This document shows positions 1 to 38,562 of a stretch of DNA of 38,562 nt, one piece after another. Source of the DNA: Bacteroidaceae bacterium. GTDB taxonomy: Bacteria; Bacteroidota; Bacteroidia; Bacteroidales; Bacteroidaceae. The notes under the pieces are model-generated. The model was not told the origin of the DNA, did not search any database, and saw only the letters and a program-made list of their open reading frames with translations. Each line of letters begins with the position of its first letter. The stretch's first letter is position 1. The position numbers were made by a program, and so were the translations under genes. The DNA lies in contig JAFYAT010000072.1 of the NCBI GenBank assembly GCA_017540585.1, positions 1 to 38,562 on the forward strand, written 5' to 3'.

Positions 1-439
1 TGACGACAACGGAAGCTTCTAAAGACCTAAAGACCCACCCTAACCCTCCCTATAGGGATGGAGAGAGAGCCCCCTATCCCCCAAAGGGGGCAGCCATTCG
101 GGCACATACTTCTCCGCAAAAAATCACGAACACAGAGAGCACGAAGGGCACGGAGATGGTAATTTTTTTGAGAACACGAATTACCGTGAATTTGCCATAA
201 ATTGTCATGAATTTTAACACTAAACTTTAGTTAGGCGTAGCCAATTATCATTAATTATGATTTCGACATCGAAATCTATTTGTGATAATTAAATTGTTAA
301 AAAAATATTCATGATTATTCGTGGTCAATTACATGATAATTCATGCAAAAAAAATGGTTTGACAACTCTGTGCTCTCAGTGTCCTCTGTGTTGGATGTCT
401 CTTCCGCGAGAACTTAAAAACTTACAAACTTAAAAACTT
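1..439. other. Gene-free repeat region at window start
   Basis: I see no gene here. The stretch holds a G/C-rich palindromic block (about 40-105) whose core GCCCCCTTTGGGGGAT, read on the other strand, recurs near 13557. A MITE-like inverted-repeat element follows (175-345, listed separately). Last comes a short AACTTAAAAACTTACAAA run (405-440) that matches the tandem repeat upstream of the DUF3160 gene near 29900. The composition is typical of Bacteroidales intergenic repeat DNA. Confidence 0.6.
175..345. repeat. MITE-like inverted-repeat element, copy 1
   Basis: The left end (175-214, starting CACGAATTACCGTGAATTTG) is an imperfect inverted repeat of the right end (306-345, ending TCAATTACATGATAATTCAT). 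The arms are about 40 bases with scattered mismatches around a ~90-base AT-rich centre. Two related elements lie at 15793-16013 and 32577-32682. No transposase is encoded, so it would be non-autonomous. I infer it is mobile only from its structure and copy number. Confidence 0.55.
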
Positions 440-550
440 ATGAAACCAGAAACAAAGTCAAAATGGGACACCATCATCAAGCTTGCCATTGCTATCCTCA
501 GCGCCATAGCTGGTGCTATCGGTGCAAGCGCTTGTAGCGTAATCATTTAA
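440..550 (+). CDS. Smalltalk family mini-protein (36 aa)
   Basis: This short gene encodes 36 residues: a charged start (MKPETKSKWDTIIK) and then one hydrophobic helix rich in Ala, Ile and Gly, ending SACSVII. Length and pattern match the Bacteroidales 'smalltalk' family, whose role is unknown. From general knowledge such genes often sit between an HU-type DNA-binding protein gene and an N-acetylmuramoyl-alanine amidase gene. Neither neighbour is visible here, so this copy looks orphaned, although only 439 upstream bases are in view. The ATG lies inside an AACTTAAAAACTTA-type repeat. A clear hairpin terminator follows 11 bases after the stop, which supports a real transcription unit. Confidence 0.75.
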   Translation: MKPETKSKWDTIIKLAIAILSAIAGAIGASACSVII

Positions 551-560
551 GCGCATAAGC

Positions 561-594
561 AAGGGACATCTGTACAAGTGCAAATGTCCCTTTA
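561..594 (+). terminator. Hairpin terminator after smalltalk gene
   Basis: AAGGGACAT (561-569) pairs perfectly with ATGTCCCTT (584-592), leaving a 14-base loop and a short T run. It lies just after the smalltalk stop codon on the same strand. Confidence 0.7.
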
Positions 595-883
595 ATTTGT
601 GTTGTCTGACATGGTAACGTCTCTTTACTCCTTTTAACTTCTCTTTACTCCACTTTACTACAAGAGAAGTACTTCCAAAATTTGAGTAAAAACAGGGTAT
701 CAGAAAAAGCAACTGTAAGACTGTAAGAACTGTAAGATTATAGTTTTGCTTCTCTCTATAAGGCAGATTTATAATAATATACGATACTGATGGACTTACG
801 CCTCTTATTGCTCCTTCACTTTTAGTAGGTGGGAAAGGTGGAAATTTAGCCACCAAATAGGGGTGGAATTCAAAAAATCTTTG
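595..883. other. Intergenic region, nothing recognised
   Basis: This AT-rich stretch contains short direct repeats (ACTGTAAGA-type words near 713-735) and a small GGTGG/CCACC inverted repeat near 828-866. I found no convincing gene or RNA on either strand. Confidence 0.4.
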
Positions 884-891
884 TAACTTTG
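884..891 (+). promoter_or_regulatory. Minus-7 promoter box of RNA A
   Basis: TAACTTTG is a perfect match to the Bacteroidetes minus-7 consensus TAnnTTTG. It sits just before the first stem of RNA A. No clear TTTG box is seen 19-21 bases upstream, unlike the promoter of RNA B. Confidence 0.55.
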
Positions 892-896
892 TGGCT

Positions 897-1212
897 ACAT
901 TACCGTTGGTCTGTCACATGACAATCTGACTGAGGTAATGTACTACATATTGAAAGGCGTTACTGACGCTTTGTTTTTGTACTTCGAAACTACCACTTTT
1001 GAATTGCATACAAAAACAAATGCAGATGTGACCTCACGGAGGTGTTGTATATACTTATCCGTAAGTGTGCTGCGAGGATTATGTGTCCTCAATGCACACT
1101 TTACGGCTGTCTATATACTTCAACGTGGGTGTTTACTCTGTCTGTTTTTTGCAAGGGCTGTGGTAGGCCTCGAAGTGGAACGGGCAGATGTTAAGCATCC
1201 ACGGCTTTTTTT
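897..1212 (+). ncRNA. Structured RNA candidate A
   Basis: This is a roughly 316-nt structured RNA candidate, related to RNA B at 34422-34769. Visible helices are a 9-bp 5' stem (896-904 with 934-942), a small hairpin around AAAGGCG...CGCTTT (953-972), a perfect 12-bp stem (970-981 with 1009-1020) enclosing the conserved loop ACTTC..GAAACT...ACTTT, and a long hairpin (1047-1118). The long hairpin is built from GTATATA/TATATAC, CCGTAAGTGTGC pairing near 1094-1106, and GAGGA/TCCTC. A terminator-like hairpin (GTGGA 1175-1179, TCCAC 1198-1202) and a T run at 1206-1212 end it. In RNA B the same helices exist with different bases, so pairing rather than sequence is conserved. It is not RNase P RNA, tmRNA or SRP RNA by their conserved cores. 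Function is unknown. Confidence 0.6.
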
Positions 1213-1389
1213 ATGTAGTCATTTACTGATATTTTTTCATTTGTTCGCTTTGGATGTTTATGCGGAAAACACGTGATGGATTTATCTGTCACACGATTAG
1301 AGAAATAAGTAAAATATAAACTAACAGATAAGGAAATATAGTGTCTTTGACATCCTTGATTTGGCTGATTAACCAGAATTAGCACTCTC

Positions 1390-1541
1390 AGAAACACATC
1401 AGTCGGACAAGCAATTGGATGTCTGCGCTCATAAGGGCGTGGACAGTCGGATTATTGTCTGATGTGGGCTTGTGCTAAGCCTTGGTTAAACATACATCCC
1501 TTCCACGCCCCCTTTTCCAAAAAAGAAGAGAGGGCTTTTTT
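1390..1541 (+). ncRNA. Structured RNA-like block C with terminator
   Basis: ACATCA (1396-1401) and GACAA (1406-1410) pair with TTGTC (1455-1459) and TGATGT (1460-1465). They enclose a GTC..CGC/GCG..GAC hairpin. A GGCTT/AAGCC hairpin follows (1467-1481). A G/C-rich, partly mismatched hairpin (1507-1535) then runs into TTTTTT (1536-1541), like an intrinsic terminator. The segment after the long hairpin (GTGGGCTTGTGC) resembles the same place in RNA B (GTGGGCTTCTGC), so C may be a shortened relative of A and B. The T run touches the ATG of a broken methyltransferase gene, which suggests a leader or attenuator. I saw no convincing promoter. Confidence 0.35.
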
Positions 1542-1676
1542 ATGTCAAAGAAGTTTACGTTCATAGATTTGTTTGCTGGAGTTAATGTTTTTGTAGAAAA
1601 ACTCCAGTTGGTTTACCATAACGTTATATATCAAAAAAAACTTTTGATATATAACGTTTTAGTGTTCTGCAAATAG
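1542..1676 (+). pseudogene. Remnant of a C5-cytosine methyltransferase start
   Basis: The reading frame begins MSKKFTFIDLFAG, the typical amino terminus and AdoMet-binding motif I (FxDLFAGxGG) of DNA C5-cytosine methyltransferases. It breaks immediately afterwards: the expected GIGGF is replaced by GVNVF, and the frame ends after 44 codons in unrelated AT-rich sequence. At DNA level it differs clearly from motif I of the intact methyltransferase at 2113-2150, so it looks like the remains of a different paralogue rather than a recent copy. It might instead be a small expressed peptide, but nothing supports that. Confidence 0.55.
1620..1658. repeat. Perfect 17-bp inverted repeat
   Basis: AACGTTATATATCAAAA (1620-1636) is followed by a 5-base loop and then its exact reverse complement (1642-1658). 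It lies at the end of the methyltransferase remnant, about 80 bases before the intact methyltransferase gene. It could be a bidirectional terminator (A and T runs flank the loop), a regulator-binding palindrome or a scar of an inserted element. Confidence 0.65.
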
Positions 1677-1737
1677 AGTTCTTTGTCTTGTAAGTTTTAG
1701 AAAAACAGGCTTTTTGTTTGTTGACTAAATTATTGAG

Positions 1738-3192
1738 ATGTTACATCAAGCCAAAACATATCTTCATACAATTTGGGGAGAAAATCCCAAACAGATTCGT
1801 GGATTAAACTATACTCTTGAACAACAAGAGGCAATTATTTATAGCCATTTGATACTTATGAACCATGGCTTTGGAGACCCTCATCCTTTTTGGAGTCTTG
1901 GTGAAAGACTTCTTGGTCTGTGGGTGGATAGTTTGATTGACGCACATTGTGAATTGACATCAATAGGTGAAGTTGCCTATATTGAGAATTTGCATGCATA
2001 TTATCGAGAAGAAGCGGATAGACTATTTTCTAATGGGAAAAGGACAAATATATTACGTCGTTTATTGCAACCATTGGGCGAAAAACATTTTAACCAATTA
2101 GTAAATGGTCATTTTGATTTTATCGACCTGTTTGCTGGTATTGGTGGCTTCCATCAAGCTATGCATTCTGTAGGTGGACATTGTGTGTTTGCAAGTGAGT
2201 GGGATAAATATGCAAGAATATCCTATGAGGCAAATTATAAAGATATTGCACCTAATCTTTTTGAGAATGATTATAGATATTTTAATTGTGATATAAATGA
2301 TGTAAGGCCTGAGGATATTCCTAATTTCGATGTTTGCTGTGGTGGTTTCCCTTGCCAAGCTTTTTCTATTGCTGGACTTAAACGGGGATTTGAAGATACA
2401 AGAGGAACTCTTTTCTTTAATATTGCAAATATCGTTAGATACAAGAAAGAACATGGGCATGCGCCTAAAGTTCTATTGCTGGAAAATGTTAAAGGTCTAA
2501 AGAGTCATGATAAAGGAAATACCTTAAGAGTAATTCTTGCAACGTTGGATGAATTGCGCTATGGTTATTGTGTTGAGGTTCTTAATGCAAAATATTTTGG
2601 AGTCCCTCAAAATAGGGAACGTTTATTTATTGTAGCTTGGGATTTAGACCAGATACCTGATGGGGATTTCAGATTCCCTTATGGTATTGACGAAGAGGGT
2701 AATGTTATTTATGAGAAAGAGCGTGTCGCGACAGATGCAAAAGAAACTCATATCTGTGACATTTTTGAGCCAAGGGCGACAATTGATGCAAGTTATACTA
2801 TAAGTGATAGAATGTGGATAGGCCACCAAGAGCGTAAACGCAGAAATAAAGAGAATGGAAAAGGTTTTGGATATTCTCTATTTCCTCCGGACGCAGCTTA
2901 TAGTAGTACAATTTCTGCTCGTTATTGGAAAGATGGTAGTGAAATCCTGATAGACCAGTCTTCTATGGGATTAAATCCTCGTAAATTGACTCCTACGGAA
3001 GCTGGTAGATTGCAAGGTTACAACATACAAGGTAATGGCTGGGAAAAAATGTGCACGGGGCTGACTACTCATGAACAGATGCCATTTAATATAGTCGTGT
3101 CAAAAAAAGAAGCATATCATCAATTTGGTAATAGTGTGGCAGTACCCGTTATAAAAAGACTTGCTGCTGAAATCGTAAAACAATTAATGTGA
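1738..3192 (+). CDS. DNA (cytosine-5-)-methyltransferase of LlaJI-like R-M system
   Basis: This 484-residue enzyme transfers a methyl group from AdoMet to C5 of cytosine in its recognition site and so protects host DNA from the adjoining nuclease. All core motifs are visible: motif I DFIDLFAGIGGF (about 127-138), motif IV GGFPCQAFS with catalytic Cys206, motif VI ENVKG (249-253), motif VIII QNRERLFIV (291-299), motif IX RKLTPTEAGRLQGY (about 415-428) and motif X QFGNSVAVP (462-470). The target-recognition region lies between VIII and IX. The first ~125 residues precede motif I and form a helical extension that simple HhaI-type enzymes lack. The ATG at 1738 is the first in frame. The gene is one base from the next gene and clearly in an operon. 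It is AT-rich relative to the metabolic genes downstream. Confidence 0.93.
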   Translation: MLHQAKTYLHTIWGENPKQIRGLNYTLEQQEAIIYSHLILMNHGFGDPHPFWSLGERLLGLWVDSLIDAHCELTSIGEVAYIENLHAYYREEADRLFSNGKRTNILRRLLQPLGEKHFNQLVNGHFDFIDLFAGIGGFHQAMHSVGGHCVFASEWDKYARISYEANYKDIAPNLFENDYRYFNCDINDVRPEDIPNFDVCCGGFPCQAFSIAGLKRGFEDTRGTLFFNIANIVRYKKEHGHAPKVLLLENVKGLKSHDKGNTLRVILATLDELRYGYCVEVLNAKYFGVPQNRERLFIVAWDLDQIPDGDFRFPYGIDEEGNVIYEKERVATDAKETHICDIFEPRATIDASYTISDRMWIGHQERKRRNKENGKGFGYSLFPPDAAYSSTISARYWKDGSEILIDQSSMGLNPRKLTPTEAGRLQGYNIQGNGWEKMCTGLTTHEQMPFNIVVSKKEAYHQFGNSVAVPVIKRLAAEIVKQLM

Positions 3193-3193
3193 T

Positions 3194-5248
3194 ATGGAAG
3201 AATTAAAGGATTTGGAGGAAATGCGTAATACTGCATCTCGCAGATTGGATACGTATAATAAAGGAAAAGATTTTGTTTTGCCTGAAATATTTAAGGCAAA
3301 CGTGAAAGATATTGGTGGTAGCCAAACTACATATAACGATTATTCTGTAATAGTAAAAACTAGTGGTGGATTAAATATTTATCTGCCAAATCAGTGGTTA
3401 TATATAGCTTCATATTTTACAGATTTTTATAATGAATTGATTCGTTATAGAAAGGTAGCTCTTAGTGTGTTTTCACCAGATAAACTTAAGGAACTAAAAG
3501 ATAATGAGCTTTCTGCTGAAGATAAAGAATCTATAGAAAAATTGGATTTGTCTGAGCAGTCTAAGACATATCTTATTGTTTTTATAACAGATTATTCTTG
3601 GTGGTCTGGTGGTAAAACTGTTGATAGACAGGATTTCTTTAATTCTCCAATTTTAAATAGTTCAAAGTTGGTAAATGTGTCTCAAACATATGTTGCAGAT
3701 TTATGTGCATTTCTTGCAGATAAACCTGAACTTGTTGAGGCTATTATTGAAAGTGCAGAAGCGGCACAAAAAGAAAATATTCTGCCTCAAACAGATTTTC
3801 CTCTCCAACAGATATACTATGGTGCTCCTGGTACAGGTAAATCGCATGTGGTAAAGGCTATGACGGAGGGGAAAAAGGTTATCCGTACCACCTTCCATCC
3901 TGATAGCGATTACTCTACATTTGTGGGTGCATACAAGCCAACTACAGGGCTTCTGCCTATATGTAATGAATTGGGACAACCTATCAAGATTGGCGAGAAT
4001 GTTTTGCATAAGGAACAGATTGCATACGAGTTCGTGCCACAGGCTTTCTTGCAGGCATACGTTAAGGCTTGGGAGTTCTATGCAGAGGCTTCAGAGGATG
4101 AAGAACCAAAGGCGCAGTTCCTCGTGATAGAGGAAATAAACCGTGGTAACTGTGCTCAGATATTCGGAGACCTTTTCCAGTTGCTTGACCGTAATGCGGC
4201 AGGGTTCTCTGACTATCCGATAAATGCTGATAAGGATATGGAGAAACAGCTTGCTAAGATGTTCAACGGAATGCCCCCAATACCTATGGCAGACAGCATA
4301 AATGCCCTGTATGGCAAGGATGTGGTAAGTGATGTCGTTTCGGGTAAGATTCTTTTGCTTCCAAATAATCTCTATATATGGGCAACCATGAATACGAGCG
4401 ACCAATCGCTTTTCCCTATCGACTCTGCCTTTAAGCGTCGTTGGGATTGGCAGTATATGCCTATTTCTGATGCAAAGAAGGGTTGGCAGATAGAAGCGAA
4501 TGGAAAGCGTTATGATTGGTGGCAATTCCTCCAGAAGATAAACGACAAGATAGAGGCGGCTACATACTCGGAGGACAAGAAACTTGGCTATTTCTTCTGT
4601 AAGGCTAAGGATGGTATTATTGATGCAGAAACCTTTGTCGGCAAGGTGTTGTTCTATCTCTGGAATGATGTATTCAAGGACAATAGTTTTGATGACGACA
4701 AGACGTTGTTTACGGATGAAGATGGTACTCCTCTTTCTTATCATAAGTTCTATACCGTTGATGACAATGGTAACGCAAAGATAGCAGAAGACAAGGTTGT
4801 GCTGTTGCTTAAAAACCTTGGTTTGTTGCCTGTGGAAGAGAGTGAGATAGAAGATACTGAAGAGGAAGAAGATGAAGATGGAAACACTCTTTCTTCTGGA
4901 AAACGTAACTATGATAAATTCTCTGTTAATGGTAATGGTAGTTATGGAAAGAACCTTCTGGCATCTGAATGTATGAAAGAGTATATCAGACTTAATCCAG
5001 AAATGCCAGTTAATGAGGTTTATGCTAATTGGCAAAAACTTGGAAACATAGTTCCGCATTTTGTGGAAACAAAAGAAGTCTATGAGGCACGAACAGATAT
5101 AAATAAACGAACAGTAGAGATTCCTTGTGGAGATTCCGTGATTTATGTTGAGAAAAACGGATATGGAAATAATGGAGCGGTTGAAGCTTTAATTAGTGCC
5201 GTTAACAAACAAGATTGGGGTATAATACTTGCAAGGATTGAAGGATGA
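3194..5248 (+). CDS. McrB-like AAA+ GTPase of restriction system
   Basis: This 684-residue protein is the probable NTP-driven motor and DNA-recognition subunit of the restriction complex. An N-terminal region (about 1-200) is probably the DNA-binding part. It is followed by an AAA+ domain with Walker A GAPGTGKS (210-217), the McrB-type Walker B IEEINRGN (312-319), sensor-I MNTSDQSL (about 399-406) and an FKRRWDW arginine segment. A very acidic stretch (EEEEDED) lies near residue 555. In McrBC this GTPase activates a separate nuclease subunit, and the next gene fits that role, overlapping by 4 bases (ATGA). Composition is mosaic: the part before ~3820 and the part after ~4860 are more AT-rich than the AAA+ core, which suggests exchange of the flanking domains. 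Confidence 0.88.
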   Translation: MEELKDLEEMRNTASRRLDTYNKGKDFVLPEIFKANVKDIGGSQTTYNDYSVIVKTSGGLNIYLPNQWLYIASYFTDFYNELIRYRKVALSVFSPDKLKELKDNELSAEDKESIEKLDLSEQSKTYLIVFITDYSWWSGGKTVDRQDFFNSPILNSSKLVNVSQTYVADLCAFLADKPELVEAIIESAEAAQKENILPQTDFPLQQIYYGAPGTGKSHVVKAMTEGKKVIRTTFHPDSDYSTFVGAYKPTTGLLPICNELGQPIKIGENVLHKEQIAYEFVPQAFLQAYVKAWEFYAEASEDEEPKAQFLVIEEINRGNCAQIFGDLFQLLDRNAAGFSDYPINADKDMEKQLAKMFNGMPPIPMADSINALYGKDVVSDVVSGKILLLPNNLYIWATMNTSDQSLFPIDSAFKRRWDWQYMPISDAKKGWQIEANGKRYDWWQFLQKINDKIEAATYSEDKKLGYFFCKAKDGIIDAETFVGKVLFYLWNDVFKDNSFDDDKTLFTDEDGTPLSYHKFYTVDDNGNAKIAEDKVVLLLKNLGLLPVEESEIEDTEEEEDEDGNTLSSGKRNYDKFSVNGNGSYGKNLLASECMKEYIRLNPEMPVNEVYANWQKLGNIVPHFVETKEVYEARTDINKRTVEIPCGDSVIYVEKNGYGNNGAVEALISAVNKQDWGIILARIEG

Positions 5249-7587
5249 GAATTGTCTTTGAACAGCATCAATATGACGAGTCAGATATAAAGAATGACTT
5301 GGCAGACATCTTTGAGTTGCAGGATGTAAACAAGAAGGTCAGCATTAGCTATGTTGGCTACTTTTACAGCCCGAAACTCAAGGATTGCGTGTTCATATTG
5401 CCAAAGGTTCTGCTCAAGGATAAGGACGGAAGGGAGGTTATTGCTGATGTTCCTCAATATGTGGACAAGGATGGCAATAGTCGTGACGTTACGCCTGAAG
5501 ATATAATCTCACAGGAGGGGCAAAAGAAGTTCCTCAAAGGTGAGTACCAAAAGTTCATATATGAGTTTGCCGTATGGATTTATCGCTCCTTGGACGTGTA
5601 TAGGAGGCTGAATCCAAATACGACAGCCATATATTACCGCCAGTTGCCACAAGAGGGCAGGGGTAGGCGACATCATGCCCAAACGTATCTTGACATCATC
5701 CTCTCATTGATTAGGTTCAACCAGGAAAACAGAAACTTCTTCACATTCACGATAAAGAACCTTCATCGTGGACTTAACAAGATAAACTGGAACAGGACTA
5801 TAAGTCGTTCGCAGATGTTCCTGCAGGATGACTCTCCCATCTATATTAAGCCTGTGAACAAGAAGAAGGTAATAAACATGGACGAGGAACTGTTTATTAT
5901 TTTCTTCAGCATCCTCAAATTCCTTAATGACAGCTATGGATTCAAGACTCCAATAAACTGTATGTACGAGTTGATTACGGGCAGTAAGTTTGAGGCGTAC
6001 CGTAAGGGGCTTGGCAAGGTTAGGCTTCGCCAGATAAAGTACAAGTATTTCTCCGACAAGATGCTGGAACTATGGAATTTGTGCTATGTCTTCTTTGATG
6101 CTTCGAAAGAGATGGCTATACATACGGAACAGAAGGAGTATCTGTTGGCAAAGAACTACGAGCATGTGTTTGAGGCGATGATTGACGAGCTTATTGGCGA
6201 CAGGAACATTCCGAGGGGTCTCAAGGAGCAGGATGACGGAAAGCGTGTTGACCACATGTACACATACGATGCCCTTACTTCGAGCAATGATGACGACGAC
6301 CAGATATACTACATTGGCGACTCAAAGTATTACAAGAGTGGTCATAAGCTGGGACGTGAGTCAATATATAAGCAATACACGTATGCAAGGAACGTGATAC
6401 AATGGAACATAGACCTGTTTGTGAACGGCAAGAGTAGCAGCTGGGTGGACGAGACTGACTATGAGGCTGACCAAAAGGACTATGGCAAGATACGTCTTCG
6501 TGATGATGCTAAAGACCCATTGACGGAGGGATATAATGTGATTCCTAACTTCTTCCTGTCTGCATACGTCAATGCGAACCGTGAGTATGTGGAGGATTGT
6601 AATATCCGTATCCATGAGAATAACGGACAGCATGCCACATACATTTCGTACCAATGGGAAAACAGGCTCTTTGACCGTGACACGTTGATTCTCTCGCATT
6701 ATGACGTGAACTTCCTATATGTCATTTACCTTTATTCGCGCAACAAGAGCAACGAGAAGGCTATGTGGAGGGAGAAGGTGCGCAAGATGTTCCGTGACGA
6801 GATAAGGAAGGTTCTGGCAGATAGGTTCGACTTCTATGCCATGAAGAGCCTTGGCAATCCTATTGCAGGTGAGCAGTTTGTGAAGGAGCATTTCAAGGAG
6901 CTACAGGGTAAGCTGTACCGTCCTTATGGTGACAAGAACCTGTATGCCTTGGCTCTTGAAAAGAAGGATGGAGTGGATAATGCTTCGTCTGACTTGTACC
7001 AGATGCTTGGCGATTATTTTGTCATAAGCAAGGTTGACCTCGGCTATAATCCTAATGATGACTTGACGAATGAGGTTGTCAAGTATCAGCAGGAGCATCC
7101 ATATCAATCCATACCTACCGACTGGTTGCCAGAATATCATATTGAGAGGTTCAAGTCTGATTATGTCGTGGTCGGAATGTATCATGACCAAGAACATTGG
7201 GACTGGATAACGGGCAAGAACGACAGGGGCTCGTTGATATATAACGTGCGACTGGACAAGAGCCGTAAGGGTGCGCAGACAAGGAGTCAGTTACGCCAGA
7301 TGAAGGCTAAGTTTGCCATTCTTTATGAGGAGGGTAAGGATGTCAATGCGTATCATGTGTTCCGAATACATGATACTGCCGTCATGTCGGAGGAGCGAAT
7401 GACAAGGGCGATGTACCCTCAGAATCATGGAGGACCGAAGGGTGATTACTTCATCTACCGTTTTGATGATGAAGTGACGATAGGTCGCTATGACATTAAC
7501 AAGTTGATTGCATCAAGGGAGAATCATGTGAATGGCGCACCAATATACCTAACCTGTGAGGAGTTGATGGAGTTTCGAGTTCAATGA
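5245..7587 (+). CDS. LlaJI-family PD-(D/E)xK restriction endonuclease
   Basis: This 780-residue protein is the probable nuclease subunit working with the McrB-like GTPase. The N-terminal part (SYVGYFYSPKLKDCVFILP) and overall layout resemble the LlaJI restriction endonuclease family. The likely nuclease core is IGDSKYY with Asp359 and Lys361, preceded by an Asp-rich run. The ~400 residues after it are not assigned. A segment near residues 640-760 (GMYHDQEHWDW, KGDYFIYRFDDE) could be a recognition or regulatory domain, but I cannot name it. The ATG overlaps the previous stop, so the two are translationally coupled. LlaJI in Lactococcus likewise pairs methyltransferases with McrB-like and nuclease proteins. 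The target site cannot be read from sequence. Confidence 0.8.
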   Translation: MRIVFEQHQYDESDIKNDLADIFELQDVNKKVSISYVGYFYSPKLKDCVFILPKVLLKDKDGREVIADVPQYVDKDGNSRDVTPEDIISQEGQKKFLKGEYQKFIYEFAVWIYRSLDVYRRLNPNTTAIYYRQLPQEGRGRRHHAQTYLDIILSLIRFNQENRNFFTFTIKNLHRGLNKINWNRTISRSQMFLQDDSPIYIKPVNKKKVINMDEELFIIFFSILKFLNDSYGFKTPINCMYELITGSKFEAYRKGLGKVRLRQIKYKYFSDKMLELWNLCYVFFDASKEMAIHTEQKEYLLAKNYEHVFEAMIDELIGDRNIPRGLKEQDDGKRVDHMYTYDALTSSNDDDDQIYYIGDSKYYKSGHKLGRESIYKQYTYARNVIQWNIDLFVNGKSSSWVDETDYEADQKDYGKIRLRDDAKDPLTEGYNVIPNFFLSAYVNANREYVEDCNIRIHENNGQHATYISYQWENRLFDRDTLILSHYDVNFLYVIYLYSRNKSNEKAMWREKVRKMFRDEIRKVLADRFDFYAMKSLGNPIAGEQFVKEHFKELQGKLYRPYGDKNLYALALEKKDGVDNASSDLYQMLGDYFVISKVDLGYNPNDDLTNEVVKYQQEHPYQSIPTDWLPEYHIERFKSDYVVVGMYHDQEHWDWITGKNDRGSLIYNVRLDKSRKGAQTRSQLRQMKAKFAILYEEGKDVNAYHVFRIHDTAVMSEERMTRAMYPQNHGGPKGDYFIYRFDDEVTIGRYDINKLIASRENHVNGAPIYLTCEELMEFRVQ

Positions 7588-7645
7588 TAAATGGCTGGTT
7601 CACGGAGGTCTTTATGGGAACGAAAGGTAAAAAGACAGGGGGGAA

Positions 7646-8239
7646 TTATTGTTTCATAACAACTGGTTTTACCCTGTTTTTCTTTGTTTTTATCTGTTTT
7701 TTCTTCGTCCGCACCTTGGGTGCGATACCTAAATAGCCATTCGGGATAGTGCCGCTTTCCGCAGCCATGCACGAGTCGCTATCCTCGTCAGGCAACAGGT
7801 AAGGAGACGAGTGGTCCTGAAGATACATGTGATTAAGAGTATAGGCAAGCGACTCAAGGGTGTTGTCGCGTACCGAGGGCTTCAGCTCACATTCCCATAC
7901 CGTGATGCTGTGCCATCCCATGCTCACCAGCTTCTGCTGTTCCTCCTTGTCACGCTCCTTGTTACGGGCAATCTTCCTCACCCAGAAATCTGTGTTCGAC
8001 TTAGGCACGGAATAGTACCTGCATCCCTCGTGTCCGTGCCAGAAACAGCCATTCACGAAGATGCACGTACGGTACTTGCGGAGCACAATGTCAGGATGCC
8101 CCGGCAGTCGTGCATCATTCACACGATAGCGGAAGCCCTTTGCCCACAAGAACCGCCTCACCACCATCTCCGGCTTCGTATTCTTGCCCTTGATGGCAGC
8201 CATATTATTATGCCTCTGTGACTGAGTCAACACATCCAT
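7646..8239 (-). CDS. vsr: Very short patch repair endonuclease (Vsr)
   Basis: Vsr nicks next to T:G mismatches made when 5-methylcytosine deaminates, so it repairs mutation hot spots of the neighbouring methyltransferase. The 197-residue protein shows the family start (SQRHNNMAAIKGKNTKPE), PGHPDIVL with metal-binding Asp50, FVNGCFWHGHEGC with the histidine cluster (His68, His70), NTDFW with the following KIARNKERD, and VWECEL. The usual Vsr length is about 140-156 residues. The extra C-terminal ~45 residues are low complexity and Lys-rich (KVRTKKKQIKTKKNR), and their codons come from an interspersed repeat (7663-7730), so the original stop was probably lost. The gene converges with the nuclease gene, 58 bases apart. 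Confidence 0.92.
   Translation of the reverse strand: MDVLTQSQRHNNMAAIKGKNTKPEMVVRRFLWAKGFRYRVNDARLPGHPDIVLRKYRTCIFVNGCFWHGHEGCRYYSVPKSNTDFWVRKIARNKERDKEEQQKLVSMGWHSITVWECELKPSVRDNTLESLAYTLNHMYLQDHSSPYLLPDEDSDSCMAAESGTIPNGYLGIAPKVRTKKKQIKTKKNRVKPVVMKQ
7663..7730. repeat. TTCTTCGTCCGC hairpin repeat, copy inside vsr
   Basis: The block CCTGTTTTTCTTTGTTTTTA, then TTTTTTCTTCGTCCGC and the small hairpin CGCACCTTGGGTGCG, matches the reverse complement of 25983-26050 over its whole length with few changes. A shorter third copy is at 26055-26090. Here it lies within the 3' end of vsr. Confidence 0.75.
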
Positions 8240-8252
8240 CTGAATAAAATGT

Positions 8253-8260
8253 CAAATTTA
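8253..8260 (-). promoter_or_regulatory. Minus-7 promoter box of vsr
   Basis: On the minus strand TAAATTTG matches TAnnTTTG and lies 13 bases before the vsr ATG. No clear TTTG box is seen at the expected spacing, so this is a moderate call. Confidence 0.4.
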
Positions 8261-8280
8261 TACAAAAATTACAGCGTAAA

Positions 8281-8595
8281 TCATAGACGTGCCTTTGTTT
8301 TTCTTTCATTACGTGCAAGACGAATCTCCTCGTTTATTTCGTCAAGAGTCATCTCTGGCTCAGATGATGCCTCTGCTCTTGAGCGCATGGCATCAAAAGC
8401 CTGTTGTGCCATCTCACGGGCTGTGGTTTGAGAATTGCCCAAACCGATAAAAAATGGAATACTCTTGTTGCGGACAACGGCATTAACAAAGATATTGATT
8501 GCCGTATTGGCACTCATTCCAAATTGTTCACAAAGCGAATCGAATTGCATCTTCATCTGTGAATCCAGTCTTACTGTCATTGCTGATTGAGCCAT
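8281..8595 (-). CDS. RelB/DinJ-family antitoxin, without partner toxin
   Basis: This 104-residue protein starts MAQSAMTVRLDSQMK, followed by SANTAINIFVNAVVRNKSIPF, the ribbon-helix-helix pattern of RelB/DinJ antitoxins. Such proteins bind and neutralise a RelE/YafQ-type mRNA nuclease and repress their own operon. I chose the ATG at 8595 because family members begin MAQS; an in-frame ATG at 8619 would add eight residues. The toxin gene normally follows directly, but here only about 40 bases separate the stop from vsr and nothing toxin-like is present. It is therefore an orphan antitoxin, perhaps a remnant or one serving a toxin elsewhere. Confidence 0.85.
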   Translation of the reverse strand: MAQSAMTVRLDSQMKMQFDSLCEQFGMSANTAINIFVNAVVRNKSIPFFIGLGNSQTTAREMAQQAFDAMRSRAEASSEPEMTLDEINEEIRLARNERKTKARL

Positions 8596-8648
8596 ACGTT
8601 TTGTTATTTCTGGTATCATGATGATACCTGTTAGACATTATTATGATG

Positions 8649-8656
8649 CAAAAATA
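8649..8656 (-). promoter_or_regulatory. Minus-7 promoter box of antitoxin gene
   Basis: On the minus strand TATTTTTG fits TAnnTTTG and is followed by CATC, as in many Bacteroidales promoters. It lies about 30-55 bases before the two possible antitoxin start codons. Confidence 0.4.
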
Positions 8657-8739
8657 AAATATTTTGCTGATAAAACGTCCCTGTCTTTCGCTAAAATTGA
8701 AACACAACCGTTATTTTTCTCCCCAAAATGACCTTCTTT

Positions 8740-8883
8740 GCTCCCTTGGGGAGCTATTCTTTACTGAATACGCTGTTGCTTGGCTCGGCTAAACTGAAAT
8801 TATTTTATTTTTTAAGAACCCGCTCCCCAAGGGAGCTAAATACGCAATCTACGCAATCTTATAGACAATCTTAACAATCTTTT
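8740..8883. repeat. Composite REP-like repeat, copy 1
   Basis: It contains the palindrome GCTCCCTTGGGGAGC (8740-8754), the spacer AAACTGAAAT..TTTTTTAAGAACCCGC, a second palindrome CTCCCCAAGGGAG and the tail TACGCAATCTACGCAATCTT with further CAATCTT words. The same parts occur at 11351-11470 and 33676-33927. The 8620-9190 gap holds no gene that I can see. Its remainder is AT-rich and featureless apart from the promoter of the next gene. Confidence 0.65.
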
Positions 8884-9160
8884 GTCATAATTGTTTCTTC
8901 TTAGAGAGAAGTGCACTATCTCTCTCATGCTTATCCCATTGTTCCTCTATTTGGATTTTTGTCTTATTTGACATGATTGCTGATGAAAAAGTTGTATAGC
9001 ACAAACTTTGGTGTCAGGAAGAGTTTCTTGATTTGAAAAAAATATGATAAAACAACTAACAACATTGTTTTTTCAGGTATATAAAACTTAAAAATGTTAA
9101 AATAATTATATTTAAGACTGATTTTCGTACCAATATTACTATTATTTGCAGAAATGTTAT

Positions 9161-9168
9161 TAACTTTG
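9161..9168 (+). promoter_or_regulatory. Minus-7 promoter box of three-gene cassette
   Basis: TAACTTTG followed by CATAC is a perfect minus-7 box, 22 bases before the ATG of the first cassette gene. No TTTG box is seen at the usual 19-21 base spacing. Confidence 0.5.
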
Positions 9169-9190
9169 CATACATATATAGATAAATGCA

Positions 9191-9985
9191 ATGGCTACAA
9201 GAGGAAATCTTCATACATTCCAAGATAATCACGCTATAAAAGAAGCTGTGATTTCATTCACCGTATCTCCACAGATTATCAATCCTCTGTCATATGTTGA
9301 TCTTCTTAGTGAGGGACACCCTCTTTGTGGTAAATATCATAAGTTTGAACCTGTTAAATTAAAAGAGATGAAAATAGAATCTGGCTTGAATGGTCAGACT
9401 GTAGAATCAATAAGGGATGCGGGGTTCAAATTTATAGCTTTTAAGGATGGTAAGACCTCAAAGATAATTCAAGGGTTGCCACAACCAAGGCAAGCTTTAC
9501 TCACTTTTAATACAGTGGATTATCCTGGTTGGACACAATTCAAGGAGGAAAGTTTGACTGCTGCAAAAGATGTTGCACGCTTCCAACAGGTTTACCAAGT
9601 TCATGCTTTTAGTTTGATGTACATTGATGAGTTCTATTTCGATAATGGTAACGAATACAATCCAAAAGAATTATTTAATTTGGAGTCGAGAAATTTACCT
9701 CGTGGAATAGAAGATTCTGATTTTGTTGACTATAATTTTAATTTAAGACGACATCATGATGGTAGGAATTATTTTGAAAATGTCTCTGTAAAAGTTTTTA
9801 ATGAGGGACAAAAGAAAACTATCAGGATTACTGAAAATCTTACTTTTGAAATACAAGCAATACCACTTGTCGATGTGCTTGAAAAGTCAGACATAAAAAA
9901 CTATCTTGATTTTATTCACAATGAAAATAAAAAAATGCTAAGGGATATTCTATCTCCTCAAATAATTCAAATGATACAATTATGA
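9191..9985 (+). CDS. TIGR04255-like protein, first gene of cassette
   Basis: This 264-residue soluble protein has no signal peptide or membrane segment. The opening pattern (NHAIKEAVISFTVSP) and the later mixed beta/alpha body ending in a Lys/Glu-rich helix (IHNENKKMLRDILSP) resemble the sporadically distributed TIGR04255 family, whose function is unknown. I make this match by pattern only. The gene starts 22 bases after a promoter box and its stop overlaps the next ATG (ATGA), so it heads a coupled operon. A hand count of 9721-9780 gives 14 G/C of 60, far below iorA (33 of 60 at 12601-12660), which suggests horizontal acquisition. Its place beside a restriction system hints at defence, but that is inference. 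Confidence 0.6.
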   Translation: MATRGNLHTFQDNHAIKEAVISFTVSPQIINPLSYVDLLSEGHPLCGKYHKFEPVKLKEMKIESGLNGQTVESIRDAGFKFIAFKDGKTSKIIQGLPQPRQALLTFNTVDYPGWTQFKEESLTAAKDVARFQQVYQVHAFSLMYIDEFYFDNGNEYNPKELFNLESRNLPRGIEDSDFVDYNFNLRRHHDGRNYFENVSVKVFNEGQKKTIRITENLTFEIQAIPLVDVLEKSDIKNYLDFIHNENKKMLRDILSPQIIQMIQL

Positions 9986-10518
9986 TACTTGCGCCTATAC
10001 TTCCAAATAATAATCCTGCTTTCATGCTGGATCCTACTCCAATAGAGTATAGAATTAGTGTTAGTTGTCAGGAAGAAGAAATGACAAATGATAGGAAGAC
10101 TTTCATTTGTCTTACTGATTATGCTATGACGTCTCAGAAAACAGCCTTGAAGAATCGAATAAGTGAACTTGATAATCTTCATGATAACTGGGATATGTAT
10201 GGTGCTATTGCACCATCAGACGAGGTGATAAAGAATGCCTATAAATTGTTGGATATAGTAATTAATGATGGTTATGTTGCAATAAAGGCAGAAGACATAG
10301 TTCCTACACCTTATGGTAGCATAGTAATGGATTTTGCAAATGAAAGAGGGTTGGTATCTGTTGAAATCGGTAAGGCTGAAATTGGTTTCTTTACTGAATT
10401 TGTTGATGGCAAAGATTTTGCATCAGATGGAATTGAAACGGATTTCCGTTCTATTCCAACTGCCCTCAAAGAAGTCTTTGATATCCTCTACGATGAACAA
10501 CGGAGTGTTAGTGCCTGA
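9982..10518 (+). CDS. Uncharacterised cassette protein with DNWD-YGA motif (178 aa)
   Basis: This soluble 178-residue protein has a central signature LHDNWDMYGAIAPS (about residues 66-79), then a helix, TPYGSIVMDF and a beta-rich end (LVSVEIGKAEIGFFTEF). I recall similar small proteins in diverse bacteria with an NWDGYGA.xPS motif, but no function is known to me. The ATG at 9982 overlaps the preceding stop by four bases. A later ATG at 10081 would remove the Pro-rich first 33 residues. Its 3' end overlaps the third gene by 26 bases. I therefore treat the three as one unit that moves and is expressed together. Confidence 0.75.
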   Translation: MILAPILPNNNPAFMLDPTPIEYRISVSCQEEEMTNDRKTFICLTDYAMTSQKTALKNRISELDNLHDNWDMYGAIAPSDEVIKNAYKLLDIVINDGYVAIKAEDIVPTPYGSIVMDFANERGLVSVEIGKAEIGFFTEFVDGKDFASDGIETDFRSIPTALKEVFDILYDEQRSVSA

Positions 10519-11041
10519 GGAGATAAAGGATGATGAGCCATGTCTAAGATGTATATATCATCCTTTCCATATCGATTCTAAAGGCAAGATAAGAAGAGAA
10601 GCACTACTGCCTCCTAATAACAGAAATGATGTTTCCCTTTTTAGACGGAATTATATGTCTGTTGAAAAATGTATTGCCCATGGTAAGAAAGCAAATGCGT
10701 TGATGCAAAAGACCCTTGTTGCAATAGGATCAATAACGCTTAATGATGTCTTGGAGAACAATGATTGGGCTTTGACTCTGTTGGAAAGCCACACTCCTAA
10801 TGATACTTCTACTTCTGCTATGATACATTCTTCTCCAATGACAAAAAATAATGATGAATATGTTTATGTAAACGTTGAGAAGGTTTATTCTGAAGATCCT
10901 AGGATTGATTTGCCTGCACATGCAGATATGCGATACAATTCAAACTTTGTTGGTGGAATCGTTAAAACTCGTATGAGGCAGTATGCATCACAATTAGTGA
11001 AAAGGATGGAAATTGTTCCTTTGGAGATTCAAGATTGCTAA
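10493..11041 (+). CDS. Uncharacterised cassette protein, CxxC and HPFH motifs (182 aa)
   Basis: I place the start at the ATG at 10493, inside the end of the previous gene. The frame is open further upstream, but that part only shadows the previous gene. The protein begins MNNGVLVPEEIKDDEPCLRC. It contains Cys-Leu-Arg-Cys, then HPFHID, KIRREALLPP, NDVSLFRRNY and a KCIAHGKKAN segment, and later DLPAHADMRY. The conserved-looking His, Cys and Arg residues suggest a metal site or an enzyme, but I do not recognise a named family. There is no signal peptide or membrane helix. It ends the AT-rich cassette, and beyond it lies repeat-rich DNA with no gene until iorA. Confidence 0.72.
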   Translation: MNNGVLVPEEIKDDEPCLRCIYHPFHIDSKGKIRREALLPPNNRNDVSLFRRNYMSVEKCIAHGKKANALMQKTLVAIGSITLNDVLENNDWALTLLESHTPNDTSTSAMIHSSPMTKNNDEYVYVNVEKVYSEDPRIDLPAHADMRYNSNFVGGIVKTRMRQYASQLVKRMEIVPLEIQDC

Positions 11042-11350
11042 TTTCTATATAATACTAATTTGGTAATTGTAAATTGATGTAACCTTGACCGTAATGGGAT
11101 TCCTATATGTACGGAAAAAACTTATGTCGCTTTTTTTTTCGAAGCGGTCTTTTGGAAATACATGAAAAAATGGGGGCATTCTCTCCCTATAGGGAGGGAA
11201 CGCCATCTGAAATACATAAAGAAAATTAACAATTAATAATTAACAACTTTGCGAAGCGGTCTCTCGGACCGTAGGGACGTAATTAACATTCAGGTTCGAT
11301 GATATTTTTTCTCTGTGTTGAAAAGAGAAAGGGTATCATGATTAAAAATA

Positions 11351-11470
11351 AAGATTGTTAAGATTGTCTATAAAATTGCGCAGATTACCTCCCATTCGGT
11401 TGGTGAGAAAAGTTGTTTGAAAGATTACCTTCGGTGAGAAAAGTTGCGTATTTGGCTCCCTTGGGGAGCT
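11351..11470. repeat. Composite REP-like repeat, copy 2 (inverted, diverged)
   Basis: AAGATTGTTAAGATTGTCTA at the left end is the reverse complement of the tail of copy 1 (TAGACAATCTTAACAATCTT). The right end carries GCGTATTTGGCTCCCTTGGG, the inverted counterpart of the copy-1 palindrome and TAAATACGC. The middle is diverged and has two GGTGAGAAAAGTTG words. Confidence 0.55.
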
Positions 11471-11598
11471 GGTTTCTGTAATAAATGTGGGGTGGGACGG
11501 AGGTCGATGTTTCTTTTACTTTTCAAGTGAAAAGATGTAAAAACTATGAAAATGATAAAAAATCGTGTGTTTTACTTTCCTTTTATATAAATATTCGC

Positions 11599-11606
11599 TA
11601 CATTTG
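11599..11606 (+). promoter_or_regulatory. Minus-7 promoter box of iorA
   Basis: TACATTTG fits TAnnTTTG and is followed by CAAGG. It lies 53 bases before the iorA ATG. The upstream box is not a clear match. Confidence 0.45.
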
Positions 11607-11659
11607 CAAGGAATTTGAAATTTCTGAACTTGGAAAAAGAAAAACATTCAACAATATAA

Positions 11660-13255
11660 ATGGAAAAGAAACTACTTCTTGGTGATGAGGCGGTGGCACT
11701 TGGTGCCATTCATGCAGGATTGAGCGGAGTGTATGCTTATCCTGGCACCCCATCTACAGAGATTACGGAATTTATTCAGAATGATGCCTTGGCTAAGGAG
11801 CGTGGCATTCACAGCCGATGGTGTACTAACGAGAAGACTGCCATGGAGGCTGCTCTCGGTATGTCGTATGCCGGCAAGCGTGCCCTCGTGTGCATGAAAC
11901 ATGTGGGTATGAATGTGTGTGCCGATGCCTTTGTCAACTCTGCTATAACGGGTGCTAATGGCGGTCTTGTGGTACTTGCTGCCGACGACCCTTCGATGCA
12001 CTCAAGCCAGAATGAACAGGACTCACGTTTCTATGCTAAGTTTGCCATGGTGCCTACTTTTGAACCAAGCAACCAGCAGGAGGCTTACGACATGATGGCT
12101 AAGGCTTTTGGTATGAGTGAGGAACTGCATGTGCCTGTAGTGCTCCGTGTAGTCACTCGTCTTGCTCATAGTCGTGCTGCTGTTGTGGTAGGCGACGTGA
12201 GAGGTGAGAACGCTCTCAAGGCAAGTACTGACCAGTGGGTTCTTCTTCCGGGAATTGCCCGCAGGAAATATCAGGAACTACTCGACAAGCAACCTAAGAT
12301 GCTGGCAGCTGCAGAGACTTCTTCGTTCAATAAAGTGGAGAAGGGTGGTGGCAAGCTCGGTATCATTGCTTGTGGTATAGCTTACAACTATGTGAAGGAG
12401 AATGTGGGTGACACAGCCAATATCCTCAAGGTAAGCCAGTATCCACTTCCTGAAGACAAGGTAAGACAACTTGCAAAGGATAATGATGCCATCCTCGTGG
12501 TGGAGGATGGTCAGCCTGTCGTTGAACAGGATGTGAAGGCTCTTCTTGGAACAGGTTATGTGGTAAAGGGACGTCTCACGGGCGACCTCCCACGTACGGG
12601 CGAGCTTACTCCTGATAATGTGGGTGCGGCACTTGGCAAGTCTGTCGGTTCCGCATTCGATAATGCCAAGAACCTTGCTGGTCGTCCTCCTCAGTTGTGT
12701 CAGGGATGTGGACATAGAGACGTGTATGGCGCTCTCCGTGAGATTATCGAGGAATATCCTGATGCACGTGTGTTTGGTGACATAGGCTGTTACACTCTTG
12801 GCGCACTTCCTCCATTCAAGGCTCTGTCAAGCTGTGTGGATATGGGTGCAAGTATCACGATGGCTAAGGGTGCTGCCGACGCAGGTCTTCGTCCTGCCAT
12901 AGCCGTGATTGGCGACTCTACATTCACTCACTCAGGAATGACGGGATTGCTTGATGCTATCAATGAGAATGCGCCTATTACGGTCATCATAAGCGATAAC
13001 CTCACAACGGGTATGACTGGTGGACAGGATAGTGCTGGAACAAACAAGTATGAGGCTATCTGTCGTGGTCTCGGACTTGCTCCTGAGCATCTGCATGTGG
13101 TCACTCCACTTCCTAAGAATATTCCTGCCATCGCACAACTTATCCGTGATGAGATTGCATACGAGGGAACAAGCGTCATCATCCCACGTCGTGAGTGCAT
13201 ACAGACGGCTGCACGTCATGCGAGAGAGAAGGCTAAGACCTCTGGAGGCAATTGA
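11660..13255 (+). CDS. iorA: Indolepyruvate ferredoxin oxidoreductase, alpha subunit
   Basis: With IorB this enzyme oxidatively decarboxylates aryl-pyruvates (indolepyruvate, phenylpyruvate, hydroxyphenylpyruvate) to aryl-acetyl-CoA and reduces ferredoxin in the cytoplasm. The 531-residue protein has the pyruvate-oxidoreductase start (GDEAVALGAIHAG, YPGTPSTEI), a CQGCGHRD segment, and the thiamine-diphosphate binding parts GDIGCYTLG (about 373-381) and GDSTFTHSGMTGLLDAINEN (418 onward). Archaeal IorA proteins carry an extra C-terminal two-cluster ferredoxin domain. It is absent here (the end is RRECIQTAARHAREK), as I recall for shorter Bacteroidales forms. iorB follows after 331 bases of repeats. 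Confidence 0.93.
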   Translation: MEKKLLLGDEAVALGAIHAGLSGVYAYPGTPSTEITEFIQNDALAKERGIHSRWCTNEKTAMEAALGMSYAGKRALVCMKHVGMNVCADAFVNSAITGANGGLVVLAADDPSMHSSQNEQDSRFYAKFAMVPTFEPSNQQEAYDMMAKAFGMSEELHVPVVLRVVTRLAHSRAAVVVGDVRGENALKASTDQWVLLPGIARRKYQELLDKQPKMLAAAETSSFNKVEKGGGKLGIIACGIAYNYVKENVGDTANILKVSQYPLPEDKVRQLAKDNDAILVVEDGQPVVEQDVKALLGTGYVVKGRLTGDLPRTGELTPDNVGAALGKSVGSAFDNAKNLAGRPPQLCQGCGHRDVYGALREIIEEYPDARVFGDIGCYTLGALPPFKALSSCVDMGASITMAKGAADAGLRPAIAVIGDSTFTHSGMTGLLDAINENAPITVIISDNLTTGMTGGQDSAGTNKYEAICRGLGLAPEHLHVVTPLPKNIPAIAQLIRDEIAYEGTSVIIPRRECIQTAARHAREKAKTSGGN

Positions 13256-13586
13256 TAATTGACAGTTGATAATTGATAATTGACAATTGACAGTTGATAA
13301 TTGATAATTGACAGTTGATAATTAACAATTAATAATTAACATGGAGGCTGACGGATGAAGAAGTAAAAGCCCCGTCCCCCCCAACTTAGCGAAGCGGTCT
13401 CACTGACCGCAGGGATGTAACGTGGTGGCCTTACGGGTCGAGCTGGAAGGACTACACATAAATGACGTCAGATAAAGCAGGGATAATCTTCTTGGAGGAT
13501 TTCTCTGTGAAATGATGAAAATAAAGGTATAAAAAATCCCCCTTGTCCGGATGGACGCCCCCTTTGGGGGATGGGGGGCTGTATTT
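13256..13586. repeat. Repeat DNA between iorA and iorB
   Basis: From 13250 to 13340 the words TTGATAATTGA and TTGACAGTTGA alternate and end in AATTAACAATTAATAATTAA. Around 13388-13421 lies GCGAAGCGGTCTCACTGACC, also found near 11252. Around 13555-13580 lies CGCCCCCTTTGGGGGATGGG, also found inverted near 75-100. No gene is supported. The iorB frame is open upstream to 13551 only because it reads through this last repeat. Confidence 0.65.
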
Positions 13587-14165
13587 ATGAAGAAAGATAT
13601 TATTCTCTGCGGTGTGGGAGGACAAGGCATCCTCTCTATCGCAACCGTTATAGGTGAGGCAGCCACGGAGGCTGGTCTCAATCTCAAGCAGGCAGAGGTA
13701 CACGGAATGAGTCAGCGAGGTGGTGACGTACAGTCAAACCTCAGACTCTCTACAGAGCCTATCTACTCTGACCTTATCGCTCTTGGCAAGGCTGATGTGG
13801 TGATAAGTATGGAGCCAATGGAGGCTTTGCGTTATCTTCCTTATCTTGCCAAGACAGGCACTATAGTGACAAGTAGCAAACCATTCGTCAACATACCTAA
13901 CTATCCTGATGAGGCTGCACTCATGGCTGAGCTTGACTCTATGCCATCGGTCATGAAGCTTGACATCGAGAGTGTGGCTAAGGATGCGGGTAACGTGCGT
14001 GGCGCCAACATGGTGCTCCTCGGTATGGCTGCCCCATATATCGAGATACTCACGGTCGAACAGCTTCGTAATGCCATCAAGGTTATCTTTGCTCGTAAGG
14101 GTGAAGCAGTAGTTGAGGCTAACCTCAAGGCTTTCGACATGGGAGTGGAGAAAGTTAAGCAATAG
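13587..14165 (+). CDS. iorB: Indolepyruvate oxidoreductase, beta subunit
   Basis: This is the small gamma-type subunit of the aryl-pyruvate:ferredoxin oxidoreductase, 192 residues. It starts MKKDIILCGVGGQGILSIA, the glycine-rich signature of the 2-oxoacid oxidoreductase gamma domain, followed by QAEVHGMSQRGGDVQSNLR, a hallmark of IorB. I chose the ATG at 13587 because it gives the normal family start. An upstream in-frame ATG at 13551 would add 12 residues encoded by a palindromic repeat. It pairs with IorA, and the next gene can act on the aryl-acetyl-CoA product. Confidence 0.93.
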   Translation: MKKDIILCGVGGQGILSIATVIGEAATEAGLNLKQAEVHGMSQRGGDVQSNLRLSTEPIYSDLIALGKADVVISMEPMEALRYLPYLAKTGTIVTSSKPFVNIPNYPDEAALMAELDSMPSVMKLDIESVAKDAGNVRGANMVLLGMAAPYIEILTVEQLRNAIKVIFARKGEAVVEANLKAFDMGVEKVKQ

Positions 14166-14392
14166 AGGCCCCCTAACCCCCGGAGGGGAAATTAAAAGTT
14201 AAAAATTAAAAGTTAAAGCCCCCTCCTAACCTCCCCGTGGGGGAGGGACTGGGGTGCAAGTAAAACGAAATAATAACACAACAACAATCAGGCTTTGTTC
14301 TGATGATGCTCTCAGCTGCTTTTGCGGATTGGGCGTGTCAGTCTCTCCCCCAACGGGGGAGTCGGAGGGGGGCCGTCTTTTTTGAATAAAAC
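14166..14392. repeat. G/C-rich palindromes between iorB and paaK
   Basis: Several C-run/G-run palindromes occur in tandem: CCCCTAACCCCCGGAGGGG, then CTCCTAACCTCCCCGTGGGG and CTCCCCCAACGGGGGAG. They are separated by AAATTAAAAGTTAAA runs. The last is followed by GGCCGTCTTTTTT, so it may act as a terminator or attenuator ahead of paaK. Confidence 0.6.
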
Positions 14393-15724
14393 ATGATACA
14401 TAATCCAGCGATTGAGTGCATGGACCGTGAGTCTATGCGTAAGCTCCAGAGTGAGCGATTGATTAAGACAGTAAAGACTTGCTACGAGAAGGTGCCATTC
14501 TACCGTAAGAAGATGGACGAACTCGGAGTGAAGCCAGAAGACATAAAGAGTATTGACGACATCACAAAGTTGCCATTCACCACTAAGCATGACTTGCGTG
14601 ACGAATATCCATTCGGCTTGCAGGCTGTACCACAGGAGGAGATTGTACGTATCCATGCTTCATCAGGTACTACTGGTAAGCCTGTTGTGGGTACTTACAC
14701 CAAGAATGACCTCGAAAACTGGGCTGAGGGCGTTGCACGTGTGTTTGCCGTAGGCGATGTAGGTCCAGGTGATGTTGTACAGATAGCATACGGTTACGGA
14801 CTCTTTACAGGAGGACTTGGTGCTCATGATGGAGCTGCAAAGCGTGGTGCTGTTCAGTTGCCTATCTCGGCAGGTAACTCTGAGAAACAGATTATGCTTA
14901 TGCAGGACTTCAAGACGGCTGCCATCTGTTGTACTCCTTCGTATGCTCTTCACCTTGCTGAGGTGGCTGAGCGTAATGGTATCAAGCCGGGTGACTTGAA
15001 CCTGCGTGTGGGATTCTTCGGAGCTGAGCCTTGGACATGGGGCATACGTCGTGAGATTGAGCAGAAGCTTGGCATCAAGGCTATAGATATATACGGATTG
15101 ACAGAGATGTCGGGTCCTGGTGTTGGTGGTGAGTGCGAGTATCAGGACGGTACTCACGTGTGGGAGGATATGTTCTACCCAGAAATCATCAACCCGGAGA
15201 CACTCGAACCTGTTGCTCCGGGCGAGCAAGGCGAGCTTGTGTTCACATCGCTCACTAAGGAGGCTATGCCAATCTTGCGTTACCGTACTCGTGACCTTAC
15301 TCACCTCATCTACGAGAAGTGTAAGTGTGGACGTACAGCCGTTCGTATCGGTAAGATTCTCGGTCGTTCAGACGATATGCTCATCATACGTGGTGTGAAT
15401 GTATTCCCAAGTCAGATAGAGACTGTACTCACAGAGTTCCCAGCATTCACTCCTCAGTATTTCATCACGGTTGACCGTAAGCACAACGAGGACACATTTG
15501 ACCTCGACGTTGAGCTTCGTGAGGAATACTTCTCGCCAAACCCAGCCAAGCAGATGCCGTTCATCAAGCCTCTCTACGACCGCATCGTGTCACTCGTTGG
15601 TATCAAGCCAAACATCCACATCAAGGAACCTGGCAATATCGAGCGTTCAATTGGCAAGGCTAAGCACGTCAAGGATCTTCGTGACTTCAGCAACTGGCAG
15701 GAAGGCTCTCCAAAGAAGAATTAA
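14393..15724 (+). CDS. paaK: Phenylacetate-CoA ligase
   Basis: This AMP-forming ligase interconverts aryl-acetate and aryl-acetyl-CoA. The 443-residue length is normal for PaaK. The ATP-binding P-loop SSGTTGKP is at 90-97; YGLTEMSGPGV and later LRYRTRDLTHL and GRSDDMLIIRGVNVFPSQIE are the adenylation core and hinge of the family. A KCKCG pair of cysteines lies before the hinge. In many Bacteroidales genomes it follows iorAB, and the context suggests work on phenylacetate or indoleacetate. The direction in the cell (activation, or energy-yielding release) is not determinable from sequence. Confidence 0.93.
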   Translation: MIHNPAIECMDRESMRKLQSERLIKTVKTCYEKVPFYRKKMDELGVKPEDIKSIDDITKLPFTTKHDLRDEYPFGLQAVPQEEIVRIHASSGTTGKPVVGTYTKNDLENWAEGVARVFAVGDVGPGDVVQIAYGYGLFTGGLGAHDGAAKRGAVQLPISAGNSEKQIMLMQDFKTAAICCTPSYALHLAEVAERNGIKPGDLNLRVGFFGAEPWTWGIRREIEQKLGIKAIDIYGLTEMSGPGVGGECEYQDGTHVWEDMFYPEIINPETLEPVAPGEQGELVFTSLTKEAMPILRYRTRDLTHLIYEKCKCGRTAVRIGKILGRSDDMLIIRGVNVFPSQIETVLTEFPAFTPQYFITVDRKHNEDTFDLDVELREEYFSPNPAKQMPFIKPLYDRIVSLVGIKPNIHIKEPGNIERSIGKAKHVKDLRDFSNWQEGSPKKN

Positions 15725-16089
15725 AAATTAAAAATTAAAAATTTTGCAGGGGCTTTGCTTTTGGTAGTAAACCGAAGCTTGGATATTTTTAACCACCAAT
15801 TACACGAATGAGCACGAACATTCAAGCTCTCTCATTTTTGCTATTACACTAAGACAACACGTGTTGTCTGCGAATGGCACGAATGCCGTCCGGATTGATT
15901 GACGGGCTAAAAAGATTCGTGATATTCGTAATTGCACGAGTAATTCTTCGTGTAAGACACATGAGTAGTCAAAGTACATTGGAAAAGTTCGTGTTAATTA
16001 GTGTAATTCGTGGTAAGAAAAATGGGGCAGGTCTTGCACTATATGCCAATAGAAAAAAAGGTTTTGGTAACAGAACAAAAACAATAATA
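15725..16089. other. Gap before aminotransferase with MITE-like element
   Basis: After a TTAAAAATTAAAAATTAAAA run comes a MITE-like element (listed separately), then a short unique leader. The downstream frame is open back to 15874, but that part reads through the element and has no aminotransferase features. I see no separate gene. Confidence 0.5.
15793..16013. repeat. MITE-like inverted-repeat element, copy 2
   Basis: The left end CCACCAATTACACGAATGAG (15793 onward) and the right end (15984-16013, read in reverse as CCACGAATTACACTAATTAA) form imperfect terminal inverted repeats of about 30 bases. The ~220-base element also holds the inner palindrome AAGACAACACGTGTTGTCT. It belongs with the elements at 175-345 and 32577-32682 through the shared CACGAATTA core, though its inner sequence differs. 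Confidence 0.5.
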
Positions 16090-17403
16090 ATGAAAATCTT
16101 TTCAGACGAATTGGTGGCAGAGGCAGCACGTGTCAATCATGTGGCTGACCTCTCCCACGCTACTATAGGTGAGACTCTTCTGGTCGCACAATATCTTGAA
16201 CAGAAGACTGGTATTCCTTTCATACGTATGGATCAGGGAAGTCCGGGGCTTCCTGCCAATAAGTATGGAATAGAGGCAGAGAAGCGTGCCCTCGACAGCG
16301 GTATTGGTAGTCAGTACCCTGCGGCAGCAGGTGTGCCTGAGCTCAAGGCTGCTGCAAGCGAGTTTGTGAAGGCGTTCATCAATGTGGATGTGTCGCCTCG
16401 TGCTTGTATTCCTACAGTAGGAAGTGTGGCTGGCAGCTTTGGCAGTTTCATAGCTTGTTGTCAGCGTGACCCAAAGAAGGACAAGGTGCTCTTTATCGAC
16501 CCTGGATTCCCAATTCAGAAGAGTCAGCTCCGCATCCTCGGCATAGAGTGGAAGGAGTTTGACATCTATCCTTATCGTGGTGAGGCTCTGCGTGCCAAAC
16601 TGGAGGAGGAACTCAAAGATGGCGATGTGGCTGCCATCGTGTATAGCAATCCTAATAATCCTGCATGGATTTCGCTTGAGGAAGATGAGTTAAAGATTAT
16701 TGGTGACCTCGCCACAAAGCATGATGTCATCATCATGGAAGACTTGGCATATTTTGCCATGGACAATCGTCGTGACCTCTCACATCCATACGTCGAACCG
16801 TATGTGCGCACCGTAGCACGTTATACGGACAACTATATTCTGATGCTCTCAAGCTCCAAGATATTCTCATACGCAGGACAGCGCATGGCACTTGTGTGCA
16901 TAAGCGACAAACTCTTCGACCGTCAGTTTCCTGCACTTGCTGAGCGTTATCATGACACTGGTGTGTTTGGTCCTACGTTCATAGCAAGTATTCAGTACAT
17001 GATAACATCTGGTTGTACTGCCACTACTCAGTATGGATATGCTGAGATGCTCCGTCTTTCATGTGAGGGCAAGATAAACTTTGTTGAGGACACCAAGGAG
17101 TATGCTGTGCGTGCTCAGAAGATGAAGAAAATATTCTGCGACAACGGTTTTACCATCACTTATCCAAAGGATGTGAATGAGCCAATAGGTGATGGCTTCT
17201 TCTTCTCTCTCTCGTTCCCTGGCTTGACTGGTGGCGAATTGGCTTCAGAACTTATCCATTATGGCGTGTCAAGTATCAACCTTGACACGACGGGTAGTCT
17301 TCAGCCGGGAGTGCGTGCCTGCACTTCCCGCATGCGTGACGAGCTCTATCCTGTACTCGAGGAGCGCATGAGGGCGTTCAAGGAAGACCACGGCACGAAA
17401 TGA
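16090..17403 (+). CDS. PLP-dependent class I/II aminotransferase
   Basis: This 437-residue fold-type I aminotransferase has NPNNPAW (187-193), the cofactor Asp in EDLAYF (217-222), the Schiff-base lysine in SSSKIFSYAGQR (Lys257) and a final RACTSRMRDE with the substrate-carboxylate arginine. The ATG at 16090 gives the normal start; the frame upstream of it is repeat DNA. Its place after iorAB and paaK suggests that it makes or uses aromatic 2-oxoacids, giving a route from aromatic amino acid to aryl-pyruvate, aryl-acetyl-CoA and aryl-acetate. The substrate is inferred from neighbours only. Confidence 0.88.
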   Translation: MKIFSDELVAEAARVNHVADLSHATIGETLLVAQYLEQKTGIPFIRMDQGSPGLPANKYGIEAEKRALDSGIGSQYPAAAGVPELKAAASEFVKAFINVDVSPRACIPTVGSVAGSFGSFIACCQRDPKKDKVLFIDPGFPIQKSQLRILGIEWKEFDIYPYRGEALRAKLEEELKDGDVAAIVYSNPNNPAWISLEEDELKIIGDLATKHDVIIMEDLAYFAMDNRRDLSHPYVEPYVRTVARYTDNYILMLSSSKIFSYAGQRMALVCISDKLFDRQFPALAERYHDTGVFGPTFIASIQYMITSGCTATTQYGYAEMLRLSCEGKINFVEDTKEYAVRAQKMKKIFCDNGFTITYPKDVNEPIGDGFFFSLSFPGLTGGELASELIHYGVSSINLDTTGSLQPGVRACTSRMRDELYPVLEERMRAFKEDHGTK

Positions 17404-17487
17404 GGAATCATTTCGTGAGTTAAAAGTTAAGAGTTAAAAGTTAATAGTTGAGTTGTAAGTTATGAGTTATAAGTTTGGTTACGGCTC

Positions 17488-17871
17488 ATGAGTTTTTTAA
17501 ATAACGATAATCTCGTAACAATCATCATGCTTATTATATTCTTAATACTGCTATTTTTGTCGCTATGTGTCTTTCTGCTGGTTATGAACTATAAGCAATA
17601 TAATAAAATGCCAAATGGTTGCAAGCAGAAAGGTAACTGCTTAATCTGGTGTACAGTGTTGTCTTCTCCGATAGCAATTTATCCAGGTATGTTGCCAACA
17701 AGTATTATGTTATTCGATGCTCCAGGCTCGGAAGACATGCTATTATCTTGGTTTTTGTTTTTTACTTTCACGACTTATCCAGCGTTCTTGCTTTTAGCAG
17801 ATTTGCTTGTTATTTATTTGTTCCGCCGTTCTTTTGAAAAGGAACAGCAGAATATGACAACGTCCATATAA
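17488..17871 (+). CDS. Small membrane protein (127 aa), unknown
   Basis: This 127-residue protein has three likely membrane helices: about 9-33 (very rich in Ile/Leu), about 52-75 and about 85-112. A short polar loop carries Cys-Lys-Gln-Lys-Gly-Asn-Cys near 45-51. The C-terminus is charged (FRRSFEKEQQN). I recognise no family. It follows an AGTTAAAAGTTA repeat run and ends at a strong bidirectional terminator. Confidence 0.6.
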   Translation: MSFLNNDNLVTIIMLIIFLILLFLSLCVFLLVMNYKQYNKMPNGCKQKGNCLIWCTVLSSPIAIYPGMLPTSIMLFDAPGSEDMLLSWFLFFTFTTYPAFLLLADLLVIYLFRRSFEKEQQNMTTSI

Positions 17872-17914
17872 AAAAGCAGAAACACGTCTGTATTTAGATG
17901 TGTTTCTGCTTTTT
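17871..17914. terminator. Bidirectional hairpin terminator
   Basis: AAAAAGCAGAAACAC pairs with GTGTTTCTGCTTTTT across a 14-base loop. Flanking A and T runs let it serve both the plus-strand membrane protein gene and the convergent DUF3791 gene. Confidence 0.8.
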
Positions 17915-17915
17915 G

Positions 17916-18116
17916 TTATGATGCGATTTCTGTCTTGATATCGTTGACGATGTATGTGTCTGACATAAGTTGATAGCCATATTTAGGGTCGTGAAGTTGT
18001 TTACCAACTGTAGAGCGGTAGAATATCAATAATGCCTTATGGGGTGAAATCTGAAGCTCTTCTGCCAGTTGCATGACAATACGCATCATCTTTCTGTGGA
18101 GTATATATTCTTTCAT
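17916..18116 (-). CDS. DUF3791-like small protein, third gene of cassette
   Basis: From the ATG at 18116 this is a 66-residue helical protein beginning MKEYILHRKMMRIVMQLAEE and ending with DTYIVNDIKTEIAS. It fits the DUF3791 pattern of an N-terminal helix, a Leu-Ile-Ser-Pro-type turn with a Lys-Ala segment, and a final VxDIxxEI. The frame is open 25 codons further upstream, but that part overlaps the DUF3990 gene. DUF3791 genes commonly adjoin DUF3990 genes, which suggests an antitoxin or partner role. It is 11 bases from the DUF3990 stop and in the same operon. Confidence 0.75.
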   Translation of the reverse strand: MKEYILHRKMMRIVMQLAEELQISPHKALLIFYRSTVGKQLHDPKYGYQLMSDTYIVNDIKTEIAS

Positions 18117-18127
18117 AATTGTGGTGC

Positions 18128-18631
18128 TTAGAGTGTTACTGACTTGAGAAATTGGAGATACTTGTCTATAATAGCCTGATTGCTTATACATACTTGGTGG
18201 TGAAGGGCTTCGTTTACCAGTTTGTCTAAGGCTTGTTGTGCGTTGATGAAACCATCCACGTATGCGTCAACGGTTGATATCACACTATCGTTGGCAATAC
18301 CTCCTTCTATCCAGTCATATTCTGTCCATAATTTTTGCCCCTTGCGGTTTGCAGAAATGAAGTCAAGCCATTCTATGCTGTAGTCATCAAATATAAGTTT
18401 ATGATAATTGTTGTCGGCAATAAATGATTCCATATCAAAGGTGTAGGAGTTAAGAATCGCAATTCCGTTTTTCTTTCTGCTTGCTTTTGTCTTTGCCCAA
18501 CTCTCTGCCTGCTCCTTGTCTTTGGTCAAATAGAATCCTGAACCAAAATCAAGTTCTGGTCTTCCTACGTGTGTCAGAGGTTCTTTTACTTCTGTCACAG
18601 CCCCATGATATAGAATAATACTATTGCTCAT
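18128..18631 (-). CDS. DUF3990 protein, ADP-ribosyltransferase-like putative toxin
   Basis: The 167-residue protein begins MSNSIILYHGAVTEVKEP, followed by LDFGSGFYLTKDKEQAESWA, the usual DUF3990 layout. LYHG is the first NAD-binding beta strand and FGxGFYLT the second conserved strand of the ADP-ribosyltransferase fold. The C-terminal half (DYSIEWLDFISANRK, YDWIEGGIANDSV, FINAQQALDKL) also matches the family. The likely activity is transfer of ADP-ribose to a cell target, as in DarT/ParT-like toxins, but the catalytic triad is not fully assignable by eye. It lies between two DUF3791-like genes, overlapping the first by 11 bases. Confidence 0.78.
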   Translation of the reverse strand: MSNSIILYHGAVTEVKEPLTHVGRPELDFGSGFYLTKDKEQAESWAKTKASRKKNGIAILNSYTFDMESFIADNNYHKLIFDDYSIEWLDFISANRKGQKLWTEYDWIEGGIANDSVISTVDAYVDGFINAQQALDKLVNEALHHQVCISNQAIIDKYLQFLKSVTL

Positions 18632-18857
18632 TTTCCCAGTTTAATAGTGTTTCGATGATGTCGTCTGCAACATAGTCGGCACTTTGAGTGTGGAGTGTGT
18701 CGTAATGCTTGAACAGACGTCCTTCTATGAGTCCTTGCATTTCCAATCGTTCTGCAAGTTCGCTCGGAGAGATATCCATCTTTTTTGCAGCTGTCTCTAT
18801 TGCAATTATAGCAAACTGCATGCGGTCACTCTCTGGTGTGCGTGGTAGTCCTTCCAT
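18621..18857 (-). CDS. DUF3791-like small protein, first gene of cassette
   Basis: From the ATG at 18857 this protein has 78 residues and begins MEGLPRTPESDRMQFAIIAI. It continues with a helix, MDISPSELAERLEMQGLI and a C-terminal ADYVADDIIETLLNWE. The pattern resembles DUF3791 proteins and the second small gene of this operon. I reject the in-frame ATG at 18911 because it would lie over the probable promoter region. It precedes and overlaps the DUF3990 gene, an order expected of an antitoxin that must be made first. Confidence 0.72.
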   Translation of the reverse strand: MEGLPRTPESDRMQFAIIAIETAAKKMDISPSELAERLEMQGLIEGRLFKHYDTLHTQSADYVADDIIETLLNWENEQ

Positions 18858-18940
18858 TGTCTTGTTTTTAGAAAGTGAAAACTGATACTCATTTCTTTTG
18901 CAAAGAAACACATTTATAATGAATTGACCAAGAAGAAAAA

Positions 18941-18973
18941 GCGGAAAAAGAATCTTTGTGAATCTTTTTCCGC
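18941..18973. terminator. Hairpin terminator after outer-membrane barrel gene
   Basis: GCGGAAAAAGA (18941-18951) pairs with TCTTTTTCCGC (18963-18973). On the minus strand it lies just beyond the stop codon of the barrel gene at 18988. Confidence 0.7.
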
Positions 18974-18987
18974 CTCATTCCGTTTGT

Positions 18988-21117
18988 TTAGAATCTGTAG
19001 CTTACGCCAACGAGGACTTGGCTGTTGTGGTAGTCTGTTGTTGTATGTGACTTGGATGTGCTTCCACCTGAATAAGAGTCTGGTTTGGTTGTATGAGTAT
19101 ATGAAACGACTCTATTGTTATGGATGGCATTCTGCCAGTTTGCATATATTTCAAAGTTCTTCCATTGCTTTGAAAGCAGGAAATTACATGACCATGTTTC
19201 CCTTGGGTCGTAATCCTCTTTGCTATATTCCGTTTCTACATTTGTACATTGACGTGAGTAAGATGCAGTTGCTGAAGCCTTGATGTTATATGGAAGATTC
19301 ACTATTGGCTTGATTGTTATGTACCAGTAATTATTTTTTGAGAGTTCTGAATCTATTTTATAATATTCAGCATTAGCCATGATGTTCAGTATTCCGAATG
19401 TACCGAAAGCTTTGGCTCCAACAGTATAATACTTTGTGTCAAATTCGTAATCTGATGCTTCTGGACTTGAGGTAGTGCCAGTTAGGCCGTTGACAATTTC
19501 TATGGTTGCATTCTGTTCGTATGTGTATTTACGATACGAAGCATTAAGGCTTGCGCTTATCTTTGGACCGGAGAAAGTATAGTCAAAATTTAAGAGTTTT
19601 TTTGTTTCCTTGGTTTCCTTGAAAGTGCATTGTGGTTTACTATAAATAAGTGTTGTGCCTCGTTCTATACTTGTATTGTAGTCAGCATCACGCGTGTATG
19701 AAAGCATGAACTGATGATTGCCACCAGGTGTATAGATGATGCTTGCATTTGTTGCGCTAAGAACCTTGTCACCGCTATAGTCCTTTGTGATGTTTTTCCA
19801 GTCTTCTGGACTAAATGGTGAAATTCCGAATCCTTCAACTGTACTTTTGTCGTATCTGTATATGAGTCGTTCACCTAAGTTGAATGACCATTTATCTTGC
19901 TTATAGCTTGCAAGTGCGTATGGCATGATATGGAGATTATCCATGTCTAAGCTTTCGTACGAACTTTCTGAAAAATCTGTATTTTGCCATTTGAAATACA
20001 TACCAGTCTTGAGCGAGAGGTTATCCGTAGCCTTTATGTTGGCAAAAGCATCGAGCCTTGTCTTATAGTTCTTTGTCTCTGTGTCGAGAGGTGTTTTATA
20101 TGCAGAGTAATGGTCTATGCCGTCTATTATTTCTGCTTTGTCATACAGGTTTGCAATCTTTTCTGTTGAGTTGTAAATGTCGAATAGAGCTTTGTTAGAA
20201 CAATACAAAGTATAACCTTCTGTCATGCTATTGTCGTTATATTTGCTGTATTCCTCGCTGAGGATTGCAGCAAGGGTAGTCTTCTCGTTGAGGATATGTC
20301 TGAAATCAGCGGAAGCGAACAAGGTGTTGTTCTTGTTTTCAGATGTTCCGATGCGGTATTCTGTTTCGTATTGCTCGCTGTAATTTGAATTGGAATTGTC
20401 ATACTCTTTTCTATAGTAGAATTTGTCTTGGTATGTATCGGAATTATTGCGTTTCCAGCGGTCATAGATGTGGAATGTAAGCGTGTTCCTCTCATCCTTG
20501 TATCTTAAACCGAAGTCTGCTATGTAGGCATGGTCCTTATCTTCTGCGTTTCGATTGCTTGTACTCTCTTGTATGTTTGTACCAAGGGAATTATACCGAT
20601 TGTATGTTGATTCTGCGTATGCGAATGCGTCATTCTTGCTCTTGTTTATGTCGCCCTTGACATTTGCCCATATAGTCAACTTGTCATTCTTGTTTGTGAG
20701 GTTGAACCAAGGTGCATAGTTGGCACGTGTGTCCATGTAGAGTGTTGCGTGTCCGTGTGTTCCATCTTCGGCATCCTCGAGAATGATGTTGAGGCATCCT
20801 TTGCTGCCGATAAATGCTCCGTTATGGTTGTCGGTAATGTACTCTATGCGTTCCACTTGACTTACGTGGGTGAGTTTAAGGAACTCTGTCTCGTTGCACT
20901 CTACTCCGTTGACCATGAGATCATAGTCTGAGTATGAGCCGAGGACATCTGCCAGCGTTGCGTTAGGTGCATAGCCCATGCGGTCAAGATAGTATGTCTT
21001 GACGTTGGCTGTGAGTTCTACCATTGGTTTGTCGTCGCTTGATGCTTTCTGGGCGAAAACGTGAGTCGTACCTGTAAGGAGCAGGACGGCTGCAAGGGAT
21101 AATCCGTGGAGTTTCAT
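18988..21117 (-). CDS. Outer-membrane beta-barrel protein with TonB-type plug
   Basis: This 709-residue protein has a signal peptide (MKLHGLSLAAVLLLTGTTHV, cut after FAQ). A short plug-like segment follows (about 36-125: TYYLDRMGYAPNATLADVLG, VNGVECNETEFLKL, VERIEYITD, KGCLNIIL), then alternating strands to a C-terminal aromatic residue (GVSYRF) as in outer-membrane barrels. It lacks the N-terminal carboxypeptidase-regulatory-like domain of SusC-type receptors and has no SusD partner beside it, so the substrate is unknown. It has its own promoter box and terminator and appears monocistronic. Confidence 0.82.
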   Translation of the reverse strand: MKLHGLSLAAVLLLTGTTHVFAQKASSDDKPMVELTANVKTYYLDRMGYAPNATLADVLGSYSDYDLMVNGVECNETEFLKLTHVSQVERIEYITDNHNGAFIGSKGCLNIILEDAEDGTHGHATLYMDTRANYAPWFNLTNKNDKLTIWANVKGDINKSKNDAFAYAESTYNRYNSLGTNIQESTSNRNAEDKDHAYIADFGLRYKDERNTLTFHIYDRWKRNNSDTYQDKFYYRKEYDNSNSNYSEQYETEYRIGTSENKNNTLFASADFRHILNEKTTLAAILSEEYSKYNDNSMTEGYTLYCSNKALFDIYNSTEKIANLYDKAEIIDGIDHYSAYKTPLDTETKNYKTRLDAFANIKATDNLSLKTGMYFKWQNTDFSESSYESLDMDNLHIMPYALASYKQDKWSFNLGERLIYRYDKSTVEGFGISPFSPEDWKNITKDYSGDKVLSATNASIIYTPGGNHQFMLSYTRDADYNTSIERGTTLIYSKPQCTFKETKETKKLLNFDYTFSGPKISASLNASYRKYTYEQNATIEIVNGLTGTTSSPEASDYEFDTKYYTVGAKAFGTFGILNIMANAEYYKIDSELSKNNYWYITIKPIVNLPYNIKASATASYSRQCTNVETEYSKEDYDPRETWSCNFLLSKQWKNFEIYANWQNAIHNNRVVSYTHTTKPDSYSGGSTSKSHTTTDYHNSQVLVGVSYRF

Positions 21118-21206
21118 TTCGTTCTTAGGATTAGTTTTGATTGTTTATATGTTATTGTTTCTTTATTGTGTCGGGTACACAGAGGCAATCTGTGTTGTTG
21201 ACTTTG

Positions 21207-21214
21207 CAAAGATA
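21207..21214 (-). promoter_or_regulatory. Minus-7 promoter box of barrel gene
   Basis: On the minus strand TATCTTTG followed by CAAAG matches TAnnTTTG. It would give a leader of roughly 80 bases before the barrel ATG. The gap 21118-21421 otherwise holds only AT-rich DNA and the 53-base palindrome. Confidence 0.5.
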
Positions 21215-21346
21215 ATGCTTTTTCCTTTTCGTTGTGCTAAAAAGTGAAGGGTAATTGTCTTTTTTGTTAAAAATATCGTCAAATAAATCGCGTCTAACTT
21301 TTTGTATTATGGTGTTATTTCCTATCAAGAATATCGTTTTGTACCA

Positions 21347-21399
21347 ATTATTTTTCCTCCGTAAGTGGTCTTAAAAATGAGCTACGGAGGAAAAATAAT
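21347..21399. repeat. 53-base palindrome downstream of ATPase gene
   Basis: ATTATTTTTCCTCCGTAA (21347-21364) and its complement CTACGGAGGAAAAATAAT (21382-21399, one mismatch) enclose the loop GTGGTCTTAAAAATGAG. A unit almost identical in sequence, length and orientation lies at 22984-23036, on the other side of the ATPase gene. Confidence 0.85.
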
Positions 21400-21421
21400 G
21401 TGGTGCTAAAGTCTGTACATG

Positions 21422-22867
21422 TTATTCAAATAAATCATTTAGAGTAACTTCGAGATGATAGTTGCTCGAATAAGTGTTCTTTTTTAATCCGAATGAAGTG
21501 ACGAAAACAACGGGTAGGGCATCTGTGGTTCCTGTATGATGGCGGAATGTGTCAATACGTTCGTGAAGATGACGGTCGTAACTTTCCGTTATCACATATT
21601 CGCCCTTTGAGTATTTCATTTCGCATACGTTTATGGTATGGTCGGCTCTTTCGAGTAAAAGGTCAATCTGAGTACCTTTCCATGAAGTACCGTCCTTGTC
21701 AATCAACGGCTTTGTCTGCCAACTGCATGCGTTGGTGAGTATTCCATTGATACCTAACTTCTGCTTTATTTGTGTGATATGGTGCATACAGAGCATCTCG
21801 AAGGCATATCCTGCCCACGTGTCGTGAGAGTGGTCATCTATGTTGCTCCAATAATGTTCGTCCTGACTGTTTCCTGCTTTTACGAATCGAAGATAATAGA
21901 GTGTGTACAAGTCCGTTAACTGGTACATCATCTCTCGTTCCTTCTTGCCGTATGCTGAATACATCCGTATGAAATCGCATTTTTGCAGGTTCTTGAGTGC
22001 TGTTGTGAGTTCGCCTCCTTCTTTCAGCTTTAGAGCCTCCTTTATTTCTGCACGTGTTACTCCTTTGACTTTCTTGGCTATTGTTTCCACTATGTTTCTA
22101 TATAGCGTGGCTTCCTTAAAGAGGGTGCGGAAAAGAAAATCGTATTCTGCCTTTAGTGGTGCTCCTTGAGCATAGAAGAGGCGGTCAATATTGATGACAA
22201 GAGGAAGGGTCGGGTCGAGCATATCGAGATAATAAGGAATTCCTCCGAGTATCATGTATGTCTCGGCTATCTGCGGACGTGCCCATTGAATACCTCTGTG
22301 TTTCAGATATTTCTGTGTCTCTCCAAGTGTGAATGGTGCAAGGTAAATGGCGCGGTTGTTGCGTCCGTAGAATCCTCCTTTGTCTCCTACAAACTTATCG
22401 AGCATCCATGTTGTTGCGCTTCCGCACACTATGACTTTCATACCGTTGGCAGTAGAAGCCCATGCGTTCCAAAACTGGCTGAAAGCTGCAAGAAAGTTTG
22501 ACTTCTGGTTGTCCATCCATGGAATCTCGTCAAGGAATACTACAATCTTCTTCTTCTTAAGCGTTTTTAGGTAATCCTTGAGTGCTGTGAATGCCTCAAA
22601 CCATGTCTTGAATCGCTGTGGTGGAGTACAGCTGTATTCTGCTAATGCTTGTGCAAATAGTGTGAGTTGTATGAGCGTTGCGGTTTGGTAACTACCCGTG
22701 AAGGCAAAGTCAAATTTCTCGTCAAAGAATTTCTTGACGAGGAATGTCTTGCCTACACGCCTTCTGCCGTATATTGCCACGAGTTGTGGCTCCTTACGTT
22801 TTTCTATTTGCTCGAGCAGATGTACTTCGTATTGTCTGCCGATTATAGTTGATGCACTCATATTCAT
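21422..22867 (-). CDS. AAA ATPase with C-terminal nuclease-like (DUF234-type) domain
   Basis: From the ATG at 22867 this protein has 481 residues. It has Walker A GRRRVGKT (about 34-41), Walker B IVVFLDEIPWMD with Asp113-Glu114, and a sensor-like VCGSATTWM. A winged-helix-like middle follows (VTRAEIKEALKLKEGGELTT). The C-terminal domain carries QIDLLLERA and CEMKYSKGEY, i.e. Asp...Glu-X-Lys as in PD-(D/E)xK nucleases. This matches the ATPase_2/DUF234 family, abundant in Bacteroidales and archaea and of unclear role. I chose 22867 because a perfect promoter ends 15 bases upstream; the ATG at 22861 is equally possible. The unit is bracketed by matching 53-base palindromes, suggesting movement as a cassette. 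Confidence 0.85.
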   Translation of the reverse strand: MNMSASTIIGRQYEVHLLEQIEKRKEPQLVAIYGRRRVGKTFLVKKFFDEKFDFAFTGSYQTATLIQLTLFAQALAEYSCTPPQRFKTWFEAFTALKDYLKTLKKKKIVVFLDEIPWMDNQKSNFLAAFSQFWNAWASTANGMKVIVCGSATTWMLDKFVGDKGGFYGRNNRAIYLAPFTLGETQKYLKHRGIQWARPQIAETYMILGGIPYYLDMLDPTLPLVINIDRLFYAQGAPLKAEYDFLFRTLFKEATLYRNIVETIAKKVKGVTRAEIKEALKLKEGGELTTALKNLQKCDFIRMYSAYGKKEREMMYQLTDLYTLYYLRFVKAGNSQDEHYWSNIDDHSHDTWAGYAFEMLCMHHITQIKQKLGINGILTNACSWQTKPLIDKDGTSWKGTQIDLLLERADHTINVCEMKYSKGEYVITESYDRHLHERIDTFRHHTGTTDALPVVFVTSFGLKKNTYSSNYHLEVTLNDLFE

Positions 22868-22881
22868 ATTGTTTTGTGCTG

Positions 22882-22913
22882 CAAAAGTAATCATAATTGA
22901 TTGAATAAACAAA
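22882..22913 (-). promoter_or_regulatory. Promoter of ATPase gene, abutting palindromes
   Basis: On the minus strand TTTG (22913-22910), 20 bases, then TACTTTTG (22889-22882) match the Bacteroidetes consensus fully. The upstream box touches the first palindrome arm at 22914, so the repeat array sits exactly where upstream control elements would lie. Transcription would start only about 10 bases before the ATG. Confidence 0.65.
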
Positions 22914-22914
22914 G

Positions 22915-23036
22915 TTACGGAGGAAAAATATTGTATTTTTCCTCCGTAAGTGGTTGAAAAATTGAGTTACGGAGAGAAAATAAATTATTTTTCCTCCGTA
23001 AGTGGTCTAAAAAATGAGTTACGGAGGAAAAATAAT
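22915..23036. repeat. Palindrome array upstream of ATPase gene
   Basis: Four arms alternate. TTACGGAGGAAAAATA (22915-22930) pairs with TATTTTTCCTCCGTAA (22934-22949) in a 16-bp hairpin. The second arm can instead pair with TTACGGAGAGAAAA (22967-22980). Then comes a complete 18-bp, 53-base unit (22984-23036) matching the one at 21347-21399. Alternative pairings are possible, so the array could switch between structures in RNA or DNA. Confidence 0.8.
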
Positions 23037-23359
23037 GAGGTGTTTGTGTCACAAAATCATGTACAGACCAAGTAGTGACTAAGTACTGACTCAGTAGAGA
23101 CTAACTTATAGACTTACATGAGACTCTTGACTGTGGCAAGAAAGTACCATCTGTGTGTGGAGTTTTGTAAGGCTATGAGGTTAAAAATTGGATGTTGCTC
23201 GTATGTGGCGTGGTTCACAGAAACTTCAAACTTCTTAACTCAACTTTTAATTGTTAACTGTTAACTCTTAACTTCTGTAAGTCTGATACAGACTACAGAC
23301 GGATTATGATGAAATTATGTTAAAAATGGAGGACTTTGCCATAAGAAACGAGGCTCTTG
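23037..23359. other. Intergenic DNA with TAGTxACTAAGTACTGAC repeats
   Basis: No gene is supported. Around 23069-23105 short words of the type AAGTACTGACTCAGTAGAGA repeat; their reverse complement resembles 34145-34190. Around 23231-23275 lies TTTTAATTGTTAACTGTTAA, another AT-rich heptamer run common between genes here. Confidence 0.45.
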
Positions 23360-23390
23360 TTTGTTAAATGTAATAAATGTTTTATCTTTG
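23360..23390 (+). promoter_or_regulatory. Promoter of YfhO-family gene
   Basis: TTTG (23360-23363), 19 bases, then TATCTTTG (23383-23390) is a full match to the Bacteroidetes housekeeping promoter. The leader to the ATG at 23423 is about 25 bases. Confidence 0.75.
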
Positions 23391-23422
23391 CGACAGATTA
23401 AGAAATAACGAACCTAAAAGAT

Positions 23423-25984
23423 ATGAACTTTAATTTCAAGAAAATCCTACCAGATGCTTTGTGCGTGGTACTCTTTGCAGTCATCGCCTTTGCATATTTC
23501 TCGCCAGCTGTACTCGACGGACGACGTCTGGAACAGCATGACAGCAACGCTAACTATGGTATCAGCGTGGAGACAAACCAGTATCGTGCAACTCATGACG
23601 GAGAGACTCCACGTTGGAACACGTCTCTCTTTGGCGGTATGCCTACATACCAGATTGCACCTTCCTACGACTCTACAAAGACTATGACGTTCGTGGAGAA
23701 TGCTTATCACCTTTGGTTGCCTGACTACGTGTGGTACGTCTTTGCATCCATGCTCGGATTCTATATTCTCCTTCGTGCATTCGACTTCAAGCAATGGATG
23801 GCGGCTCTTGGTGCCATCGTATGGGCTTTCAGTAGCTATTTCTTCATCATTATTGCTGCTGGTCACATCTGGAAGGTGATGACACTTGCATATATTCCTC
23901 CTACTATTGCAGGTCTTGTGTTGTGCTACAAGAAGAAATACCTCGTGGGCGGTATTGTGACTGCCGTATTTGCCGCACTTCAGATTCAGGCTAACCATGT
24001 GCAGATGACATATTATTTCCTTGTGCCTGAGATTCTCATGGTCATCGCTTTCCTTGTTGACGCCATCGTCAAGAAGGAAGTGCCAGCCTTCCTCAAGGCA
24101 ACGGGTATGGTTATCGTGGCAGCTGTGATTGCCGTATGTCTCAACCTCTCCAACCTTTATCATACTTACGAGTATGCTAAGGACACCATGCGTGGAAAGT
24201 CTGAACTCGTTAAGGAAGGAAAGGTCGAGGACCAGACCGATTCTGGTCTTGAGCGTAGCTACATCACGGCTTGGAGCTATGGAATAGATGAGACATTCAC
24301 GTTCCTTATACCTAATTATCGTGGTGGTGCTTCCGACGTGCTTTCTCACAATGAGGATGCCATGAAGAAGGCTGACCCACAGTTGAGCAGTTGGAACATC
24401 TACAATATGTTCACTCAGTATTGGGGTGAACAGCCTATGACAAGCGGTCCTGTATATCTTGGTGCCATCGTGTGCATGCTCTTTATCCTGAGTCTTATCC
24501 TTGTGCCAAACAAGAATCCGCTCAAGTGGGCACTCATCCTTGCTACGGTTCTTACTCTTATGCTTGGCTGGGGACGTAACCTCATGCCGTTTACGGACTT
24601 CTTTATTGACTATGTTCCTATGTATGCTAAGTTCCGTACGGTATCAAGCATACTTGTGGTCGTAGAGTTTACTGTTCCGTTGCTTGCTCTCTGGGGACTC
24701 AAGCTGTTCGTGGAGAATCCACGCATCAAGCCACTCTATATAGCTACAGGCATCACGGTAGCTCTTTGTCTCATTCTCATGTTTACGGCTGGTGATTGTA
24801 TTAGCACGCATGACCGTGAGGCTATTGCTTCTGCCGTTTCTTCAGGCAACATCGACCGGATGACTGGTCAGCGCATACTCTCAAGCATATCATCTATGCG
24901 TGAGGCTATGATTACTGCTGATGGATGGCGTTCTATCATCTTCATCCTCCTCGGTGCTGCTTGTATGTGGTTCTATGCTAAGAAGGCTGAGAAGGCTAAG
25001 GATAATCAGAACTCAAAGCTCGTAACATCTCTTTCTGTTGCCTTGCTCGTACTCTGTCTCGTGGATATGTGGCAGGTGAACAAGCGTTACCTTAATGACC
25101 AGATGTTTGTTATGCCTCGTGGTGTGGCAGGCATACAGAAGACACCAGCGGACGAATATATCCTTCAGAAGAGTGGAACAGGTCGTGACTATCGTGTGGC
25201 AAACCTTACGGTATCTACATTCAACGATAATACGCCAAGTGCATTCTATAGCAGCATCGGAGGCTATCATGCTGCCAAGCTCCGTCGTTATCAGGAACTC
25301 ATAGAGGCACGTATCTCAGGCGAGTTCGGCAAGTTCTACGAAGCTTTGCGCATAGCTCCAATGGATACAACACGTATGGCTATAGAGTCTTCTCCTTATC
25401 CTGCTTACGACTTTGCGGCTGTAAATGCAGATTCTCTATTCCCTGTACTCAATATGCTCAACACTCGTTGGTTTATTCTTCCTGCTGGTGAGGGACAGAA
25501 GGTGCCAATCGAGAACAACTCTGCCAACGGAAACGCTTGGTTCGTAAGTAACGTTGAGTATGTGAATAATGCCAACGAGGAACTTGATGCCCTCGGTAAG
25601 GTTAATCCTAAGCATACGGCTGTTGTGGCAAAGGCTGACTTCGGCTTCCTCAAGGCTGGAGGCGAAGGTACGGTCAAGCTCACAAGCTATGGTGCTACTG
25701 AAGCTAAGTATGAGGTTGATTCAAAGGCAGGCGGTCTTGTTGTGTTCTCTGAGGTTTACTACCCAGGATGGACAGCCACGATAGATGATCAGTCAGCAGA
25801 GATAGGTCGTGCCGACTATGTGCTCCGTGCCATGAACGTGCCAGCGGGTAAGCATGAGATTGTCATGACATTCGACCCTCAGACAGTATACACAACCGAG
25901 ACAATAGCATACGTAGCTCTCGCTCTTCTCTTCATCGGAATAGCCGTGGTCATCTTTATGGCTTGGAAGAAGAAAGGGGAGTGA
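23423..25984 (+). CDS. YfhO-family polytopic membrane protein
   Basis: This 853-residue inner-membrane protein has a first helix at about 10-30 and roughly ten more to residue ~540, plus a last helix near 828-847 (TIAYVALALLFIGIAVVIFM). The first periplasmic loop (DGRRLEQHDSNANYG, WNTSLFGGMPTYQ) and the soluble C-terminal part (FSEVYYPGWTATIDDQSAEI, VLRAMNVPAGKHEIVMTFDP) are hallmarks of YfhO proteins, related to GT-C glycosyltransferases. The family is thought to modify surface polymers such as teichoic acids in Firmicutes; in Bacteroidetes the substrate is unknown. It starts under a perfect promoter and is followed after ~110 bases by a small lipoprotein gene. Confidence 0.88.
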   Translation: MNFNFKKILPDALCVVLFAVIAFAYFSPAVLDGRRLEQHDSNANYGISVETNQYRATHDGETPRWNTSLFGGMPTYQIAPSYDSTKTMTFVENAYHLWLPDYVWYVFASMLGFYILLRAFDFKQWMAALGAIVWAFSSYFFIIIAAGHIWKVMTLAYIPPTIAGLVLCYKKKYLVGGIVTAVFAALQIQANHVQMTYYFLVPEILMVIAFLVDAIVKKEVPAFLKATGMVIVAAVIAVCLNLSNLYHTYEYAKDTMRGKSELVKEGKVEDQTDSGLERSYITAWSYGIDETFTFLIPNYRGGASDVLSHNEDAMKKADPQLSSWNIYNMFTQYWGEQPMTSGPVYLGAIVCMLFILSLILVPNKNPLKWALILATVLTLMLGWGRNLMPFTDFFIDYVPMYAKFRTVSSILVVVEFTVPLLALWGLKLFVENPRIKPLYIATGITVALCLILMFTAGDCISTHDREAIASAVSSGNIDRMTGQRILSSISSMREAMITADGWRSIIFILLGAACMWFYAKKAEKAKDNQNSKLVTSLSVALLVLCLVDMWQVNKRYLNDQMFVMPRGVAGIQKTPADEYILQKSGTGRDYRVANLTVSTFNDNTPSAFYSSIGGYHAAKLRRYQELIEARISGEFGKFYEALRIAPMDTTRMAIESSPYPAYDFAAVNADSLFPVLNMLNTRWFILPAGEGQKVPIENNSANGNAWFVSNVEYVNNANEELDALGKVNPKHTAVVAKADFGFLKAGGEGTVKLTSYGATEAKYEVDSKAGGLVVFSEVYYPGWTATIDDQSAEIGRADYVLRAMNVPAGKHEIVMTFDPQTVYTTETIAYVALALLFIGIAVVIFMAWKKKGE

Positions 25985-26090
25985 GGTTGTCGCACTCGTG
26001 TGCGGACGAAGAAAAAATACGTAAAAACAAATAAAAACAGGTGAAAACCGAATTGTCTTGTTTTTTCTTCGTCCGCGCTTTGCGCGATAA
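25983..26090. repeat. Paired inverted TTCTTCGTCCGC hairpin repeats
   Basis: GCGGACGAAGAAAAAA (26002-26017) and its exact complement TTTTTTCTTCGTCCGC (26061-26076) face each other. Each carries its own small hairpin (CGCACTCGTGTGCG; CGCGCTTTGCGCG). The left half (25983-26050) matches the copy in the vsr tail at 7663-7730. It could also act as a terminator for the YfhO-family gene. Confidence 0.7.
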
Positions 26091-26095
26091 AAAAT

Positions 26096-26629
26096 ATGAA
26101 AATGAAAAATATCCTTTGCCTCCTTGTCCTCATGCTCATGTTAGCATGTGTGGAGGAACAGAAAGAAAGGCTGACGGCAGACGAATACGTCTCTGCCCCG
26201 TACCGTCTGAAGATGGAAAAGCGTACGGATTCGCTATATGTTGTAAGGCTTTTCGTTGATGGCGAACAGATGGACACGCTCACGTTACCTTATCCCGTCT
26301 ATCGCTTTGATGCTGGAGACCTCACGGGCGACGGAGTACCCGAGTTGACCGTAGGTGTGACCAAACCGACTAAATACTGGAAAGAACCTGCAAGACGACT
26401 ATTCATCTATCATCTTTATCATGAAAGGTACATCCGTCCTCTTTGGCTTGGCTCTCGTGTTGGCAGTCCTCTTGTTGATTTCCATGTGTGCCGTGACTCC
26501 ATTCCTGCCGTAATACATACGGTAGAGTTACATTCCGACAGCACCACCTTCTCTTCCGAATATCGTCTTCAAGGCTTCGGCTTGAAGTTCGTGAAAAACT
26601 TGGGGGCTCAATTAACAATTAATAATTAA
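26096..26629 (+). CDS. Small lipoprotein with Ca-binding-like DLTGDGVPE loop
   Basis: This 177-residue protein starts with a lipoprotein signal (KNILCLLVLMLMLAC; lipobox LMLAC, Cys18), so it is likely anchored to a membrane. The body is beta-rich and has FDAGDLTGDGVPELTVGV (about 77-94), an FG-GAP/EF-hand-like loop often found in Bacteroidales surface proteins. No enzymatic motif is visible. The last residues (GAQLTINN) are read from an AATTAACAATTAATAATTAA repeat, so the C-terminus may have been altered by the repeat. Co-transcription with the YfhO-family gene is possible, though the hairpin repeat lies between them. Confidence 0.75.
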   Translation: MKMKNILCLLVLMLMLACVEEQKERLTADEYVSAPYRLKMEKRTDSLYVVRLFVDGEQMDTLTLPYPVYRFDAGDLTGDGVPELTVGVTKPTKYWKEPARRLFIYHLYHERYIRPLWLGSRVGSPLVDFHVCRDSIPAVIHTVELHSDSTTFSSEYRLQGFGLKFVKNLGAQLTINN

Positions 26630-26678
26630 CAATTAACATGCCTCCGGATGGAACTTCTCCCTTTTGAAGGAAAAACTC

Positions 26679-26790
26679 TTTCCTCGTATGAATTACCATA
26701 TCGATCGAGGATTGAATTGGTGGTTCTTTCCTCGAACGAATTACTACATCAATCGAGGATTGAATTGATGGTTTTTTCCTCGTATGATTT
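26679..26790. repeat. 48-base tandem repeat
   Basis: Units starting TTTCCTCG at 26679, 26727 and 26775 have an exact 48-base period. The first two are complete and differ at several positions; the third is partial. Each complete unit contains TCCTCG and, 25 bases or so later, CGAGGA, so each can form a hairpin, followed by TTGAATTGRTGG. It lies between the lipoprotein gene and the large barrel gene. It is too few units and has no spacers for CRISPR. Confidence 0.85.
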
Positions 26791-26866
26791 TTATCTTGCT
26801 ATCTCTTGATGAAAACTGGAATTCTTATTGACACTTTTCTGAAAAAAATCTTTGGTTTCTAAAATC

Positions 26867-29740
26867 ATGAATATTATGCAAACTTGTAATTATTTGTCCA
26901 TACTTATTGTTCTTCTGTCTTTGTCGTTTAATTTGAAGACGGAGGCTCAGAACAAGCAACACATGTTCTATCTCAGAGGTTCTGTTTATGACAGCTTCAC
27001 GGGAGCTGGCATAAAGGATGTCAAAGTATATATGATGAACACGGATAGTGTCATTCTTGATAGTGCAACAGTCAGATATGGCAGATATAATAGTGGTGGA
27101 ATAAATGGCTATGATGCAATGTTTTCTTTCTATACGTCTAAACAGAAATCGAACGACGTTAGGATTATCAAGGTTGTTCATAAAGACTATTATACGGTAT
27201 ATCATAATCAGTCATTGAAGTATGTTGGAAAACAACAGGGATTTGATATGCCAAAGATTTACATGAAGCATAAGAACAGCTTTGCAGACAGACTATTGAA
27301 TGATGTAGAGGTTACTGCAACGAAGGTCAAGGTGTATTATAAGGGTGACACGATTGTATATAATGCAGATGCGTTTAATGTCGCAGACGGTAGCATGTTG
27401 GATGCTCTCATCAAACAGATGCCTGGCGTGGAACTTGACAAGCAAGGACAGATATTTGTGAATGGCAGGAAGATTGACAATCTTCTTCTCAATGGAAAGG
27501 ATTTCTTCAAAGGTAACAGCAAACTGATGTTGGAGAACTTGCCATACTATGCGGTAAAGGATATCAAGGTTTATAACAAGACAAGAGATAAGGCTATTGC
27601 CCTTCATGATGAAAATGCCATAAAGGATTTTGTCATGGATGTGTATCTCAAAAGGGAATACAGCAAAGGATATATGGCTAACGTGGAAGCTGGAGCTGGT
27701 ACGGAGGATTCATATCTTGGCAGATTGTTTGGATTACGTTTTACGGATTTTTCTCGTTTCGCAATCGTGGGAGGAACGAATAACGTGAATATGCGTGACT
27801 ATTCATCTAATGGAAACTGGTCGAATAGAGGAGCACGTGAAGGACGTACTACGAGCAAGTTGCTCACGGCAGAGCTTCTTACGGAAACAAAGAAACGTAA
27901 GAATGTGCTGACTATGGAGGCTACACACTCGAAGTCAAAGAACGGAGCGGATGAATATCAGGAAACATACCATAATAATGATGCGAGTACATATAGTGTT
28001 AATCGAGATTTGTCCGATGTGAAGAACCTGAATGTATCTGCCAGCAATCATTTCACCCTTAAATTGCCAGTTTGGTTTGAGAGTGTTACGTCCCTGAAAT
28101 ATGGTGACAATAAGAATAATACAGACGAGCTATACTGTAATTCGGATAGTGATATGTGGCACGATGGAGCTATTGGTATGCTTGACTCTTTGTTTAGGGC
28201 AGGTGTGTCAATTAATGACCCGTCGCTATATAATGCACGTAACATGGCGAATGACCGTAAGACAAAAACATATAACGCAACACAGAGTTTTTCTTTTGCT
28301 CAGAATGTTTTTACTGGTGATATTGTCGATTTTAATACAGCCGTGAACTACATGAGGTCTGATGTGGATGCTTTGAGAAAGAATATGTATCTTACATTTG
28401 TTCCTGCATATAGTCTGGAGGAGATAAAGGAGTCAATAGATAAGCCTGCAACTGCCTTTGGAGTAGATGCAGGACTGTCGTACAGGATTAAGCGTCTGTT
28501 CCCAAAATCAGAACTTTCTGTATATGCACGATATTCCTACAATCATCTCAACGATGATGAGGCAATAAATGATATGGCTACATCTCTGAAGGACTTGATG
28601 AATAGCTATGAACGTCGTGTGAATGATAACAATTATGCTGTGGGCATAAGATATGGTTACTATTTTAACAATTTTAGGGATAAGGACAGAGTACTAACTC
28701 GAATAGATATTGATGTCCCTGTAGCTTTTAGAAACATAAGAACAAGATATAATCGTTATACGCTTGACACATGTCTTGTACAGTCTCATTGTTATGTTGA
28801 ACCAACAATGTCTTTTATAAAAGAGAAATGGCCAAGGGGCCAAGCCACAATTCCTGTACGGAGCCTGAAGATAAACACTTCCTTGAAATATTCTGTTCCT
28901 GATGCCCTTCGACTCGTTACTTTGCCTGTCACTTCGGACAAGATAAATATCGTCAATGGTAATTCGAGTTTGAAGCCATCATCTGTATGGACATCGAGTA
29001 TAGAGGGATATCTGCCAATGAAGCAGAAAAACGCATACCTTTTTCAAAACATATCATATAGAATGTTCATCAACCGTATCGTGAATACGTATAGGTATGA
29101 TGCAGGTGTTTATACCCATACCCCAAAGAATATTGATGGAACATGTGATATTGCATATACGGCAAAGGGACAACATATTATTTGTAAAAAGACTTTGAAA
29201 TGGACTTTTAATGCTGATTATAAAGAGATGGCAAACTTTGTGGCAGACGGAGTCGGAGGAGATTCAAAGAGGATGGATAATAACGAGTTGTATCTGTATT
29301 TTTCTCCAGAATTCTATACAATATTCGCCAATAGATATTACTTTGAATTTGTTGGTAGTGTTGATTGGAGAAAGCCTATGAGTGACAGAGTGTATTCTGG
29401 TTTTAATGATACATGGACATATAAGTTTGGAGTGGATTTAACTGCGAAACTATTTGCAAAGATAGATTTCAGTACAGATATTTATTACATTAAACGTAAT
29501 GGATATGTCAACAACGAATTGAACCGTCCTATGTATGAATGGAACATGTATTTATCACGTTCTTTCTTGAAAGATAAACTTTGTCTTAAACTGAAAGCTA
29601 TTGATATTCTCGGTCAGTATAAGAGTGTTGCATATATGATAAACGAACAGGGAGTGCGTGAGACTCATACAATAACTCTGCCTGACTACATTCTTCTTAC
29701 TGCAAGTTATAGGTTTAACAAACAGCCTAAAAAGAAATGA
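26867..29740 (+). CDS. Large TonB-dependent-receptor-like outer-membrane protein
   Basis: From the ATG at 26867 this protein has 957 residues, with a signal peptide ending near TEAQ. It has an N-terminal carboxypeptidase-regulatory-like region (YLRGSVYDSFTGAGIKDVKV) and a plug (LNDVEVTATKVKVYYKGDTI, DALIKQMPGVELDKQGQIFV, NGRKIDNLLLNGKDFF). A barrel to the C-terminus follows (LLTASYRFNKQPKKK). This is the 'outer membrane beta-barrel / TonB plug' type common in Bacteroidales; a small cargo or surface role is possible and no SusD-like partner is adjacent. Two earlier in-frame ATGs exist (26852 gives five extra residues); 26867 gives the better signal peptide. No clear promoter box was seen. Confidence 0.82.
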   Translation: MNIMQTCNYLSILIVLLSLSFNLKTEAQNKQHMFYLRGSVYDSFTGAGIKDVKVYMMNTDSVILDSATVRYGRYNSGGINGYDAMFSFYTSKQKSNDVRIIKVVHKDYYTVYHNQSLKYVGKQQGFDMPKIYMKHKNSFADRLLNDVEVTATKVKVYYKGDTIVYNADAFNVADGSMLDALIKQMPGVELDKQGQIFVNGRKIDNLLLNGKDFFKGNSKLMLENLPYYAVKDIKVYNKTRDKAIALHDENAIKDFVMDVYLKREYSKGYMANVEAGAGTEDSYLGRLFGLRFTDFSRFAIVGGTNNVNMRDYSSNGNWSNRGAREGRTTSKLLTAELLTETKKRKNVLTMEATHSKSKNGADEYQETYHNNDASTYSVNRDLSDVKNLNVSASNHFTLKLPVWFESVTSLKYGDNKNNTDELYCNSDSDMWHDGAIGMLDSLFRAGVSINDPSLYNARNMANDRKTKTYNATQSFSFAQNVFTGDIVDFNTAVNYMRSDVDALRKNMYLTFVPAYSLEEIKESIDKPATAFGVDAGLSYRIKRLFPKSELSVYARYSYNHLNDDEAINDMATSLKDLMNSYERRVNDNNYAVGIRYGYYFNNFRDKDRVLTRIDIDVPVAFRNIRTRYNRYTLDTCLVQSHCYVEPTMSFIKEKWPRGQATIPVRSLKINTSLKYSVPDALRLVTLPVTSDKINIVNGNSSLKPSSVWTSSIEGYLPMKQKNAYLFQNISYRMFINRIVNTYRYDAGVYTHTPKNIDGTCDIAYTAKGQHIICKKTLKWTFNADYKEMANFVADGVGGDSKRMDNNELYLYFSPEFYTIFANRYYFEFVGSVDWRKPMSDRVYSGFNDTWTYKFGVDLTAKLFAKIDFSTDIYYIKRNGYVNNELNRPMYEWNMYLSRSFLKDKLCLKLKAIDILGQYKSVAYMINEQGVRETHTITLPDYILLTASYRFNKQPKKK

Positions 29741-29815
29741 TGAACTCGTATGTTGAATAATGTTGATGAAAAAGTATATCTGCAATCTTCTCTTTTGCTT
29801 AAAAAGGTAATTCTT

Positions 29816-29847
29816 TTTGGTGCTTTAGATTAAAAGCAGTACCTTTG
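29816..29847 (+). promoter_or_regulatory. Promoter of DUF3160 lipoprotein gene
   Basis: TTTG (29816-29819), 20 bases, then TACCTTTG (29840-29847) matches the consensus exactly. It would produce an unusually long leader of about 165 bases consisting largely of the tandem repeat at 29881-30013. Confidence 0.7.
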
Positions 29848-29880
29848 TTGCATACACAGAAAGATGTATAATACGGTGTT

Positions 29881-30013
29881 GAAAACTTACAAACTTAAAA
29901 ACTTAAGAACTCAAGTCCGCGAGAACTAAAAAACTCACAAACCTAAAAACTTAAAAACTCAATAACGCGAGAACTAAAAAACTTACAAACCTAAAAACTT
30001 AAAAACTCACAAA
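29881..30013 (+). repeat. 48-base tandem repeat in leader of DUF3160 gene
   Basis: CGCGAGAACTAAAAAACT starts at 29918 and 29966, a period of 48 bases, and each unit continues as ACAAACCTAAAAACTTAAAA. A partial unit precedes them. The same words (CGCGAGAACTTAAAAACTTA) occur at 405-424, just before the smalltalk ATG. G is almost absent from most of the repeat, so the transcribed leader would be largely unstructured. Confidence 0.75.
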
Positions 30014-30021
30014 CTTACAAT

Positions 30022-32550
30022 ATGAATAAATCAATATTGACTATTCTTGCCGCATTAAGTCTATGTGGTTGTAGCGGTAGCTCTTCGCAATCATCAAATG
30101 AGGATGACAGCGAAGTGGTAGGAATGAGTATTGAGGACTACCAGACGAACAAGACATTCTTCATGATAAGGGATGACAAACTCCCTAAGAAGGTTAATCT
30201 AAAGCAGAGCATCGAGGGACTCTCTTACCAGAATCTTCGCTTGCTCCGCAGTTATGTATATGCCGTTCATGGACATTGGTTCATGGAGGGTGACCTCAAC
30301 TCGTTCTTTACCAATCATACTGACTGGTATGAGGACGCTTGTCTGAAAGCATGGTTCAAGGACTATGGCTCAAAGCAGGACTGGTGGGATAGCACGACAG
30401 AACTTCAGAAGAAATATATGGAGATGTACGATAAGGACTACAAGAAGACATACGGCCTTATCAAACTCTCCAAGGAAGAGCAGGACTTTGTGGATGCCAT
30501 CGACAAGCGTATGGACGACCTTCGCAAGCAGGGCAAGGTCAAGTCGCCAGATGGAGTGGAAATCCTCAACTCCAACCTTGCCATCAATATGTATCAGGTG
30601 AACGACCCAAGTAAGCGTATGCTTAATATGCTTGCACAGTATAATGCAGCCATAGAGCCATCCAACTACGAGCAACTCTTCAATGTGTATGAGAATAATG
30701 ACTATCTCAGTATGCCTAACTTTGTTACGACTGACGTGATGCTCCAGCTCTATCACATGTACTTCAGCTACATTCTCAAGACACTTGAGGGCGACGAGAT
30801 GAACAAGTGTCTCTATTCTGCTGTAGAGGAATTGATGGTGGAGAGTGCCAAGGCTACTGGCGAGGGCAACGAGCTTGCTGCGGCACAGGCTTCGTGGAAT
30901 ACGACATTCTTCTCCGTAGCCATGAATCTTCTCGGACATAATCCGAGTGAGGTGGCAGGCAAGCATAATATAAACCTCCATTCGGCAATGGGTGAGTATC
31001 AGAAAGCCTTTGACGAGGAATGTGAGAATGTCAGGGCAGAGAAAGATGCAGAGTCCTCTCTCTTCGACCTTGACGGCAAGGCGTTTATGTACAGCCTCTT
31101 CAAGCCACGTGGTCACTACACTCGTAAGGAGAGTACACGACAGTATTTCCGTACAATGATGTGGTTGCAGAAGGGATGCCTCATGCGTGAAGAATCGCTC
31201 CAGCTCCGTCAGGCAATAAGCATGGCGCAGTTGCTCAACCGTTGTCCTAAGGCTCGCAAGAACCTTGACAGAATCAATTCTGCCATCACGTTCCTTATGG
31301 GCGAACCAGACAACGTGTCAATCATGGAACTTGCCGACTTCATCGCCTCAAAGGGTTATAACGGCACAATATCAGACAACGAGTACCGCAGCATCAACTC
31401 ATGGCTCAAGGATAAGTTCAAGACACGCAATCGTATCAAGCCTAAGCAGCAGATTGGTGCTCAGGATCAGTTGAACCTTATGCCACAGCGATATATGTTC
31501 GACAGCGAGATTCTCGGTACGATGTATGACCCTAAGCCAAATGCCGACCGTGCCTATCCTTCAGGTCTTGACGTGATGGATATCCTCGGTGTACAGACAG
31601 CAACAAATGTGCTTGACGAGTTCTACAACAAGAACTGCCCTTGGGCAGATTACAAGAAGGAACGTACAAAGATTAAGACTGCCCTCAACGGCAAGATTGA
31701 CTGGGACAAGACCATCTACAACAAGTGGATGAAGACTCTTGTCGAGCTTCAGAAGAAGGACAAGAACCAGCCAGGATTCATGAAGACGGAGATGTGGGGC
31801 ATCAAGAACCTCAACACGGCTCTTGCTTCATGGGCACTCCTCAAGCATGATGCCATCCTCTATGGCGAGCAGCCTCTTGGAGCTGAATGTGGCGGAGGCG
31901 GCGAGTTCCCTGACCCTTATCGCTATGGCTATGTTGAGCCTAACATCAAGTTCTGGGAAGAGATGCTGAAGTGTATCGACCTCACGGAGAGTATGCTCAA
32001 GAAGACAGGCTTTGCCGACGAGAAACTCTCGGATAAGGCTTACCAGCTCCGTAGCATGACAGAGTTCCTGCTCGAGTTCTCAAAGGATGAACTTGCGGGC
32101 AAGCCTATCGACCAGGGACGCCATGCAACGGTAATATATATTGGAGGTGCAATCGAGAATATCACACTCGGACTTGTTGACCCGGATATCACGTTTGACA
32201 CATGGGATCAGGTCAAGGGTGCTGACCGTAGCGTTGCTCAGGTGGCTGACGTATTTACACGTAACATCCTTGGTTGCGAAAAGCAGGGAATACTCCATGA
32301 GGCTACGGGTAATGCCAATATCATCTATGTGATTGTGAACATAGGTGGCGAGTACCGTCTCACACGAGGTGCGACATACAGCTACTATGAGTTTGTGCGT
32401 CCTATGGACGAGCGCCTGAATGACGAGGAGTGGCAGAAGATGATTCTCGACAATAAGGCTCCAAACGTACCTGAATGGTTTGCTCCTTGGCTGCTTGGCG
32501 GCAAGAAGGTTGATTGCGACCAGAGGTTCGTATATGGTAGTGGATGCTAA
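30022..32550 (+). CDS. YARHG / DUF3160 domain lipoprotein
   Basis: This 842-residue protein has a lipoprotein signal (LAALSLCGC; lipid-modified Cys17). A YARHG-type domain follows (about 67-105: SYQNLRLLRSYVYAVHGHWF, then FFTNHTDWY). The remaining ~650 residues match the DUF3160 pattern (NYEQLFNVYENNDYLSMPNF, FVTTDVMLQLYHMYFSYIL, then GGEFPDPYRYGYVEPN, HEATGNANIIYVIV). It is expected on the cell surface or in the periplasm; its activity is unknown. The start codon follows the repeat leader directly. The gene is more G/C-rich than its flanks and looks like core genome. Confidence 0.87.
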   Translation: MNKSILTILAALSLCGCSGSSSQSSNEDDSEVVGMSIEDYQTNKTFFMIRDDKLPKKVNLKQSIEGLSYQNLRLLRSYVYAVHGHWFMEGDLNSFFTNHTDWYEDACLKAWFKDYGSKQDWWDSTTELQKKYMEMYDKDYKKTYGLIKLSKEEQDFVDAIDKRMDDLRKQGKVKSPDGVEILNSNLAINMYQVNDPSKRMLNMLAQYNAAIEPSNYEQLFNVYENNDYLSMPNFVTTDVMLQLYHMYFSYILKTLEGDEMNKCLYSAVEELMVESAKATGEGNELAAAQASWNTTFFSVAMNLLGHNPSEVAGKHNINLHSAMGEYQKAFDEECENVRAEKDAESSLFDLDGKAFMYSLFKPRGHYTRKESTRQYFRTMMWLQKGCLMREESLQLRQAISMAQLLNRCPKARKNLDRINSAITFLMGEPDNVSIMELADFIASKGYNGTISDNEYRSINSWLKDKFKTRNRIKPKQQIGAQDQLNLMPQRYMFDSEILGTMYDPKPNADRAYPSGLDVMDILGVQTATNVLDEFYNKNCPWADYKKERTKIKTALNGKIDWDKTIYNKWMKTLVELQKKDKNQPGFMKTEMWGIKNLNTALASWALLKHDAILYGEQPLGAECGGGGEFPDPYRYGYVEPNIKFWEEMLKCIDLTESMLKKTGFADEKLSDKAYQLRSMTEFLLEFSKDELAGKPIDQGRHATVIYIGGAIENITLGLVDPDITFDTWDQVKGADRSVAQVADVFTRNILGCEKQGILHEATGNANIIYVIVNIGGEYRLTRGATYSYYEFVRPMDERLNDEEWQKMILDNKAPNVPEWFAPWLLGGKKVDCDQRFVYGSGC

Positions 32551-32576
32551 AAATAGTCACGTCTAATTTTTGTGAG

Positions 32577-32682
32577 CATGAATTATCATTAATTTGCCAC
32601 GAATTGTCATTAATTATTTGACGTTACAAACAACGACGAAAAATTATTTATAATGATTCGTGGCAAATTTATGGTAATTCGT
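32577..32682. repeat. MITE-like inverted-repeat element, copy 3
   Basis: CATGAATTATCATTAATTTG (32577 onward) is complementary to the right arm (about 32647-32682, ending ATTTATGGTAATTCG) over about 35 bases with a few mismatches. The inner part TGCCACGAATTGTCATTAAT matches copy 1 (TGCCATAAATTGTCATGAAT). It fills the gap between the DUF3160 and CapA-like genes. Confidence 0.6.
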
Positions 32683-32711
32683 TAAAACTTAATACGTATT
32701 ATTGGTGTGGT

Positions 32712-33644
32712 ATGAAACGATTCATGTTCATAGCATTCGTAGCACTTCTTTGCTCATGCAATAGTGGTGAACACAAGCAAGCGGGAGAGACTGCGTGCGA
32801 TTCCCTTGAACTTGTGTTTACTGGAGACCTGTTGCTCGACCGTGGTGTGCGTCCCCTTATCGAGCGACATGGCATCGAGTGGCTTCTTGATAGCGTGTCT
32901 CCATTGTTCTATAAGGCTGATGCCGCTATTGTCAATCTCGAGTGTCCGCTTACGGATGTGACGACTCCCCAACCCAAGCAGTTTGTGTTCAGTGCCGATA
33001 CACGTTGGGCGGACGACCTGCACAAGGCTGGCATTACGCACGCTTCGATGGCTAATAACCACAGCATGGATCAAGGCATACAAGGTTTGCGCTCCACATT
33101 CGAGTCGCTTACCCGTGCTGGCATCGTTCCTATGGGATGTGGCACGACTCCCGAAGAACGTATAGCCCCAGTCGTTGTACGTAAGGGCGACCTTGCTGTG
33201 GCTATATTTTCGAGTGTGCTCTTCCCGATAGAGAGCTGGTTCCCTAATCCCAAGGGACAGTATTCTCCATGTCAGGCAGGTGTCGAAGAACTGTCTGCAA
33301 GCATCCGTGAGTATAAGGCAGGTCATCCCACACATCGTGTCGTTGCCTATCTCCATTGGGGTGTGGAGTACCAGGAGATGCCTACGCCTTCTCAACGACG
33401 ACAGGCAGCCAGTCTTGTCTATGCAGGAGCAGATGCCGTCATCGGTCATCATCCCCATGTCGTAGAACCTATGGGTAGGATAGGCGGCAAACCTGTATTC
33501 TACAGTCTTGGTCATCTTGTCTTTGACGGTACTCGTCCCCAGACACGTCGTGGACAGATTGCCCGCCTCGTCATTCGTCCCGACACCCTCCTTGCCGAAG
33601 GCATCGACATCAGGATTGACAGGTGCAAACCAGTGCAGAATTAA
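32712..33644 (+). CDS. CapA-family lipoprotein (metallophosphatase-like fold)
   Basis: This 310-residue protein has a lipoprotein signal (FVALLCSC; Cys16). It then carries the family motifs FTGDLLLDRGV (about 36-46), NLECPLTDV (about 75-83), ANNHSMDQG (about 116-124), YLHWGVEYQ (about 214-222), IGHHPHVVEP (about 241-250) and FYSLGHLVFD (about 259-268). CapA/PgsA proteins take part in poly-gamma-glutamate capsule synthesis in Bacillus. Here there are no pgsBC partners, so the specific polymer is unknown and a general envelope phosphoesterase-like role is possible. Confidence 0.9.
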   Translation: MKRFMFIAFVALLCSCNSGEHKQAGETACDSLELVFTGDLLLDRGVRPLIERHGIEWLLDSVSPLFYKADAAIVNLECPLTDVTTPQPKQFVFSADTRWADDLHKAGITHASMANNHSMDQGIQGLRSTFESLTRAGIVPMGCGTTPEERIAPVVVRKGDLAVAIFSSVLFPIESWFPNPKGQYSPCQAGVEELSASIREYKAGHPTHRVVAYLHWGVEYQEMPTPSQRRQAASLVYAGADAVIGHHPHVVEPMGRIGGKPVFYSLGHLVFDGTRPQTRRGQIARLVIRPDTLLAEGIDIRIDRCKPVQN

Positions 33645-33675
33645 GAGTTAAGATTTAATACGATTCTGAAACATA

Positions 33676-33927
33676 CCACCTTGCGGTGGAAATTTTGACA
33701 GAACTCGCTCCCTTGTGGGAGCTAAACTGAAATGTTTTTTTTTCTGAACCCGCCGCCTGGGGCGGCTAAATTACCAATCTACGCAATCTTTCAAACAATC
33801 TTTCCAATTTTATTCTTTTTGCAAAAACAGAAAAATAAAGATGCTAAGATTGGATTCAAGATTGCGTAGATTGCGTATTTAGCTCCCACAAGGGAGCGGG
33901 TTCTTAAAAATCCACCGCCAGAGGTGG
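33676..33927. repeat. Composite REP-like repeat, copy 3 (large inverted pair)
   Basis: Palindromes CCACCTTGCGGTGG, GCTCCCTTGTGGGAGC and GCCGCCTGGGGCGGC lie on the left and GCTCCCACAAGGGAGC and CCACCGCCAGAGGTGG on the right. CAATCTACGCAATCTT (left) and AAGATTGCGTAGATTG (right) face each other in the middle, so the whole block is a large inverted pair. Single parts match the repeats at 8740-8883 and 11351-11470. Confidence 0.75.
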
Positions 33928-34384
33928 AAATGTCAGTTTCGTACTTAAGCCTTCGTATCGTTTTATCATTCTGTCATGAAAAAGTAAGGATTATTATCTT
34001 TGTGTCACACGGCCATCCTCCGTCAATCCTTCGCTAATGTCTCGTGCATTTTTCGTAATTCTTTCGTGAATCATCAGGTGACATTATGTCACTTAGATTT
34101 TGTGAACAATACATCTTCATCCGAGCCTTGTCCTAAAGTTCAAGGTCAGTAGTTAGTCAATACTTTGTCAGTACTTTGTCTATACTACATATGTACCTGT
34201 TTCGTGATTATAACGAAAAACCATTATCCTTTTTTGACTTGTGTGTTTTTCGCTATCTTCGTTCACATAAACAATAAGTCTATCTTTTAGCTTTTAATTT
34301 TTAACTTTTAACTCCGAAGGTCGGGATGGGGCCGCTCATTATGATGTTTTATAACCTTTTTTTGTAATATTTCATATTCAAATG
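33928..34384. other. Gene-free region before RNA B
   Basis: I find no gene. Around 34150-34190 TCAATACTTTGTCAGTACTT-type words repeat and match the reverse complement of 23069-23105. Around 34290-34312 lies a TTTTAATTTTTAACTTTTAA run. The rest is AT-rich unique sequence. Confidence 0.45.
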
Positions 34385-34416
34385 TTTGGCAGTAAAGGAT
34401 TACTTTCATAACTTTG
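34385..34416 (+). promoter_or_regulatory. Promoter of RNA B
   Basis: TTTG (34385-34388), 20 bases, then TAACTTTG (34409-34416) is a perfect Bacteroidetes promoter. The minus-7 box is the same eight bases as at RNA A, and both are followed by GTRGC or TAGC. Confidence 0.75.
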
Positions 34417-34421
34417 TAGCG

Positions 34422-34769
34422 ATTTATGCACGGAAGCCCATCTTGAGATGGGTGGATGTGGGTAGATGGCACTTCGTTATTGGAGTGCTGACATAGTTAA
34501 AGGCGTTTTCTGCGCTTTGTTCTTGACTTCTTGAAACTTCGCAACTTTCTTTAATAGACAAGACAAAGACGACTGAGAATGTCCTCGGGTGGATTATATC
34601 CATGTGTGTACAGCAATAATTGTATCCTTGCATGAGGGTACAATTGTTCTGTACACTATACACATATATAATCACATGGCGTGGGCTTCTGCAGTTGCTT
34701 GTTCTTCTATTAAGGGTATTGCGAAGACCTCAAGAGGTGGGACGAGTAACGGGACTCCCCGCCTTTTTT
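34422..34769 (+). ncRNA. Structured RNA candidate B
   Basis: This ~348-nt RNA candidate has the same layout as RNA A. It has two 5' hairpins (CCCATCT/AGATGGG near 34438-34453; GCACT/GAGTGC near 34469-34488), then AAAGGCG/CGCTTT (34499-34518). A stem CTTTGTTCTTG with CAAGACAAAG (34515-34525 with 34559-34568) encloses the conserved loop ACTTCTTGAAACTTCGCAAC. The long hairpin 34592-34673 is built from GATTATAT/ATATAATC, GTGTACAG/CTGTACAC and AATTGTA/TACAATT. A conserved AAGGG...GACCTC block leads to the terminator. The gene 53 bases downstream has no visible promoter of its own, so B may be its attenuating leader; a trans-acting RNA is equally possible. Function is unknown. Confidence 0.65.
34736..34769 (+). 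terminator. Intrinsic terminator of RNA B
   Basis: GGTGGG (34736-34741) pairs with CCCGCC (34758-34763). Inside it GAGT pairs with ACTC, and TTTTTT follows directly. This is the strongest terminator in the window. Confidence 0.85.
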
Positions 34770-34822
34770 GTTTAAACAATTAAAGCCGAAACCTTGGGGA
34801 GGGAAGTAGGTGCAAAATCAAA

Positions 34823-35041
34823 ATGGATGCAAATGAACTTTTGCGCTTGTACGATGACAAGAAAGGACGTCAATGTACTTTAACTCTAGAAGATGAGACA
34901 ACGCTAAGTGGAGAATTTGTAACAGTCATGGTAAAAACGAGTGTGGATAATTCGGTTCTATCAGCTGATCTTGTCTTGAATACAGAAGGACAAGAATGGA
35001 AATTCCCAAACGGTTTTATCAAGAACATTAAATTTGATTAA
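34823..35041 (+). CDS. Small soluble protein (72 aa), unknown
   Basis: This 72-residue protein begins MDANELLRLYDDKKGRQCTL and ends NGFIKNIKFD. It appears beta-rich after one N-terminal helix, with alternating strands (CTLTLEDETTLSGEFVTVMV), reminiscent of small Sm/SH3-like barrels, but I cannot assign a family. There is no signal peptide, unlike the next gene. It lies 53 bases after the RNA B terminator and 11 bases before the secreted protein gene, so the three downstream genes probably share a transcript. Confidence 0.6.
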   Translation: MDANELLRLYDDKKGRQCTLTLEDETTLSGEFVTVMVKTSVDNSVLSADLVLNTEGQEWKFPNGFIKNIKFD

Positions 35042-35052
35042 CAATTATGGTT

Positions 35053-36612
35053 ATGAAGAAGATTCTATTTTTATTTTTCACTTTTTTTACAGTTGCTTCA
35101 TCTAGCTTTGCACAAATGAAACCTTATTCTGGTCCAAGTACCAGTACGCAAAATGGCATGATGTATAGAGTAATGTTTGATGGATGGACATCGACAAACA
35201 AATATGACGGCACAATATCTTCCAAAATAATCACTTTTCAAGGCGAAAAAGGAGATGTTTTTTCTTTTGATTGGAAAACTAGTACTGAGGAATTTTGTGA
35301 CAAATTAGTGGTCTCCATAGATGGAAGCAACGTACTCGCTAAGAGCGGTGATGATAACGGAAGTTTTGAACATCAAATTTCTACAACTGGAGAGCATATA
35401 GTGGAATTCATCTATGCCAAGGATTATTTCTCAAGCGCTGGAAATGATGAAGTTTCCATTAATAATATAAAAGTTGATTATTGCGGAAAGATATGCGCCG
35501 TTACAAGCTACGAGCTAAGATATGGCGAAGAGTTTGGCCAATGGGAATCTGTTATAAATGATCGCGGGGAGGGGTTTTCTGTAAATGCTACTGATGGAGA
35601 TTCCTTGCTATTCACCTTCTTGCACTATCATGCAGGCAGCACAGGCGAATCAGATATACGTGTAAAAATCAACAAAAAAACAGATCTTACGTCGTATTGG
35701 GGGGAGTTTTACGAAGGAAGTACTACCAGTAAAGCTATCGGAATACCATTGACTAGCGGTCAAAACGACATCGTTTTTTATCGAAAAGGAGACTATTCTT
35801 ATTATTATGGACTTACAGCACATTATGTCGCAGTGAGTGGTTTGTGTTTCAAGCACTATTATGATAATGAAAAGAGTTGCTTAAAATTAAATGATGATAG
35901 TAAAATTCGAGTTGACTATAGTACCAGAGTAAATGACTTTGAATACTCTCGCACATTCAACAACACCAAATGGCAAGCATTATATGTACCATTTACCATG
36001 TCATACGATGACTGGAAGAATGACTTTGAGATTGCAAAGATAAATGACATCAACATGTATGATACAGATGGAGATGGAGAAATCGATGACACTGAGTTGG
36101 AAATCATAAGGGTAACAAAAGGAACACTCAAACCTAATCATCCTTATTTGATTAAAGCCAAAACTACAGGAAACAAAGTCATCAAATTGTCTGATGTTAT
36201 GTTGTACCCCAAGCAAGATACTATTGACGTTTCTTCTGCCGAAATGAAATATACTTTCATTGGTACAACAAACGGCATAAGCGGTAAGGATTTGGTGGAT
36301 AATCATTATTATGCCATGGCAAGCGGTTCTCTTTGCCAGACAGAATCAACAAGTACGGATTTGAAACCTTTTAGATGGTACATGAAGGTTGAAAGTCGTG
36401 CCCCACAGGTTATTCTTCCAAATACGAACAACTCACGCATCCGCATCAAGGTACTTGGAGAGGACGAGGCAACTGACATTGAGGATATTGAGATTGCATC
36501 AGACAATCTTACGGTTTATTCTCTTGACGGACGTGTGGCGAGCACGAACGGAACAGAAGGACTTAGCAAGGGCATCTACATCGCAAACGGAAAGAAGATA
36601 ATAGTAAAGTAA
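35053..36612 (+). CDS. Secreted surface protein with Bacteroidales C-terminal tail
   Basis: From the ATG at 35053 this protein has 519 residues and a signal peptide (MKKILFLFFTFFTVASSSFA). Next come beta-sandwich-like repeats, then TFNNTKWQALYVPFTMSYDD, a calcium-loop-like DTDGDGEIDDTE and LKPNHPYLIKAKTTGN, a layout common in Prevotella and Bacteroides secreted proteins. The end, NLTVYSLDGRV... KGIYIANGKKIIVK, resembles the C-terminal sorting or anchoring tail of such proteins (type IX-like). The ligand or role is unknown. A start at 35047 would add two residues. The body is AT-rich while the last ~70 codons are more balanced, so the shared tail may have been joined to a variable body. Confidence 0.72.
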   Translation: MKKILFLFFTFFTVASSSFAQMKPYSGPSTSTQNGMMYRVMFDGWTSTNKYDGTISSKIITFQGEKGDVFSFDWKTSTEEFCDKLVVSIDGSNVLAKSGDDNGSFEHQISTTGEHIVEFIYAKDYFSSAGNDEVSINNIKVDYCGKICAVTSYELRYGEEFGQWESVINDRGEGFSVNATDGDSLLFTFLHYHAGSTGESDIRVKINKKTDLTSYWGEFYEGSTTSKAIGIPLTSGQNDIVFYRKGDYSYYYGLTAHYVAVSGLCFKHYYDNEKSCLKLNDDSKIRVDYSTRVNDFEYSRTFNNTKWQALYVPFTMSYDDWKNDFEIAKINDINMYDTDGDGEIDDTELEIIRVTKGTLKPNHPYLIKAKTTGNKVIKLSDVMLYPKQDTIDVSSAEMKYTFIGTTNGISGKDLVDNHYYAMASGSLCQTESTSTDLKPFRWYMKVESRAPQVILPNTNNSRIRIKVLGEDEATDIEDIEIASDNLTVYSLDGRVASTNGTEGLSKGIYIANGKKIIVK

Positions 36613-36786
36613 ATGAATATGAATAAGAAGGTGTATGTTGTTCCTATGACAGGAGCAAACAAGGCAAGTCTCAGATGCAGCCTCCTTGCAGGAAGCATTA
36701 CTGACGCACAAAGACGTGCAGGAGTTCCAGAAGATACTCCGCACATCAATCCTAATCCTCTACAGGATGGTGGAAGTTTCGATTAA
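36613..36786 (+). CDS. Small peptide gene with LLAGS motif (57 aa)
   Basis: The ATG directly follows the stop codon of the secreted protein gene with no gap. The 57-residue product begins MNMNKKVYVVPMTGANKASL and has RCSLLAGSITDAQRRAG, then a Pro/Asn-rich acidic end (NPNPLQDGGSFD). Many short Bacteroidales proteins share a KKxYxxP start and an LLAGS/MAGS motif; their role is unknown, and the motif could be a processing site. There is no classical signal peptide. A terminator follows 18 bases after the stop, which supports it as the last gene of the operon. Confidence 0.65.
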   Translation: MNMNKKVYVVPMTGANKASLRCSLLAGSITDAQRRAGVPEDTPHINPNPLQDGGSFD

Positions 36787-36804
36787 CATATAAATCAATA
36801 TTAA

Positions 36805-36838
36805 GGGGATGTGTCCATAAGCAGGCGCATCCTCTTTT
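36805..36838 (+). terminator. Hairpin terminator after peptide gene
   Basis: GGGGATGTG pairs with CGCATCCTC (including G-T pairs), and TTTTCTTT follows. It closes the operon that begins at 34823 or at RNA B. Confidence 0.7.
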
Positions 36839-36935
36839 CTTTATAAGGTCGCCTCGCTTAGGTCTTTATTTGTTAAATCTTAAGTCTTAACTCTTAATTC
36901 TTAATTTTCTGCTCTTAATTCTTAATTTATTTCTG

Positions 36936-36943
36936 TATCTTTG
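36936..36943 (+). promoter_or_regulatory. Minus-7 promoter box of last ATPase gene
   Basis: TATCTTTG followed by CATCATAATC fits TAnnTTTG and lies 26 bases before the ATG. The region upstream is a TTAATTCTTAATTTTCTGCT repeat run, and no clear TTTG box is present. Confidence 0.45.
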
Positions 36944-36969
36944 CATCATAATCAAACTTTTGGTGGATT

Positions 36970-38526
36970 ATGGAACAACTGAAAACCTTGCCAATTGGCA
37001 TACAGAGTTTTGAGAGCCTTCGTAAGGAAGGATTTCTTTATGTAGATAAGACAGAACTTATCTACAAGATGATTAAGGGAGGAAGATATTATTTCCTCTC
37101 ACGACCTCGTCGTTTCGGTAAGTCGTTGTTGATGTCCACTATTCATGCTGTCTTTGACGGTAAGCGTGAGTTGTTCGATGGTCTTGCCATCGCTGATAAA
37201 GCGGATATTGATTGGGCAAAACATCCTGTCCTGCACCTTGACTTAAATACAAACAAGTATGATGCAAAGGAGGTATTAGAAAAAAAGATTGATGCTTCCC
37301 TAAAGGAATGGGAACAGGAGTACGGCACAACAGATAATACTCTTCCTTTCGGAATGAGATTCGAGAATATCATCCAACGTGCATACGACAAGACGGGCAA
37401 GGGCGTAGTCATCCTTGTGGATGAATATGACAAGCCAATGCTTCAAGCCATAGGTAACGAAGAGCTGCAGAATGAGTTCCGCGGCACGCTGAAGGGATTC
37501 TATGGTGCATTGAAGAGTAAGGATGCATGCATCAAGTTTGCCTTACTTACTGGTGTTACCAAGTTTGGCAAGGTGAGCGTGTTTAGCGACCTCAATAACT
37601 TGAAAGATATCTCGATGGATAGGAGATATGTGGAAGTATGCGGATTGACAGAGATGGAGATACGAACCACCCTGCATGATTACGTGGTACAACTTGCTGA
37701 CACTCTCGACGTGACATACGATGAGGCGATAGTGAGGATGAAGAAAATGTACGATGGCTATCATTTTCGTGAGAATGCTGTCGGAATGTATAATCCGTTC
37801 AGCGTACTCAATGCACTCGATTCGCAGGAACTTAAGAGCTACTGGTTTGAGACGGGTACTCCTACATACCTCGTAGAGCTCCTCCAGCGTGATGAATATA
37901 ATCTTCATGATATGGAGAATGCAAGGGTTGATGCCGATACTCTGAACAGCATAGATTCAACGTCAAAAGACCCGATACCTGTCATTTATCAGAGTGGTTA
38001 CCTGACCATCAAGGATTATGACCAGCGATTTGGCGAATATCTGTTAGGATTCCCAAATGAGGAGGTTGAAGTCGGGTTCACGAAGTTCCTTCTTCCTTGG
38101 TACATCTCTAAGGATAAGAGCAGGACGGCTTTTGATTTGGCTAAATTCGTTACGGATTTGGAGGCTGGAAATACCGAGCAGTTTGTCAAGCGTCTCAAGG
38201 CACTCTTTGCAGATACTCCTTATATGTTGATACGTGATTTGGAGAATCATTATCAGAATATCATTTGGGTAATCTGTAAACTTGCAGGCATATATGTTCA
38301 GGCGGAATACATGACGAGTGAGGGTCGCATAGACCTTGTGCTTCAGACACCTAAGTTCTGTTATGTCATGGAGTTCAAGCTTGACGGTACGGCAGAGGAA
38401 GCCCTTGCACAGATAGAGGATAAGCACTATACTCTTCCTTTCGAGTTGAATGGTCAGAAGATTATCCGCATTGGCATGAACTTCAGTAAGGAAACAAAGA
38501 ATATAGAGAATGTTCTTATTGGATAA
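36970..38526 (+). CDS. AAA-ATPase-like / PDDEXK_9 nuclease-domain protein
   Basis: This 518-residue protein begins LKTLPIGIQSFESLRKEGFL and YVDKTELIYKM, the fixed start of the AAA-ATPase_like family. The phosphate loop is RPRRFGKS (45-52) and Walker B is ILVDEYDKP (148-156). The C-terminal PD-(D/E)xK domain shows GRIDLVL with Asp455 and EFK at 468-470. Such proteins occur in tens of copies in many Bacteroidales genomes, and their role is unknown; defence or genome-plasticity roles are guessed. It shares the ATPase-plus-nuclease design with the gene at 21422 but belongs to a different family. The gene is complete and ends 36 bases before the window edge. Confidence 0.9.
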   Translation: MEQLKTLPIGIQSFESLRKEGFLYVDKTELIYKMIKGGRYYFLSRPRRFGKSLLMSTIHAVFDGKRELFDGLAIADKADIDWAKHPVLHLDLNTNKYDAKEVLEKKIDASLKEWEQEYGTTDNTLPFGMRFENIIQRAYDKTGKGVVILVDEYDKPMLQAIGNEELQNEFRGTLKGFYGALKSKDACIKFALLTGVTKFGKVSVFSDLNNLKDISMDRRYVEVCGLTEMEIRTTLHDYVVQLADTLDVTYDEAIVRMKKMYDGYHFRENAVGMYNPFSVLNALDSQELKSYWFETGTPTYLVELLQRDEYNLHDMENARVDADTLNSIDSTSKDPIPVIYQSGYLTIKDYDQRFGEYLLGFPNEEVEVGFTKFLLPWYISKDKSRTAFDLAKFVTDLEAGNTEQFVKRLKALFADTPYMLIRDLENHYQNIIWVICKLAGIYVQAEYMTSEGRIDLVLQTPKFCYVMEFKLDGTAEEALAQIEDKHYTLPFELNGQKIIRIGMNFSKETKNIENVLIG

Positions 38527-38562
38527 ACTTGTTCAGGTCTGACTTGTGTTGTGAAACAAGAA

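Follow-up and report, generated by a model that had tools for sequence, protein, structure and literature searches.

A many-copy family of 5' leader RNAs in Bacteroidales, proposed to act as transcription attenuators with two mutually exclusive folds

Leader signals such as EAR (epsC, RF01735) and those of the JUMPstart/ops type are found before surface-polysaccharide and other long operons, the RNA antitoxins of type III and abiF-like systems precede a toxin gene of one kind, and the Bacteroidetes motifs of a 2010 survey of structured RNAs are bounded by a promoter and a terminator. The motifs in the part of that survey available to us include Bacteroidales-1 (RF01693), Bacteroid-trp and Bacteroides-1 (PMC2864571). 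Another candidate, HMP2_1881, is a 108-bp sequence, mostly from Bacteroidetes and located near radical SAM domains, which according to the accessible part of its source was reported as expressed in 13 of its 13 occurrences (PMC8040213). In the available portions of four open-access articles (PMC8040213, PMC6429828, PMC2864571, PMC7366714) no description was found that matches the RNA reported here. This RNA forms a real, many-copy family of leaders that is apparently undescribed, in the sense that it is absent from Rfam 15 and was not found in the available portions of this open-access literature, and we consider it fairly probable that each copy is a 5' leader working as a putative transcription attenuator with two exclusive folds.

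The window, i.e. the whole stretch of DNA analysed (38,562 nucleotides of contig JAFYAT010000072.1, assembly GCA_017540585.1, from a Bacteroidaceae bacterium), contains two copies of the RNA, and all features given below lie on its forward (+) strand. Copy A occupies positions 898..1212, from an estimated start 7 nt past TTTG to the end of the T-run, and copy B, delimited by an estimated start and the T-run end, positions 34423..34769; an earlier note on this DNA had placed two copies of a structured RNA here, each after the box TAACTTTG, and both are indeed present. The promoter-like TAACTTTG is located at 884..891 for copy A and at 34409..34416 for copy B, and we take it to resemble the Bacteroidetes -7 box, with the consensus TAnnTTTG. 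The two copies can be aligned over their length, and the alignment reproduces the common parts listed in the earlier note, namely the hairpin AAAGGCG/CGCTTT, the next stem built from other bases, a long hairpin and the T-run. In copy B the long variable hairpin P5, GGATTATATCC..ATATAATC, spans 34591..34673, as judged from fold and sequence. None of 100 shuffles folded as well as the real sequence for either copy (z -7.78 for A, -10.26 for B). A scan of the window against Rfam 15 (4227 models, cmscan, E<=1) gave four weak matches, none of them in copy A or B, and at E<=5 a further 17 loci with copies or 3' parts gave weak matches to unrelated families only, so that an Rfam assignment was rejected, in line with the earlier note, which could name no known family.

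The family is considerably larger than the two copies first noticed. Further copies in the genome of the window (3.62 Mb in 149 contigs) were found by blastn with A and with B, and a covariance model of the 5' core, termed R1, was built from eight own-genome copies; with this model the genome has 11 strong copies (E<=2.5e-8). The covariance-model search of Bacteroidales genomes that had been suggested was run at E<=1e-5. Within the genus it matched 40 of 45 genomes, among them that of the window, with a maximum of 15 copies in one genome, and within an even sample of the order it matched 23 of 247 genomes, belonging to 20 of 174 genera. In a phylum sample of 296 genomes the one match at this threshold was the window's own genome, and the assignment to Bacteroidales is upheld by the restriction of matches to this order within both the order and the phylum samples. 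At a laxer threshold (E<=0.1) R1 matched 30 of 41 relatives, including all 24 other genus genomes given. A 3' pattern chosen from the copies was found in at least 119 stretches of named genomes. Among the 80 matches listed, 77 carried Bacteroidales-type labels and three were labelled Clostridium, Firmicutes and Lachnospiraceae, which are possibly mislabelled bins, and cultured, named carriers among the matches listed include Prevotella ihumii (L112) and Bacteroides caecigallinarum (L147). Single blastn queries with copy B against phages and against E. coli, and with the L112 copy against plasmids, gave no match, which led us to discard a phage, plasmid or E. coli origin; yet the 3' pattern matched 6 contigs of a viral collection. 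Loci L009 and L010 were rejected as copies, as they look like chance matches within coding sequence, and reverse-strand R1 matches on true copies, which are mirror matches of hairpins, were left out of the copy counts.

For comparative analysis, R1 was run on 51 of the 125 loci with the 3' pattern, of which 34 had been picked after inspection and 17 without, and all 51 were matched; L117, L207, L220 and L223, which by eye are without the 5' half, were kept out of this run. With 42 other copies they make a set of 93. The T-run is retained in 88 of these, the five dropped being without it, disrupted or cut (L077 is disrupted, the 3' flank differs in L116, L123 and L224, and L145 is truncated at a contig end). 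Removal of the near-duplicates L082, L087, L089, L174 and L225 left 83 non-redundant copies, and in 18 copies the position of the T-run was set by hand.

The position of the element with respect to genes is highly uneven. Among the 83 non-redundant copies, 70 are followed by enough sequence, and in 69 of these the element and the closest ORF (>=50 aa) downstream have the same orientation, versus 39 of 72 for the closest upstream ORF, as in a 5' leader that lies on its gene's strand. The distance from the T-run to the start of the downstream ORF has a median of 87 nt and falls between 30 and 120 nt in 44 of 69 cases. Of the 93 copies, 68 have a TAnnTTTG box 40-125 nt upstream of the core, against 5.0% for shuffles, and the 25 copies without it include several before UpxY genes; the box and the T-run sit at fixed places in the family, and the RNA from box to end measures 280-375 nt (median 317, 66 copies). 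Between RNA and gene there is a predicted intrinsic terminator composed of a covarying stem and the T-run, as in attenuators. Copy A contains an ORF of 112 aa (938-1276) for which the 83 copies offer no counterpart with a shared start, stop or sequence, because of which the element is taken as non-coding; the longest ATG ORF per copy ranges from 6 to 300 codons (83 copies), and no conserved short leader ORF, as a leader-peptide attenuator would carry, was seen in any of them. A coding reading of the 938-1276 ORF and a role of leader peptides were thus both rejected. An invertible promoter was likewise rejected for the two promoters of the window, around which inverted repeats of >=13 bases are absent.

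The earlier note had implied a free-standing RNA gene in two copies. Such a gene would encode a structured RNA that acts in trans or as a part of an RNP, would have its own promoter and terminator and would merely be located beside other genes. This picture would agree with the frequent promoter-like box, the T-run behind nearly all complete copies, the large and complex fold and the many copies per genome. However, a free-standing small RNA should be positioned independently of the downstream gene, and the strand of that gene (69/70) and the short median distance to its start are not independent of the element. The covarying complementarity (P9, z -12.2) that reaches past the T-run in the direction of the gene and the helices that compete around the terminator, both described below, also speak against it, and we regard a free-standing gene as improbable. 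The shared strand of 69 of 70 downstream ORFs, together with the competing terminator helices, indicates a 5' leader that acts in cis on the gene following it, and its cis position is well supported.

The helices of the leader were assessed by an alignment-free swap test, in which a strand was paired with its own partner or with those of other copies (83 copies). For the loop of P3 and the 3' region the own partner gave -33.0 kcal/mol and the swapped ones -15.8 (z -40.5), the own partner being best or tied in 73 of 83 copies. P9, formed by the 3' strand of the terminator and the stretch past the T-run, gave z -12.2, with the own partner surpassing the average of the swapped ones in 74 of 83 and best or tied in 5; the values for P6 were z -8.5, 64 and 4, and for P7 z -5.2, 59 and 1, respectively, out of the same 83. 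Control regions gave z -0.1 (83 copies) and +1.2 (82 copies). P6, P7 and P9 thus discriminate between copies less than the rod (best or tied in 4, 1 and 5 copies versus 73). A G-test over column pairs also ranked pairs of the P3-loop helix at the top (up to 37 sd), with indirect couplings that do not correspond to pairing lower down. Counts of canonical pairs and of double-changed cells were 95.2% and 242 for the first segment of the rod (rod-1), 97.2% and 98 for rod-2, 97.6% and 19 for P6, 90.3% and 27 for P6ext, 89.2% and 37 for P2 (GGCGUUUAC with GUAGAUGCC), 87.0% and 48 for P3, 87.9% and 36 for P3a, 97.5% and 56 for P7, 88.8% and 43 for the local terminator stem, and 93.1% and 17 for the upstream terminator stem (GCGUGGG with CCCACGC), of which one slid version has 20 double changes. 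The third segment of the rod (a68-74 with b70-79) aligns poorly and stands outside these counts. For no helix did any of 300 shuffles, which ignore relatedness, reach the observed canonical fraction. The idea of a selected RNA fold with compensatory changes, formulated from two copies, is sustained by the swap test, the G-test and the helix counts across copies. P11 (b54-63 with b80-89), with 23 double-changed cells, is a further covarying alternative for the strand c' described below and is outside the two-fold model; the helix scan also lists other short conserved "helices", which were left out of the model.

The 5' core of copy A (951..1043, R1 match with E 4.6e-18) comprises P2, P3 (970-981 with 1009-1020), the P3 loop and the P6 strand GCAGA (1022-1026), and that of copy B (34497..34590, E 8.0e-22) comprises P2, P3 (34516-34525 with 34559-34568) and a P6 strand around 34568-34575. 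The P3-loop strand, ACTTCGA..ACTACCAC at 981..996 in A and ACTTCTTGA..CTTCGCAA at 34526..34544 in B, is the 5' side of the rod; its partners are GTGGTAG (1160-1166) and TCGAAGT (1170-1176) in A, and TTGCGAAG (34719-34726) and TCAAGAGGT (34730-34738) in B. Specifically, the loop sequence ACTTCGCAAC (B) or ACTACCAC (A) pairs with TTGCGAAG or GTGGTAG, respectively, near the 3' end, because of which we regard the AAGGG..CCTC block as a part of the long-range 3' strand. A simple H-type pseudoknot was considered for the P3-loop pairing and rejected, as this pairing and P6 form one nested arm, and only P2 would be pseudoknotted with it. The switching strand c' (TCTGTCTGTT, 1137..1146 in A; CAGTTGCTTGTTC, 34692..34704 in B) has two possible partners, the P6 strand upstream (GCAGA in A) and a P7 partner in the loop of the terminator (AACGGGCAGA, 1179-1188 in A; GACGAGTAAC, 34741-34750 in B). 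The terminator region extends over 1170..1212 in A, with the 3' strand AAGCATCCACGGC at 1193-1205 and the T-run at 1206-1212, and over 34730..34769 in B, with the 3' strand GACTCCCCGCC at 34753-34763 and the T-run at 34764-34769, and contains covarying stems in both.

These helices share strands. Five bases of c' are common to P6 and P7, and those next to them to P6ext and P7; P3 and the rod both require the 3' strand of P3; rod-1 and the local terminator stem both need the first bases of the 5' strand of the terminator (b106-107); and the 3' strand of the terminator has two possible 5' partners and a third one downstream (P9). Hence, as in attenuators, there are exclusive covarying helices (P6/P6ext versus P7, P3 versus the rod, rod-1 versus the local stem), and the existence of two competing, covarying sets, one a "rod" in which strands of the terminator are masked and the other a terminator set, is well supported, although computed folding backs the rod only. 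In computed pairing along the transcript, pseudoknots excluded, with the terminator complete, probabilities above 0.5 were found for P6 in 74 of 83 copies, for rod-1 in 72 of 83 and for rod-2 in 76 of 82, versus 3 of 83 for P7, 9 of 82 for the local stem and 3 of 82 for the upstream stem; before the 3' part exists, P3 exceeds 0.5 in 39 of 83. In this calculation the rod appears as the sole stable state once the terminator is complete. Because equilibrium folding favours only the rod, the terminating fold, although backed by covariation, would have to be brought about by kinetics or by a ligand, which we assume.

From the shared strands we infer termination, read-through and a signal-favoured fold as follows. 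In the first fold, P6, P6ext and the rod helices would join the 5' core to the 3' part, the rod would occupy c' and the first bases of the terminator 5' strand, and the polymerase would read on into the gene. In the second fold, the local hairpin P3 would form, leaving c' free for the terminator region, where P7 together with the GCGUGGG/CCCACGC stem or the local terminator stem would cause a stop at the U-run. Which of the folds forms would probably depend on a small molecule, on a protein or on how fast transcription proceeds.

The genes behind the leader are varied and share no common pathway, and for this reason no signal suggests itself; we claim variety here, not enrichment. The survey took the first ORF of >=100 aa, which misses short first genes such as peptide precursors, and covered 81 of 84 listed proteins, L100, L162 and L212 being excluded for length. 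In Pfam, the 81 proteins include 9 C5 DNA methyltransferases, 5 BspA-type LRR proteins, 3 PAPS reductases, 3 DUF2971 proteins, 2 LytTR and 2 radical SAM proteins, and in NCBIfam 4 UpxY antiterminators and 2 PapB-type radical SAM maturases; in PADLOC, all 25 families among the matches listed (of 124) were methyltransferase models. The first gene behind copy B is a 72-aa ORF (34823..35041, from translation) with no family in the Pfam scan. RiPP-precursor-like short peptides were noticed by eye directly behind L061, L062, L064 and L073. An association with restriction only, or with toxin-antitoxin systems, is ruled out by this variety; an RNA antitoxin would be followed by a single kind of toxin gene, and the largest family behind the leader accounts for 9 of the 81 proteins. 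Leaders placed before long operons (R-M, the capsule regulator UpxY), the antiterminators of the UpxY family behind 4 of 81 of them and the stable, compact rod seen in computed pairing could also belong to a processive antitermination element, an RNA which binds the polymerase and makes it resist its own and later terminators. However, no Rfam model of such elements matched in any scanned locus, and the alternative terminator pairings suit a local switch, not a processive element, which makes this reading distinctly unlikely.

Complementarity extends beyond the T-run into the stretch before the gene. In many copies a hairpin-like stretch is seen there by eye; its loop is a mirror of the 3' strand of the terminator, and the letters involved vary from copy to copy, e.g. 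CGGCUCC/GGGGCCG (L219), CGGACCU/AGGUCCG (L215), CAGUUCCCA/UGGGAACUG (L103) and GAAUCCC/GGGAUUC (L092); in some copies, e.g. L088, none was found by eye. In copy A, the terminator 3' strand has a possible partner (P9/P10) in GGATG (1252-1256), which lies within the stretch 1244..1265, and in copy B TTGGGGAGG (34794..34802) complements CTCCCC of that strand (P9), both by eye. To our knowledge, it is unusual for an attenuator to have such a covarying partner strand downstream of its terminator. This strand is made too late to affect termination by its own polymerase; it could serve to keep the read-through fold in place, or it could influence translation. That the short terminated RNA instead controls translation of its own gene, through pairing (in cis or in trans) of its 3' strand to the loop ahead of the start codon, is very unlikely: the P9 pairing is related to the locus (z -12.2) and located between terminator and start codon, as this would require, but the competition between rod and terminator helices would be unaccounted for, P9 follows equally from holding the read-through fold in cis, and an own partner that is best or tied in just 5 of 83 copies means weak copy specificity. 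In the attenuator that we favour, read-through would free the terminator 3' strand, and its capture by a loop just ahead of the start codon (P9/P10) would keep the first fold in place.

At the methyltransferase loci the leader is accompanied by a second attenuator-like element. In 7 of the 9 methyltransferase copies the leader is followed by a conserved element of ~190 nt with its own terminator right at the start codon; L099 lacks it, and the gene of L076 begins 83 nt past the T-run. The element, aligned in these 7 loci, lies behind copy A at 1345..1541, where a helix of GGGCGTGGA (1435-1443) with TCCACGCCC (1502-1510) competes with the terminator ending in GAGAGGGCTTTTTT (1528-1541); it carries the competing helix GGGCGUGGA with UCCACGCCC. 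By blastn it is found full-length at 84-100% in 7 of 41 genomes, one in each and always behind an R1 match, and an eighth match (G022, 74%) is partial, weak and not behind a listed R1 match. The methyltransferase operons with both elements would have two putative attenuators in series.

A broader reading, which we offer tentatively as possible rather than probable, is that these leaders are a new class of signal-sensing RNA, which gut and rumen Bacteroidales, with as many as 15 strong copies in a genome, use as a common modular switch for their accessory genes (R-M, RiPPs, capsule regulators, surface proteins), with a hairpin past the terminator that holds the "on" fold, and stacked on R-M operons with a second, unrelated attenuator. 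If it is true, a sizeable set of Bacteroidales accessory genes would answer to one unnamed signal sensed by RNA, and with dozens of natural variants, some of them in cultured, named species, the switch and its signal would be directly testable.

As regards known systems, the family resembles HMP2_1881 in having radical SAM peptide maturases downstream (2 of 81); compared by the accessible description only, HMP2_1881 may be unrelated or a fragment of this leader family (PMC8040213). With Bacteroidales-1, Bacteroid-trp and Bacteroides-1 it shares the character of a structured RNA of the same taxa, although the Rfam models of the 2010 motifs were unmatched (E<=1 in the window, E<=5 at 17 loci), in a comparison based on the available part of the survey that leaves aside Bacteroides-2 and the GUCCY-hairpin. 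UpxY genes among the targets (4 of 81) recall EAR and the JUMPstart/ops-type signals, but the leader has no Rfam match to them, its targets are mostly other genes and it ends in its own terminator. It is like the riboswitches and transcription attenuators in being a 5' leader with a U-run terminator and strand-sharing alternative helices, each of which covaries. It differs from them in its unusually large size (~317 nt), in the up to 15 strong copies per genome before unrelated genes, and in the complementary stretch past the terminator (P9).

Between copy A, one of the two window copies of the leader RNA, and the start of a methyltransferase lies a second conserved attenuator-like RNA (window 1345-1541), with a terminator whose T-run abuts the methyltransferase ATG. 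This RNA was found in seven of 41 genomes, and every time it is located downstream of a copy matched by R1, the covariance model of the 5' core of the leader RNA. Besides the window, it is present at loci L071, L082, L083, L089, L096 and L098. Weak multi-copy matches to R1 itself (~80-90 nt, E-values from 1e-4 to 0.02) were obtained in two genomes from other families (L040-type contexts; G034 and G040), and these are possibly unrelated repeats.

Next comes a 44-aa ORF (window 1542-1676), in which ATGTCAAAGAAG... codes for approximately the first dozen residues of a C5 methyltransferase (MSKKFTFIDLFAG, compare L098) and is followed by unrelated sequence; an intact methyltransferase ORF begins downstream, at window 1738. 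The fragment looks like a remnant of recombination; it is adjoined by a perfect inverted repeat, AACGTTATATATCAAAA..TTTTGATATATAACGTT, at window 1620-1658. According to a Pfam scan, the operon downstream of copy A (window 1738-8239) comprises the C5 methyltransferase, an ORF with an AAA_5 ATPase domain and an ORF of 780 aa that matches no Pfam family; the opposite strand of this region encodes a Vsr endonuclease. These genes probably constitute a restriction-modification system.

Elsewhere in the window, a long inverted repeat forming an AT-rich hairpin is found behind the DUF3160 gene (32577-32683), and its sole signal in the Rfam scan is a weak match to a microRNA model. An AT-rich stretch at ~170-350 resembles this hairpin.

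The leader RNA is altered at several other loci. In L101, L116, L123 and L224 a sequence of the TTGAAC/CTGAAC type replaces the T-run directly after the terminator stem, with the motif TGATAATCA close by in L101, L116 and L224, which may indicate a different element fused to the 3' end of the RNA; visual inspection of the flanking sequence covered revealed no integrase. The copy in L077 is disrupted in its 3' part (1240-1300) and continues as other DNA after GCGTGGGCTCTG. In L207 (5260) and L220 (4517), foreign DNA common to both precedes the 3' half of the RNA, which starts from about GTTGCTCGTT when compared with the Prevotella ihumii copy, L112. A tyrosine recombinase-like ORF, judged by eye, lies ~270 bp from the junction in L207. 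The downstream gene in L220 is the same as that behind the intact L112 copy. The leader RNA gene seems to be used as an integration site.
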